In this document: positions 1 through 64,000 of the stretch, one piece after another
Numbering within the stretch: the stretch's first letter is position 1
Layout: each line of letters starts with the position of its first letter
DNA from: Cladocopium goreaui
Taxonomy: Eukaryota; Sar; Dinophyceae; Suessiales; Symbiodiniaceae
NCBI GenBank assembly: GCA_947184155.2
Contig: CAMXCT020003702.1
Span: forward strand, 284,001 to 348,000
Direction: 5' to 3'
DNA: 64,000 bases
Notes under the pieces: generated by a model
The model's database searches: none
What the model was told of the DNA's origin: nothing
What the model saw: only the letters and a program-made list of their open reading frames with translations
Made by a program: the position numbers and the translations under genes

Positions 1-103
1 CCTCTGGTAAACTAAAATAGCTATGGAAAACCACCATTTTTAATAGGTAAATCAACTATTTCGACTGGGCCAGTTTCAGCTATTTTGACATAACCAGAGG
101 GTA
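1..103. mobile_element. family A MITE, left end cut by window
   Basis: Ends CCAGAGGGTA. Left arm word AAACTAAAATAGC, right arm TATGTCAAAATAGC: the two arms differ. Confidence 0.8.
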
Positions 104-324
104 TCATAGCTTTCCAAGTCCCCATAAAATATCCATAAAATCCCCATGAAAGTCATCCAATGATGGGGAAACTATCTCCATTAAAATGGAAAGTCATCCC
201 ACTAATGGATATTTCCATTGGGATATCTCCATTTTTATGGGATATTAATGGACTTTTTCCCCATTAAAAATCCCCATTGGGTGAGTCATCCCATCCCCAT
301 GGTCCCATGGCGCCATGATCTCAC

Positions 325-503
325 GCCACTTATCCCGCTGCGCCGTTCTCGGCAGCACCACGGGGCGCAGCGGCACCACCGCGGTGCCGGTGCCGCCGGT
401 GCCGCGGCCGCAGAGCACCGGGATGCGACCGGGCGGTTTGGAAAACGGGACGGCATCGCACAGCATGGCGGCCGGGCGGTGGGAAGAGAAGGTGGGTTTA
501 GCA
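325..503 (-). CDS. putative exon, Gly/Pro-rich (most downstream exon seen)
   Basis: 59 codons with 1 nt each side: starts AKPTFSSHRPAAMLCDAVPF, contains GRIPVLCGRGTGGTGTAVVP and ends AQRDKW. Donor C|GTGAG; acceptor AAAAG. Nearly every third position is G or C. No family recognised. Confidence 0.6.
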
Positions 504-789
504 CTTTTAGACCCACCCGATTTTTTTTTAATCCCACAGTTTTGGGATTTTCATGATGGAATTTTCATGGAACTTTGATGATTGAGATTCTCATAATCCA
601 TCATAATCCCCAGTCACTGCCATTGTCCTGTTTTTTGGTGGTTGGGATTCTCATAGTACCCTCTTTTTAATTTCATTTTCACGGGAAGAAAGTGCAGAAA
701 CAGTTTTTGTTATTCCTTGGTGCCAAAACATGCATCTTATGTTCGTTGTCGTTTTGTGTTTTGAAGATGTGACGGAATGATGAAATGAT

Positions 790-898
790 TACCCTCTGGT
801 AAACATACAAAAAACTATGGCAAATCACCATGCTATCAATGGGAAAATCCACTATAAATGGTCATTTTCAATAGCTATTTTGACATAACCAGAGGGTA
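790..898. mobile_element. family A MITE
   Basis: TA-CCCTCTGGT ... ACCAGAGGG-TA. Left arm AAACATACAAAAAAC, right arm TATGTCAAAATAGC. Confidence 0.85.
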
Positions 899-1142
899 AT
901 TCTGATCATCGTCACCCTGTGTTTCCACATGTTTCATCGACTGCAGCTCAAAACTGCGGCTTAAAGATATCAAACTGTCTGGGTGTTGTCAACATCCCTG
1001 AGCTTGGGAAATGCCAAGAAACATCAAAACAACCAAAAAACGTTGTTCTTGGTTGCATATTTACTACATATCACTATATTTGAGATACCCTCTGGTAATC
1101 AAACATGCTTTCCTGGAAAAAAAACATTCAAATTGGTAATCT

Positions 1143-1323
1143 ACAGCATCAGGACTTTGGCATGCGCAGCGCGAAGCCGCCGCTTCAAATCCTTAAAGAA
1201 ACAACGAGAGACCTGGGAACATGACCTTGACGAGGAGCCAGGCATCGAGATTACCACAGAACCAAACTGGGAACACGTTGAACAAGCCAGCGCAAGCTGG
1301 AAACTTTACCCCAACCAAACCTA
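1143..1323 (+). other. coding-like stretch on plus strand, not assigned
   Basis: Plus frame SLKKQRETWEHDLDEEPGIE continuing to LYPNQT and TAG. No matching exons on this strand. Contains GCGCAGCGCGAAGCCGCCGC. Might be the 3' part of a gene fragment. Confidence 0.25.
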
Positions 1324-1333
1324 GCGAAGGATC

Positions 1334-1434
1334 TTTAGGATGAAGTTGTTTGGGTCTCTGAACACACTCCCAACAGACATCTCCTCCGTTGCATCTCGAC
1401 CTTCGGCGGGTGACCTCCGTTGCGGCACCGGTGT
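1334..1434 (-). CDS. putative exon
   Basis: 33 codons plus 2 nt: TPVPQRRSPAEGRDATEEMS then VGSVFRDPNNFIL; acceptor ATGTCAG, donor AAA|GA. A second minus frame (DTGAATEVTRRRS) is also open. In phase with both neighbours. Confidence 0.5.
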
Positions 1435-1594
1435 CTGACATGTGTAAATGTACATAGTATGGTTTCTATAGATATGATATTAGATGATATATATATATAC
1501 ATACTGTATACAGACAGTATATATGTTACAGTATATATGTATATACATATATACATACTGTATATATGTTATATAATGTTTTATGTGTATGATG

Positions 1595-1676
1595 GATAGA
1601 CGGATAGTCGGATAGACGGATAGTCGGATAGACGGATAGATGGATGGATGGATGGATGGATAGATGGATGGATAGA
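1595..1676. repeat. GATAGACG/GATG microsatellite
   Basis: (GGATAGACGGATAGTC)n followed by (ATGG)n; immediately next to a family B element. Confidence 0.9.
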
Positions 1677-1801
1677 TACAAGGTGGTGCCCCCAAGATAG
1701 CTAAGTTGGTTTATAACTCTAATAACTATGGTTTATGGTACTTATAACTATACTTACTGGGGTTTATAAACCAACTTATAACTGGGGGGCACCACCTTGT
1801 A
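1677..1801. mobile_element. family B MITE
   Basis: TA-CAAGGTGGTGCCCCC ... GGGGGGCACCACCTTG-TA; subterminal AAGTTGGTTTATAA inverted in both arms. Confidence 0.85.
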
Positions 1802-1889
1802 GATAGATAGGATAACCCCCTAAAGCACCCATTCAACAAAATAACAAAGGCTGTTTTTACGATTTTCAAATGGCTCCACTGGTGTAATC

Positions 1890-2006
1890 TTGGCGCCCCG
1901 GCGCCCACGTCGCGAAGACGGAGGAGGCCGGAGACAGCGGCGGCGACGGAGGCGGAACGTCGGCGTCGGGCGAGTCGAGGCTGCCAGTCATGGCCGGGAT
2001 GTATAG
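1890..2006 (-). CDS. putative exon, Pro/Ser-rich
   Basis: 39 codons; includes MTGSLDSPDADVPPPSPPLS then PASSVFATWAPGRQ. Nearly all third positions are G or C. The Met at 1989-1991 could be a start codon; otherwise acceptor CGACAG at 2007-2008. Donor CCAA|GA. Disordered linker type. In phase with 1334-1434. Confidence 0.55.
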
Positions 2007-2594
2007 CTGTCGCACCAGGCGTCAGGTTTGCATTAGATTATATGTATGTATGTATTCTATATGGAAAAGTACGTGATATACATATGTGTGGAATAAGAAA
2101 TATGTATATATATATATATAAATGGTTATATATATTATTATATATATATGTACAATTATACGAATACCTGTGATTATAATCATGTATACATTAGGTATTC
2201 GTGTTATAGCAACCCCAAAGTAACAATAATACTAATGATATAATAAGGAACACAAATACAAAAAAAAACAATGGAAGTATCAATAGTAACAACAATTCCC
2301 ACATATAGCAACCCCAAAGTAAGAATAATACGAACTAATAATCAAATAGTATCTTGGAAAATAATCATGTATATATAAATATACAATGATCTGTAATAAA
2401 AGTGACGAGGATGATGACATTAAATAAACAACGCTATTTAAAAAACGTGTGTGTATAATTGTGTATATATATGTATATGTTGAATGTTTAATGTTTGTCG
2501 GTGAAAATCCCTTTTGTTTCTTGCTTAGCCAGTGTTTTGTGCAAGTTCCTGACACCCGAGAACTCTCCTTAAATAAGTAATATACCAGATCGAG

Positions 2595-2722
2595 TTTTGA
2601 CCGTACCTCATATCATGTATGTATACATATATATATATAAATTATCATATATTATAAATAAATAAATAGATAAATAAATAAATAAATAAATATATATATA
2701 CGTATATATATATATATATGAG
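2595..2722. repeat. TA/AAATA microsatellite
   Basis: (AAAT)n and (TA)n. Confidence 0.9.
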
Positions 2723-3243
2723 CATCGTTTTAGTTTTTTTTTGTTCCTCTTATCGTTTTCTGGGCCGGCAACGTATTGGCAGTGTTAAAGTGCAAGCCAA
2801 GCTAAAATGCAATGCACGTGGTTATTATACTACCCGTCGGGTCAAAACCCTGGGACCCGTAGCCGGTACCCAAAAGCATAGCTGGTATAGCTGGATGGTT
2901 CTTCCTTCCCGTCATATGGTAAGAATATAGGTAACTTGACCCATCCCCATACATGGAGACGATTCTGGTACCAAATGATTACTGGCCAGTCAGAATGATT
3001 CGCGATTTCACAGAAATCCTGAAGGGACCCAAGCTTTTAGAAGCAGCTGCAGATGACCAGCACACATCCAAAACGAGCTGATGTCATGCGAGCAATGCGA
3101 TTTCAATGTCTTGAACAGTTGCTTTGGTCGCATGTCTGGGGTAGCATGGGATTAATGGTTTATGGTCATCCCACCATCATGAATGGGATTATAATGGGAT
3201 TATAATGGGTATATAATTCCCATTAATTCTCATTAATTCCCAT

Positions 3244-3348
3244 TACCATCTGGTTATTTAACATAGCCATGGAAAATCACCATTTTTAATAGGTAAACCA
3301 TCTATAAATGGGCCATTTTCCATGGCTATGTTAAATAACCAGAGGGTA
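3244..3348. mobile_element. family A MITE
   Basis: Both arms carry TATTTAACATAGCCATGG; left terminal changed to CCATCTGGT. Confidence 0.85.
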
Positions 3349-3558
3349 ATTCCCATTAATTCCCTATGGATTGATGATCCTCCCCCTTTTTGTGGCTTAA
3401 TCAAATCCAACTTTTGACCATAGCACAGAGTCGGCGACTGAGTCACCAGCGGTTTCACTTAGGGTGAAAGGCAGATATGTCACAGGCGCTCAGAAAAAAA
3501 AAGGGGTATCTTATGGAGCTTCAAATGGCTATGTTTATTGGATCTGAAGCCATCCTTT

Positions 3559-3658
3559 CTGGTTGGTGGTGCTATAACCATCTTGAAAAAGATTAGTCAA
3601 TGGGAAGCATTATCCCATATATTATGGAAAATAAAAAATGTTTGAAACCACCAACCAG
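3559..3658. mobile_element. family C MITE
   Basis: CTGGTTGGTGGT ... AAACCACCAACCAG; core CTTGAAAAAGATTAGTC ... CCCATATATTATGGAAA. Confidence 0.75.
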
Positions 3659-3680
3659 CTTTTTTGGGTGTTGATAATGC

Positions 3681-3783
3681 CTTTCGCATCATTGCCGTTG
3701 TGCTGCGAAATCAGAATCTTTCCCCAACGCACGGTCTGTTGTGGTCCATTGCACTCGCGAATTTCTGCGAACACCTCAAGGAT
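3681..3783 (-). CDS. putative exon 11 of the coiled-coil block
   Basis: 34 codons plus 1 nt: ILEVFAEIRECNGPQQTVRW then GKILISQHNGNDAK; acceptor CTAGAG, donor AAAG|GC. A family A element starts 37 bp upstream (3820). Confidence 0.65.
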
Positions 3784-3819
3784 CTCTAGTCGTCTTTGGT
3801 GCTTTCTTTAGTCTGGAAG

Positions 3820-3924
3820 TACCCTCTGGTTATGTCAAAATAGCTATTGAAAATGGCCATAGAATAGTGGATTTCTCATTGAAAATGCTGATTTCCCATA
3901 GCTATGTTAAATTACCAGAGGGTA
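3820..3924. mobile_element. family A MITE
   Basis: Left arm TATGTCAAAATAGC, right arm AATTTAACATAGC. Starts 37 bp upstream of an exon acceptor. Confidence 0.85.
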
Positions 3925-4208
3925 TCTTTGTTTAAGAAGTTGACCAAAGCAGGGCGTTTTTGCATGTTGACACTGTCAATAACTGCCATATCAAGATTTA
4001 TCAAGGGCTTGATCTCCCAACATCTGAATTTCAAGGAACCATATCTCATCTTCCTTAGAGGTATCCGTCCTCCGAATTTCAGTTGCAGTACATCAATATT
4101 TTTACAACCTACATCAGCCAGCTACACCAACCAGCAACCATCACCAGCATGGTGCCAGTTCCTTCAGGGCAAACGCGCCAGCGCACTCTGGCCATTGGGA
4201 GCCTCATC

Positions 4209-4292
4209 TTTCAGGTGAAGAAACGCACAGGCCGCGGCCGCCTTTTCCTTCTCCGCCAACTCTTCGCGGGCCTCCTGGGAGAAGGCCCCGTG
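4209..4292 (-). CDS. putative exon 10 of the coiled-coil block
   Basis: 28 codons HGAFSQEAREELAEKEKAAA then ACAFLHLK; acceptor TCGGAG, donor AAA|GA; phase 0. Ala/Glu/Lys-rich helix. A family A element starts 43 bp upstream of the acceptor (4335). Confidence 0.65.
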
Positions 4293-4334
4293 CTCCGAAG
4301 GGAAAAGGTCTCGGGTGGGAGTTTACATGGAATT

Positions 4335-4451
4335 TACCATCTGGTTATGACTAACATAGCCATGGAGAATCCCTTATAAATGGAAGTATTAATGGGAAAA
4401 TCATCTATGAATGGGCCATTTTCCATGGCTATGTTAAATAACCAGAGGGTA
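4335..4451. mobile_element. family A MITE
   Basis: Left arm TATGACTAACATAGCC, right arm TATTTAACATAGCC. Confidence 0.85.
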
Positions 4452-4660
4452 TGACTTTTGGATACTTTTGGTTCTATAGTGAAAAATTGAGGATAAAACC
4501 GCTGGATTTGAGGGGCAACACATTCTCAACGATCTTTGCCAAATGCTTGTGGAATTCTACTGGAAACCTATGGATTTTCCCGCAATTTGACAGGGTTTCC
4601 TGTAAAAAGAACGGAAGTAAAAGAGAAAAGGACTCACTACCTGTATTCTTGGGTATACTG

Positions 4661-4768
4661 TACCCACAGTTAAACTAACATAACTATGGAAAATCCCCAT
4701 TGTTAATGGGTAAATCCACTATTTCTATGGCAATTTTCAATAGCTTTTTGTATGTTTACCAGAGGGTA
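4661..4768. mobile_element. family A MITE, degenerate left end
   Basis: Left end CCCACAGTT; left arm AAACTAACATAAC, right arm AAACATACAAAAAGC. Confidence 0.75.
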
Positions 4769-4800
4769 TCTACAACTAAAATCGACATTGGTCAAATCCC

Positions 4801-4906
4801 CCATGGTGTGTTGATGTGGCAATGCCCCGATGCTTTCTGGCACCAAAGACCAACCGCCGTTTTTGCGGGCCTCCGGTGATCCAACACGGCGGAAATCAAA
4901 AGCCAT
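4801..4906 (-). CDS. possible exon abutting a family A element
   Basis: Minus frame MAFDFRRVGSPEARKNGGWS continuing LVPESIGALPHQHTM. The frame begins 3 bp from the end of the family A element at 4908-5090, after an in-frame TAA contributed by it. Possible acceptor CGGAG|G at 4871. Might be a first exon or a fragment. Confidence 0.35.
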
Positions 4907-4907
4907 T

Positions 4908-5090
4908 TACCCTCTGGTTATGTCAACATTTAATGGGATTTTAATGGGATTTTATGGTGGTTTTATGGTGGTTTAATGGGATTTAATATGGTAAACATAC
5001 AAAAAGCTATTGAAAATGACCATAGAATAGTGGATTTACCCATTAACAATGGGGATTTTCCATAGTTTTTTGTATGTTTACCAGAGGGTA
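4908..5090. mobile_element. family A MITE with internal insertion
   Basis: About 65 bp of TTTAATGGGATTTTATGGTGG repeat is inserted in the left arm; a second, complete left arm (AAACATACAAAAAGC) follows it. The same filler occurs at 8649-8690. Confidence 0.8.
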
Positions 5091-5184
5091 TTGGTAGTTC
5101 GAGGACTTTCCCAGCTAGAAACCTCTATTTATAGAGATTTCCCAGCCATGTGAGATGACACCGGAGAGTCAACATCCCATTGAA

Positions 5185-5270
5185 ATCCCATAGAAAAACA
5201 GCTCCGAGCCGCTCCCGCCGTTCACTGATATAGTCAGTAGGACCACCATCATTTTTTGCGGCACACAAGA
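5185..5270 (-). CDS. possible exon, boundaries unknown
   Basis: Minus frame CAAKNDGGPTDYISERRERL continuing GAVF. An acceptor CTATATCAG lies inside (5225-5226). It does not fit the phase of the flanking exons. Confidence 0.25.
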
Positions 5271-5297
5271 CACATGGCCATTGAAAACCCACCCATT

Positions 5298-5430
5298 TAC
5301 ACAATGTGGGGCCCCCTAGATAGCTAAGTTGGTTTATAAACCCCATGAATACTATAGTTATAGGTACCATAAACCATAGTTATTGGAGTTATGTTCACCA
5401 ACTTAGCTATCTAGGGGGCCCCACTTTGTA
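5298..5430. mobile_element. family B MITE
   Basis: CACAATGTGGGGCCCCC and GGGGGCCCCACTTTGTA ends; TAGATAGCTAAGTTGG arms. Confidence 0.85.
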
Positions 5431-5659
5431 GATGATTCTCCCATAAGTAGAAACCTCCATGTTTATAAGGGATTTTCCACTTCGCGATGTTAACAAATAA
5501 CCAGATGGTTTCATCACTATTATCCCATTATTAACCACTATTAATGATCCATGAATCTCCCATAAATACACCTAATTATAGATGATGGTTTCATAACTAA
5601 ACCCAATCATAGATAATTTTCCCAGCTATAAACCTCTGTTTATGGAGGATTTCCACAAC

Positions 5660-5763
5660 CGAAAACGCCCAAAAAGTCCGTTCGGTTCGGTCCTGCAGCT
5701 GGCTGAGCGTTCTTTGAAGCCAAGCACTCACTAGGCCCAAGCGTTCCAGGGAAGGCTCTAAGC
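5660..5763 (-). CDS. putative exon 9 of the coiled-coil block
   Basis: 34 codons after 2 nt: LEPSLERLGLVSAWLQRTLS then QLQDRTERTFWAFS. Acceptor CTCCAG|G, donor TCG|GT. Helical. An internal CTA|GTGAGT could act as an alternative donor. Confidence 0.65.
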
Positions 5764-5799
5764 CTGGAGGATGTCTGGAAAGTTGGATCACCTGGTGAT

Positions 5800-7080
5800 T
5801 TTATGATGGTAACCTACTGATAAACCAACGGACAAATCAGCTGATCAACCAACTTAATCTATCTAGGATTGCCCATGATGGAAAGTTGGATGATCACCTG
5901 GTGATTTTATGATGTTTATGGTTATCATCCAATTTTATGGTTGAGAGTTGGATGATAACCTGATGATGGAGAGTTGGATGATTTGATGATGTTTACCCAA
6001 AGCTCCTAATGTCGTAGTTGCTTCAATGTTGGATGGTAACCTACTGATAAACGGACAAATCAACTGAACCAACCAACTTAATTAATCTAGGGATGCCCCA
6101 CCTATATAAATATATACTGTTATATACTTATCACAATGATATGTGCGGTGAATTCCCCAAGTCATGGATATGACGGGCAATGGACTGGAACATGTTGGGA
6201 AATCTGGGAAATCCCATATGAAAATAGATGAACATCAGAATTTTCAAGAGATAAATCATCATGAATCATCTATGAATATGAGATGTCCATGTAGAAATAT
6301 TATATATTGAAGGCTGTATAAAGTTAACATTTATATATATAATATGTGTATATTATATATATGTATCACATATACATGGGAATGTTACATTTCCTCTACA
6401 AATATAATGGTGAATATTATATTTAATATGTTATATAAGATTCCCATATCTATATTTATTATCAGTATAGATATTGATCACTTTATATTAGAATATATTG
6501 ATAGATATAGTATATTGATCACTAATATAAACGATATATATATATATGTATATGATATCTAGATATTAACTCTATATTTGGTATAGTGATCTCTAATCAC
6601 TTTATAGATAGTGATCACTATATATATATATATATGGAAAATTATAAATATATATGGTAATAGTAAGGGTGATAATTATGGTATGGTATTATTATATATA
6701 TAGTTACATAATAGTGATCAATATACTAAATTATATAATATAACGTGATGACAATATAAAGTATAATATAAATAGAGATAGATATTATAAAGAGTGCATA
6801 TAAGGGAATTATTATATATATATATATTGTATATTTATTATAATAAACATATATATTTATTAAAATTAATATACGTATATTGTAATAGAACATAAAGTGG
6901 TTGGTGGTTTGGAACATTTTTTATTTTTCCAGACATTGGGAATTATAATCCCAACTGACGAACTCATATTTTTCAGAGGGGTAGGTATACCATCAACCAG
7001 CCATAAATAGAATATAAAGTGATAATAGAGTGTTGTATCATTAGATATATTATCACTTCATATATATATATATATATACA
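5800..7080. other. intronic AT-rich stretch
   Basis: Duplicated GTTGGATGATAACCTGATGA-type segments (5780-6090), then TATATA-rich sequence to 7.08 kb with one family C element at 6897-7000. No coding island. Confidence 0.7.
6897..7000. mobile_element. family C MITE (inverted orientation)
   Basis: Contains TTCCCAATGTCTGGAAA core in inverse, CCTCTGAAAAATATGAGTTC motif on the right. Confidence 0.75.
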
Positions 7081-7188
7081 CACCCTCCAGTAAATTAACA
7101 TAGACCCTGGCAGATAGGGGTTGGAAGATTAGTTTCCATTAAAACTAGGCTAATTTCAGGGTCTATGTGGATTTACCAGAGAGTATAT
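7079..7188. mobile_element. MITE related to family A, divergent
   Basis: Ends CACCCTCCAGTAAATT ... ; long perfect inverted arms with ACATAGACCCTG. A separate subfamily. Confidence 0.7.
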
Positions 7189-7260
7189 ATATATATACTA
7201 TAGATATTATACATATACGTATATTATATAGCCATTAGATTCCCAGGCATGGCATCCCAC

Positions 7261-7318
7261 CTGAGTCAACTTCCATCTCTCCGGAGATAGGCTCGGGCAC
7301 CTGCGTCAGCGAGGTGAT
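7261..7318 (-). CDS. putative exon 8 of the coiled-coil block
   Basis: ITSLTQVPEPISGEMEVDS plus 1 nt; donor TCAG|GT is textbook, acceptor ATGAAG. Very GC-rich third positions in an AT-rich setting. Overhang completes Gly with the next exon. Confidence 0.65.
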
Positions 7319-7582
7319 CTTCATGTGATGGAACTATGGGAGTTGGTGGTTCAATGGTGATTTAATGAGGAGAGAACTATATGGTTTACATATGGTTTAT
7401 ATATGGTTTATATATGGCTTATATATGGTTTATATATGGTTTATGGGTGATTTAATGGTCATTGTTTATGGTCATTGTTGAAATGGGATAATTCTTGGTG
7501 AGTTCAAACGGTGAATTTCATGGTGATTCATTCACACCGAGTTTTTTTTGGCATCCCCTCCCGTGGAATTTCACATACCCGG

Positions 7583-7688
7583 CGTTGGTGGTTATTATAA
7601 TGGGATAATCATCTTTATTTCATGGGATTATATACCAATAAAATCGTGGTTAATGATGGTTAATGGTTAATAATCACAGGTTGGTGGA
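7583..7688. mobile_element. family D repeat
   Basis: GTTGGTGGTTATTATAATGGGATAATCATC ... GGTTAATGATGGTTAATGG (split here); further copies at 18240-18362, 18862-18990, 21527-21628, 51578-51692 and 57893-57998. Confidence 0.7.
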
Positions 7689-7704
7689 TGGGAGATCTTT
7701 TTAG

Positions 7705-7830
7705 TAACCCTCTGGTTATGACTAACAGTTCGCCATGGTATAGATGGCCCATAGAAATAGATGCTTTACCGTTCTTAATAGCATGGTGGATCTTTCCATG
7801 GCGAACTGGCAATGCCATAGCCAGAGGGTA
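7705..7830. mobile_element. family A MITE
   Basis: Arms TATGACTAACAGTTCGCCATGG and GGCTATGGCATTGCCAGTTCGCC. Confidence 0.8.
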
Positions 7831-8100
7831 GCTATTAAAGCCATGGTCCATTCGGTGGTCCACCGAAAAGAACCTGGGGGTTTTCCCCAGCTGGTTTATT
7901 TCATGGAAAAGCCATGAACATGGTCGCTATATATATATTATCATTATCAATGGACCATTATCAATATCCATATATATCATATATTATCATTATATATATA
8001 TATATTATCATTATCAATTGGCTTTTCCCATAACCATACTCCTTAAAAATAACCATTAGTTCCAACCAGCTCGGACAGGAAACGGCAAGCGAAACGGCAC

Positions 8101-8127
8101 CTCCTCTGCAATCTGATGAAGCAGCTC
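8101..8127 (-). CDS. putative exon 7 of the coiled-coil block
   Basis: ELLHQIAEE, acceptor CTTCAG|G, donor GAG|GT, phase 0. The frame is open on both sides (SPSLQ before, VPFRLPFPVR after), so the exon may be longer (to 8067). Confidence 0.5.
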
Positions 8128-8475
8128 CTGAAGGCTTGGGCTATAGCTGGTGAAACTCTATGAAACTTTATCATGTTTTATAACTCACAATTGATAGTGA
8201 GCCATTAACTGAGCCATAAAACCATATAAAATTAATTCATATAACATAATTGTAATTATGTTTTACTGTGATATGTTTTATCATAACTCATTCAGTTTTA
8301 TAGTGAGCCATTCTTTCTCATCGACAGTTTATGAGCCTGTTTGGCTTCCTTTCGCCACTTTGGTGGAACATCAGCCTATTTTTCATGGGTATCTGCCAAA
8401 TCATCTATGAATAATGGGCCATTTTCATCCATTTTCCATCACCAGCTTACACCGTTGAATAACCAAAGGGTACTA

Positions 8476-8582
8476 CTGTGGATGGTTGCGAAATCCTGCA
8501 CCACCAAAAGGATGCTTGAAATCCTATAAACAATGGGATAAACCATCTATCAACTGGTGAAGGATTTCGCAACCATCCACAG
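8476..8582. repeat. 22-bp inverted repeat between two family A ends
   Basis: CTGTGGATGGTTGCGAAATC and its inverse flank an 80-bp core; the pair is bracketed by ACCAAAGGGTA on the left and TACCCTTTGGT on the right. Confidence 0.75.
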
Positions 8583-8595
8583 TATGTGTGTCCAT

Positions 8596-8755
8596 TACCC
8601 TTTGGTAAACTAACATAACTATGGAAAATCACCATTTTTAATAGGTAAATGGGATTTTAATGGGATTTTATGGTGGTTTAATGGGATTTAATATGGAAAA
8701 TCACCATGCTATTAATGGGAAAACTCACTATTTCGACTGGGCCATGTTCAATAGC
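8596..8755. mobile_element. family A MITE, right end lost
   Basis: TACCCTTTGGT, arm AAACTAACATAAC, then the TAATGGGATTTTATGGTGG filler and a broken right arm. Confidence 0.65.
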
Positions 8756-8773
8756 ATCAACTCTAGTGATGTC

Positions 8774-8793
8774 CTGCTGTCGCGTTGGATGAA
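8774..8793 (-). CDS. possible 20-bp micro-exon
   Basis: FIQRDS plus 2 nt between GCTTAG and AG|GA. Optional: it joins an alternative start of the next exon (CTATAG|C) in phase, but the gene model also works without it. Confidence 0.2.
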
Positions 8794-8935
8794 CTAAGCC
8801 CAAGGCATTCTCTTGGGATCACTCAGCCCATCATCCCAATGACTTCAGAATACTGAAGTCATGCAATGAAAAGATCCCATCATTCCCAATGAAACACATA
8901 CATAAACCATAAACATAAACCCAAAAGACATATTA

Positions 8936-9039
8936 TACCCTCTGGTAAACTAACATAACTATGGAAAATCACCATTTTCAATGGGAAAATCCACTATAAA
9001 TGGTGATGTTCAATAGCTATGTTAAATTACCAGAGGGTA
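8936..9039. mobile_element. family A MITE
   Basis: Left arm AAACTAACATAAC, right arm AATTTAACATAGC. Confidence 0.85.
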
Positions 9040-9087
9040 AACCATTTTTAGCCATCATAAAACCATGTTTTTCGATCTGCGCCGCGC

Positions 9088-9162
9088 CTTCAGAGTGTTT
9101 GGCTCATGTGATGCCAGGTGTTCCGCATTCGCTTCCATCTGCTCCAACTTCTTCAATCGGCC
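9088..9162 (-). CDS. putative exon 6 of the coiled-coil block
   Basis: 25 codons GRLKKLEQMEANAEHLASHE then PNTLK; acceptor CCGAG|G, donor AAG|GC; phase 0. Coiled-coil-like start. A family A element ends 49 bp past the donor (9039). Confidence 0.7.
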
Positions 9163-9408
9163 CTCGGATGACGATGGAATCCCGGTGGATCCTATGGGAT
9201 TTTACCATGACTTTTTGGCGGAAAATTCAGCCTATAACCCATGGATAACCCATGGATAACCCATATGGAAAGCCCCCAAAAATCCGTTCGATGTTCCCAC
9301 TTGTAGCCACTTGTAGCCTCTGGAAATCTCAGAGTTTGGAAAAAAAAGGCGATGGAAATCAGAGGTGAATCATCTAAAAGTCTGCTTTCATGGGTCCTGT
9401 TCCATGGC

Positions 9409-9533
9409 TACAATGTGGGGCCCTCAAGATAACTAAGTTGGTTTATAACCCAAATAACTATGGTTTATCATACTTATAACTATAGTTAATGGGGTTTATA
9501 AACCAACTTATAACTGGGGGGCCCCACATTGTA
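9409..9533. mobile_element. family B MITE
   Basis: TA-CAATGTGGGGCCCTC ... GGGGGGCCCCACATTG-TA. Confidence 0.85.
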
Positions 9534-9773
9534 TGTAACAAATTTCTAAGAGGCTAGATGTTACAAAAGGCTAAATCTCCACCTACAGAAATTCAAGAAG
9601 AAACTTGGTAGATATATCCATAGTTAGTCCATACCGTAACAGGGGCACCGATTTCAATTTATAGGGTTTCTTACTATATTTATACAGTACATTTCCAACT
9701 ATAGCTATTTATTTATCATAATGTGCTATAGTGGTACAGAGATTTTCCAACTATACCAACTTATCATAACCTA

Positions 9774-9877
9774 TACCCTCCGGTAACATAGCTATTGAAC
9801 ATTGCCATAGAAATAGTGAATTTTCCCACGAATAGCATGGTGGATCTTTCCACAGCTACGTTAGTTTACCAGAGGAT
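9774..9877. mobile_element. family A MITE
   Basis: CCCTCCGGT left end; right arm AAACTAACGTAGC. Confidence 0.75.
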
Positions 9878-10057
9878 AAAACCCATTAGATCCCATTAAA
9901 CCACCATAAATTCCCATAAATTCCCATTAGATCCCATTAAAATGTTGGTTTTCCAGTTCGCTACGTTAGTTTACCAGGCCGGCTTCCCATGAAAATCACC
10001 CCATCAAATGGTGCACCGAAAATGTGCGCCGGTCGCCCGCATCTCCGGTCGAGTCAC

Positions 10058-10114
10058 CTTGGAGGCATCGACCTGACGTTGAAGGGATGCGATCTGCGCC
10101 TCCAGTTGCAGTTC
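10058..10114 (-). CDS. putative exon 5 of the coiled-coil block
   Basis: 19 codons ELQLEAQIASLQRQVDASK: hydrophobic residues at a/d heptad spacing make this a clear coiled coil. Acceptor GTCGCAG|G, donor AAG|GT; phase 0 at both ends. The frame stays open on both sides. Confidence 0.75.
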
Positions 10115-10919
10115 CTGCGACGAAACATGGAGAAGTCTGGAGATGGATATGTGTAGATAGTGTATATATGTGCATATATTATATATATACATAATTTAAT
10201 GTACACATGTACTCTTTCTCTATATATATGTATGTATATATGTATATATGTACATATGTAATATACATATATATATATATGTATACGATGTAGTTGAGAT
10301 AAATTTCGATCAACTTGGCTGTAATTGGTGCTCTTCAGAAGTACCAATGATGTACTGCCCAAAAATGGGTGAGAACAGAGGTATTGAATGAGCAAATGCA
10401 TCCTTTATAGTGGTTTAATGTGGTTTATAATTGGTGGCAAACCAGTCCTATGTTTAGAGTTCGATGTGTAGAGTTGACTCACATGTTTTTCTGATGCTTT
10501 CATGAACCACCAAAAATATACCAGCTCATCTTGGTTACATCCATTGTGATACCACAGCTGCAGCCCCATATCGATGAATTCATAGAAAATAGATCCCTAT
10601 TTATCAAAGTTAAACAAATTCCCTCCAAAAACCATTTCTTCAGAAGGTTGCATCTTCATGTGTCACGTCTGTTTTTAATGTGTAAAAAATCATGATGGAT
10701 TTCCACGTATGTTTCATCACTAAATTCACGGTTATATTTGTCACTTAAGATTCAAACAACTTTCCAACTGTGTCATGAACAATGTTTCCCATGTGTCATG
10801 GTGAAAATCCCTCCATTTTCCCACCATTTTCCTGCCATTGTTTCCTATTTTCACATGTTTCGCCATGTTTGCACCGTTATAGTTATAGTTTCCCCTCATT
10901 TTTGCTATTACATTCACAT

Positions 10920-11130
10920 TGGTAAGATTCATATTACTATTTCGGTCCTATTACTATTCACCATTAATAGTAATATGATTATTTTTTGTACTATTATTTT
11001 TGTACTATTACTATTCACCATCACTATTACTATTCACAGATGTTTGGTACTATTACTATTACTATTTCTGTACTATTCATATTACTATTACATTACTATT
11101 ACTATTGGTAATATTACTATTACAGCATGT
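10920..11130. repeat. TACTATTAC-rich tract
   Basis: Irregular 6-12-bp TACTATTAC/ACTATTCAC repeats directly downstream of exon 4 of the coiled-coil block. Confidence 0.8.
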
Positions 11131-11183
11131 TCCCCCCATTTTTTCCCCGTTGTTCACCATCCCCCCCGGGCGTTCGGAAACAC

Positions 11184-11259
11184 CTCGTCGCTGAGCTGCG
11201 CAGCTTCACTGAGGTCTTTAGAGGCCACGGACTGGCGCAAGGCTTTCAGCACGCAGCTC
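11184..11259 (-). CDS. putative exon 4 of the coiled-coil block
   Basis: SCVLKALRQSVASKDLSEAA then QLSDE (25 codons after 1 nt). Acceptor CCCCAG|G, donor GAG|GT, both textbook. Clear GC3 contrast with the surrounding TACTAT repeats. Confidence 0.7.
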
Positions 11260-12744
11260 CTGGGGAACGGTTGATCAACTAGAAATAGTTATGTTATAGT
11301 AATTGATGTTGATGGAGATTAACATGATTAACTATAACTGTGGATATTAGCTATTCTATTGCTAGTCATATAGTTAGTTATAGTAATGAATGGTATATGG
11401 TATTACTATGCTATTGTACTGAATATTACTAGTTATAGTTGGTTATTTTATTATTACTATTATGCATACAGTAATAGTATATGGTAGTAGCTATAGCCTA
11501 TAGCTATAGTTCATTATAGTGATTATAGTTAGTTATAGTAAAAACTAACAGTAACTATACAATCACTATACTATCTGTAGTTATTTATAGCTTATATATA
11601 TAGCATATATAGTAATCGCAATAGTAATACTAATAGTAACAGTAATAGTGATAGTAATACTAATAGTAGTACATGTTCAGGTGGTTATAGTTAGTATAGT
11701 GAGTTGGTTAAAACAATTAGTTATATATAGTAATTCTTCATAGCTATTATAGTAGTTATGAACAATAATAATGGTAACTAACCAACTACATAATTAGCGG
11801 TTATAGGAATTACAGTTTTTACTGTAACAGTCGTATAATACAGTAATAAAGTAATAGTAATGTAATGCTAATAATTACTAATCTGTAGTAACAGTTAGTA
11901 GCATAGTAAATTATAAGCATAGTATATAGCTATAGTAATATAGTACTATATTCTAATAGTTATAGGTTATAGAAGCATAAGCAACAGTTTTAATAATCAT
12001 CCTAACAGTAATGGTTATCTGCAAATGACTATAATTATAGTATAATCTGTAATATCATCTGTATTGTTATAGTTGCTATAATGATTTAAAGTTGTAAACT
12101 AATCTAACTGGGAATTATACTAGAGTATAGTTACATTATAGGATAATACAGTAAGTCTCCAATTGGTTACCAATAATTGTACGTATAATATAAACATGAA
12201 ATAACTATGATTATAACAAAAGCATATTCTACAATTCACAATTAATGACTGGAGGTTAATTAATGGTAATAATTCCCTATGTTTCAAACCTATCAATAGA
12301 TATTAGTTAAAATAAAGTCGGCATAACTATCGTTGGATATAATAATGACAACCCAACGTAGGTGTCACACATATCTCGAGTATGTCTGAAGCTTAACCTC
12401 CTATAACAGGCCCCTCCAATAACCCCGCGAACTAATTATCAACCAATAGACAAATATCAAGCTGTTACTTAGATCCACTTTGTATCAAGTTCAACCTATC
12501 CATGACATATCAATCCCTATCTTATACCGCATATTTAGCAATGATCAGAAACCATCATGTATCAACTACATCCCCAGTATGCATGATGGTTAACAGCCTG
12601 ACAAAGAGTGGTCAATCCTCATATATAGATCATTTTCCCATCAAAACCTCCATTTAGTTAAGGGATTTCCCATTGCCTCTATCCCTACAAGGCGGGCTTG
12701 GAAATCTCACTAAGCATAGTCATATCTACCATAAAGCATTGTTA

Positions 12745-12790
12745 ACTTTGGTATGAACCAACTTAGCTATCTAAAGGGGGCCCGTGTAAT
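12745..12790. mobile_element. family B right-end fragment
   Basis: AACCAACTTAGCTATCTAAA then GGGGGCCC. Confidence 0.5.
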
Positions 12791-12964
12791 GATTTGACTT
12801 GATGTGAGGTGACAGCAATAGGATCCACCATCCGCAATTTTACCATTCTCATCGGTGGGATTGAAACCATCAATTAATATGAGTGGTTTATGGCATTGCT
12901 CTAGCTGCTAATCTTATCATGGGTTTCTTACAGAAATATGGGAAGCCCCTAAATCCGTTGCAAC

Positions 12965-13084
12965 TACCATCTGGTTATTTAACGTAGCCATGGCAAATTA
13001 TCACCATTTTTATCCATTTTTAATAGGTAAACCATCTATAAATGGGCCATGGCTTCCATGGCTATGTTAAATAACCAGAGGGTA
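12965..13084. mobile_element. family A MITE
   Basis: Same arm pair and right flank (ATTCCCATTAATTCCCTATGG) as the copy at 3244, so the two loci share a co-duplicated neighbourhood; followed by another right half ending near 13178. Confidence 0.8.
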
Positions 13085-13256
13085 ATTCCCATTAATTCCC
13101 ATTAATTCCCTATGGATTGATGATCATCCACTATAAATTGCCATTTTCAATAGCTATGTTAGTCATAACCAGAGGGTAAATCCGTTGCAACTCATCATGA
13201 CTTCGTTTTCCAAAAATGGCTAACTTGACCAACCACCAGGACTTTTTCATGAAGGC

Positions 13257-13336
13257 CTTTCAGCTCTGCGACAGATGTGCTTCATGGCTCTCGCCACAGC
13301 CTGCGCGTGCGTTGCCAACGCGTTGCCAACGTGCCC
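13257..13336 (-). CDS. putative exon 3 of the coiled-coil block
   Basis: 26 codons plus 2 nt: GHVGNALATHAQAVARAMKH then ICRRAE; acceptor ATGGAG|G, donor AAAG|GC. Its AG overhang and the G starting the next exon form an Arg codon. Confidence 0.7.
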
Positions 13337-13706
13337 CTCCATGGTGAAATCATTGGCTGGTGAAATGGATTTCCACAGATAAACATTTACCATGCATTAA
13401 TCATGGTTTATCATTTGTTAATCATGGTTTATCATTTGTTAATCATGGTTTATCATTTGTTAAATGGTAAAAACATGGAACTCAATGATAAACACGGAAA
13501 TCCCCAAGAAGTTTCACATGAGAAAGAGGTCCAAAGAGGAACCATGAGAATACTACTAGAGTAATTTAGTAATAGTAGTTATAATAATGACATATAATGA
13601 CACTATTGTATCCCCCATGTATAGTGGGATTATAGTAGGATATGTGTGATACTTAGATACACACTTCTTAGTATAGTAGGATTATATCCCCATTTGTCCC
13701 CCTTTG

Positions 13707-13811
13707 TACCCTCTGGTAAACTAACATAACCATGGAAAATCACCATTTTCAATGGGTAAATCCACTATAATTGGCCATTTTCAATAGCTATTTTGACATA
13801 ACCAGAGGGTA
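13707..13811. mobile_element. family A MITE
   Basis: Left AAACTAACATAACC, right TATGTCAAAATAGC. Confidence 0.85.
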
Positions 13812-14217
13812 GTCATTATGATACATTATATCACCACTATATTCCCCATTTTCAGACAAACCCCTACAAAAACATCATCAACCGACCATGACTTATCCAC
13901 TATCTCAACTATATCTCCGTATTTTTGATAGTTAACCCCGCAATGATGGTTCTATGCCCCCATAATATTCATTGCAGTTATTTACTAATATCTTGGGGTA
14001 TGTTTAGATATTATAATATCAACTAATATCAATAATGTTACTAATTAGTATAATATAAACAATATTACCAACTATAAGTATAAAATAGTATAAATAATTA
14101 TGCAATTGGCAATATTATTTACAGTATATTTCATATTATTTTGCTGATATTTCTCTCTCAAATTATTGCAAAATCTACTGTTCATAATACAGTTTAACTC
14201 AGCAAAATAAAAATGGT

Positions 14218-14359
14218 TACAGGATAGTGCCCCCCCCCAGTTACAAGTTGGTTGGTTTATAAACCCCATGAATACTAGTTCGTTATACCATTAACCATAG
14301 AATTCAGCCACTTTTTTTAGGCAACTGAACGTAACTTCGAACGGGGGCGCCATCCTGTA
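14218..14359. mobile_element. family B MITE, divergent arms
   Basis: TA-CAGGATAGTGCCCCC ... GGGGGCGCCATCCTG-TA. The right arm has been replaced by a GGCAACTGAACGTAACTTCG segment also present at 27175-27230. Confidence 0.75.
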
Positions 14360-14626
14360 TTGTTGGTTATATACCCCGATCATATTCCCATTGTTGTTGG
14401 TTAAAAAACCTTATTAACTACTATTTTCATCACAATTAACCACTATATAATCCATGTATAATCCATATATCATCCATATAAATCAGCATGGAAAATCCAT
14501 GGACCATTTATAGATGATTAACATTGATTAACCACTATTAATCACAATTAACCACTATTAATCCATCCTCTACCCTGGACTTATTGCAGTTGCTGGGAAG
14601 TTCGCCGTTCGCGCTTCGCTTCGCGC

Positions 14627-14676
14627 CTCCTCCAGGCATTTCTGCCCCTCGATGCTCCGCAGCTGCCACAACTCAC
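14627..14676 (-). CDS. putative exon 2 of the coiled-coil block
   Basis: ELWQLRSIEGQKCLEE after 2 nt; acceptor TCCCAG|G, donor GAG|GC. The GC-rich sequence after the donor stays open (ARSEARTANF), so a longer exon is possible. Confidence 0.65.
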
Positions 14677-15196
14677 CTGGGATTTTTTCAGATGGCGGCC
14701 TGGTTGAAGCGGGAAAGTCATTGGGTGGAGCATTACCATCGGGTATTAATACTGGTTAGTAGTGGTTAATAGTGGTTAATGGGTATTAATAGTGGTTAAT
14801 GTCATTGGATTGGTTTTGTTGGGAAAATCTACACCGGAAACCCATGGTAAAATTACCATCAAATTGTGATCGAGCTTTCCGGTTTCAATTTTCCCGTCAT
14901 CCAATTCTATGATTAAGGGAAAATCGGACCAAATTCCATGGATTTCAAAGGATGAAATACAGAAGAAATACATGAAGAAGACATACATGAATCATAAGTT
15001 AAGTGGAAATTTTAATGGATTTCAGAGGGTGTCAGCCACACAGAAGAAAATGAAAAGGATTCAATAATGAACGATGGCGATTTATAGGTCAATTCTGCTG
15101 AAACTGAGTCCACTGGGGTGGCTGTACAGCCAAATTGATCACCAGAATTGATAGGAAAATTGACCACCACAATTCATTACAGACAACTTGAACACC

Positions 15197-15384
15197 TACC
15201 CTCTGGTAAACGTTTACAAAAAACTATGGAAAGATCCAACATGTTTCATGGGAGAATTCACTATTTCTATGGCCATTTTCAAGTTCGCAAACTATGGAAG
15301 CCATGGCCCTAATCGAAATAGATTGTTTACCTATTAATAGCATGGTGGATCTTTCCGTGGCTATTTTGACATAACCAGAGGGTA
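15197..15384. mobile_element. family A MITE, long form
   Basis: Left arm AAACGTTTACAAAAAAC, right arm TATGTCAAAATAGC, with an extra internal arm (GTTCGCAAACTATGG). Confidence 0.8.
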
Positions 15385-15506
15385 ATGGGAATTAATGAGA
15401 ATTGGAATTATATACCCATTATAATCCCATGAAAAAATCCCATTCATGATGGTGACCATAAACCATTAATCCCATGCTACCCCAGACATGAGACCAAAGC
15501 AGATGT

Positions 15507-15698
15507 TACCCTCTGGTAATTTCTTACAAAAAACTATGGAAAGATCCACCATGCTATTCATGGGAATTTTCACGAATTTGACATAACCCTAGAGGGTAGA
15601 CTAACATAGCTATTGAAAATCACCATTGTCAATGGGTAAATCCACTATTTCTATGGCCATTTTCAAGGTCGCAAACTGTTAGTTTACCAGAGGGTTTA
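15507..15698. mobile_element. two family A MITEs merged
   Basis: A short copy ends CCTAGAGGGTA and the next begins in that sequence (ACTAACATAGC); only one terminal motif lies between them. Confidence 0.7.
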
Positions 15699-15863
15699 TC
15701 ATATTAAATCCCATTAAACCACCATAAAATCCCATTAAAATCCCAGAGGGTAAATGGCCATGGCTTCCATAGCTATGTTAGTCATAACCAGAGGCTAATC
15801 CCAGAGAGGCTACCATCCGATTCAGAGATTTCCTGTCACGTCTCCGATTCTCAGAGGCCCCAC

Positions 15864-15903
15864 CTAAGGCCCTCATCTCTTCGGCCGCAGCTGCGCTAAA
15901 TGC
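15864..15903 (-). CDS. putative exon 1 of the phase-linked coiled-coil block
   Basis: AFSAAAAEEMRAL plus 1 nt. Acceptor CTCCAG|G, donor TTAG|GT. From here to 3681 eleven exons can be joined with agreeing phases. The G at its end completes Gly with the next exon (14627). Confidence 0.65.
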
Positions 15904-15924
15904 CTGGAGCTGGCCATTCAGAAA

Positions 15925-16050
15925 TATGTATCTATAATATATATATAATTTATATATGTATATAAAGTATGTAATGTAATGTAATGTAATGTAATGTAGA
16001 GTAAAGTAAAGTAATGTAATGTATGTATATATATATATATATCATGTGGA
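15925..16050. repeat. GTAAT/TATA microsatellite
   Basis: (GTAAT)n with GTAAA variants and a (TA)n tail, upstream of the exon at 15864. Confidence 0.85.
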
Positions 16051-16308
16051 TGTTCAAAATATACAATACTGTAAGGCACTATAATGGATAGAGAGAGAGG
16101 AAGGGTAATGGATATTAGATTAAAGTAGATAGGGTTAGATTTGATTCCATGAAATTTAGACATAGATAGAAACATAGACAGGTGACGTATGCATGGAAAT
16201 TCCACCAACCCCAGTTCACATGGGGAATTTAACATGATTTAAGCAACAAAGTTGGGGGCAGATTGTCCCAGTCAGGTACTGCCCAATATTTTCTACTGCT
16301 CAGTATTT

Positions 16309-16405
16309 CGAATGGCCATTTTCAGGTTCGCAAACTATGGAAGCCATGGCCCTAATCGAAATCGATGGTTTACCTATTAATAGCATGGTGGATCTTTCCA
16401 TGGTT
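16309..16405. mobile_element. family A internal fragment
   Basis: Near-identical to 15270-15361 but lacking terminal motifs. Confidence 0.7.
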
Positions 16406-17074
16406 TTTCCGAGGCAAAACTTACGAGGCAACAATTTCCACAACCACTAGTTGGTTGGTTGCTGGACGAATCTCAAACACTATTGAAGAGGTCACCGGCT
16501 GGAGGTCAGCTAAAGGTGGGGTATTCAGGTTGTTACATCCCAGTGATGACCAATCTGCTGGTAAATCCTAACCTATGTGCAGCTGACGTTGAGGATATTC
16601 ACATATATATATATACACATACATATTCACTCATGAAGTCTAAGCACCCAAACGATTTCAACACCATCATATCAATTCTAGCCCTGTCCCTACCTCAATG
16701 GAAGTGCGGGAAGTGTTCTTGTCAATCGTAGGAAAATGATTTGCCTGAGAGTCATGTTCCACTTCCACCTTTGTTTTCAGAAGGGTATGTATGGCCCCTC
16801 TGTTTTAATGGGAAAAGCAGCCGGCTGTGTGTACAAAGGGTACAAAAACCCTCAGTTTTTCTGGAGCCAAATCATCATGTCCATCGATTCAACCCCAATG
16901 TTGAATTTTAAAACCGTCAAAATCATCAACATATATATATATATAATTATATATACACACTAAAGTATATGTATATAATTACATATATATATATATAATT
17001 ACATACACATATTGCATTTCCATTGATTAACCACCATTTTTAATTTGATCCTTTTTTTCCCAAGGGTTCACCAC

Positions 17075-17202
17075 CTTTCCGGCTCGCCATCCGCTCCGCC
17101 GCGCGTCGCCGCGTCGCCTGCGCCATCATCGCGCGCTGTCCCGTCCCCTGTGCTGGTGCCACGTCGCAGCGAGCCGTGAACACCACGTGGGTGTTGGGAT
17201 AC
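17075..17202 (-). CDS. putative exon, basic helical C-terminal half
   Basis: 42 codons with 1 nt each side: YPNTHVVFTARCDVAPAQGT, then QRAMMAQATRRRAAERMASR. Acceptor CCCTAG|G, donor AAAG|GT (or ATG|GC 12 nt earlier, which would be in phase with 15864-15903). Very strong third-position GC. Confidence 0.65.
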
Positions 17203-17314
17203 CTAGGGCATGGAGCATCCAATGGAAGGGAAAGATCCACCATTTAATGGGATTTATAGTGATTTAATGGGATTTTATAGTGATTCAATGGAATTCAATG
17301 GGACCATAAGGATA

Positions 17315-17424
17315 TATCCTCTGGTAAACTAACACTTTGCTATGGACAATCACCATTTTTGGTGGTTAAATCAACTATTTCTATGGCCATTTTCAATAGC
17401 AAACTGTTAGTTTACCAGAGGGTA
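17315..17424. mobile_element. family A MITE
   Basis: Arms AAACTAACACTTTGC and AAACTAACAGTTTGC. Confidence 0.85.
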
Positions 17425-17549
17425 TATCCAAATATATTGGATTTAATGGAAGGGAAAAATCCAGCATTTTTAATAGGTAATGATGGGATAATGATGTTTA
17501 ATAGGGATGATTTGCTGGGATAATAATGGGATACTGGGATATTCATGGA

Positions 17550-17765
17550 TATACCCTCTGGTAAACATACAAAAAAAGATGTATGAAATACCGTGAAAGA
17601 TGTATGATATACCATACCACCTATAAAAATGGTGATTTTGGGGATGGTTATGGCATTGTTTTACCCACATTACCCTCTGGTAAACGTTTACATAGCTATG
17701 GAAAGATCCACCATTTTTAATGGGTAAATCAACTACTTCTATGGCCATGTTCAATAGCTTATAGT
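17550..17765. mobile_element. two broken family A copies
   Basis: Left ends at about 17553 (AAACATACAAAAAA) and 17671 (AAACGTTTACATAGC) without intact right ends. Confidence 0.6.
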
Positions 17766-17794
17766 AATATTAGTAATAATCAATGGTAATTTCA

Positions 17795-17937
17795 GGATCC
17801 TGAATTGGAGGTATGTTAGTACCATTTTTCAGGCCATATATTTGTGGCGATATTCCCTGAAAATTAGGCCTGAAAAATAGGCCTTATACATGGTAGGTAC
17901 CTCCAATAAATCAGTTCCTGGAATGGCCATTGACCAA
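17795..17937. mobile_element. family E MITE
   Basis: TCCTGAATTGGAGGTA ... TACCTCCAATAAATCAGTTCC with internal GCGATATTCCCTGAAAATTA. Copy at 55222-55360; fragment at 19780-19865. Confidence 0.7.
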
Positions 17938-18239
17938 TGGAAGGGAACATTTTTGAGACCATGGTCATTTTTTGGGACAAAAACTGTTTTTAACAATGTA
18001 TTAACTGGTGATTTCTATGAGATTGTAGTTGATTAATGTTGATTATAGATTCCATAAATGAAAGTGTAAGTTACATACCAGAACTGAATCTATAGAATCT
18101 ATATTATGGCCCATAAAACTGGATAAATTATAACTGATATTTCGGGCCATAACTCACGGAAACCATGGTGGTGCTTGGAGAAACTTTAGGGGAAGGTTGG
18201 AGCGGAGAAATTGGAGAAATCTTCATTTCCAGAAATATG

Positions 18240-18362
18240 ATTTACCAATAATAATGATTAATATATGGTTATTATATGGTTATTATATGGGATCATAATG
18301 GGATATGCCAATAATAGTGGTTAATGATGGTTAATGGTTTTTTAAATCACTGGTTGGTGGAT
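18240..18362. mobile_element. family D repeat
   Basis: Same modules as 7583; ends in CACTGGTTGGTGG. Confidence 0.65.
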
Positions 18363-18377
18363 GGGAGATCTTTATAG

Positions 18378-18499
18378 TAACCCTCTGGTTATGACTAACA
18401 TAGCCATGGTATAGATGGCCCATAGAAATAGATGGTTTACCTGGGTTTACCTATTAAAAATGGTGATTTTCCATGGCTATGTTAAATAACCAGAGGGTA
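18378..18499. mobile_element. family A MITE
   Basis: Left TATGACTAACATAGCC, right TATTTAACATAGCC. Confidence 0.85.
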
Positions 18500-18623
18500 C
18501 ACTGGGGATGTGATAAGGGGATTTTGATGGGGATATGATCATTTTGATGGGTTTGGTTAAACTGTTTAAACCATCCTTAAACTGTCATGTAATTAATCAT
18601 GTTTATTAGTGATATACCCGGCC

Positions 18624-19136
18624 TGGTAATCTGGGTAAGTTTGCGAACTTGAAGCCATGGACCATAGAAGTAGTTCATTTCCCCTTCTTAATTAATAGCA
18701 TGGTGGATCTGTCCATTTTGGGGAACTAATAGCTGGTTGGTGGTTTTTCACCCCTCTGAAAAATCATGGAGTTAAAGTCAGTTGGGATGATGACATTCCA
18801 TTCCCAAGTGTTTCTGGAAAGTCATTCAAAATTCCATGGTTCCAGTCACCACCAACCAGTGATTAAAAAAACCATTAACCATCATTAACCACTAGTATTG
18901 GTATATATAACCCATTATAATAATCCCATATATTATGATCCCATTATGATGTTTATTATAATGATCCCATATATTATGATCCCATTATATTGGCTATGAT
19001 ATGTTTATTATGATCCCATTATGATCCCATATATTAACCATATAAAACTTGCGGTCATTTAGGGATGGTCCCTACTAACCATCATTCCGAGTGAGGGAGA
19101 ACTCAGTGAGGTCGTGATCAAATTTACCCAGAATTA
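18624..19136. mobile_element. family F element split by nested insertions
   Basis: ATCTGGGTAAG at 18624 and the matching AGTGAGGTCGTGATCAAATT + TACCCAGA at 19107-19136. Between them lie a family A core, a family C element and a family D repeat. Confidence 0.55.
18733..18859. mobile_element. family C MITE
   Basis: GCTGGTTGGTGG ... CCACCAACCAG; ACCCCTCTGAAAAAT and CAGTTGGGATGATGACATTC cores. Confidence 0.8.
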
Positions 19137-19298
19137 TGGACTTTATTTATATTTGATAGATATATATATATACACCCATGGAAAATCACAATTTTGAATA
19201 GGTAAATCATCTATTTCCATATATATATATATATATATTATCATATTATATTATATTATATTATATATTATATTATATTATATTATATTATATATATA

Positions 19299-19429
19299 TA
19301 CCCTCTGGTCATGACTAACAGTTCGTCATGGAAAGATCCACCATGCTATTAAGAACGGTAAATCATCTATTTCGATTAGGGCCATCGAAAAACCATGGCG
19401 AACTGTTATATAGTCATAACCAGAGGGTA
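19299..19429. mobile_element. family A MITE in a TA microsatellite
   Basis: Arms TCATGACTAACAGTTCGTC and TATGACTATATAACAGTTCGCC; inserted into (TA)n, consistent with TA target preference. Confidence 0.85.
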
Positions 19430-19973
19430 TATGATATCATATGGGCTATAAAAATTGATGGACCATAACTTGCGCATGGGTCAAGTCAATGGGTACATAC
19501 GCGGGTACCCCACAAAAATATATGGGACAGTTGGATCGATTCATCCAATGTTTTATCATAGCAATATGTTTGAATGAATCGCAAATTTTTGGGACATGGT
19601 TTGATATCATGGAAAGGATATAATATTCAGAGTTCAAACAAATACATAGATATTTTACACAAACTCCGTGAAGGATGCTCAGAGCGGCCTTGTGCATCGG
19701 AAAAAAGATCGGAAGTCTACTGTACTCGTAGCCTGATTAAACAGTTGGAAGCCTACCTTCAATGGCCATTTTAGGAACCGATTCATTGGAGGTACCTACC
19801 ACGTATAAGGCCTATTTTCCAGGGCTATGTAAGGAGACCCCCAAAATATGGCCAGGATCCTGGAGATCTCCCATTGATACCTGTCCTGATCTGTTCAGTT
19901 CTGGCGAACCCTCTCCCACCCTTCAACCCTGCCCCAGAACAACCCACTATGGATGTTTGAAGTCCTCCATTGC

Positions 19974-20091
19974 TACCCGGCCTGGTAAACGTTTAAAAAA
20001 AACTATGGAAAGATCCACCATGCTATTCATGGGAAAATCCACTATAAATTGCCATTTCTAATAGCAAACTGTTAGTTTACCAGGCCGGGTA
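19974..20091. mobile_element. family A MITE, CCCGGCCTGG subfamily
   Basis: Both ends read CCCGGCCTGGT instead of CCCTCTGGT, a paired change in both termini. Confidence 0.85.
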
Positions 20092-20117
20092 AATTCCCAG
20101 CCCCAAACTCTTGTGGC

Positions 20118-20186
20118 TTCGCCCGCTGCGAGTGGCTCAAGTTCTTTCAAGGCCATGCCAATGCCGAAGCTTCGACCCTTCTCTGC
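20118..20186 (-). CDS. putative exon
   Basis: 23 codons AEKGRSFGIGMALKELEPLA then AGE, after pyrimidine-rich TTTCTCAG|G; GC donor. A family A element ends 27 bp beyond the donor (20091). Confidence 0.6.
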
Positions 20187-20946
20187 CTGAGAAATTGAGC
20201 TGGGGACCAGTGTGATATGTGCTTCATCCACAAAGCTGTGGGAAAAATGAGCTCATGTTTGATTTATGAGGAAAAATCATTTGCCAAAGAATGTGTGTAT
20301 ATGGGGATGGGTCAAAACATGTCAAAACCCTGGTACCTAGTGAACCCCAAAATAGCTGGGATTTATGGATGTGAATAACCCACTAAAAATGCATCTATAG
20401 GTATTGACTCATACCCATATAGATCATAGATGGTTGTAGAGCTTGTAATCAATCAAATATTCATAGGAAGCACCAAAGATGGGAACTTGGGCCAACAAAG
20501 AATGGGATACCAATGGATAAAAGCATCATTCAGGGGTAGGGGTCAAATATGTTCAAATTTTTAGGACTGAGGGGACCACAAAAGTTTATTCTTGTTAGTA
20601 AAATGTAACATTTTAGGGTAGCCATTGACTAGACCTGGAAAAGTTCTGCGGAGATCAGAAAGAATCTCAGTCTAGGCCGCTTTGAAAAAATCTACACCCA
20701 TGTACCCTGCATCAAACATGGCTGGGGAAATCCGATTCTTTTTCATAAGCCCAGCCTAGTCCCAGCCTGGAGCTCCAGTTCCAGTTCCAAAAAATGGCGA
20801 CACTTGGGGATCCATCTGTGGAGGATGCATCCCTGGAATTGTGGTGAATAAGCATTTTGTTAACCCTCCTTATAGGGACTATAGGGTGAATAACCATTTT
20901 ATTGGTGAATAGTCCCTATGATTATCCATTTTGTAACCTCCGTATA

Positions 20947-21077
20947 TACCCTCTGGTAATGACTAACAGTATCTAACAGTTAGCTATCGAAAATGGACCA
21001 TAGAAATAGTGAAAATGGATTGAGCCACTGAAAATGGTGGATCTTTCCATCGTTTTTTGTATGTTTACCAGAGGGTA
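20947..21077. mobile_element. family A MITE
   Basis: Left AATGACTAACAG, right AAACATACAAAAAACG. Confidence 0.8.
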
Positions 21078-21302
21078 GCAATTGAATATCATGGAACACC
21101 ACGAGTTAGGTGCCTGGGATGCACATCCATAGGTCAACTATTTTGCTATGCGAAAAACACGTGACATCCAAGTGACATCCAGTTGTGTACGAGCTGTTGT
21201 CCACCTAGAATCTATTAGGTAATAGTCATCACCCAAGTAATATCCTACTCCAACGTGAACATATGTATTGAATATATCCCATATATTTATAGATACATTC
21301 AA

Positions 21303-21385
21303 GGTGGCCCCACCTAGATAGCAAAGTTGGTTTACAAACCCCATCAACTATAATTGCACGTGTCATAAACCCTAGCCATTGGATT
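21303..21385. mobile_element. family B left part, cut by a family A copy
   Basis: GTGGCCCCACCTAGATAGCAAAGTTGG; sequence runs into the family A element at 21386, which may have inserted into it. Confidence 0.6.
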
Positions 21386-21507
21386 TACCATCTGGTTGTG
21401 ACATTGCCAGTTCGCCATGGAAAGATCCACCATGCTATTAAGAACGGTAAACCATCTATATAAATGGGCCATCTATACCATGGCTATGTTAGTCATAACC
21501 AGAGGGT
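21386..21507. mobile_element. family A MITE
   Basis: Left TGTGACATTGCCAGTTCGCC, right TATGACTAACATAGCC. Confidence 0.8.
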
Positions 21508-21526
21508 TGCTATAAAGATCTCCCAT

Positions 21527-21628
21527 CCACCAACCAGTGATTATTAACCATTAACCATCATTAACCACTATAAACACGGTATATAATCCCATGAAATAAA
21601 GATGATTATCCCATATGTTTACCAACTT
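21527..21628. mobile_element. family D repeat, inverted
   Basis: CCACCAACCAGTGATTATTA ... GATGATTATCCCAT. Confidence 0.7.
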
Positions 21629-21838
21629 ATCTAAACTCAATCCCATTATTTTTTCAACGTATCCAAATCACCATGAACTGCCATAAAAAGAATCTAAGTC
21701 CCATTAAATCACCAAATGTTTGCTGGTAAAGTTTAAAACTCACCATGAAATACCATCTAAGTCCCACTAAATCCCACTAAATCATCATGTGTCTACTTAA
21801 AAATACCTAAGATTCCCAATTTTATGGTTCGTATATAC

Positions 21839-21928
21839 CCCATTTTTCGTGGATTCTTTTTTGCGACGGAACAAGGCCGACGGAGCCACGCCTTGGGAAG
21901 ATTTGGAGGTTTGGCCCGTGTCCCACAC
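21839..21928 (-). CDS. putative exon, Ser/Lys-rich
   Basis: 30 codons VWDTGQTSKSSQGVAPSALF then RRKKESTKNG; acceptor CTCCAAG|G, GT donor weak. In phase 0 with neighbours 22523 and 20118. Confidence 0.5.
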
Positions 21929-22522
21929 CTTGGAGCTGATTAACATTGGAGCAGGCACTTTTTGAAATATTATGGATAATTATGGAAAATATATTGGATA
22001 ATAGAATGGATAACATAATGGATAATCTCATGGTTAATTATGGATAATAATGGTTAGTATAATATGATGGATAATAATATAATGGTGTTATGATCATAAT
22101 AATCAGAATGGATAATATTTGGAAACTGTTGGATAGTATCGATGGTGTTGAATAAGTCAAAGATAATGTTTTAATAAGTCAATCATGATATGATTTTATT
22201 AACGTGAAACATGTTGATATGCATAATGTTTAGTAAAATGGTTGACAGTATTATGGATAATATCTTTTGAAACCATATAATATCCATAATGTGGATAGCT
22301 TAAGAACCACTAAAATAACTATGTACATGTTATGCACAGTATGTGAATAATAATAAACATATATGTAATACCTATGTATGTAATAAAATACACGTCTATC
22401 TATATATATATATATTATATATGTTATAGATGTGTATATCACATATGTAATTAGATGTATGAAAATATGATGATACGTATAGACTGTATAGATATATCTG
22501 GAGATTGATCAAACATAGAGTC

Positions 22523-22598
22523 CTGATCCCACAGAGCCAGAAGGCCATTGCCCAGCTTTGGATGCAGATCCAAATGAGAACGTCTTGTTGGATCATAG
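22523..22598 (-). CDS. putative exon
   Basis: YDPTRRSHLDLHPKLGNGLL then ALWDQ after TGGTAG|C; donor CAG|GA. The frame stays open past the donor. A family B element abuts its upstream side. Confidence 0.55.
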
Positions 22599-22607
22599 CT
22601 ACCAGAT

Positions 22608-22735
22608 CTGGGCCCCCCGTTTACGATAGCTAAGTTGGGGGCCACATAACTCCAATAACTATGGTTTATGGCAGATATAACTATAGTATTCATGGGGTTT
22701 ATAAACCAACTTATAACTGGGGGGCCCACATTGTA
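22608..22735. mobile_element. family B MITE
   Basis: Right end GGGGGGCCCACATTGTA intact, left end rearranged. Confidence 0.75.
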
Positions 22736-23012
22736 CCAGTTCTGGCTCAAACATGACCACAGAATTTGTGGGTCAGGTCGTACCTTGAATCTTGACCCGC
22801 TGCCATTTGTCTCGAGGAAAAAGGATGTTAATCCACATGTTCTCAATTGGAAAATCTGATCATTCTAGACTTACTTAAATGTCAAGTTGTCGTATTCGAC
22901 AGTACAGCCATGGTTTTTTTTGGTCTTGATGAAACATGATCAAACCATATTCAATCGCAATTGGTTTAAACAAAAATGGTATTTGACCTCCCCTCTTTTT
23001 TTTTACTTCAGC

Positions 23013-23088
23013 CCCTCCCCTTCTCGGACCCCAACTCGTGTTGTCCGGTGTGGTAGCGCTGGGCAGCAAAGATACAGGGAGGCATCAC
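23013..23088 (-). CDS. putative exon
   Basis: VMPPCIFAAQRYHTGQHELG then SEKGR: phase-0 start after GCGCAG|G, GC donor. Strong third-position GC. Confidence 0.55.
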
Positions 23089-23389
23089 CTGCGCTCCGGA
23101 ACTTCAGAAAAAATCTGGGCTTGGCCAACTTGTTTTTGGTGCATCAAAACCAACACGTACTATGGTTGAAAGCACCAAAAAATCAAAAATCTATGGTTCA
23201 AATTTGGTAAATAAACCATACCATGGTAAACCATACTATGTGATGTTTGGTAATACATGTTTGGTACGTTCAAATTACCAAATCTATGGTTTCATCGGTA
23301 AACCTCTGGGTATAACCAACAAATACTCGGATGTCATGGGAGTTCGGACCGCTTTGGCTGTAGTAGCATGGAAACATCTTCATTTTATG

Positions 23390-23494
23390 TACCCTCTGGT
23401 AAACTAACATAACTATGGAAAATCACCATTTTTCATGGGAAAATCCACTATAAATGGCCATTTTCAATAGCTATTTTGACATAACCAGAGGGTA
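23390..23494. mobile_element. family A MITE
   Basis: Left AAACTAACATAAC, right TATGTCAAAATAGC. Confidence 0.85.
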
Positions 23495-23879
23495 AAGAGT
23501 AGCCAAGTTGTCTACATTCCCACGGGTTCAGGGGATGTTTCACTTTGGAGACGTGCACCACACTAGGTTTCCAGCAGATCTCAACTGCAAAAGTCCGAAC
23601 TGGGCGAAACTGTCACCAAAAACTGCCATAAACAGGAAACAACATCATGACTAAGCAACGGATTGGTGTTTCCAAAATGTTCAGACAATATTTTTGAAAA
23701 CCGTTGACTTTTTTTTAATGCCAAGCCGTGATTCCTAGAACCTCACCAAAAAGTGGTGTTATTTTCCTAGCTTTATGGCAGGCATAGCATGGTATCCCTT
23801 TGGATGACGCAAGATGACCCCCCATGGATGGTGCAATGGGATGGCCGCATCGGGGGGTTTTCCACATTGGTCAGCGGGC

Positions 23880-24001
23880 ACCCGACCGGGTAAACATACA
23901 AAAAACGATGGAAAAACGTGAAAATCACCATGTTTAATGGGAAAATCAACTATTTCGACTGGGCAATTTTCAATAGCTATGTTAACGTTTACCAGAGGGT
24001 A
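23880..24001. mobile_element. family A MITE, degenerate left end
   Basis: Left arm AAACATACAAAAAACG, right arm AAACGTTAACATAGC. Confidence 0.75.
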
Positions 24002-24417
24002 TATCCCAGCAATGAAACAAACCAGGGCTCAACATTCATCCAGGGTAAAAGCTACCGAGTCCTTTCAGCCCAGGTACAAATCGTCATTGGGGGAAATCAT
24101 CTCAAATACGGACGGAGAATAAGGAGTCTCTGAAAGCACCAGAAAATGTATAGTTTTCTACCACTCGTATTGTTGGTTTAACCATGTTCTACTCCTGAAC
24201 TTCGGCCACTACAAACTTTAGTTCGATGATGTTCTCCCCATCATCTTCAGGTTTCCATCTGGCATTGGGCATTGGGGATGGCTTAATAAACTTGCTAATT
24301 AGTAGTTATCCATTTAGTATCCCTGCTGTTTAAGATAACCATGATTAATACCCATTGTGGAAAAAACAATGATTATATACCAATATTAATCATCATTTAA
24401 TATACCATGATTATATA

Positions 24418-24508
24418 CCCCATAGGATCCATGTATGCTATATATGGTAACATTTACCATCAATATACCCCCAATGTTAGCATATATACCATACATGGAT
24501 CCTATGGG
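24418..24508. repeat. 91-bp foldback
   Basis: CCCATAGGATCCATGTATG left arm and its inverse on the right; further pairing TGCTATATATGG/TATATA and GGTAACATTTACC in the loop. Confidence 0.85.
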
Positions 24509-24597
24509 TACCATTATTAATCCCTATGAACCCGTTGTTTTCGCTACACCCATACGCCCAAGTCCTTGCAATGTTTGCGTTTGACAGCTATTCCCAA

Positions 24598-25180
24598 TCA
24601 AAACGCTCGCCACGACCCCTGTCCCGGCACAGACCTTGCAAAACCCCTTTCCCCATTGGAAACGCTAGCTTTAACAAGCCTTGACCAAACTATCATGGTT
24701 CTATTATGTTCTATTCGTTTTTGATCGAATCCCATCGGAACGCCGGTTTCCAACGGGCCTTTTTTCGTGGGCACTGTTGACGCCCACAAACAAAAACGCG
24801 AAGCAGGCCCTTTTCCTAGTTTGTATACTGCAGGATGGGTTCTGATAAAGGAAAAAAACGAGGTCCAAAACGAGGTCCAAAACGAGGTCAAAACGAGGTA
24901 AAAAGCCCCGCATCTACACACATGGACTTTGGCCCGCAAGCCGCAAACCTGCCCTTCCTTGGATCACTGGTAGCGAAACAATGACAATTTGCAGAATCCC
25001 AGCACACCGCCATGGCAGTGTAGAGATGATAATCCCAGCGTTGTGTAGAAGTACCCGGAAACAGCAACAGCAGCAGCCGTCGAACCAGCAGCCGCAGCAA
25101 CAGCAAGACGCCAGTAGCTGCAGAACCCAACAGCAACCATCCCAAACACAATGAGAACGCAACTAGCAAGATTAAAGCAC
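24598..25180. other. GC-rich island with CAG-rich tract and 11-bp repeat, not resolved
   Basis: Contains a CAG/CAA-rich stretch (25061-25106; polyGln in one plus frame) and four copies of an AACGAGGTCCA unit (about 24855-24900). Several frames are open on both strands. To its right two copies of an AACACAA(C/G)CTAAACGCCGC motif occur (25213 and 25279). No exon assigned. Confidence 0.35.
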
Positions 25181-25364
25181 TATGCTAATAGTAAAACAAC
25201 GCCCTACCCCAAACACAACCTAAACGCCGCTTCGCCACTTTAGGTCTACATGAGATAGTAAGACAGCAACCTACCCTAAACACAAGCTAAACGCCGCATC
25301 GCCACGACTTCCACAAAAGCCTTCCCCCAAGCTAATTTCAAGATTTTTGGGATTTCGCCACGAC

Positions 25365-25483
25365 TTGGGCAGTTGGGAGTATACTCTTCGGCTGACACGG
25401 TCGGAATCCCACGCTTAAAGCAGCGGCCTGCAGACCGCGCCGCGCCGCCTGCGGCGCGCCAGATTTCTGGCAGGTTTTTGGAG
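25365..25483 (-). CDS. putative exon, Ala/Arg-rich
   Basis: 39 codons with 1 nt each side: SKNLPEIWRAAGGAARSAGR then CFKRGIPTVSAEEYTPNCP. All three minus frames are open in this GC-rich island, but this frame has the best bias. Boundaries approximate. Confidence 0.45.
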
Positions 25484-25566
25484 CTACTTGGAGGATCCCA
25501 CGGATCGTTGGCATGGTTGGCAAGTGGGGTTAACCCACTGATATATATATATATACACACTGTATA

Positions 25567-25670
25567 TACCCTCTGGTAAACTAACATAGCTATTGAAAAT
25601 GGCCATTTATAGTGAGTTTTACAATTAAACATGGTGATTTTCCATAGTTATGTTAGTTTACCAGAGGGTA
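25567..25670. mobile_element. family A MITE in a TATA microsatellite
   Basis: Both arms AAACTAACATAG/AC; flanked by TATATATA on both sides. Confidence 0.85.
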
Positions 25671-25853
25671 TATATATATATATAGGATGGCCCCACGAAA
25701 TGGTAACCTGCTAACTGCTAACTATGAACCTCCATTCGTATCCCATTATCATCACTATGAAACCATATAAAGCCCATGTTAAACCACCATAAAACGTCCA
25801 TTGACCTGGAAAGTTTCATTCTGCCTTCAAACCACTCAATCCATGTCTAAATC

Positions 25854-25906
25854 CTCGGCCAAGGTACTCGAAAATTCGAGGGCCGCGGCAGGGTGCTCTT
25901 GCAATC
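25854..25906 (-). CDS. putative exon
   Basis: LQEHPAAALEFSSTLAE (17 codons after 2 nt). Acceptor CCAAG|G, donor GAG|GA. Without the donor the frame stops at TGA five codons later. Good third-position GC. Confidence 0.55.
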
Positions 25907-26888
25907 CTTGGTGGTTGAATCAGCCCGAAAATCTGCGGTTGAGTCATTGAATCCCAGTCTCTGTTTAAGGGAAACTCTGCACGAAACCTTTAAAAAATGG
26001 GGATAAAGATTGCTGGATATTGCTGGTTTGCGGTTTTCTCCTTAAAACAATCCATTGCTTGAAAAATATGCGCGAAAGTACTAATAATGATTTCTCATCC
26101 CATTTCTGCGGCTCGAAAAACAAATACTGTATGTGAACGAGTTTCCACCAACCAGCTTTGTCTGAAAATACATGTTTCCATTTCTTAAATTGCCATTCTT
26201 ATTGAGGGTATGCCATTTTTCAGATTTACCCCAGCTTGAAATATCCTGGTTGCAGAAACCCACCGCCCAAATTCGGACACAATGCCACAGTGGCATGAGT
26301 TCACACGAGTACAGCACGGCAAAGTTGAGGCAAACCAAGAAATGGAGACCGCTGCTGGGAATTTCAATAGATTGGTGTACTCACTGCTATGTCTGCAATG
26401 CCCGGGCCAAACCAACTTTTGAGATAGTCAGAAACACTTTGGGAATTGGTTCCTAAACAAATGAAAAGAAACGGGAATTGTCCCAAACAGTTCATATTGA
26501 AGGTTTAAAAAGCCAATGAATTTGCAGTCCTTCCCTCATAAACCTCTTGTTTGGGACAAACCCATGTGCACCAAATTGTGTTTTTTTCCCATCCAATCCG
26601 CTGGAAACAATGCCTCCATGAAGTTGTTGGTCAACACAGTTCATGTCACCAAGAAACTATCCCCTTGTTTATATGGACGTTTCCTGAAATAGGGATACCC
26701 CTAAATCATCCTAAATCATCAATTTGAAGATGAATTTCCAATCTAAAAACCATCCAGTTTAAGTGGGCTACACCATTTATGGAAACCCCCTAATTTCTCC
26801 ATGGAAGACCCAAATTACACCTACCATTCTACCCCCCAAAAAAACGACTTGTCGTTCCACAACAAAGCCAAGTGACCGTCTTCTTCAC

Positions 26889-26925
26889 CTGGAGCGTCCG
26901 TGAATCCCGTGAATCCCTGGTGCCC
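26889..26925 (-). CDS. putative exon
   Basis: GHQGFTGFTDAP plus 1 nt, acceptor CACCAG|G, donor CCAG|GT. Overhang completes a Gly codon with the next exon (25854). Confidence 0.5.
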
Positions 26926-27124
26926 CTGGTGTTTTTTGTGAATGTTTATAAGCCCCATGAATATTATAGTTATTAGGTAGGGTTATTGGACTTATAACTA
27001 GAGTTTTTTTGTTATCTAACTAGGGTTATAGTTATCTGTCATGGATGTTATGTTTTACTGACTTTAAAACCAACTGATAGCAATAATGATAATAATTTAT
27101 AATCATATTCCCATATAATGCTAG

Positions 27125-27232
27125 ATGGAATAACTCCATTAACTATAGTTATATACACCATAAACCATAGAATTCAGTCACTTATAAGGCAACTGAACGC
27201 AACTTAGAACGGGCGCCCCATCCCATATTGAA
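27125..27232. mobile_element. family B fragment
   Basis: Shares the GGCAACTGAACGCAACTTAGAACGGGC right arm with 14218-14359. Confidence 0.55.
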
Positions 27233-27388
27233 CATGCCAAACATGCTTGATGAATGGATATTACATAGCCATGGTTGATTAACATACCAAGCATGGTTGA
27301 TTTACAATAACATGGTTGATGTAGCCTCTGGTGATTCAACAGTTGATTGGTCTGGTGTATGTATATATATATATATTCTAAAATATAA

Positions 27389-27505
27389 ATACTCCCTTTG
27401 GTTATTTAATATCGTGAACTGGAAAATCACCATGTTTCATAAGGTAAATACCAGCATTTTTATCATGGGCCATGTTCCATAGCTATGTTAAATAACAGGA
27501 GGGTA
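27389..27505. mobile_element. family A MITE
   Basis: Left TATTTAATATCGTGAAC, right TATTTAACATAGC; ends CCCTTTGG and CAGGAGGG. Confidence 0.75.
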
Positions 27506-27711
27506 GCTACGTAGTTACATACCGGAATACATTGGTTATCTTTGATCGCCAATGACAAACTACAAACTGCCAACCTCTGGATATCATGTTCATGGAAATG
27601 TAGGGTGATTTCTCTGGAAATGGGCATATCTCCATCAAATACCCATGTCATATAACTGTTCTTCTTGAAATTCTTCAGGCATTTATCACCATCAAATACC
27701 CATATATCATC

Positions 27712-27815
27712 TACCCTCTGGTAAACCAACATAACTGTGGAAAATCATCATCTTTAATGGGTAAATCAACTATAGATGACCATGTTCAATAGCTATGTTT
27801 GTTTACCAGAGGGTA
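27712..27815. mobile_element. family A MITE
   Basis: Left AAACCAACATAAC, right AAACAAACATAGC; right flank repeats the ATATTAAATCCCATTAAACC filler seen at 15700. Confidence 0.85.
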
Positions 27816-28019
27816 TATCATATTAAATCCCATTAAACCACCATAAAATCCCATTAAAATCCATTAAAGTTATCTAGAACTAAAATACCAGAGGCTAACA
27901 TTCCTGGAAATTTACGGCTACTTGGTGGATCTTGGTGGTTTATCCCAGTGGGTTATAGCCCCAGGCCGAACTGGACCAGCCTGGTACGCCATTGCGAACA
28001 AACCCTACAACCAACTCAC

Positions 28020-28078
28020 TGAGCCAAGTGCCGGCACCGAAACCAGCAGAACATCACCCTTTTTGGGTGCTTTCACCA
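28020..28078 (-). CDS. putative exon, beta-rich
   Basis: VKAPKKGDVLLVSVPALGS (19 codons after 2 nt). Acceptor GTAAACAG; donor TCA|GTGAGT is a strong GT site. In phase with exons at 29483 and 26889. Confidence 0.6.
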
Positions 28079-28578
28079 CTGTTTACAGAGATGTTTTAGA
28101 CAACAAAAACGGTGAATTATGTGTATATTGTATACATATATATATACATACACATACGTTTTATATAAACTGTATGAGGATCCTTGACCAATTTGCAACC
28201 AAAGAAACCGCGTATCAAGAATCAGATTGTTTTTCAGCATCATCACACATGGACGTTTCGAAACCCAAGCCTTGAAATATGCTGAAGATGAACGCAAACC
28301 CTCAACCAACAAATGGAGAAATCAATTTGTAAACTATAAAGAAAGAAAGGAAGAAAACATCTGTAGACAAATCAGAAACAAAGAAAATATACAAATAGAA
28401 AAGCAAGTCAGTAAATAAACATGTCTAAAAATGCAGAGTCAACAATGGAAATCACATGTAAATCCAGTGAAATAATGATCCACAGAATTTATGCAGAACG
28501 CATCAAGAAAAATGTGTTAGAAAAAAAAACAAAGACATGAAAATATCCAAAGATTTCAGAGAAAAAAACGAAGAAATT

Positions 28579-28683
28579 ATCAGTTCGCTATGGAAAATCA
28601 CCATTTTAATAGGTAAACGGTAAATCAACTATTTCTATGGCCATGTTCAAGTTCGCAAACTGTTAGTTTACCAGGCCGGGTAT
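28579..28683. mobile_element. family A copy lacking its left end
   Basis: Right end is the CCAGGCCGGGTA type with arm AAACTAACAGTTTGCG. Confidence 0.7.
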
Positions 28684-28791
28684 ATCACTAATAAACATTG
28701 TCACCCATGGCAGTTTTTCAAGGATGGTTTAACATGGTTGAACAGTTTAACCAAACCCCTCTATGAATCAACCAACCAATGGCAAATTAAC

Positions 28792-28912
28792 AGATCTGGG
28801 TAAATGATCAAATTTCAATACCCTGAATTGTTGGGCCATTTTGGGATGATTCCCCTTACTAACTATGATTATAGTGCGGGAGGACAGTGAGGTCGTTATA
28901 ATTTACCCAGAC
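28792..28912. mobile_element. family F MITE
   Basis: ATCTGGGTAAAT ... ATTTACCCAG; core GGGCCATTTTGGGATGATT and AGTGAGGTCGT. Confidence 0.75.
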
Positions 28913-29197
28913 AGATATAACATGTCCATACATGTCCATAGTCATTTCAGCTTCGCTAAAATAACGTCAGAGTTGTCGCCTTTCGTCACATGGATCCGAC
29001 GAGAATTTGTGCGAGTTGGTTCTTCCCGCTGCGCAGCGGGGAAGAAACATGCAGCAAAAACTAGGGATAACTAAGGATATTACTAGGGACAACTAGAGAA
29101 CATTCTAGGATAATAGTTATTACATGTTATTACTAGGAATTGCAGCTGGAAAAAAAATGCATCTTTGTCTCAGCCTCTGCATTTTTTTTTCGGTCGC

Positions 29198-29287
29198 ATG
29201 GACAAATGCACAACGGTGCAGTGGGCGCAGTTTGCGCCGAATGAGTTTGGAAATATTGTTGAGTCGCTGCATGAGGACTGGATATGA
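29198..29287 (+). other. mini open frame on plus strand
   Basis: ATG to TGA, 29 codons (MDKCTTVQWAQFAPNEFGNI ...). Codon use looks coding, but no splice sites or neighbours on this strand support it. Might be a gene fragment inserted in an intron. Confidence 0.25.
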
Positions 29288-29482
29288 CTGGACAGTTGAA
29301 GCAGCAGAATATATTGACATTCTCATGCGGATATCATTGGCAGTGGAAGATGAGTGGATATAATGGAATATGAATGAGTATTAAATGAATATAGTGTACC
29401 AACAAGTGAATTTACCTAAGTGAACATGTGGTTGACTTTGACTCCATTCCAGGCAATGCTTATAAGGGTTGAGTGTTAAAGC

Positions 29483-29532
29483 CCTGCTTTGCGCCCAGGA
29501 AAGAAGGCGATTGCTGCTGTCTCATGGCTCGT
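29483..29532 (-). CDS. putative exon
   Basis: RAMRQQQSPSFLGAKQ (16 codons, 1 nt each side); acceptor AGATAG, donor GG|GC. In phase with 29881 and 28020 exons. Confidence 0.5.
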
Positions 29533-29627
29533 CTATCTCGACTGAGGGGGACTTGGAAAACTATGATATGTCATGATATGTCTACTGTAAATCAACCTTT
29601 TTTGAGAAGATTCTTCCCCCTTAGTAA

Positions 29628-29728
29628 CTGGTTGGTGGTTTGAACCCCTCTGAAAAATATGAGTTCGTCAGTTGGGATGATGACATTCCCAATATGTGAG
29701 AAAATAAAACATGTTCCAAACCACCAAC
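29628..29728. mobile_element. family C MITE
   Basis: CTGGTTGGTGGTTT ... AAACCACCAACGA. Followed by CGTAAGTATTTTATG, as at 31271. Confidence 0.8.
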
Positions 29729-29880
29729 GACGTAAGTATTTTATGTTTTTTTGTCACCAGTATCTAGTTTCGGTCGCTGTGAGGTCATTTATTTATTAGC
29801 CCAAAAATATCCATGTCCTAAAAATTCGCGGGTCACATCGTGAGCGCAGTACGCAGGCTGCCCCGCAACGCGGGGGCCAC

Positions 29881-29907
29881 TCAAAAGCCTTCTGGTCCCA
29901 AGGGGGG
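29881..29907 (-). CDS. putative micro-exon
   Basis: PPWDQKAF after CTTCCCAG, ending at a GA|GT donor; phase fits exons on both sides. The frame stays open further (EWPPRCGAACVLRSRC), so the true 3' end may be later. Confidence 0.4.
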   Translation of the reverse strand, partial: PPLGPEGF

Positions 29908-30047
29908 CTGGGAAGCTCTTGCAACAAAACACTGATAGTAGGGCACCCCTTCTCTGGCACGTTGATGTGCTGGTATGTCATGACTTCAGCTTGTTTGGAG
30001 CTTGGCTGAGTGATGTTTTTTCAGGATCTTGGCTGAGTGCAAATCGC

Positions 30048-30111
30048 CTGGAACACATGAGGGCAATCACCGTCGCTCGTGCTTCATTTGGAACTCCATC
30101 TCGAGACACCA
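30048..30111 (-). CDS. putative exon
   Basis: 20 codons VSRDGVPNEARATVIALMCS with 2 nt each side; acceptor CCTAG, donor CCAG|GC. Its overhang fits 29881-29907. Confidence 0.5.
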
Positions 30112-30349
30112 CTAGGTTTATAATACCCATGACATACCACAAGGTCGTCGCACCTTCCAAAAAGAAATCTCATGTCATGTTCAACTAATGATGCACCTTC
30201 TTATGGGATTTGAACCATGTACTATTCCCATGCTGAACCCCCCAGAAAAACTTTAAAACCATCAAAAACAATTAAAAACCATTAAAAACCACAGAAATCT
30301 CATGGGATGTTAAAAAACCCTTCAAAATCCCTTCAAAACTTCTCCACCC

Positions 30350-30412
30350 CCCCAGGTTTGTAACCCCGAGCGGATGGGCCGGGGGGATCCTTTCATCAAC
30401 CCGCGCGGCTTT
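30350..30412. other. coding-like island, strand unclear
   Basis: Plus: QVCNPERMGRGDPFINPRGF behind a C-rich CCCAG|G acceptor. Minus: AARVDERIPPAHPLGVTN. Both are open and GC3-rich. Could be an exon on either strand. Confidence 0.35.
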
Positions 30413-30837
30413 TCCCATGGGGAAACACACCATGGGGTTTCACTCGGAACAATTGGGTGCTGGCATCCTGGAAATATCTGGAAATCATCGAAGCTGGGAT
30501 TTCTGGGAGGCCATAAAGGGCCATGGCTTCATATTGATATGATATGATGTTTAAACATGTTTAAACATGTTTAAACCATATATTTTGCGACTCACTTCGA
30601 TCACTTTACATCATACTTTTTAGCACCATTGCGGGGCCCAAAATTCATGCATCCAATACAAAACCAGGAGTTTTAAATGATGAATTGCCTTGTGTATTCG
30701 TATTAGAATGTATTAGAATTGATAGGATGTAATGATCATGAATTAACCACAATTGATTTCTTGGAAATCTGGAAGTGATCATTTACAGGATGCCCTGTCC
30801 CAGGTCAGGAAATTGCAGCCTTCAGATCTTCAAAGGC

Positions 30838-30880
30838 CTTCGGGCATCAACGGCAATTTTGAGTTCTTTCCAGGTGTATC
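30838..30880 (-). CDS. putative exon
   Basis: YTWKELKIAVDAR (13 codons plus 2 nt each side). Acceptor AAAGAG|G, donor CGAAG|GC. Other frames are interrupted. Confidence 0.5.
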
Positions 30881-31037
30881 CTCTTTCTACCCTCAAAATG
30901 GGGTGGTTTCTACCTCAAATCACCATAAAATCCAATAAAATCCCATTCAAATCCCATGCAAATCCTATTCAAATCCCAGTAAATCACCATCAAATCACCA
31001 TAAACCCCGATGAAATCCCATAAAACATCCCAGGGGC

Positions 31038-31066
31038 CTGTTCCTTGGTCTTCAACCGACTCTCAC
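31038..31066 (-). CDS. putative micro-exon, charged
   Basis: Nine codons ESRLKTKEQ after GGCCAG|GT; donor CAG|GC. Other two frames have stops. Confidence 0.4.
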
Positions 31067-31176
31067 CTGGCCTCAGTGAAGCATTTCGTGAAAAAACTGG
31101 TGAAAACTCTGGGGTTGGAACCAGAAAAACAAAAAACTGGATTCCGACCTACTTGTTTGGGAACTGAAAAACCTGT

Positions 31177-31271
31177 CTGGTTGGTGGTTTCGACCCCTCT
31201 GAAAAATATTATTCAGTTGGGATGATGACATTCCCAATATATGGAAAAAACAAATGTCCCAAACCACCAAC
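31177..31271. mobile_element. family C MITE
   Basis: Nearly identical to 29628-29728, including about 38 bp of right flank, so the duplicated unit is larger than the MITE. Confidence 0.8.
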
Positions 31272-31744
31272 GACGTAAGTATTTTATGTTTTTTTGTCAC
31301 CAGTATCTGCCTGAAAGGCCCATCCCCAACGAAAACCAATGGCTGCGGGTTTTCGTAGCCTCTGCAAATCGAAGCTGGAAAATCCACAGTTTCATATGAA
31401 AAAAAATATGGAACATGGATGGAACATGGATGGAACATGGATGGAACTGGATTGTCTTGCCCAGAAAGATTACCAGCAGCTATTTCTCCCATGTGTTGGT
31501 GAATCCAACTTTTTCGCCACACGAAGAAAAGATCGGTCACTGCCGCGAATGAAAAACCAGGTTTGAATAATGATTAATAATGATGGTTAATGATCGAAAT
31601 AACAATCAATTTATTAATGATTACCAGCTGAATAATTAATTAACATTCACTAACCCATCAAATCAATAATCATGGTTATGATGGTTAATTAACATTGATT
31701 GTTGATCATTAACCCATTAATTAACCCATCAAATATCTTTTCAC

Positions 31745-31802
31745 CCAGCTTGGCACAGGCTATAAGCGGAGTCCACCGTTGAATCCCAGCTGGGGATCGT
31801 CC
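31745..31802 (-). CDS. putative exon
   Basis: TIPSWDSTVDSAYSLCQA (18 codons) with 2 nt on each side; acceptor CCGTTAG|G, donor CTGG|GT. Frame closes with TGA just after the donor. Surrounded by GGTTAATGG-type repeats. Confidence 0.5.
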
Positions 31803-32575
31803 CTAACGGTTGATATCATCGAAATGGTCAATGGTTGATATATACTGATGGTTAATGGTTATTGGTTATTGGTTAATACTTCAGGTATTGGTTAATAATG
31901 GTTAATAATGGATACTAAAAAATATTGGTTAATAGTGGATCATATGCGTATATATATATATCTTTAAGATGGTTAATATATAATGATGATTCATAAGGCT
32001 TGGTTAATGGTTAATGGTTAATCATTTCCCTGACAAGTGATGGTTGGTTGATGAATATTTCACTTGTCAACGAGATCCCCACTTTGGGTGGCCAAAACCC
32101 AAAGTAATCGCGGATTCAATCCCGAGTCCATTCCCATGAGATATATCTATAATTTGGGGGGGCCCTTGGACAACTATTCTTTACAGGATTGAAAACTTAT
32201 GAAAACTTGATGTTCTACACTTTAGGGGTCCATTTTCCACATTTCAAGGCTTCATTTTCCACACTTCCAACACCGAGTTTCCACCTTATATAATATAATC
32301 CAAGTACAATGGGTTATATTCATGGTTTATAAACCATAGGGGATGCACTCAGGATATGCACATGGGGTTGTTGATGGGTAAACTATGGGGTTTTAACCCC
32401 CATAAGTTGGGATAATACAACAACTCTGGTTATGTAAGCTTGAAACAAAATCGTGGAATTCCAACCCCCCAGGTAGATTTGTATAGGCAGAAATCATCTT
32501 TAAACCACAATAAAAACCATCATCAAACATCACAAACATATAGGATTTTCAGACACATCCAACTCTACCCTCTGG

Positions 32576-32677
32576 TAATTTAACATCTAGCTATTGAAAA
32601 TGGCAATAGAAATAGTGGATTTACCCATTGATAGCATGGTGATGTTCCATAGTTTTTTGTATGTTTAACAGAGGGTA
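32576..32677. mobile_element. family A MITE
   Basis: Left AATTTAACATCTAGC, right AAACATACAAAAAAC. Confidence 0.8.
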
Positions 32678-32807
32678 AGCCCATTATTAACCATTATTAA
32701 CCACTATTATCCCACTATTAATCACTATCACCACCATTATTAACCATTGTTAACCACCCATTAAAAATTGTGATTTTCCATCACTATTAAGCCCCAAAAT
32801 GACCACG

Positions 32808-32911
32808 GCATGCGCCGCAACGGCCCCTGAAAGGGTCCCCGAGCACTGGCGAAACGGTGTCAGGCGCTGGCGTCGCTCTGCCGAAGGTCCAGTGGCAGCG
32901 CTCCACTGGGC
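32808..32911 (-). CDS. putative exon, boundaries unsure
   Basis: Minus frame AQWSAATGPSAERRQRLTPF then RQCSGTLSGAVAAHA after GCGAG|G. Both strands are open across this GC-rich island; minus is preferred by composition and neighbours. Confidence 0.4.
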
Positions 32912-33057
32912 CTCGCCGAGGCCACGGCAAGAAAAATGACGATTTCACCAAGGAAAAAGCGAGTCGTTGGTGAAATCGTCAATCAAAATGGTGGTTAAAG
33001 CAACAAACATGGATGATTTCAGCAAGTCAGCAAGAAAAACATGACGAACCAAACCAA

Positions 33058-33181
33058 TAGCCTCTGGTTTCTACATACAAAAAACGATGGAAAGATCCAC
33101 CATGCTATATAGCTGGGTAAATCCACGATTTCGACTGGGTCATTTTCCAGTTCGCTATGTCTGTTAAATTGCCAGAGGGTA
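33058..33181. mobile_element. family A MITE
   Basis: Left TTCTACATACAAAAAACG, right AATTTAACAGACATAGC. Confidence 0.8.
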
Positions 33182-33883
33182 GACTCTTGACTCAAGATGT
33201 GGTTTTAAGCAACCACAACCGTCCACCCTGGGCCATCCAGACTTTGCATCGGTCTTGGAGTGGTGCACAGGTCCCTGGAGGAATTTTGAAAAGTCTGATT
33301 TTTTCAGGATGTTCCAGGAAAATGGAGGTTTAATGGTTGCCACTTTGAAACCATCTGAAACGATAAAAACGTTGTAGTTTAACATGGTTTTATCGGGTTT
33401 AATGGTACTTTAACATGGTTTATATGGTTTCATAGTGATGATAGTGGGAATTTAATGGATTTACCCGAAACGGTGGACAATCAAACGCAGCTGGGAAATC
33501 CCAAACTAGCCAGGGAGGTTTAGAGCTGGGAAAATCCACTATAAATGGATGATTATTAGCATTATAATCCATCAAATATCTAGGGTTTTCATATGTTTTC
33601 CTGCAAGTTTTCCCTTCAACCAAATTTTCTTCTTCGCCATGAACCACATGAACCTGAAACATGAGCACATTAGTCAGACCTTCTCAAATTCTTTATGGAA
33701 CATCACAAAGCTTTGGTCTCTGACGCAGAAACCACATGGCTGTCTGAGGTTTGTCATGTGCCTCCGAATTGCATGTATCAAACATGGGAAAATGAGGATT
33801 GACCAGTGGAAAACCCCAGGTTTTCCATGGTTTTCCCCATATTTTCACACAAACCCACATCAGCCCATGGTGACTTGGCCCAC

Positions 33884-33972
33884 CTTGCTTTGGTTGTTCG
33901 GCTCTGCCCACGGCCCAACGAACTCCGGGCACGCACCGGCAAGAGCTGCACGTCCTCTCGCGTCGTTTGTTG
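33884..33972 (-). CDS. putative exon, Arg/Gln-rich
   Basis: 29 codons plus 2 nt: QQTTREDVQLLPVRARSSLG then RGQSRTTKA. Acceptor TTGGAG, donor GCAAG|GT. The other two minus frames are also open in this GC-rich island, but this one has the best third-position bias. Confidence 0.55.
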
Positions 33973-33999
33973 CTCCAAGTCGGTTTAACAGTTAGTGGG

Positions 34000-35386
34000 A
34001 TCAAAGTAATTAAGTCAATCAACCAGCAACCATCATAAGCATCATGTGGTTGGGAAGCTTTATTCATGGCTCCAACTGGCTCCTCATGTTACTAAAATAG
34101 ATCCCCATAGTTCCCAATGTCTATCAATTTCTCCCTCCGTTCACCACTGGATAGTCAAACAACCTTGAAACAGATCAATAACTAGATGATCTAGATCACA
34201 GAAGGATGTTAAAAGCAACTGGATAGTCAATTTTCATAGATCTTCACCACTAAATTTTCTGTTCTAGATCTCTGTGGCCAATCCATCGATCGAACTGTCC
34301 AACCGTTTGGAGCCATCCTTGGTCCAACAGCTAGGCTTACCATTCTATATATATATATGATCGTATGGTTAAATACAATGACAATATATTATAGTTATGG
34401 TTATCATGATAATTAGTTGGTTACCATGATATAATTATGGTTACTATTAAAAGTACCATAATCATGATAATGGTTTATGGTTAATTTCATAGTCATAGTT
34501 CGATTAGTTAGATAACCATAATACTACATATCATCAAATAATCTATAATCAAATACCCATTCAGTTAGATATACATAATATTACTGGACATTAAATCTAA
34601 TGTTAAGTACCCAATTAACCAATTACCATCGCTAGTATAACAAATTAATTACTTATTGCCACTAAAACCATTATTACCACATATTATATACCACTATTAT
34701 CCATAAGTCCGTAATAATCAAATCCATCAAAATTTACCACTACTATCCATATTTATCCATGATCTTGGGTCAATAAAGTCAATTATCCAGAATAAAATGG
34801 TCAATTAATACAAACTTATCAGCGTTCTTGTCCCAATAACTCATTATCTTCATTTCTACCCTTATTACCACTGTTACCACTATACCAAATAGAATCAATA
34901 GAAAAAAAATGTATATCTAATTAAATACCCAACACTTCGATATCCAAAATAGTAATGGACATCCATCAAATCATGGATATTCCATCCATATTCCACTAGA
35001 AAATATTTTCCCACAGAAATATATTATATATTCATAGAATTGATATCTGCAAAAATCAAATACAATACCGCCATTACCCATTAATGGACATTAAACATAG
35101 CTACAGTGATAAATTAAGTGATATCCAACCAACGGATACCAACTAATTAAATAACTATAACAGTCATCAATATTCAACCAATCTTAGTTGGACATTGACT
35201 ATTTAAGCCATATTATTGATGAATATTAATTGAACCATAAAACTAGTTGTAACCAATTAATATAACTCATATTCATTAACCATATTGCTAGTTTCATACC
35301 CACTGGATATATACCATTAATATTAACTCAATACCACTGGATAACTTGTAAGATTATATTGCTAATATTAATATAACTATTATCAC
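34000..35386. other. AT-rich stretch without gene
   Basis: Unstructured AT-rich DNA with short ACCATTATTA-like words. I see no exon or element until the composite element at 35387. Confidence 0.6.
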
Positions 35387-35869
35387 TAATGTTGGTTACT
35401 GATTAGTGTGGGGATACGGTATTGTGTCCACAGACCTCAAAATTATTCTGTTACTCTGGAAATGGTCGAGGGGTACACTATTGTGTCCACAGGATTTTGG
35501 TGTAAGTTTTTTTTCATTTTTTTCATTTTTTTAGTTTTTAATTGTTTTTTATTTTATTTTAAAATTTTAAAATATTTTTTATATTTTTTTTATTTTTAAT
35601 TATAATAATTTTTAATTTAATTATTTTTTATTTTATTTTAAATTATTCTTTATTTTTTTGTGTCTTTTTATTTTCCAGGTACAAAATAGTATTATGCTTC
35701 AATAGCTATTTTTCCTTTCAATTAATTTCTTTCTTAGTTTCTTTCATTTGAAATTCTCAGAATGACCAGTTTCCCAAAATATATGATGCCTTATTAAAAC
35801 CCAATTTCACTCAAACAATTTTTCAAGAGGGTAGTCCATGAGCAACCCTGATACACAATAGTGTGGTTT

Positions 35870-36985
35870 GTTTGGGGGTACACTATTGTGTCCAGCTGCT
35901 TCCTGAGGTCATGTTTTTTTTTGATTTTTTCAATCATTTCCTTTACCTTTTCTTTTGCTAGCTAAAGTGTTTTCCTTTCAATTAATTTCTTTCTTAGTTT
36001 CTTTCATTTGAAATTCTCAGAAATGACCAGTTTCCCAAAATATATGATGCCTTATTAAAACCCAATTAAAAAACATCACTCAAACAATTTTTCAAGGGAG
36101 TAGTCCATGAGCAACCCTGATACAGAATAGTGTGGTTTGTTTGGAGGGTACACTATTGTGTCCAGCTGCTTTCCTGAGGTCATGATTTTTTTTTTTTTTC
36201 AATCATTTCCTTTACCTTTTCCTTTGCTAGCTAAAGTGTTTTCCTTTCAATTAATTTCTTTCTTAGTGTCTTTCATTTGAAATTCTCAGAATGACCAGTT
36301 TCCCAAAATATATGATGCCTTATTAAAACCCAATTAAAAAACATCACTCAAACAATTTTTCAAGGGTGTAGTCCATGAGCAACCCTGATACACAATAGTG
36401 TGGTTTGTTTGGGGGTACACTATTGTGTCCAGCTGCTTCCTGAGGTTATGTTTTTTTTTGATTTTTTCAATCATTTCCTTTACCTTTTCTTTTGCTAGCT
36501 AAAGTGTTTTCCTTTCAATTAATTCCTTTCTTAGTTTCTTTCATTTGAAATTCTCAGAAATGATCAGTTTCCCAAAATATATGATGCCTTATTAAAACCC
36601 AATTAAAAAACATCACTCAAACAATTTTTCAAGGGGGTAGTCCATGAGCAACCCTGATACACAATAGTGTGGTTTGTTTGGGGGTACACTATTGTGTCCA
36701 GCTGCTTCCTGAGGTTATGTTTTTTTTTGATTTTTTCAATCATTTCCTTTACCTTTTCTTTTGCTAGCTAAAGTGTTTTCCTTTCAATTAATTCCTTTCT
36801 TAGTTTCTTTCATTTGAAATTCCCAGAATGACCAGTTTCCCAAAATATATGATGCCTTATTAAAACCCAATTAAAAAACATCACTCAAACAATTTTTCAA
36901 GAGGGTAGTCCATGAGCAACCCTGATACACAATAGTGTGGTTTGTTTGGGGGTACACTATTGTGTCCAGCTGCTTCCTGAGGTTA
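35870..36985. repeat. ~270-bp tandem repeats inside the composite element
   Basis: Five near-identical units, each with the GGTACACTATTGTGTCCAGC box, a T-run, CAATCATTTCCTTTACC and AAATATATGATGCCTTATTA. More copies of the box lie at 38931, 39138, 39338, 39490, 39740 and 39890 with shortened spacers. Confidence 0.9.
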
Positions 36986-37024
36986 TGTTTTTTTTTCAAC
37001 CATTTCCTTTTCCTTTTCCTTTGC

Positions 37025-38735
37025 TAAAGTTTTTTTCTTTTATCGTATTTCTATGGTATTACTATTGGATTTCTATGGAATTCCTATGAGGTCTCCATGA
37101 TGTTTCTATGATATTTCTGGAGGATTTCTATGGTATTTCTGAAGGGGTGCTATGGGAGTTCTATGGTATTCTTATGGGATTTCCATTGGATTCCTATGGG
37201 ATTTTTATGGTATTTCTATGATCTTTCCTATGGAATTTCTATTGGATTCCTGTGGGTTTTCCAAGGTATTTCCATGATGTTTCTATGATCTTTCTATGGG
37301 ATTTCTGTGAGATTCCTATGGGATTTCCATGTTATTTCTATGATCTTTCTATGGGATTTCTGTGAGATTCCTATGGTATTTCCATGTTATTTCAGTTATT
37401 TCTATGATTTTTCTATGGGATTTCTGTGAGATTCCTATGGGATTTCCATGTTATTTCTATGATCTTTCTATGGGATTTCTGTGAGATTCTTATGGGATTT
37501 CCATGTTATTTCTATGATCTTTCTATGGGATTTCTGTGAGATTCCTATGGGATTTCCATGTTATTTCTATGATCTTTCTATGGGATTTCTGTGAGATTCC
37601 TATGGGATTTCCATGTTATTTCTATGATCTTTCTATGGGATTTCTGTGAGATTCCTATGGGATTTCCATGTTATTTCTATGATCTTTCTATGGGATTTCT
37701 GTGAGATTCTTATGGGATTTCCATGTTATTTCTATGATCTTTCTATGGGATTTCTGTGAGATTCCTATGGGATTTCCATGTTATTTATTTCTATGATCTT
37801 TCTATGGGATTTCTGTGAGATTCCTATGGGATTTCCATGTTATTTCTATGATCTTTCTATGGGATTTCTGTGAGATTCCTATGGGATTTCCATGTTATTT
37901 CTATGATCTTTCTATGGGATTTCTGTGAGATTCTTATGGGATTTCCATGTTATTTCTATGATCTTTCTATGGGATTTCTGTGAGATTCCTATGGGATTTC
38001 CATGTTATTTCTATGATCTTTCTATGGGATTTCTGTGAGATTCCTATGGGATTTCCATGTTATTTCTATGATCTTTCTATGGGATTTCTGTGAGATTCTT
38101 ATGGGATTTCCATGTTATTTCTATGATCTTTCTATGGGATTTCTGTGAGATTCCTATGGGATTTCCATGTTATTTCTATGATCTTTCTATGGGATTTCTG
38201 TGAGATTCCTATGGGATTTCCATGATCTTTCTATGGGATTTCTGTTATGATCTTTCTATGATTCCTCTGTGAGATTTCCCTATGGGATTATCCTATGATT
38301 TCTGTTTCTATGGGATTTCTGTTATGATCTTTCTATGGGATTTCTGTGAGATTCTTATGGGATTTCCATGTTATTTCTATGATCTTTCTATGGGATTTCT
38401 GTGAGATTCCTATGGGATTTCCATGTTATTTCTATGATCTTTCTATGGGATTTCTGTGAGATTCTTATGGGATTTCCATGTTATTTCTATGATCTTTCTA
38501 TGGGATTTCTGTGAGATTCCTATGGGATTTCCATGTTATGTTATTCTATGATCTTTCTATGGGATTTCTGTGAGATTCTTATGGGATTTCCATGTTATTT
38601 CTATGATCTTTCTATGGGATTTCTGTGAGATTCCTATGGGATTTCCATGTTGTTTCTATGATCTTTCTATGGGGTTTCTGTGAGATTCCTATGGGATTTC
38701 CATGTTATTTCTATGATCTTTTGGGATTTCCATTC
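37025..38735. repeat. 55-bp satellite built from five 11-mers
   Basis: Unit reads TTTCTATGATC TTTCTATGGGA / TTTCTGTGAGA TTCCTATGGGA / TTTCCATGTTA, repeated about 25 times between 37.3 and 38.7 kb. The left flank (37025-37300) is the same 11-mer in less ordered form, apparently an older stage. Confidence 0.9.
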
Positions 38736-39939
38736 CCTTTACATGTTCCTTTGCTAAAGATTTTTTTATTTTCTCAATTAATTTCTTTTATTTAGAATTC
38801 TCAGAAATGCTCAATTTCCCAAAATATATGATGCCTTATTAAAACCCAATTAAAAAACATCACTCAAACAATTTTTCAAGGGGGTAGTCCATGAGCAACC
38901 CTGATACAGAATAGCGTGGTTTGTTTGAGGGTACACTATTGTGTCCAGCTGCTTCCTGAGGTTATGTTTTTTTTCAACCTTTTCCTTTTCCTTTTCCTTT
39001 GCTAAAGTTTGTTTCCTTTTACTTAGCTTCATTTTTCTTGGAATCAAAACCAAAGGCTTTCCAAAGGATTAGTTTCAGCCAAGCAAAAAAAAACATGAAT
39101 GATCATGATACACAATAGTATGGTTTGTTTGAGGGTACACTATTGTGTCCAGCTGCTTCCTGAGGTGATTTTTTTTGAAACATTCCCTTTACCTTTTCCT
39201 TTGCTAAAGTTTGTTTCCTTTTACTTAGCTTCATTTTTCTTGGAATCAAAACCAAAGGCTTTCCAAAGGATTAGTTTCAGCCAAGCAAAAAAAAAACATG
39301 AATGATCATGATACACAATAGTATGGTTTGTTTGGGGGTACACTATTGTGTCCAGCTGCTTCCTGAGGTGATTGTTTTTTTTCTTTTACTTGAAAGTAAA
39401 TTGAAATCAATTGCAAGTAAATTGAAATCAATTGAAAGTAACTTGAAATGAATATGATCATGATACACAATAGTATGGTTTGTTTGAGGGTACACTATTG
39501 TGTCCAGCTGCTTCCTGAGGTGATTTTTTTTGAAACATTCCCTTTACATTTTCCTTTGCTAAAGTTTGTTTCTTTTATTTTCTCAATTAGTTTCTTTTAT
39601 TTAGAATTCTCAGAAATGCTGAATTTTCCAAAATATATGATGCCTTATTAAAACCCAATTAAAAAACATCACTCAAACAATTTTTCAAGGGGGTAGTCCA
39701 TGAGCAACCCTGATACACAATAGTATGGTTTGTTTGGGGGTACACTATTGTGTCCAGCTGCTTCCTGAGGTGATTGTTTTTTTTCTTTTACTTGAAAGTA
39801 AATTGAAATCAATTGCAAGTAAATTGAAATCAATTGAAAGTAACTTGAAATGAATATGATCATGATACACAATAGTATGGTTTGTTTGAGGGTACACTAT
39901 TGTGTCCAGCTGCTTCCTGTGGTGATTGTTTTTTTTCTT

Positions 39940-40222
39940 TTACTTGAAAGTAAATTGAAATCAATTGAAAGTAAATTGAAATCAATTGAAAGTAAATTGA
40001 AATCAATTGAAAGTAAATTGAAATCAATTGAAGGTAAATTGAAATCAATTGAAAGTAAATTGAAATCAATTGAAAGTAAATTGAAATCAATTGAAAGTAA
40101 ATTGAAATCAATTGAAAGTAAATTGAAATCAATTCAAAATAAATTCAAATCAATTCAAAATAAATTGAAATCAATTCAAAATAAATTGAAATCAATTCAA
40201 AATAAATTGAAATCAATTTAAA
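39940..40222. repeat. 21-bp array
   Basis: About 12 copies of AAATTGAAATCAATTGAAAGT, decaying to AAATTGAAATCAATTCAAAA on the right. Shorter starts of the same array are at 39390-39450 and 39790-39850. The long KLKSIES-type shadow frames are a consequence. Confidence 0.9.
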
Positions 40223-40430
40223 TCTATCAATTTTTTTTGATTTTACCGTATTCTGTACCCGGTAATTTGTTTTTTCCACACTATTCTGTTACCCAAATTT
40301 GTTTAGGGGGGGGGGCCTCCCCACACTAATCAGTAACCTACATTAATATATTAATTAAGTTACCCAATGACTTAACTCATATTCCTATCTCATTCACCCC
40401 GATGTTTGTTAAGTCAGTCACCACTGGCAC

Positions 40431-40515
40431 CTCAATACCATAGGCCATGGAGCTGTAGTCGCGGCTGGCAAAGGGACCCTGGGAATGGCGAAGCCGCGAA
40501 GTGACGTCAGAAAAA
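40431..40515 (-). CDS. putative exon
   Basis: 28 codons after 1 nt: FSDVTSRLRHSQGPFASRDY then SSMAYGIE. Acceptor CATCAG, donor GAG|GT; GC3-rich. Lies 86 bp right of the 4.96-kb composite repeat. Confidence 0.6.
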
Positions 40516-40544
40516 CTGATGCTTGCAAGGTGGTAGAACTCCAA

Positions 40545-40798
40545 TAACTGTTGTTTATGGTAGTTATATCTATGGTTCATGGGGTATAAACCGACTTATA
40601 ACTGGGTTTATAGTCGATTTATAAGTCTGATAACTAGGACTTTTGGTAGATATACCAGTATCTGTAGTTAATGGGGGGTTTTGAACCAACTGATAACTGG
40701 GTTGCAACACGTTGTATGGTTTTTAGGGCATGTATCTCTACTTCATGGGGTGAAACGAAACCGACACACGTAACTGGGGGCCCCACCCTGTGGTGAAG
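40545..40798. mobile_element. two degenerate family B copies
   Basis: Repeats of TATGGTTTATGG/GGGGTATAAACCGACTTATAA and final GGGGGCCCCACCCTGTG. Confidence 0.55.
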
Positions 40799-40959
40799 AT
40801 ATAAGTGTGATGGGTGAATCAATAGTCAAATCAGGATATTTGCATTCCAATTTAGGCAAAGATATCTTGGAAGAGGATGAATTGACCTAGTTGGCCATAC
40901 ATGCTTCGATAATTTCGGGCGAAATGTTCGTGGTTGATAAGCATTTCATGCAAATATGA

Positions 40960-41146
40960 TTGGAGAACCTTAACAACTTGGGATGTCCAAAATTGGCGGT
41001 GTCGATTGAGTTGAAGGAAATATCTATAAGAGACGTCGAGAAACTATGGATTTACGTACCAAACTCATGGCGCAACAACCCAAAATTTCCGGGGTGTTTT
41101 TGGGGGGGCAAAGAGATCAAAGAGGAAACACGACACCGAAATTGAA
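40960..41146. other. coding-like island, strand unclear
   Basis: Plus frame: VSIELKEISIRDVEKLWIYV ... ending in TGA; minus frame: FETWESHILELGTSGLQFRC .... Both are plausible; no consistent splice sites. Confidence 0.25.
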
Positions 41147-41709
41147 GCCCTGAAGTTCCAAGTTCCAAGATGTGAGATTCCCATGTTTCAAAATCCAGCC
41201 TGGCAGCTTGGCAGTTCAGATCATTTATGACTGTAGAATACTGTAGATGGGTATAAACATGGTGATGAGCAGAACATATTCCCATGATATCCCAGTTCCA
41301 ATAAAAATAACTGTGGATATTGTGGGAGATAAATAAGACATATGGATAGTCCATTTCTTACATGAAACTATGGGGATATTTTTGGGAATATGTTCCATAA
41401 TGTGGTAAAACCAATTATAAACTAACCCCAATTGGACCAGAAATGGGTGCTAAAAAACCATCCCTAAATGGTAGGTGTATCATTGGGTTTAACACATTAT
41501 CTCCCCATAGCTTTCTGTCACCAACTCCAGAACCACCTTGAAGAAGACACATCCCTATTTTGATGAATCAAACAGTTACGTATGTTAGATCTAATTTTCC
41601 AAATATATTATCCCATACATCAAATACAATTCCATACAAAATTCTTAGCGGCATTCCGTACTGCGTACATATCATTCCATATTTGTCAGTTTTTACACCC
41701 AATATAATT

Positions 41710-42515
41710 TCACTAAATACTCCATATACATATATAAAAATATGTATATACATATATGCCTACATGTATATATACATATATACAGATATAATTATATATG
41801 TATATATACATACATATATACATATTTACATATACACATAAATATACAAATTTGCAAATACACATATATACATATATACATATATACATATATACATAGA
41901 TACATACATACATATATACATATATACATATATACACATACACACATATACACATATACACATATATATATATACACATATACATATATACATATAAACA
42001 AATAAACATATAAACATATACATATATATACATATATACATATATACGTATATACATGTATACATATCCAACACACACATACACTTATACACATATACAT
42101 CTATACATATAAACATATATACATATTTACATGTATAAATATACATACATATATACACTTATACATATATACATATATACATATATACATTTATACATAT
42201 ATACATATGTACATATGTACATATATACATATATACATATTTACATAAATACAGAAATACAACTATACATATCTACATATATACATATATACATATATAC
42301 ATATATACATATCCACACACATACACATATACACATATACATCTTTACATCTTTACATATAAACATATATACATATATACATATATATATATATACACAT
42401 CCGTTTATACATATATACATTTTTACATATATACATATATACATAAAACATGTATACATATATACATATATACATAGATACACGTATACATATATACATA
42501 TTCACATATACAATG
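41710..42515. repeat. CATATATA array, about 800 bp
   Basis: Degenerate CATATATACATATATA with interspersed ACACATACAC blocks; two halves (41740-42080 and 42110-42500) resemble each other. All long frames here are shadows. Confidence 0.95.
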
Positions 42516-42578
42516 GGAATATCCATGCATATCTATTTTACAAAATCCAATTCCAGTGGCCGCAATCCACCCATCTGC

Positions 42579-42644
42579 CTCTTTGCTATTTGGCGAAGGA
42601 CATGGTCTCCCCACCTGCAATGGGTTGGCAAAGGACCGCCCGAC
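42579..42644 (-). CDS. putative exon, Pro/Ser-rich
   Basis: 22 codons VGRSFANPLQVGRPCPSPNS then KE; acceptor CCCAG|G, donor GAG|GC. A shorter exon ending at TTGCAG|GT is possible. Phase 0. Confidence 0.55.
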
Positions 42645-43012
42645 CTGGGGAATCCAATGGAAAAACACAGGAAAACACATGGAAATCCAATGGAAAAACA
42701 TGAAAATCCAATGGAAAAACATGGAAACCCAATGGAGAAACAAGTGTTTTGAACATGATCTGAATGGAATGCTATGGAAGCTGTCAAGCAACCAATGTTG
42801 GCCACCGGCCCCCTTTTTTCCAAACCCAGAGAATCCGCAAAAACCGGTAGTTCAGTGGAGAATATGTATGAAAAAACAACACAGACCCCGAGGATCGAGC
42901 ATTTTTAGAGAAAAAAAAATGGCTTCCAACATCTTCCAACCCCCATAGCAAGGTCTATGTTAGTGACGACGGAGATGACACAGGTTCGATTTTCGGATTT
43001 CCAGTATAGCAA

Positions 43013-43300
43013 CCTCCTCCAAGACATGGAAAAGTATTTCCAGCATGCGAGTTTGACGATGTTTTCCGCCATATGTTCCAGGTGTCCAACTATTTTAAGT
43101 GCAGGTTACATCCAAAGTTCAAATCCGGAAGGATTGTGAAGTATTATCATATATCCCAAACATTATACACCCTGTATATATCCATCAAACAAGATAATAT
43201 ACCTGATATACCTATGACATCCAATTTTTATTGCCATGATCATGAACTACCCATGAGATCAATGGCAAATTCAGGCAGTAAACATTCCGTTACGCCCTGA
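43013..43300 (+). other. open frame, possible coding fragment on plus strand
   Basis: A stop-free plus frame contains VFPACEFDDVFRHMFQVSNY and KCRLHPKFKSGRIVKYY. It has no ATG near its start and no clear splice sites. It might be a transposase-type fragment, but I cannot name it. A second plus frame is also open. Confidence 0.25.
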
Positions 43301-43523
43301 ATCATACACCTTATCTATGGAGCGGTACCTCAATAGACCATATATAAGGTGTGTCTGTACATAAATATATACATGGATAGATATATGGCGTGTAAATATA
43401 CAATTACATAAGCGATATGATATATGAAATTGGTATTTATAGATATCTCTGGCCCGTAAATCACAATATCTCACTAACCTGAACATAAGCTATATGATAT
43501 ATGAAATTGGTATTTATAGATAT

Positions 43524-43646
43524 ATCTGGGTAAATTACAAAATCTCACTAACCTGAATTTTGCGGCCATTTGGTGATGATTTCCCTATAAAATCATGATT
43601 CCAGGGTTCGGAGAACAGTGAGGTCGTGATCAAATTTACCCAGATA
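43524..43646. mobile_element. family F MITE
   Basis: ATCTGGGTAAATTACA ... TCAAATTTACCCAGAT. Its left half is duplicated just upstream (43404-43480). Confidence 0.8.
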
Positions 43647-44062
43647 TATGGTGTATATATATATATATATATTTGTACACTATATATATATAGTATATAT
43701 ATACCATATATACTTTATATATACTATTTATATACTATATATATATACACTATATATATACTATATATATACTATATATATACTATATATATACTATATA
43801 TATAATATATATACTATATATATAATATATACTATATATATACTATATATATACACTATATACATATATACTATATATATACTCTATATATATACTATAT
43901 ATATATACTATATAAATATACTATATATATATACTATATATATACTATATATATACTATAGATATATACTATATATATAATAGATATACTATAGGTATAC
44001 TATAGATATATACTATAGATATACTATAGATATACTAATACTATAGATATATGGCGTACATA
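43640..44062. repeat. TATACTATATA array
   Basis: About 400 bp of TATATACTA units, decaying to AGATATACTAT on the right. Confidence 0.95.
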
Positions 44063-44123
44063 TATATTATATATTGAAGATATGCACCTCATGGTATTTT
44101 ACTGGGCATCTTTATGGCCACAC

Positions 44124-44180
44124 CTTCACAGCAATCAACTTAATGGGCTCCTGCGGGTCCGTCCTGGCGATGAGATGGGG
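44124..44180 (-). CDS. putative exon
   Basis: 19 codons PHLIARTDPQEPIKLIAVK between TTCAG and a textbook AAG|GT donor; phase 0 at both ends and in phase with 42579-42644. Confidence 0.6.
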
Positions 44181-44947
44181 CTGAACTAACTACCTATGGC
44201 AACTATGCTAGATATAACCATTGTTTTCATGGGGTTTACTAAGTTTACTATGGTTTATGATAGTTAATGGTAGTTAATACTATTGTATTCATGGTTAATC
44301 ATTTAGTTAATGATTATGAAGGTAACTATATATATATATTTATATGCCTTAGAAGTAGCTATGCTAGATATAAAGAAATAGTATTCATGGGGGTTTATAC
44401 TATGGTAGAATTTTAGGGTTTAAAGACCAACAAACTTTTGAGGAAAAACGGGGAAAATGGATTCGATATGTTCGAAGAAAAAAACATACGGGAAAAAAGC
44501 TGGAGATGTTTGTATTCTTTAGCCATTCATTACCATCATATATTTACCATCCATATGACGGGTAATGAATGGCTAATTACCATCAATAATTACCATAAAG
44601 CCCATCATATAAAGCCAGTCATATATTTACCATTCATAAACCCTTTATGTAATTAAAACCAATGCATATTCGAACCGATCCACGGGCCATTGGGGAAATT
44701 TAATGGTATTCAATAACCACTTACCACTAAAGTGTCACTAAAGTTGATACCGGTTGGGAAGAAAATTATTGGGAATCGTCAACTGGCCAGCTATTGGGTT
44801 TGGGACTGGGGAATATGCTTGGTAACTGTGATATCATCACGATACCATATGAAGCCACTGGTGATATAATGGAAATGAATGCAATACTAATTGGAATATG
44901 ATTGGGATATAATCGGGATATATATTGGAGATCCTCAAGGACTCAGC

Positions 44948-45065
44948 CTAGCATGCTTGCTAGAGTCCACGCGCTTCCTTGCAGCCTGTCAAGCTTGTGC
45001 AATTCCTTGTGTTTTGCGTGGAAACTTTCTTTCGACACGGGCTCATTTTGGGGCTTGGAATGCGC
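44948..45065 (-). CDS. putative exon, Lys/His-rich
   Basis: 39 codons plus 1 nt: AHSKPQNEPVSKESFHAKHK, then ELHKLDRLQGSAWTLASML. Acceptor ATGTAG|G, donor CTAG|GC (or CTA|GC 13 nt earlier, which would join the next exon in phase). The plus strand is also open, but lacks comparable third-position bias. Confidence 0.6.
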
Positions 45066-45337
45066 CTACATTCTTGATAAGCGTATCCCTTCATCCTGTA
45101 CCTTTCCTGTTAAAAATACCAAAAATGTTGCAGTTAATTTAGCTGAACTGATTTCTGGCGGTTTTCCTGTTACGAACCATGCATGACCATTCATAACCAT
45201 CATGTATGACGTTCTGGCTAGATTTTTGTAATTTTCCCAGACATGCCTTTGCGATACAACCACCATGCAACTATGCAAGCACCAAAAAACTACCCGAAGG
45301 TATCGGACACCACATCCCAAAAACATGCTCACATCTC

Positions 45338-45381
45338 CTCGCGCACTGTGGCCCTGACTCGGGCCAAGTGCTGAAGTACCT
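45338..45381 (-). CDS. putative exon
   Basis: 14 codons VLQHLARVRATVRE, GC3-rich. Acceptor TAAAG|A, donor GAG|GA (a GT donor 5 nt on is also possible). In phase with the exon at 44948-45065. Confidence 0.45.
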
Positions 45382-45475
45382 CTTTATCATATATCACATC
45401 CACGTGTGCATGGGCCAACCAAGACGACCTTGGAATTCATCATCAGGGACTTCGGGGCGACCAGAAGACAAAAAA

Positions 45476-46315
45476 TCAGAAGTGCAATGCCAAGACTTGC
45501 CCTTCTGCAAAACTGTGGAGCCGTTGATACATCTGACGAAGTTTCATGTGCCACACCAAGACGCTTCTATGATGCTGATCAGGTGATACGCGCTCTCTTT
45601 TGCACAAGCGGTCAAGCCCTTGAGTGATTGTAGCTCCTTTAGGGGCTTTTGTGCGTTCGCGTAAATAAGTTTTAATGGATGCTTTGCGGTGTGTTTTCGG
45701 CAGAAAAGGCACAGTGCCCAAGCAAAAAACACATGTACAAGAAGCAGTACCATGAGTAGCTTCGTGAGACACGGCAGTGATCGGTACACGGAACTGGGGC
45801 ACTGCTTTTGAAAACTCACTGATTGGGATTTCAGGATGCGTCTTCTTAATGTGACGATGCCGCTTGTTTTGCGCCTGTACTACCTTACCAGTAAATGATA
45901 CCTCGCAAATGTGACAGGTCCAATTAATTTCTCTGGGTCCGGTGGAAATGGATGCAGAAGCTGAAGCGGCAGACGGGTTGGAACCACTAGGCCTGGCTTC
46001 TTGAGGCTCGCTCAGGCGATGGCTACGCTTGGCATTTGATGCAAAGTCGGTCAAACACGTGCTCCGTTTGGCGGGAGTGCACTGACCGAAATCAGTTAAC
46101 CTTCGGCTTGACTTATTTGATTTCGGTGTGGCAAACTGTGAAATGCAAATGGGGGCATTGTCAGTGTCCAAACGACCTTTCTTTGCAGCTCCACGATAGC
46201 CTTTGGTGCCACCGTCTTCAGCATGATTCTGCCACAGGGCTTGAATATCGGAATCCGAAGGTAAGTTCACCATGCTCAGCCTCATACATGAGGCATACAA
46301 CCTCCTTAGTAGCAT
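45476..46315 (-). CDS. open frame with C2H2-like zinc finger, downstream of OTU-like domain
   Basis: The longest stop-free frame in the window (279 codons). A C2H2-like finger lies near the middle: WTCHICEVSFTGKV, then a long loop and HRHIKKTHPE. Further on comes a CTCVFCLG Cys pair and a basic tail (KASIKTYLRERTKAPKGA). N-terminally it overlaps the OTU-like frame in a different phase, so OTU and finger were probably one protein. OTU plus zinc-finger combinations occur in transposon-encoded proteins (general knowledge), but no reverse transcriptase is visible here. Start codon uncertain. Confidence 0.5.
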   Translation of the reverse strand: MLLRRLYASCMRLSMVNLPSDSDIQALWQNHAEDGGTKGYRGAAKKGRLDTDNAPICISQFATPKSNKSSRRLTDFGQCTPAKRSTCLTDFASNAKRSHRLSEPQEARPSGSNPSAASASASISTGPREINWTCHICEVSFTGKVVQAQNKRHRHIKKTHPEIPISEFSKAVPQFRVPITAVSHEATHGTASCTCVFCLGTVPFLPKTHRKASIKTYLRERTKAPKGATITQGLDRLCKRERVSPDQHHRSVLVWHMKLRQMYQRLHSFAEGQVLALHF

Positions 46316-46472
46316 GCACTAAGCTGTCTGTGGCATGAACAACTAACACTGGCCTGTCCATGGCCTCGCTGTAAGCTCCGATTTCACAATATCCAGCCCA
46401 TGCATTATCTTTTCCAAGGGCTTGGAGATAATCAGCATTCATGGGTACATTGCTAGGACTGAGTCCGTCCAA
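46218..46472 (-). pseudogene. C-terminal half of the OTU-like domain (frame-shifted)
   Basis: Frame with DYLQALGKDNAWAGYCEIGA, then AMDRPVLVVHA and VVCLMYEAEHGE. The pattern W-A/G-G..E..A......P..V matches the central part of OTU domains, and the His in EAEHGE sits about where the catalytic His is expected, though the usual H-Y/W is absent. The frame then stops; the continuing coding frame (45476-46315) is shifted again. Two shifts make this a likely pseudogene. Confidence 0.5.
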
Positions 46473-46479
46473 AAAATTC

Positions 46480-46650
46480 TCAAATTTCTTGAATTTTTGT
46501 TGTCATGTGCGCAACTAAGAATGCTCGAACCTGTCTGCGAACACGGGATTTACCTGGAGTTGACTCGGCTTGTGCAAGGCAATGAAAAAGGCAATTCCCT
46601 GCACCAGGATTTGACATTCTTTTCAACTGATCAGGTATCTTCGTCCTCTT
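46480..46650 (-). pseudogene. N-terminal half of an OTU-like cysteine protease domain (broken)
   Basis: Minus frame contains NPGAGNCLFHCLAQAES followed by SRVRRQVRAFL. This matches the start of the OTU deubiquitinase fold, where G-D/A-G-N-C-L-F carries the catalytic Cys and is followed by a helix. The frame stops at TGA near 46480, and the domain continues in another frame (46218-46472). The shift maps near an A5 run (46502-46506), consistent with a 1-nt indel. OTU proteases cleave ubiquitin chains; activity is not expected from this copy. A sequencing error or an unseen intron is an alternative. Confidence 0.55.
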
Positions 46651-46894
46651 CTTTTCCATGATCCGATTTCTGTGGGCTGCACAAGACAGTCTCTTTGCGC
46701 TTCGTCCCCTGTGTATGCATGGGCTCATCTTCCGCATCGCTCTCATCAGGGACGCAGATCTGACTGACGTCCATAGTTGGACCACGGCCTTTAGAAGGCC
46801 GCGGTGTTTTGTACACATCGGGGGGGTGGGGTGGGGTGGGGTGGGGCATGTAAAAACGTTCATGTAAACTTGCGGAGGAAGGACATGCTTGTCT

Positions 46895-47525
46895 GTGGCT
46901 ACTGTAAGTTCTCTGGAACGTTCCACTCATGCGTCATGCCACGCTATTGTAGGTTCTCTGGAACTTTCCACTCATGCTACGTTACTGTAAGTTCTCTGGA
47001 ACTTTCCAATCATGCGTCATGCCACGCTATTGTAAGTTCTCTGGAACTTTCCACTCATGCGTCATGCCACGCTATGTAAGTTCTCTGGAACTTTCCACCC
47101 ATACGTCATGCTACGTTACTGTAAGTTCTCTGGAACTTTCCACTCATGCGTCATGCCACGCTGTTGCAAGTTCTCTGGAACTTTCCACTCATACGTCATG
47201 CTACGTTACTGCAAGTTCTCTGGAACTTTCCACTCATGCGTCATGCTACGTTACTGTAAGTTCTCTGGAACTTTCCACTCATGCGTCATGCCACGCTATG
47301 TATAAGTTCTCTGGAACTTTCCACTCATACGTCATGCTACGTTACTGTAAGTTCTCTGGAACTTTCCACTCATGCGTCATGCCACGCTATTGTAAGTTCT
47401 CTGGAACTTTCCACTCATACGTCATGCTACGTTACTGTAAGTTCTCTGGAACTTTCCACTCCATGCGTCATGCCACGCTATTGCAAGTTCTCTGGAACTT
47501 TCCATGCATACGTCATGCTACATTC
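46895..47525. repeat. 45-bp tandem array (about 13 copies)
   Basis: Unit TGTAAGTTCTCTGGAACTTT plus CCACTCATGCGTCATGCCACGCTAT. Two unit types (ending GCCACGCTAT or GCTACGTTAC) alternate in part. The 45-bp length keeps reading frame, so long shadow frames run through (CKFSGTFHSCVMPRY repeats); a few 44- or 46-bp units break them. Confidence 0.9.
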
Positions 47526-47527
47526 CA

Positions 47528-47733
47528 ACATTGCCGGCACACAAACGTTGGACCTGTCTTGGAAGTCTTTGCACGATTTCTTGCCAGCTCACATGGTTTT
47601 GAAACACAAAGACCGTGGGCATTCGACGATGCACCCGTCAGTGACACAATATGTGTTCATGTGGTGCTGGCGTTGTACCTTAAACAATCCAGATCCGCAA
47701 AGGTTCTTGGAAGAACTCGAAGCGTTGCTGTGA
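47528..47733 (+). pseudogene. C-terminal fragment, possibly of a transposase
   Basis: Plus frame to TGA: LDLSWKSLHDFLPAHMVLKH, then HPSVTQYVFMWCWRCTLNNP and DPQRFLEELEALL. The spacing W..L..FLP...(20)...Y....WR....(4)DP..FL..L resembles the tails of IS1595/Merlin-type DDE transposases (pattern from general knowledge; not checked). No catalytic D, D or E can be placed because the upstream part is a tandem array. Confidence 0.35.
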
Positions 47734-47739
47734 CCAACA

Positions 47740-48010
47740 CAGGAATCAAAACATGTCAGGTTGAATATTTTGAGAATTCTCACAAACCCCAAAAATGGTA
47801 GTTTCGTCTAGGCGAAATGCTTGTTTTTGAAAATGTGCACCAGAATACGGGGTTAACGGCCTTAAAAACCGCATCAAAACATGTCAGGTCGAATTAGTTT
47901 GGGAATTCTCAAAAAACATCAAAAATGGTAGTTTCGTCTAGGCGAAATGCCAGTTTTTGAAAATATGCACCAGAATAAGAGGTTAACGGCCTTAAAAATC
48001 ACATCAAACA
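47740..48010. repeat. direct duplication (~130 bp unit, 2 copies)
   Basis: ATCAAAACATGTCAGGT ... GTTAACGGCCTTAAAAA occurs twice (about 47747-47875 and 47872-48003), including the palindromic core TTTCGTCTAGGCGAAA. Confidence 0.85.
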
Positions 48011-48059
48011 AAATCCTATTGGCACGAGCACATCAAAAATCATCCATGATACACCGTTG

Positions 48060-48175
48060 ATCACAAAAAACCCACGGCCCTTGTCCTGCGGCGGGGCGTT
48101 TTGGCAGGGCGACAAGGTCATTCAGTTTATTGATCGGAAATTTCCATCGTCCGGTATCATTAGAAGATGTTAATA
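48060..48175. other. coding-like island, strand unclear
   Basis: Both strands are open. Plus frame: LSCGGAFWQGDKVIQFIDRK ...; minus frame: WKFPINKLNDLVALPKRPAA .... No clear splice sites. Lies just beyond a duplicated 140-bp unit. Not assigned. Confidence 0.3.
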
Positions 48176-48437
48176 CGCGTAGATTCTCATGTAAGGACAC
48201 ATTCTCATTCTCTCTCCGCTCTCCCTCTCTCTCTATATCTTCATCATCTCTAGATCCGTGCATTTTATATGAACTGGTCTTGCCAAGTATGAATTTCGAA
48301 AGCGCAATCTTGAAGTTGCACACCATTGCTTATAATTAAGTACCAGTAGTACCGCACAAGGCGGTGGCGGAAGTTTCAAAAATAGAAAACCTATAGGAGA
48401 GGTTGGTTGTTGTGAATCAGGGATGGCAAAACGAATC

Positions 48438-48545
48438 CACTGTTGTTGTTGTTGTTGTTGCTGTTGCTGTTGCTGTTGTCGTCGAGGTTAGGGTAGTTGA
48501 GTTAGTGAAGTTAGTTAAGTTAGTCAAGTTAGTTCAGTTAATCAG
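48438..48545. repeat. TTG and TTAGT microsatellites
   Basis: (TTG)n then (GTTAGTTAA)n. Confidence 0.9.
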
Positions 48546-48584
48546 TGTCTACTTTTTCGACATCTTCACGTCAAAAAAGCCTCA

Positions 48585-49135
48585 AAACCCTCAGTTTTTT
48601 ACACTTTTGACTTCGAAATGTGCTTCGCGCCACAACGGCGTGCACTTTTTCGACACTTTTTCGACATCTGAACCTCCAAAAGCGGTCCGAGACCGTCAGT
48701 TTTTAACACTTTTGACTTGGAAATGTGCTTCGCGCCACAACGGCGTGCACTTTTTCGACATCTCAACTTCCAAAAGTGGTCCGAGAATGGTGTGCTTTGT
48801 ACATTTTGACTTGGAAATGTGCTTCGCGCCACAACGGCGTGCACTTTTTCGACATCTCAACTTCCAAAAGTGGTCCGAGGTTGCGGTGTTTTGCACATTT
48901 TGACTTCCAAATGTGCTTCGCGCCACAACGGCGTGCACTTTTTTCGACATCGCAACTTCCAAAAGTGGTCCGATCCTCTAGTGTTTTGTCCATTTTGACT
49001 TGGAAATGTGCTTCGCGCCACAACGGCGTGCACTTTTTTGACATCTCAACTTCCAAAAGTGGTCCGAGAATGGTGTGCTTTGTACATTTTCACTTGGAAA
49101 TGTGCTTCGCGCCACAACGGCGTGCAATTTTTCAT
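48585..49135. repeat. ~100-bp tandem array with GC-rich core (6 copies)
   Basis: Each copy carries TGTGCTTCGCGCCACAACGG and GTGCACTTTTTCGACATC plus a variable spacer (TTCCAAAAGTGGTCCGAG...). Spacing is 85-105 bp. Open shadow frames (KCASRHNGVHFFDISTSKSG) are caused by the repeat; not called as a gene. Confidence 0.85.
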
Positions 49136-49505
49136 CTCTCCTCTGGCCAGCTGGCTCCGCACCCGCCGCTTTAGCGAGCCTACTTTTCGACCCTCTGGAG
49201 CCACAAATCATTGGAAAAACACAGTGTTTCGCGACTTTCCTACCTTTTCGCGCATCTGTATCTTCTGTCTTCTTACTCTTTCTCTTCTAATCTTCTTTCT
49301 TCTAATCTTTCTCTTCTCTATGCCTCTTCCCTGCTCTGCTTTTCATCTCTCCATATTGTCGGAAGTTTGACTTCTAAACTTCCTTCGATAATGGTTTGAA
49401 ATGTCGTTAGATGGAAGATGGAAAGTTGCCTTTAATAGCGAATAATTATATAACTGATGTGGCTCGTGGTCATCCCGGGCCCCAGCTGCACTCCCCGGCC
49501 TACGC

Positions 49506-49673
49506 CTCCAAGTGCGCGAGCAATTCGCGCACGAGGCGGGCCACCCTTGGTGGCCAGGCGCGCGCCAAGTGGTGGCGGCGCACGTTCGTCAAGCACCGGC
49601 GAGCAGCCCTCTTCACCCGCTTCTTCACCCGCCGGACACGCAGGATCTCGTGCATGGTGCCGGTCACGATCTC
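49506..49673 (-). CDS. putative exon, highly basic helix
   Basis: 56 codons, phase 0 at both ends, between CGAAG|G and GAG|GC. Begins EIVTGTMHEILRVRRVKKRV and ends ARLVRELLAHLE; about one residue in three is Arg or Lys. If the donor is ignored the frame stops at TAG two codons later, so this could also be a C-terminus. Possibly a nucleic-acid- or calmodulin-binding helix (inference only). Confidence 0.6.
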
Positions 49674-50170
49674 CTTCGATGTGAATCAGATCAGGGCGGG
49701 TCCAATTTAAGGGGTCTAGAATTATACAGATAGGCATAGCTAGATCGTAGAGGCATACACACACATAAAAATATATAAATAACAAATATATATATATGTG
49801 TGTGTGTGTTGATATTTACATAAACAGTATATCTAATTACTGTAGGTGCGTAACCTTTTTCTTTTTTTTTCCGATTTTTCTGTTCTATTGCATCCATTGA
49901 TCTTTCTGAACTAAGCGATGTCTCAATCCTGAGTGGCCGATCGTTATCATGTCTATTTATGAATATTGGATATTGTTATCTTTAGACCTGATAAATTCTG
50001 TTCTCAAGTCGTTGTTCGAGGAAATGTATCGGGTCATCGGTGATCAACCTACCTGCTCAAGCAATCTATGATAGAATCAGGATATATATATATATAGTTG
50101 ATGGCGCATCATTCGCGCTATTTAAATAATTCTTTCGAGGCAGACTGATTGCAATTTGGTTGGTCCTGAG

Positions 50171-50250
50171 CGGTCTGCAGCTCCATTTGAGCCGCGCTCC
50201 GCGGCGGGTTCTGCGAACATTCTGTCATCAGCTAGCTGATCCTCACGGGC
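50171..50250 (-). CDS. possible additional exon in the same island
   Basis: GC-rich minus-strand frame AREDQLADDRMFAEPAAERG continuing SNGAADRS, after CTTCAG|G. It would require a 32-nt intron (50251-50282). The other frame here contains an in-frame TAG. Boundaries and reality uncertain. Confidence 0.3.
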
Positions 50251-50282
50251 CTGAAGCCCTTCCTCCGAAGTGCTTGCCGCAC

Positions 50283-50349
50283 CTGCACGTCGGTGCCGAG
50301 CACCACCTTCAGCCGAAGGACTTCCCGCTGGGAAGGGCCAGGCATGGTT
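50283..50349 (-). CDS. putative exon
   Basis: 22 codons, TMPGPSQREVLRLKVVLGTD then VQ, after CACAG|A and before a CAG|GT donor; extremely GC-rich third positions. Downstream the same island holds another GC3-rich frame (AREDQLADDRMFAEPAAERG, about 50175-50250) behind a TTCAG|G acceptor only 32 nt away. It is either a minute intron or an alternative exon. Confidence 0.55.
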
Positions 50350-50534
50350 CTGTGCGGGGAGGCGAAGGCGAGAGACGGCTTTGTTTGTGCTTTTCGCGGC
50401 TGCGGTTCCGCATTTGGGCTGTGATGGAATTGCAGAGGTGATGGAATTCCGTCCGGAATTGCAGAATGATAATCAATCTACTTAGTCATCTACTTCCCAT
50501 TATCCCCAAAATCAATATCCATCTATATCAGGAC

Positions 50535-50787
50535 CTATCATCTATGGCCAATGTTCTTCCGACGGAAGAAGGCATGCTGGTATCCGGTATAACTGGTACA
50601 ATGTATTCATCATATTTGGGCTGTTGCGCCAACCAAATTAATTTAGCATCCCTTAGCACCCCAGACACTCGGCCAAGGTACCAAACTTGTGGTGCGCATC
50701 CGTGTACCAACTTGGCCCAGGAGGATGATTTGAGCTGCTGTGCGTTGCTTCTAAAGGCCGTGCTCCTAGTTTCACCCTTGGGATCAC
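50535..50787 (-). CDS. putative exon, longest in the window (253 bp)
   Basis: 83 codons after a 2-nt start; acceptor CCCAAAG|G after a pyrimidine-rich run, donor ATAG|GT. Includes WAKLVHGCAPQVWYLGRVSG and QPKYDEYIVPVIPDTS. It looks like a folded domain, but I do not recognise it. Joins in phase with 50875-50935 upstream and 50283-50349 downstream. Confidence 0.6.
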
Positions 50788-50874
50788 CTTTGGGAAGCAA
50801 ATTAGGCTAATTACTTCTAGGTGGAGCAAACGTATTGGGAAATTCAAGCGAGTCCAGTCTGGATTTGTGCTTGC

Positions 50875-50935
50875 CCTTTCCTTTGCCTTTACCTTTTCCT
50901 TTTTTGCTCAGCGCATCAAGAGAGAAGAGCACATG
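50875..50935 (-). CDS. putative exon with Lys-Gly repeat
   Basis: Frame HVLFSLDALSKKGKGKGKGK (20 codons plus 1 nt). Acceptor TTCAG|C, donor GG|GC. The (GK)n tract is typical of a basic, flexible linker. Without splicing this frame hits TAG about 65 bp later; splicing to 50787 avoids the stop and keeps phase (Gly codon across the junction). Confidence 0.55.
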
Positions 50936-51084
50936 CTGAACATGACCAGGTGTTCATCTTTTGGTCAAACATGTCAACCATATGTCAACCATATTTCAGC
51001 CATCGATTAAGCCCATAGAAACCCTATGAAAGTAACACTTTTTAGTTCTATCCCATTGAAAAAAAACTGTTCCCATTATAGTGA

Positions 51085-51238
51085 CAGACAACCACTTAGA
51101 ACATCACTTGGAAAACGCAGTTCCCAATTGTTGCAGAACATGTCTAAGTGTGTCTTCAGGAAAAGACACTTAGAACATCCCACAAAATTATAATTGTTTT
51201 TCGTTTGGAAAACGTTTGATATTCTAAGTGGTTGTCTG
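51085..51238. mobile_element. family I inverted-repeat element
   Basis: CAGACAACCACTTAGAA and TTCTAAGTGGTTGTCTG ends; ACACTTAGAACATCC internal repeat. Directly abuts a family A copy. Confidence 0.7.
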
Positions 51239-51344
51239 TACCCTCTGGTAAACTAACATAAAAAAACGATGGAAAGTCATCATTAGTCAGTGAAATTGCC
51301 CATGAAAAATGCTGGATCTTTCTGGAACAAATTACCAGAGGGTA
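51239..51344. mobile_element. family A MITE in a cluster of three
   Basis: Left AAACTAACATAAAAAAACG, right AATTTGTTCC. Confidence 0.8.
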
Positions 51345-51353
51345 CCATCTGGT

Positions 51354-51457
51354 TACCCTCTGGTGAACTAACATAGCAATGGAAAATGGCCATTTATAGT
51401 GGATTTTCCCATGAAAAATGGTGATTTTCCATTGCTATGTTAGTTCACCAGAGGGTA
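51354..51457. mobile_element. family A MITE, near-perfect palindrome
   Basis: GAACTAACATAGCAATGG in both arms; the youngest-looking copy in the window. Confidence 0.9.
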
Positions 51458-51557
51458 ATTGTTACAATCCGCCATGGAAAGATCCACCATTTTAAGTTCG
51501 GTAAACTATCTATTTCTATGGACCATGGCTTCCCTGCAACAAATAACCAGAGGGTTA
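51458..51557. mobile_element. family A MITE, degenerate
   Basis: Directly adjoins the previous copy; GTTACAATCCGCCATGG left arm, TATTTGTTGC right arm. Confidence 0.65.
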
Positions 51558-51577
51558 CGAAAAAAAAAGATCTCCCA

Positions 51578-51692
51578 TCCACCAATCAGTGATTATTAAC
51601 CATTAACCATCATTAACCACGATTCTATTGGTATATAATCCCATGAAATAAAGATGATTATCCCATTATAATAACCAGCAACCACATAGTTA
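51578..51692. mobile_element. family D repeat, inverted
   Basis: CCACCAATCAGTGATTATTA ... ATAATAACCAGCAACC. Confidence 0.7.
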
Positions 51693-51799
51693 TACTATAG
51701 CTATATCTATCATAAACCATAGAATTCAGCACAACTATAGTTAGATCTCCCATTGAAAAACCCGTTTGAAAACCCTATTTTTTTCGCCGGTGCCATCGC

Positions 51800-51855
51800 C
51801 TGGGGCTGTGGAGCGCTCGTTGAATCTCCGCAAAGACCTGCCGACTCGCGAAGGT
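51800..51855 (-). CDS. putative exon, helical segment
   Basis: 18 codons TFASRQVFAEIQRALHSP plus 2 nt. Acceptor CATACAG, donor CCCAG|GC. High third-position GC. It lies just left of the 2.1-kb 10-bp array, which would then be intronic. Confidence 0.55.
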
Positions 51856-51889
51856 CTGTATGAAAATGAATGAGACATCTCAAAATGGG

Positions 51890-53975
51890 ATATTAATAGT
51901 GGATAATAGTGGTAAATAGTGGCTAATAGTGGTTAATGGTGGTTAATAGTGGTTAATAGTTAATACTGTAGTGGTTAATAGTGGTTAATAGTGGTTAATA
52001 GTGGTTAATAGTGGTTAATAGTGGTTAATAGTGGGTAATAGTGGGTAATAGTGGTTAATAGTGGTTAATAGTGGTTAATAGTGGGTAATAGTGGTTAATA
52101 GTGGTTAATAGTGGTTAATAGTGGGTAATAGTGGTTAATAGTGGGTAATAGTGGGTAATAGTGGGTAATAGTGGGTAATAGTGGGTAATAGTGGGTAATA
52201 GTGGTTAATAGTGGTTAATAGTGGTTAATAGTGGTTAATAGTGGTTAATAGTGGTTAATAGTCAATACTGTAGTGGTTAATAGTGGTTAATAGTGGTTAA
52301 TAGTGGTTAATAGTGGTTAATAGTGGTTAATAGTGGTTAATAGTGGTTAATAGTGGTTAATAGTGGTTAATAGTGGTTAATAGTGGTGAATAGTGGTTTA
52401 TAGTGGTTAATAGTGGTTAATAGTGGTTAATAGTGGTTAATAGTGGTTAATAGTGGTTAATAGTGGTTAATAGTGGTTAATAGTGGTTAATAGTGTTTAA
52501 TAGTGGTTAATAGTGGTTAATAGTGGTTAATAGTGGTTAATAGTGGTTAATAGTGGTTAATAGTGGTGAATAGTGGTTAATAGTGGTTAATAGTGGTTAA
52601 TAGTGGTTAATAGTGGTTAATAGTGGTTACTAGTGGTTAATAGTGGTTAATAGTGGTTAATAGTGGTTAATAGTGGTTAATAGTGGTTAATAGTGGTTAA
52701 TAGTGGTTAATAGTGGTTAATAGCGGTTAATAGCGGTTAATAGGGTTTAATAGTGGTTAATAGTGGTTAATAGTGGTTAATAGTGGTTAATAGTGGTTAA
52801 TAGTGGTTAATAGTGGTTAATAGTGGTTAATAGGGGTTAATAGTGGTTAATAGTGGTTAATAGTGGTTAATAGTGGTTAATAGGGGTTAATAGTGGTTAA
52901 TAGGGGTTAATAGGGGTTAATAGTGGTTAATAGGGGTTAATAGTGGTTAATAGTGGTTAATAGTGGTTAATAGGGGTTAATAGGGGTTAATAGGGGTTAA
53001 TAGTGGTTAATAGTGGTTAATAGGGGTTAATAGGGGTTAATAGTGGTTAATAGTGGTTAATAGTGGTTAATAGTGGTTAATAGTGGTTAATAGTGGTTAA
53101 TAGTGGTTAATAGTGGTTAATAGTGGTTAATAGTGGTTAATAGTGGTTAATAGTGGTTAATAGTGGTTAATAGTGGTTAATAGTGGTGAATAGTGGTTAA
53201 TAGTGGTTAATAGTGGTTAATAGTGGTTAATAGTGGTTAATAGTGGTTAATAGTGGTTAATAGTGGTTAATAGTTTATACTGTAGTGGTTCATAGTGGTT
53301 AATAGTGGTTAATAGTGGTTAATAGTTAATTTAATAGTGGTTAAAAGTTAATTTAATAGTGGTTAATAGTGGTTAATAGTGGTTAATAGTGGTTAATGGT
53401 TAATACTGTAGTGGTTAATAGTGGTTAATAGTGGTTAATAGTTTGGGTAATAGTGGTTAATAGTGGTTAATAGTGGTTAATAGTTAATACTGTAGTGGTT
53501 AATAGTGGTTAATAGTGGTTAATAGTTAATACTGTAGTGGTTAATAGTGGTTAATAGTGGTTAATAGTGGTTAGTAGTGGTTAATAGTGGTTAATGGTGG
53601 TTTTCCTGCGTGGTTCCTGTGGTTCTGGTGGTTCCTTGTGGTTCCTGGTCGGTTCCTGGTGGTTTCCTTGTGGTTCCTGGTGCGTTCACTGGGGTTCCCT
53701 GGTAGTTCCTGGTGGTTCCTGGTGTTCCTGGTTGTTCCGGTGGTTTCCTGGTGTCCTGGTGGTTTCCTTGGTGGTTCCTGGTGGGTGGTTAATGGTGGTT
53801 AATGGTGGTTAATGGTGGTTAATGGTGGTTAATGGTGGTTAATGGTGGTTAATAGTGGTTAATAGTGGTTAATAGTGGTTAATGGTGGTTAATGGTGGTT
53901 AATAGTGGTTAATAGTGGTTAATAGTGGTTAATGGTGGTTAATAGTGGTTAATAGTGGTTAATAGTGGTTAAATT
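51890..53975. repeat. 10-bp satellite (GTGGTTAATA)n, about 2.1 kb
   Basis: Roughly 190 copies with patches of variants (GTGGGTAATA, GGGGTTAATA, GTGGTTAATG). The spacer AGTTAATACTGTAGTGG recurs at 51958, 52260, 53276, 53400, 53483 and 53525. Interrupted at 53600-53785 by a TGGTTCCTGG-type block. Intronic in the proposed gene model. Confidence 0.95.
53600..53785. repeat. TGGTTCCTGGTGG-type block inside the 10-bp satellite
   Basis: Irregular repeats of GGTTCCTGGTGG(T). Open shadow frames on the plus strand are not considered genes. Flanked on both sides by GGTGGTTAAT units. Confidence 0.85.
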
Positions 53976-53979
53976 GAGA

Positions 53980-54100
53980 TACCCTCTGGTTATGACTAAC
54001 ATAACCATGGAAAATCCCTCATAAATGGAGGTTTATAGCTGGGAAATTCATCTATAAATGGGCCATGGCTTCCATGGCTATGTTAAATAACCAGAGCGTA
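53980..54100. mobile_element. family A MITE
   Basis: Left TATGACTAACATAACC, right TATTTAACATAGCC; next to the end of the 10-bp satellite. Confidence 0.85.
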
Positions 54101-54448
54101 AGATATAATGATGTACACGTATGATCTTAAGATTAATTTATTATGTATATTAATATGTGTACACATATGATCTTAATCTCTAATGATGCGCACATATCAT
54201 ATCATATTAAGATTAACTAAGCATGACGTACATATCATATCTCACCTATTCATGATATACACATAAAATTAAGAGATGATTTGTATGTATCCATAAGATG
54301 AATTGTATGATCTACACTCTCTTTTTTAAATATACATCAAACATCTCTATAAATGATGTACACACACATATACAAAAATGTTCATGAATGTGATTATATG
54401 GGTATATAATTTTGTATATGGCTTCATGTGTGTACATGGATGTTTCTT

Positions 54449-54545
54449 AAAATGGGGGATCCCCAAGTCACCATGGCTGTTTCAATACAAAGTCATGGTC
54501 TAGTGACTTGGATGATTTGGGGTACCCCTGACTTAAGAAACTTCC
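54449..54545. mobile_element. family H element
   Basis: TTCTTAAAATGGGGGATCCC ... GGGGTACCCCTGACTTAAGAA with CAAGTCACCATGG inside. Confidence 0.65.
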
Positions 54546-54746
54546 ATATTGGGCCTATCCCATCTCATTATACTAGTTGGTTTGATAGGTTTCCCTACTA
54601 TGGGTTATACTAATCCTCTAAAAAAACAGGTAGTATAATCCTTTGTAATAACCAATCAACAGGGGTATTCTTCATGGTTCATATGTGTTGGGGGAGCATA
54701 CGGTTGCAATACCATTGGATGCGACTCAACAAAAATGACGACTCGC

Positions 54747-54814
54747 CTGTGCTTTGCGCTTCTCTCCTGGTAGATTCACTGCACCTGCCGGTGGCCCCAT
54801 TTCGAAAAGGGATC
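54747..54814 (-). CDS. putative exon, Ser/Thr/Arg-rich
   Basis: Frame IPFRNGATGRCSESTRREAQ then ST. Acceptor TTGAG|G lies in a small tandem of GGATCCT units (54809-54842); donor ACAG|GC. In phase with the preceding exon. An alternative short exon ending at CGGCAG|GT in another frame cannot be excluded. Confidence 0.45.
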
Positions 54815-55221
54815 CTCAAGGGATCCTCATGGGATCCTCGAGGAGGGTGTAATTGGCTGAAAATGGATAAGGATGGTGCCTTTTAAACGGTGCTTTGAAT
54901 GGGGTTATATAATGTTATATATACACCATTTCTAGCCGATTGATAGTTGAAAACGAGTCTCTGAAGTGGTTTCAACAGGCTTATGTTCTACAAAAATGAA
55001 TGGAGTTATACTTACTGCTACTCCCATCACTGCGAGGTGCGTCCAGATTTGGTATATATGGTATGGTCATCTATCCCCCGAAAAGGAAACCTTACAGGTA
55101 TATACTTTGGGGGTTCCACTGGCCATTTGTGTCATTTGTGGCCTTGGATTTCACCATAGTTGTAGGGTTCAAAAAAGATCCCAACTTTTAGAGGTTTAAA
55201 TCCCATATCAATGGGAATTCC

Positions 55222-55360
55222 AGGATCCTAAAATGGAGGTACTGTACCATATAAGGCCAATTTCTGTAAGGATATTCCCTGAAATTTAGGCCTAAAAAAT
55301 AGGCCTTACATAGGCCTTATGGTAGGTACCTCCAATCAATCGGATCCTGAAATGGCCATT
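55222..55360. mobile_element. family E MITE
   Basis: ATCCTAAAATGGAGGTACTG ... GGTACCTCCAATCAATCGG, same core as 17795. Confidence 0.7.
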
Positions 55361-55411
55361 GACCATATGAGTTATACCATGTTATACCCATGGAAAATCC
55401 CATGAAGAATC

Positions 55412-55528
55412 CTGAACTGCACCCCGTTCAGTTTCTGTCCCTGGTGGAACGGTTGGATTTTTGCGAAAAAATCAGATCCCACACGGACGATTTCGATGAT
55501 AACCCCCCAACGAAACCGAAACACATGG
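55412..55528 (-). CDS. putative exon, beta-rich segment
   Basis: Open GC3-rich frame HVFRFRWGVIIEIVRVGSDF, then FAKIQPFHQGQKLNGVQF, after a CCAG acceptor and before an AG|GA donor. Its 2-nt overhang fits the 1-nt start of 54747-54814. The opposite strand is also open (ELHPVQFLSLVERLDF), so strand is inferred from context and phase. Confidence 0.5.
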
Positions 55529-55653
55529 CTGGTTCGGGGATGTTCCCAGCTATAAACCTCCATTCATATAGGGATATATAGGGGATGTTCCATGATTTTC
55601 CATGATTTTCCATGATTTCCCCATCATATTGGGCCCCCAAAATAGAGGGTATC

Positions 55654-55717
55654 TTCCCGCTTCACAGGGCCTGAAGTCTTCAGCGTGTCTTCATAGGCGC
55701 GATTGCAAGACAAGCAC
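55654..55717 (-). CDS. putative exon with Cys-x2-Cys
   Basis: Acceptor TTGCAG|G, then CLSCNRAYEDTLKTSGPVKR and E. The CLSC pair could be half of a metal-binding site, but no partner pair is visible. GC-rich third positions. The donor is unsure (GA or GC). Confidence 0.5.
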
Positions 55718-56404
55718 CTGCAAGGCCCAAGGCATCCATGGTTGGGGTTGGTACCCCCATTTCGACGAGTTCCAACCCTCATTTTTCGTGGATAACAACA
55801 TCAGATCATATAACTATATGATGTCCTTAAACATTCTTAAATTGGGTTTTTTGTTGGAGATCATAATTGTATGGGAGGTACTATGGATTTCCAATGGTTG
55901 CTTCTTTTTGCAGTGGCAATTAGTTCCATTTCATCCGTGGCAGTGGTACTTTCGAGATTGAGGGCAAAGGCCATGTGGTAAATTCTTCCCATCGAACAAT
56001 CCCATGAATGGCCATGAAGTTTCAATTAGTCATACTAGTGGACATTAATAACCACTAAAGGCTATAAGAATGGTGGGTAAAAACCATGATGCTGATTTTT
56101 GGCTTCGCCTCATTCGTAACCATAGATTTCTAAGTGCCCCATTGGAGTATGGCATACTGAGAATGCCATCCGCCATGGAAACTCAGCCATCAAAAGATGC
56201 TCCTCCTGAGTAGATGATTTACTCGGGTATTTCTATGGCCATGGCTGCCATGGCTGAAACTACCAGATCATCAGGTAGCAATAAGTAGCCTCTATGGCCA
56301 TGTTAGTTTGGTTCGATCATGTTCTTCCGGGGCTCCAAAAGCCACCATGGTTATTACCCATGATAATTACCATCCCGTGGCCAAAGAATACCCAGTGGTT
56401 TCAG

Positions 56405-56512
56405 TACAAATGGGGGATCCCCACCAAGTCACCATGGGCCCGTTGAACAATACGCGTCGTCATGGGTCATCCATGACGACTGGATGATTTGGGGTATCCA
56501 CTTTAGGAAACC
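56405..56512. mobile_element. family H element
   Basis: Second copy: ATGGGGGATCCCCACCAAGT ... GATTTGGGGTATCCACTTTA. Confidence 0.65.
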
Positions 56513-56541
56513 CTCATCCACAGCCATTCTAGATCATTTTC

Positions 56542-56637
56542 CTGCGTTCCCGATGGGCTTTCCACATCGTTTTCCTCATCGGCCCTCTGATCGGACCTTG
56601 CTCCAAAGAGCACCGCTTGCTCTCGGTCTTTGGCATT
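56542..56637 (-). CDS. putative exon, charged low-complexity segment
   Basis: 32 codons starting NAKDREQAVLFGARSDQRAD and ending ESPSGTQ. Acceptor CTCGCCAG, donor CAG|GA; phase 0. A second minus frame is also open and GC3-rich (RMPKTESKRCSLEQ), so the frame is not certain. A shorter exon ending at an AG|GT site (GCAAG|GTCC) is possible. Confidence 0.45.
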
Positions 56638-57690
56638 CTGGCGAGAACGCGCGGAGTTTCCAGGGGATTCGTATTGATCATATGGGAGGTCTCAAATCAA
56701 TATCAGTTGCTTCACCCCCTAAATATCCTTGCAACATTTGCTCATGACTAATGATCCCATATCGTGAGTCTGCGCCCCAAAAAAAAATTGAGATTGAAAT
56801 AGTTCATCAATTGCAGGTGATGCTAGACTTTTTGATCCTGCTATCTCCAGTAATCAAACGTTGCAATGGAAAATCCCCTGCAAATGGACGTGTTAATCCA
56901 AAAAAACATCTATAGTGGGGGAATGTTTGACTGCCGCGTTTGATTACCGGATGGTATATCTTAGCATAGATGTTCATTTCAAGTTGTTTGAAAACCCAGC
57001 TGCCATATGTGTCGCAAAAAGTTGAAGTCAGTTCAGATAACTTCCCATATAATATCCCATGTTCATCACATTTCAGCGCTTCATATTTCAAATTACCATG
57101 AAAAAGACCCCATGATTGTTGGTTTTAAGTTAAGCTATACATACTGTGTTCAAATTGAACCCCAAATTGTGTCCCTTTTTTAATGGTATATCCAAGCATC
57201 AACCATCAACCAACCATCACCAGTCACCAGTATCGTATATATCAACCCATCAGGGGTTGATGTTGAAATAAATCTAGTGGTTGATGTTAAAATAGTGGGA
57301 TTGGAATAACAACATCCAGATGGTTATAGCATAGTTGATGTTTATATATGTTTTGTAACAACCCACAAAAAATATTTCAACATCCAGTATGTTAATGAGA
57401 AATAAAATGGATTTGACGACCTAAAGATGGTAAAATGAAGCTCTAACGTATCAACAAAAACATTTGACGAGCTATATGAAAGGTAAAATGATACGTTAGA
57501 CCTTCATTTACCGCTCTCAAAGACCCTGGCTGAAAACAAAAATAACATTTGGAGATGGGTCGGGGCCGGATGGCTTGCCATCTGGGGGGAAGAACCATCC
57601 AAAATAAGCAACGATTTTTTGGGCTACGTATTTGCTATTATATACATCAGGTACTTTTCCATATGGAATATACATATATATACATATATA

Positions 57691-57802
57691 TATGGTTGGT
57701 GGTATACCTACCCCTCTGAAAAATATGAGTTCGTCAGTTGGGATGATGAGATTCCCAATATGATGGAAAGTCATAAAAGTCATGTTCCAAACCACCAACC
57801 AG
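57691..57802. mobile_element. family C MITE
   Basis: GGTTGGTGGT ... CCAAACCACCAACCAG with the CAGTTGGGATGATGAGATTC core. Confidence 0.8.
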
Positions 57803-57892
57803 ATATTAATGGGATATACTGGATATACATTTAGTTCGTTGATTTACCTATTCAAAATGGTGATTACCTGATTACCTATTCAAAATGAAACA

Positions 57893-57998
57893 TGTTCCAA
57901 ACCACCAGCCAGAGATTATTAACTAACCATCATTAACCACTATTATTGGTATATAATCCCATTGTAAAGATGATTATCCCATTATAATAACCACCAAC
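57893..57998. mobile_element. family D repeat, inverted
   Basis: AAACCACCAGCCAGAGATTA ... TTATAATAACCACCAACC. Confidence 0.7.
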
Positions 57999-58114
57999 CA
58001 GCTAGTTATACTATAGTTATATCTATCATAAACCATAGTTAAACCCATATATACATATATACATTTTTTTGGGTACCTACTGTGCCAGTGTTTTGACTCA
58101 TAACTATTTCGTTC

Positions 58115-58198
58115 CTGGACGTCCCAGCCATGTTTGATTTTCCACCGGTGCGGGCAACGTTTTGGAAGCATCCACAGGTGTTTTTTCCCAACATCCAG
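58115..58198 (-). CDS. putative exon
   Basis: 28 codons starting LDVGKKHLWMLPKRCPHRWK and ending HGWDVQ, between an AAG acceptor and a CAG|GA donor; phase 0 at both ends. Rich in Lys, His and Trp; no family recognised. Confidence 0.5.
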
Positions 58199-58400
58199 CT
58201 TAATTCCATAAAATTTCATTAAAATCACACTAGATCTCATAAATTTTGAAGAAAAAGACCATCAAAATCTCACTCATTCTCATTCAATCCAAAAAAAGAC
58301 ACTAAACTCCCATTAAAATCCAATTAAAACCACATCAGATTCCATTCAATTCCACTAAATCCCATTCGGATCCCATATTTCCCTGACTCGGCGGAGGTTC

Positions 58401-58472
58401 CTCCTCCATGGCACGCATTTTTCCCGCGAGGAATTGGAGTTGTTCTTCCGCCTGGTGCGAAATGCTTGGTAA
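58401..58472 (-). CDS. putative exon, coiled-coil segment
   Basis: 24 codons, LPSISHQAEEQLQFLAGKMR then AMEE. Acceptor is a pyrimidine-rich CTCTCAG, donor GAG|GA; phase 0 at both ends, continuous with neighbours at 60057 and 58115. A slightly longer version ending ...PPPS with a GT donor is also possible. The plus strand has an open frame here too, but the minus frame carries the helical pattern shared with other exons. Confidence 0.6.
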
Positions 58473-58519
58473 CTGAGAGGCAAGAGGTGAGTGGGCAGTC
58501 AATGAATGCTAAGATGAGT

Positions 58520-58800
58520 ACTATATATATATATACTAGATATTATATTATACATACTATATATATATACACTATATTATATACTATATATATACACTAT
58601 ATATATACTAGATATATACTATATTATATGGTTATGTTGTTAGCACTTTCGTATCAAGGTTGACGACATATGTAATATGTATATATGTATATATATATAT
58701 ACATATTTACAACATATCTTACATATTATATATATACATATTTACAACATATCTTACATATTTTATATGTATATATACACACATGTGTGTGTGTTAAGCA
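58520..58800. repeat. TATA-rich microsatellites
   Basis: (TATACTATA)n at 58520-58630 and two copies of an ACATATTTACAACATATCTT unit at 58700-58760. Confidence 0.85.
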
Positions 58801-59099
58801 AATTTATGTATATAGATATATGGGTTGGCAAGTGATACGGTTCACCCCAATTTTTAGGCCCATCACAAAGCCTCCCAAAAATCTGGGTTTGGTGGTGTGA
58901 AACATGGTGCTGTACTCCCATGCCCGAAAACATGTTCGCAGAATCCCAGTTCGATCGTCGGAGTGGTTTCCTCCAAAGTCCGGGATTTTATGGTGGTTTA
59001 ATGGGATTTTATGGGATTTTAATGGGATTTATAGTGATTTAATGGGATTTATAGTGATTTAGTGGGATTTATAGTGATTTAATGGGATATATGATGGTA

Positions 59100-59208
59100 T
59101 ACCCTCTGGTAAACTAACAGTTTGCTCTTGAAAATGGCCCAGTTATCATTGATTTACCTATGAAAAATGATGATTGTCCATAGTTTTTTGTATGTTTACC
59201 AGAGGCTA
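59100..59208. mobile_element. family A MITE
   Basis: Left AAACTAACAGTTTGC, right AAACATACAAAAAAC. Confidence 0.85.
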
Positions 59209-59399
59209 CTGGTAAACATCATCATTCACAAATCCCTTCCCCAGAAACCATGGTGGATGTAGGAGATAAAACCAGATATTACCATAGAATGGGGATGTTG
59301 AAATATGTTGAATACCAAGGGGGGATGGGATTATGGTATGTCAACTGAAGCAGATCTCAAACAGGTTTTTCCTATTTGGGTGGCTGGATTCAGAAGTTC

Positions 59400-60030
59400 A
59401 AGATCTTTGGCAAAATATGAAGGTTCAATATAATGTAATGTAATCTAATGCAAAAAAACATCGTGCAAGATAGAAATGTAATCTATCAAAATACGATATA
59501 ATATAAACCGAAATATAATTTAATATCGTATAGTATAGTATGATATAGAGAATATTGTATATTACATTACACATTATCATACTAAATATCCTAAATATCA
59601 TATTTTATATCATGTATATAGTATTATCATGTCATAGTGCATTAAATATCTATATCATATTTTAAACATATCATATGTATATATATATACGTATATATAA
59701 TAATTATATAATAGCATGTAATATTATATAATATGGTTAAAACAATGTCATAAACAACCCGCCAAATCACCAGAAATAGGTGGTCTGGTTACCATTTCCA
59801 AATGGGTGGTTTATGACATTGTTTTACCCACATTACTGTTGATGGACAAAGTCATGCACCAGTTGCTTGGGGCTTTGTCCCACTACTACCCCCATATATA
59901 TATAAATGATAACATATGAACAATATATATATATCCACAAAATATTTTTAAATATCCTAAATATATATATATATACACAATATATTTTTAAATATCCTAT
60001 TTATATTTATATATATATCCCAACTGATAC
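59400..60030. other. AT-rich stretch
   Basis: TAATATAAT-type low-complexity DNA with a family G element at 59735-59890 and two copies of AAATATTTTTAAATATCCTA near 59940-60000. No coding island. Confidence 0.6.
59735..59890. mobile_element. family G element
   Basis: AAAACAATGTCATAAACAAC ... GGGTGGTTTATGACATTGTTTTACCC, followed by TGTTGATGGACAAAGTCATG as in the second copy. Confidence 0.75.
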
Positions 60031-60056
60031 CCCGCCATTGACCCATCTTCCACGAC

Positions 60057-60116
60057 CTTGTCCTCGATCCGATGCGTCTCACGGGCCAGATCCATTTCCA
60101 ACGTCTCAAGACGCTC
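60057..60116 (-). CDS. putative exon, coiled-coil segment
   Basis: Exactly 20 codons, ERLETLEMDLARETHRIEDK, between a CCAG|G acceptor and a textbook AAG|GT donor, phase 0 at both ends. Hydrophobic residues every 3-4 positions suggest a coiled coil. A family A element begins 34 bp upstream of the acceptor, at 60150. Confidence 0.65.
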
Positions 60117-60149
60117 CTGGCCGCGAGTTCTCCAGAAAATCTGGGTTAT

Positions 60150-60264
60150 TACCCTCTGGTTATTTAACATAGCCATGGAAAATCCCTTATAAATGGAGGT
60201 ATTAATAGGAAAATCATCTATAAATGGGCCATTTTCCATGGCTATGTTAAATAACCAGAGGGTA
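60150..60264. mobile_element. family A MITE
   Basis: TATTTAACATAGCCATGG in both arms; 34 bp from an exon acceptor. Confidence 0.85.
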
Positions 60265-60818
60265 ATATGTTTTTGATATGGTTAATGTGTTTTGATATGG
60301 TGTGTGTATATGCTTAATATGGTGTTTTATATGTTTTTTGTGTGGTTCTTTATGTGTTTTTGTTTTTAAATACGGTTTTTGGTATGTTTTTTTTTTACAT
60401 AGTATGTACATAGTATGGTTTGCTATGGGGCTAGAATGGCAGCCATGGCTTTATAGGGCTTAATATGGAGATGTTAAGGGTACAAAAATGGGATAACACG
60501 GGGATTTAACCAACACTTAAAATGGTGGTTTATTTTATGTATAATAGGAATATCATGGGAACGTCATGGGAATATGGACTATTGATGTACCATTCATGGA
60601 TCTTTCAACGCTGCCATAGCTGGGCAGCCAAGCCAAGGAGGAGGCCCAGCTAAGGAAAAGGGTCATTTCATAGGGTTTTTTTTGGGGAACTGGAGCCATC
60701 CTGATATCATATTCTAATGGGATTATGATTTTATAGTGATTTTAATGGGATTTATAGTGATTCTAATGGGATTTTATAGTGATTCAATGGGATTTCAATG
60801 GGATATTTCATCGAAATA

Positions 60819-60945
60819 TACCCTCTGGTTATGACTATATAACAGTTCGCCATGGTTTTTCCATGGCCCTAATCGAAATAGATGGTTTACCTAGCAACAA
60901 AAAATGGGTGGATCTTTCCATGGCGAACTGTAACAAATAGCTATA
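60819..60945. mobile_element. family A MITE, right end lost
   Basis: TATGACTATATAACAGTTCGCC left arm; right arm ends GCGAACTGTAACAAATAG without CCAGAGGG. Confidence 0.65.
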
Positions 60946-61024
60946 GATGTCCGGCTTTCCCATTGGTTGATTGTAGAGGGGTTGGAAGGTTTACCCCTTT
61001 AACAACAGGTAAATGTTTAATGAT

Positions 61025-61162
61025 ACTTGGTGGCGAACTACCCACGAATCGTAAGTGGGTGAGTTCACCCCAGTTATAAATGGGATTTTTGTAGGGTTAG
61101 TCCACTCAAAAAACTGGGGTGAACTAACCCACTTACGATTCGTGGGTAGTTCGCCACCAAGT
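61025..61162. repeat. 138-bp foldback with ~50-bp arms
   Basis: ACTTGGTGGCGAACTACCCA, then CGAATCGTAAGTGGG and CACCCCAGTT, is repeated inverted on the right with about one mismatch. Confidence 0.9.
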
Positions 61163-61294
61163 AGATGGTATACCAGTCACCGACCCAAAAGGACATGAAA
61201 ACGGTGGAAAACTCACCATTTTTTGGATCATGTTCCGACGGGTTCAAACACCATAGCTTTTCCATAGCGATGGTTTTGCGTTTCACCCTAAGGG

Positions 61295-61410
61295 TACCCG
61301 GCCTGGTAAACGTTTACATAACCATGGAAAATCACCAGTGTTCATAGGTAAATCAACTATTTCTATGGCTATTTTCAAGTTCGCAAACTGTTAGTCATTA
61401 CCAAAGGGTA
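61295..61410. mobile_element. family A MITE with mixed ends
   Basis: Left end CCCGGCCTGGT, right end ACCAAAGGG: the two termini belong to different subtypes. Confidence 0.8.
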
Positions 61411-61497
61411 TCACAGGATTTAATTCTTCATATTAAGTCCTTTTTTTGTATTAATAATGTTAAAGGGGTTTCTACAAACCCCTCTATTACCCTCTGG

Positions 61498-61598
61498 TAA
61501 ACGTTTACATAGCGAACTGGAAAATCACCATGCTATTAATGGGTAAATCCACTATTTCTATGACCATTTTCAATAGCTACGTTAAATTACCAGAGGGT
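61498..61598. mobile_element. family A MITE
   Basis: Left AAACGTTTACATAGCGAAC, right AATTTAACGTAGC. Confidence 0.8.
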
Positions 61599-61772
61599 CA
61601 TTAAATGTCCCCATTGAACATCACCCAACCATTGGGTATATGATCTACAATGGCTACTATAAGGTGATGTCCAATATTCCCAAAATGGGACAGTTACCAA
61701 CCCCTGAATTACCAGAGGGTAATCAACCAACCAATGGGAATTTGGGACATCTATGCTGTGGATCTATCCTGC

Positions 61773-61848
61773 CTCGACCATCGCCATGTGCTCCGCATGC
61801 GACAGCTCCTGGCGTTGGACCCAAGCGTTTTTGGACCGACGATGACGG
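61773..61848 (-). CDS. putative exon, helical segment
   Basis: Frame RHRRSKNAWVQRQELSHAEH then MAMVE; donor GAG|GC. Two acceptors are possible: CCCAG at 61849-61850 (1-nt phase) or CAG|GAG at 61809-61810 (phase 0). The second fits the exon at 63096. Ends in phase 0 and joins the next exon (60057). GC-rich third positions. Likely part of a coiled coil. Confidence 0.55.
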
Positions 61849-62040
61849 CTGGGAAATCCCCGAAATGAAGGGAAAATCATGAGAAAATGATGGGAAAATA
61901 TGGGTTTATAGCTGGAAAATCCACTATATATAACGAAGAAAATGATGGGAAAACATGGGACATCCACTATGAATGGAGGTTTATAGCTGGGAAAATACTC
62001 TGTAGATGCGTAAGTGGACAGTTGGGAGTTTGGTACAAGC

Positions 62041-62060
62041 TTGACGCCCCAGGTCGTTGG
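62041..62060 (-). CDS. possible micro-exon
   Basis: Six codons (NDLGRQ) after a TTAG acceptor with a GC donor. Third positions are GC-rich, but the segment is tiny and its phase does not agree with the exons on either side. It may be chance. Confidence 0.15.
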
Positions 62061-62654
62061 CTAACTATGTAACTTGTTGAATACTAACTCCAATACCCAG
62101 GATTTGTGCAAGTTCATGGGGTATGTGGTAAGCAAACATGGCTCGCTGGGAATTTCACCTGTTTTCCTGGCCATTTATCCAATTAAAGACCATTAGATCA
62201 TGGATTTATCATGGATTCATGGTGATAATAATGGATTTACTGGCTGTAATATGTTTCACTATGAAACCATATAAGACCATGTTTAATTCCTATTAAGCCT
62301 CCATTTTCTTGTATTCAATCTTGCTTTAAGTTGGGTTTACGGTTTACGCGTGTCTATCATGTTTGGAGCAAGAAAAGTCTTTGAGTTGGCAAAGAATAAG
62401 AAGAATTGTGCCAATAAAAAATGTGCACTTCAACGGGGAAGCAATTAACATTGACCTTTGCAATCTAGTCCTTTCTTGAATATGAACATGTATTTTCAAG
62501 AAGTTGCCACTGGCAGGTTAAAACAGCAGAAAGTACCTCAAGAAAAAACACCAAAATTCACTGCGTAAGCATGTTGGTCAACTTAAGACCCCTAAACGCC
62601 AATATCACCCCAATAACTCATGTTTGCAGTATATTTGGGGTAGATCCCATATAA

Positions 62655-62815
62655 TGTGGATAAAACAATGTCATAAACCATCCCCCAAATCACTAGAAAT
62701 AGGTGGTATGGTTACCATTCCCAAATGGGTGGTTTATGACATTGTTTTACCCACATTATTGTTGATGGACAAAGTCATGCACCAGTTGCTTGGGGCTTTG
62801 TCACATTACTACCCC
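62655..62815. mobile_element. family G element
   Basis: Almost identical to 59735-59890, 2.9 kb away in the same orientation. A right-end fragment is at 17645-17672. Confidence 0.75.
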
Positions 62816-63095
62816 CTTATTTACAGGGTTTCACACCTACCAATAGTTACCAACTGGTGCAGCATTGTGTCCATCCACAGTATCACTGGGTTATACTATG
62901 CTGATTAGCAATCAAAGATTGGTAGTAATGAATAGTAATTAGGCGCAGAATCCCATTAATAGTAATTGATTAATATAATATTATAATATATATATACTAT
63001 ACTATGATACTATGTTGGTAATACTATGGTTATTTCATGTTATTTCCATTAGATCCTTACTATACCAGCATTTTCTGTTGCTACCGACGTTGCTC

Positions 63096-63168
63096 CTTGA
63101 ATTCCAGGCTGGCTCGGATCTGCTCATGGTCTGCAGTCAACGCCTCCCGGACGTCAGCAGTGAAAACG
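63096..63168 (-). CDS. putative exon, acidic helical segment
   Basis: Frame VFTADVREALTADHEQIRAS followed by LEFK: 24 codons after a 1-nt start. Acceptor CCGTAG|C, donor AAG|GA. Strong coding look (Glu, Ala and Arg-rich, good third-position GC). Ends in phase 0, which fits the next exon at 61773 if that exon starts at its internal CAG|GAG acceptor. Function unknown; probably helical. Confidence 0.55.
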
Positions 63169-63425
63169 CTACGGTGCGGTAAACCAATGGCCATGCCAAT
63201 GGCTAGCTGCTAGAATCCATCTAGCTAAATATGCAAATGATGTATGTATATATATATATATGTATATTGTATATTATATGTATATGAACATATAGAAATT
63301 ACTGCGTAAATCTGTATAGGACATTCTAAGACACTATATGTATAGACTGTATAGATACAGTAGATACTTATGTAACTTATCTACACTATCCCTGGCACAA
63401 ACAAACTTCAACCCGCACCCGACGC

Positions 63426-63478
63426 CTGGTGTCTTTGACTGTAGGACACCTGATCCTCTTTCGCCTCAGGCGGGTGTC
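63426..63478 (-). CDS. putative internal exon, basic peptide (most upstream exon seen)
   Basis: Minus-strand island with high third-position GC. It starts after an AG at 63479-63480 and ends at an AG|GC donor. The frame begins Asp-Thr-Arg-Leu-Arg-Arg-Lys-Arg and runs 17 codons plus 2 nt. The 2-nt overhang fits the 1-nt start of the next exon (63096-63168), giving a Ser codon. Most of the exon can also fold as an inverted repeat (TAGGACACC ... GGTGTCCTA, 63441-63481). No family recognised. Confidence 0.45.
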
Positions 63479-64000
63479 CTAAATGTCTAGGTCAATTTCT
63501 AGGGTTGATTGTATAGAAATTTTAAATTAAACCATGTTTTTTTTTTAACCATTGCAGTCATACTTCAGGGTTTTGGTGACAGTCCATTGAAATTTAGCTT
63601 GTGGATTAAACTACTAGGGTGTCCTCTGTTTTTTCTGCAACATTTACTTTCAACATCTCTAAATATAGATCATTTAAGGGAACATCTACAAGAAAGTCGT
63701 GTTCATTTGTCTCCGAATTGGGGGTTCCTGTAGATTTTCTCTTGAAGAATTCTGCGATGTTTGGGATTCAAATGGGGATGAGTATAAGTCAAATATATGG
63801 CGCCATAACAGCTGTACATCTGAAGCATATGGGATATGGGCAGTGGAAAATACGGCGTTTTACCGTTGGATCTGTTTGGGAATTCCTGATCTCCACGACC
63901 AGGATTTTTCAGCAACAAACTCAGGCTGGGAGATCTAATCCTTCGATGAAAATGGGATGAACATCAATCCACTTATTATATATAAGTTTTCATAATACAA

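Follow-up and report, generated by a model that had tools for sequence, protein, structure and literature searches.

The window, that is, the whole stretch of 64,000 nucleotides of Cladocopium goreaui analysed here, raises the question of how short repeats with common ends come to carry different words beside those ends. A sequence-only reading had described them as mosaics with about seven interchangeable arm words, and had proposed recombination, gene conversion or template switching between copies, or selection on the words.

An abundant family with TA duplications

The shared ends are real. The window contains 53 exact occurrences of CCCTCTGGT, where 0.29 would be expected, and 0 of 100 shuffles reached this count; they mark the ends of some 45 short palindromic elements with TA duplications. 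Our hand list contains 45 copies or fragments at positions 1-33179 and 51241-61719 (selected entries in Table 1); a profile search of 33.2-51.2 kb gave just two weak partial matches (E 0.03 and 0.26). The terminal inverted repeats are CCCTCTGGT/ACCAGAGGG and the element is about 100 bp long. We collected 126 two-ended copies (30 in the window and 96 outside), and could assign an orientation to 125 of them and a type to both arms of 94; their median length is 106 bp, with extraction limited to 80-135 bp. TA is present on both sides of 104 of the 126, compared to 0.66% of random places, and each of nine copies folded as hairpins beat all of its 200 shuffles. In the host genome (1.17 Gb) the CCCTCTGGTWWR form of the end was counted 81,641 times and its reversed control 711 times; the first figure is a lower bound for ends, since the pattern misses arms starting with TAT or AAT. 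The spliced-leader word of dinoflagellates occurs 172 times in the same genome.

The elements are short and non-coding, with terminal inverted repeats and high copy number as in MITEs, and with the TA target-site duplication of Tc1/mariner elements. They are thus short DNA transposons of the non-autonomous MITE kind, and form a very abundant family in the nuclear genome of a dinoflagellate. Pfam gave no family for five window ORFs at E up to 0.1, Rfam gave no match at the gathering threshold, and the viral contigs searched gave no match. Three end-pattern matches in prokaryote contigs were attributed to chance because their interiors, compared by eye, share no likeness. The reading had also suggested looking for an autonomous relative. 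PF13358 (DDE_3) has 8 matches in the C. goreaui genome; none of these eight loci has framing ends, and they were rejected as the autonomous partner. Single end-like words lie at two of them (L033 and L036), and the overlapping loci L038/L039 have two one-mismatch words 1,535 bp apart, which were not read as element ends because they occupy corresponding places of a tandem copy.

Table 1 Copies of the element in the window. L and R denote left and right arms; F, Y and Z denote filler or flank sequences shared between copies.
Positions	Strand	Description
792..896	+	lineage I; L AAACATACAAAAAAC, R TATGTCAAAATAGC
3246..3346	+	lineage II near-perfect palindrome, both arms TATTTAACATAGCC; flank Z on the left, also found to the right of 15199-15382
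3822..3922	-	lineage I; L AATTTAACATAGC, R TATGTCAAAATAGC
4337..4449	+	lineage II; L TATGAC, R TATTT
4910..5088	-	composite: outer arm TATGTCAACA, filler F, then inner copy lacking a terminus
7708..7828	-	lineage II, Y-flank set; AGTTCGCC on both arms
8598..8756	+	composite: two partial copies around filler F
8938..9037	+	lineage I; L AAACTAACATAAC, R AATTTAACATAGC
9776..9876	-	lineage I, AGATCCACC interior; lacks R first block
12967..13082	+	lineage II, in composite flanked by 16-bp direct repeat
13709..13809	+	lineage I; L AAACTAACATAAC, R TATGTCAAAATAGC
15199..15382	+	two copies fused, 184 bp; flank Z on the right, as on the left of 3246
15509..15694	+	two copies fused, 186 bp
17317..17422	+	lineage I; arms CTTTGC / GTTTGC
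18381..18497	-	lineage II, Y-flank set; far half unlike 7708 and 21388; GGTTTACC repeated at join
19301..19427	+	lineage II; arms CATGAC / TATGAC with AGTTCG words
19976..20089	+	other terminus CCCGGCCTGGT on both ends, same inner words
20949..21075	-	lineage I; L AAACATACAAAAAAC, R AATGACTAACAGT
21388..21506	+	lineage II, Y-flank set; near arm ATAGCC, far arm AGTTCGCC
23392..23492	+	lineage I; L AAACTAACATAAC, R TATGTCAAAATAGC
23881..23999	+	hybrid terminus CCCGACCGGGT ... ACCAGAGGG; left CA instead of TA
25569..25668	-	lineage I, symmetric arms AAACTAACATA
27714..27813	+	lineage I; right flank F shared with 15694
32568..32675	-	lineage I; L AAACATACAAAAAAC, R AATTTAACAT
33060..33179	+	lineage I; arms ATACAAAAAAC / AATTTAACAG
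51241..51342	.	orientation ambiguous, excluded from arm tests
51356..51455	-	perfect-arm palindrome, GAACTAACATAGCAATGG subtype
51460..51554	-	one-ended, Y-flank set; near arm TATTTGTTGCAGGGAAGCC
53982..54098	+	lineage II; arms TATGAC / TATTT
59102..59206	-	lineage I; arms ATACAAAAAAC / TAACAGTTTGC
60152..60262	+	lineage II near-perfect palindrome, TATTTAACATAGCC on both arms
61297..61408	+	hybrid terminus CCCGGCCTGGT ... ACCAAAGGG; TA on both sides
61490..61597	+	lineage I; L AAACGTTTACATAGC, R AATTTAACGTAGC

Arm words and their pairing in two lineages

The arms draw on a restricted repertoire of words of 12-15 bp, and all seven words of the reading occur in the window. The only one counted genome-wide, AAACATACAAAAAAC, occurs 3757 times; the remaining six recur in 240 kb of retrieved sequence and at eight small loci. 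Words are mostly intact within an arm (3757 of ATACAAAAAAC versus 118 of the TAACAAAAAAC form genome-wide), which counts against the exchange of patches. Left and right versions often differ, as had been claimed: in coarse types, 20 of the 30 oriented two-ended window copies have different arms and 10 have the same. That the arms are not each other's inverse is true of most window copies and not of all, since copies 3246, 51356 and 60152 are near-perfect palindromes. When copies were oriented from the interior alone, the arms were polar, with some words only or mostly at one end: TATGTCAAAATAGC was found 0 times on the left and 7 on the right, and ATACAAAAAAC 16 and 4 times, respectively (p values of polarity are uncorrected across the 17 arm types tested). 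Part of the difference between left and right is ordinary end polarity. The terminal word itself comes in another version, CCCGGCCTGGT, in many cases at one end only. Hybrid termini, found in 8 of the 126 copies (5 of them with TA on both sides), show that even the outermost word can be exchanged.

The arm table admitted copies 80-135 bp long in which neither end had more than two mismatches, and 32 of the 126 were excluded (1 unoriented and 31 with an unclassified arm). The 94 classified copies consist of 70 I-I and 24 II-II pairs and no I-II pair, where about 36 cross pairs were expected; TATGTCAAAATAGC was assigned manually to lineage I, the lineage of the arms paired with it. Over all 94 copies the mutual information between arms was 1.44 versus 0.80 when shuffled (p = 0.0002), a strong association due to the two lineages having no cross pairs. 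Within lineage I (n = 70) the values were 0.59 and 0.48 (p = 0.07; for the 54 copies outside the window, p = 0.16), and 31 distinct pairs were seen compared to 31.3 after shuffling, whereas lineage II (n = 24) retained association (p = 0.003). The random association of arm types that the reading proposed to test was therefore approached in lineage I and not in lineage II or in the whole set, and the refuting case that it named, subfamilies with fixed arm pairs, is borne out in part, such fixation existing only at the level of the two lineages.

Lineage I blocks were assigned by regular expressions, with blanks in 3, 13 and 10 of the 70 copies for three interior blocks. Two of 10 block pairs were associated (p = 0.03 and 0.002), and 49 haplotypes were distinct among the 70 copies with blanks counted as states. 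Left {ATACAAAAAAC, TAACATA} against right {GTTTGC, TARC} gave 8, 4, 5 and 15 in the same 70 copies. Arms and most interior blocks of lineage I combine close to randomly, though not perfectly so.

Site order and shared flanks

Tokens for the 30 window copies came from regular expressions, with hand entries in 14 of 30 (13 altered a token) and 51241 dropped. In the window the PHI test gave significant values for all 31 copies (p = 0.0005) and for each lineage (0.0065 in I and 0.001 in II). Outside, it gave p = 0.18 for 95 copies, 0.51 for 54 lineage I copies and 0.011 for 18 lineage II copies, the last becoming 0.14 after thinning. Site-order statistics back patch exchange only in part. At the block level, neighbouring blocks were no more compatible than distant ones (p = 0.10). 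Failure of the four-gamete test at 28 of 28 block pairs was dropped as proof of recombination after a simulation without recombination on the fitted tree gave as many incompatible site pairs as the data (0.58 versus 0.51 observed). As the count alone is non-diagnostic, we retained only tests on clearly different words: among the 30 window copies, all four combinations occur at 21 of 28 block pairs for words at least 3 edits apart and at 7 of 28 for at least 4. Some words are only 1-3 edits apart, so convergence can yield part of the pattern. Incompatibility in three control families of smaller local repeats, all small samples, was 0.16 in B (7 copies, PHI p 0.95), 0.31 in C (6 copies, PHI p 0.16) and 0.00 in Y (6 copies), compared to 0.40 in random six-copy subsets of the MITE family.

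Copies with one common flank can differ in the adjacent word (copies are named here by an end position). In the Y-flank set, the far half of 18381 differs far more than the flank and near half do, both from 7708 (p = 3e-5) and from 21506 (p = 1e-6). For 51554 versus 7708 the flank has 53 matches and 11 differences and the near arm 27 and 23 (p = 0.0009); for 27813 versus 15694 the flank has 48 and 2 and the arm 27 and 19 (p = 7e-6). The Y flanks of up_4630 and 21388 are 98.5% identical over 65 bp, and their adjacent words are TATTCAACATAGCC and TATGACTAACATAGCC. In three of six Y-set pairs the near arm was not significantly more different than the flank (p = 0.67, 0.83 and 0.054). Among the 126 copies, 28 flank-sharing pairs were one-sided and 0 two-sided; control one-sided pairs reached at most 6 in 100 random-place sets and 10 in 50 sets of TA-flanked random places. 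The number of copies in flank sharing, 18 of 126, is within the TA-flanked random range (mean 8.2, max 20).

Explanations and known systems

We regard it as moderately probable that this is a TA-target MITE family whose copies swap patches by homology-dependent repair, after which recombinants transpose. Exchange may proceed by gene conversion, interrupted gap repair after excision, or template switching; its homology requirement would keep the two lineages apart, and recombinants would remain mobile and be amplified by TA-target transposition, with a transposase assumed to act in trans. The exchange processes named by the reading still explain most simply both the lineage I combinations and the shared-flank copies with differing next words. 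More tentatively, the element may be a recombining population in which tens of thousands of dispersed copies exchange arm words often enough to bring lineage I close to linkage equilibrium, the second lineage is fully isolated by lacking homology or transposase end-compatibility, the terminal word segregates, and ends, arms and centre assort independently.

A few dozen old recombination events might instead have founded many fixed-pair subfamilies that were then amplified, with convergent small mutations completing the pattern and no ongoing exchange. The 39 distinct pairs in 94 copies (the commonest found 15 times), the failure of PHI in two of three outside sets, the agreement of incompatibility counts with the simulation and the presence of two fixed lineages already are consistent with this. 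We nevertheless think it rather unlikely, given that distinct pairs in lineage I equal the shuffled expectation and that adjacent words differ in some flank-sharing copies. Copying between arms of one element, where a hairpin or cruciform lets one arm be corrected from the other and words move within copies, would explain why the two arms of a copy resemble each other slightly more than arms shuffled inside a lineage do (p = 0.015), the excess of same-type arms in lineage I (19 versus 13.3, p = 0.024), the folding results, and AGTTCGCC standing on both arms of 7708 and on one of its flank-sharing relative 21388. The differing arms of two thirds of the window copies are the reverse of homogenisation, and this explanation seems to us improbable. 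The symmetric GAAC..AGCAATGG variant of 51356 was considered as a private change copied between arms and rejected: a second copy lies upstream, so it is a subtype and no proof of within-copy correction.

Because the ends read CTG/GTAAAC ... TTACCAG/AGGG, the copies could also be introner-like, with splicing constraints keeping the words in either orientation. GT and AG, which we take as splice sites, stand at both ends in both orientations, but an end such as GGTTAT makes a poor 5' splice site. Of 64 GC-rich exon-like stretches, just 5 come as close as 20 bp to a listed copy (two of these overlap a copy), and we consider this explanation very improbable, even though Symbiodinium introners with terminal inverted repeats and target-site duplications have been published (PMC9860276) and dinoflagellate introners reviewed (PMC11453091, which cites Roy et al. 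2023). Patch exchange between copies remains our preferred reading.

Tc1/mariner MITEs have a TA duplication, short inverted repeats and no coding capacity, as do the present elements, but usually form homogeneous subfamilies with fixed ends; here the arm words vary, and no partner transposase was found among the eight DDE_3 loci. Galileo, a Foldback-like P-superfamily element of Drosophila, is larger than the present MITEs. It resembles them in long inverted-repeat ends and ectopic recombination between copies, with template switching proposed for structural variants; it belongs to another superfamily, and the excerpted account is without word-level reassortment (PMC4168063). A non-autonomous family with subterminal blocks in its variants is MtPH-M-3, PIF/Harbinger-like, of Medicago truncatula, where the element MtPH-M-3-VI has the body of one lineage and the 3' subterminal region of a different one, and where 'AGR', here taken as abortive gap repair, is discussed (PMC2213677). 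The excerpted account names one mosaic, in an element type with a 3-bp target duplication; the present family has more than 81,000 ends, and its arms pair near-randomly in 70 copies. Mosaic non-autonomous elements are reportedly also generated by TIMEs, miniature inverted-repeat elements which, unlike the present MITEs, are bacterial and Tn3-derived (PMC4133298). Introners of dinoflagellates (Symbiodinium microadriaticum family 1; Amoebophrya introner elements) are likewise short and carry inverted repeats, together with direct repeats or target duplications (PMC9860276, PMC7789003), but the S. microadriaticum introner has 4-bp duplications and its own 3' splice site (PMC9860276), whereas here the duplication is TA and any coincidence of element and intron borders would be hypothetical.

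Titles and abstract openings among the matches listed described neither this MITE family nor arm reassortment in dinoflagellate MITEs. Mosaic MITEs are already known; such an extent of reassortment inside isolated lineages is unusual. If exchange is this frequent, whole-element subfamily trees would be wrong for the family, and its copies would offer a convenient archive of ectopic repair in the nuclei of dinoflagellates, where repair pathways are, to our knowledge, poorly known. The barrier between these otherwise similar lineages, with 0 cross pairs in 94, provides a direct test of whether sequence homology or transposase end compatibility limits exchange.

Abundance and arm words of the element

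The sequence CCCTCTGGT has 53 exact occurrences in the window against 0.29 expected, a count that 0 of 100 shuffles reached, and the ends pair up into elements that are about 100-127 bp long, apart from a few fused copies of roughly 180 bp. The sequence-only reading had put the number of copies in the window at about 40; our hand list has 45 copies or fragments. No hand-listed copy lies at 33.2-51.2 kb, where a profile search gave two weak partial matches only. This 18-kb stretch (33200-51200) contains several long tandem arrays, with units of 269 bp, 55 bp and 94 bp among others. Genome-wide (1,165,616,438 bases, the window being C3702:284001-348000), the pattern CCCTCTGGTWWR, which omits arms starting with TAT or AAT, was found 40,718 + 40,923 times compared to 360 + 351 for a reversed-pattern control. 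The 21-mer of the dinoflagellate spliced leader occurs 81 + 91 times in the genome, with a control of 0, which points to a dinoflagellate as the host.

Sampling beyond the window covered 200 kb upstream, 40 kb of contig C2 and eight 3-kb loci. Together with the window, this gave 126 two-ended copies, all 80-135 bp long; the window contributed 30 (copy 51241 omitted) and the DNA outside it 96. TA is present on both sides of 104 of these, compared to 0.66% of random places. Nine copies were folded as DNA, and all nine were better than 200 shuffles (z -3.3 to -14.6).

From the terminus inward, arms start with AAAC, AATTT, AATGAC, GAAC, TATTT, TATGAC or TATGTC, followed by TAACATA(G/A)C, TAACAGTTTGC or AGTTCGCC, ATACAAAAAAC, GTTTACATAGC and a few others. 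From 373 termini of the window and of fetched own-genome DNA, 235 arms were parsed at no more than one mismatch, and these contain 21 of the 64 conceivable word combinations. ATACA is accompanied by AAAAAC in 30 of 31 arms. Across the whole genome, CCCTCTGGTAAACATACAAAAAAC has 3757 occurrences compared to 118 for the TAACAAAAAAC form. Words are thus not freely cut internally, and the unit of exchange is therefore the arm word of 12-15 bp or a larger segment. A second terminus, CCCGGCCTGGT, is attached to the same words: 8 of the 126 copies are hybrids with one end of each kind and one copy has two CCCGGCCTGGT-type ends, a ratio that is biased because the model that drew the copies was seeded mostly on the common terminus. 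TA flanks both sides in 5 of the 8 hybrids, and such intact duplications suggest that copies with mixed termini could still transpose.

Pairing of arms and tests for recombination

We classified both arms in 94 copies and grouped the arm types into two lineages, lineage II having the arms TATTT and TATGAC. Both arms were of lineage I in 70 copies and of lineage II in 24, with no mixed copies compared to about 36 expected by random pairing (our own arithmetic). Within lineage I, 31 distinct arm pairs were seen (31.3 in shuffles), and the arm association, measured as MI, was 0.59 compared to 0.48 shuffled (p = 0.07, n=70; outside the window p = 0.16, n=54). Lineage II retained an association (p = 0.003, n=24). 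Pairing of left and right arms is thus nearly random within lineage I. The interior blocks of lineage I are nearly independent of each other: 2 of 10 tested pairs depart from independence, the left arm being associated with the inner left block (p = 0.03) and the right arm with the middle block (p = 0.002). With blanks counted as states, the 70 copies have 49 distinct five-block haplotypes.

Orientation by the interior alone agreed with whole-element orientation in 30 of 31 window copies, and 125 of the 126 copies could be oriented. At p values uncorrected for 17 types, TATGTCAAAATAGC was found 0 times left and 7 right (p = 0.014), AATGAC with GTTTGC 0 left and 6 right (p = 0.029), and ATACAAAAAAC 16 left and 4 right (p = 0.008). 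Ordinary transposon-end polarity therefore explains part of the asymmetry. Arms also match their own partners slightly better than shuffled ones (p = 0.015 and p = 0.024 in two tests), a result compatible with a degree of copying from arm to arm.

The four-gamete test was failed by all 28 block pairs (30 window copies, eight blocks). We rejected this failure as evidence of recombination by itself, since 40 recombination-free simulations along the fitted tree gave as many incompatible site pairs (0.58 compared to 0.51 observed). With words at least 3 edits apart, 21 of the 28 pairs remained, and with at least 4 edits, 7. PHI, a site-order test, gave p = 0.0005 for 31 window copies (z -3.1, whereas the lowest z among 40 simulations was -1.9), to which we give little weight because multi-base words let adjacent columns agree without recombination. 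Outside the window it was non-significant for 95 copies (p = 0.18) and for 54 lineage I copies (p = 0.51); for 18 lineage II copies p was 0.011, and 0.14 in a thinned set. Block-level neighbour compatibility was also non-significant (p = 0.10). Either exchange is so frequent that the distance signal is erased, or homoplasy masks it.

Copies sharing a flank and a possible repair route

More direct evidence for exchange comes from copies that share a flank. The Y repeat and about 20 bp lie at the same element end in window copies 7708, 18381, 21506 and 51554 and in upstream copy up_4630, where the words beside it vary: TATGACTAACAGTTCGCC, TATGACTAACATAGCC (twice), TATTTGTTGCAGGGAAGCC and TATTCAACATAGCC. 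By Fisher tests, which assume independent aligned positions although this is not quite so, the far half of 18381 differs from those of 7708 (p = 3e-5) and 21506 (p = 1e-6), which agree with each other (p = 0.77), and the near arm of 51554 is unlike those of 7708 (p = 0.0009), 18381 (p = 0.007) and 21506 (p = 0.004); the near-arm difference in the remaining three Y-set pairs was non-significant, and two other flank-sharing pairs gave p = 7e-6 (27813 and 15694) and p = 0.047 (3246 and 15382). The divergent half of 18381 starts at a repeated GGTTTACC. We relied on Y over another flank, F, because F is simple in sequence. Across the set of 126 copies, a single flank is common to both members in 28 pairs, and no pair has both flanks in common; one-sided pairs numbered at most 6 at random places (100 sets) and at most 10 at TA-flanked random places (50 sets). 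The 18 copies involved are inside the TA-flanked random range (mean 8.2, max 20).

Most likely, a copy would be broken by excision or at its palindrome and repaired from another copy of the same lineage, through gene conversion, interrupted gap repair or template switching, and the recombinant copies would then spread at TA targets. The fused double copies 15199 and 15509 and copies 4910 and 8598, joined by filler F, fit such repair. So does the composite in the table below, which resembles a templated insertion at a staggered break. Filler DNA in the repair of excision gaps is documented in rice (PMC4423477). At eight DDE_3 loci, no element ends framed the gene.

Mosaic transposons are known: one comparable mosaic element has been described in Medicago (PMC2213677), and Galileo is a transposon with long inverted repeats and recombination between copies (PMC4168063). 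Searches of open-licence literature listed no report of this element family or of near-random arm assortment.

Neighbouring features

Other repeats and a composite copy in the window
Feature	Positions	Detail
Second TIR family, CAAGGTGGTGCCCCC / CAATGTGGGGCCC ends	1678-1802, 5301-5428, 9411-9533, 14219-14357, 22614-22734	
Third dispersed family, GGTTGGTGG ... CCACCAACC ends	3559-3656, 6898-7001, 18731-18851, 29626-29732, 31176-31275, 57693-57800	
Composite of a full element copy and a partial one	12950-13192	16-bp direct repeat TAAATCCGTTGCAACT at 12950-12965 and 13177-13192
Long array, 10-bp unit GGTTAATAGT	51900-53600	sequence

The second TIR family also has arm variants: copy 5301 is symmetric with AGATAGCTAAGTTGG, the right arm is TATAACTGGG in copies 1678, 9411 and 22614, and a different left arm is present in 14219 and 27124. 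The six copies of the third family are too few for a mosaic test. Short GC-rich stretches occur at 1-33000 and 54000-64000, several of them open on the minus strand with peptides that look coiled-coil-like by eye. Possibly they are small exons belonging to one long gene or several, with element copies inside the introns.
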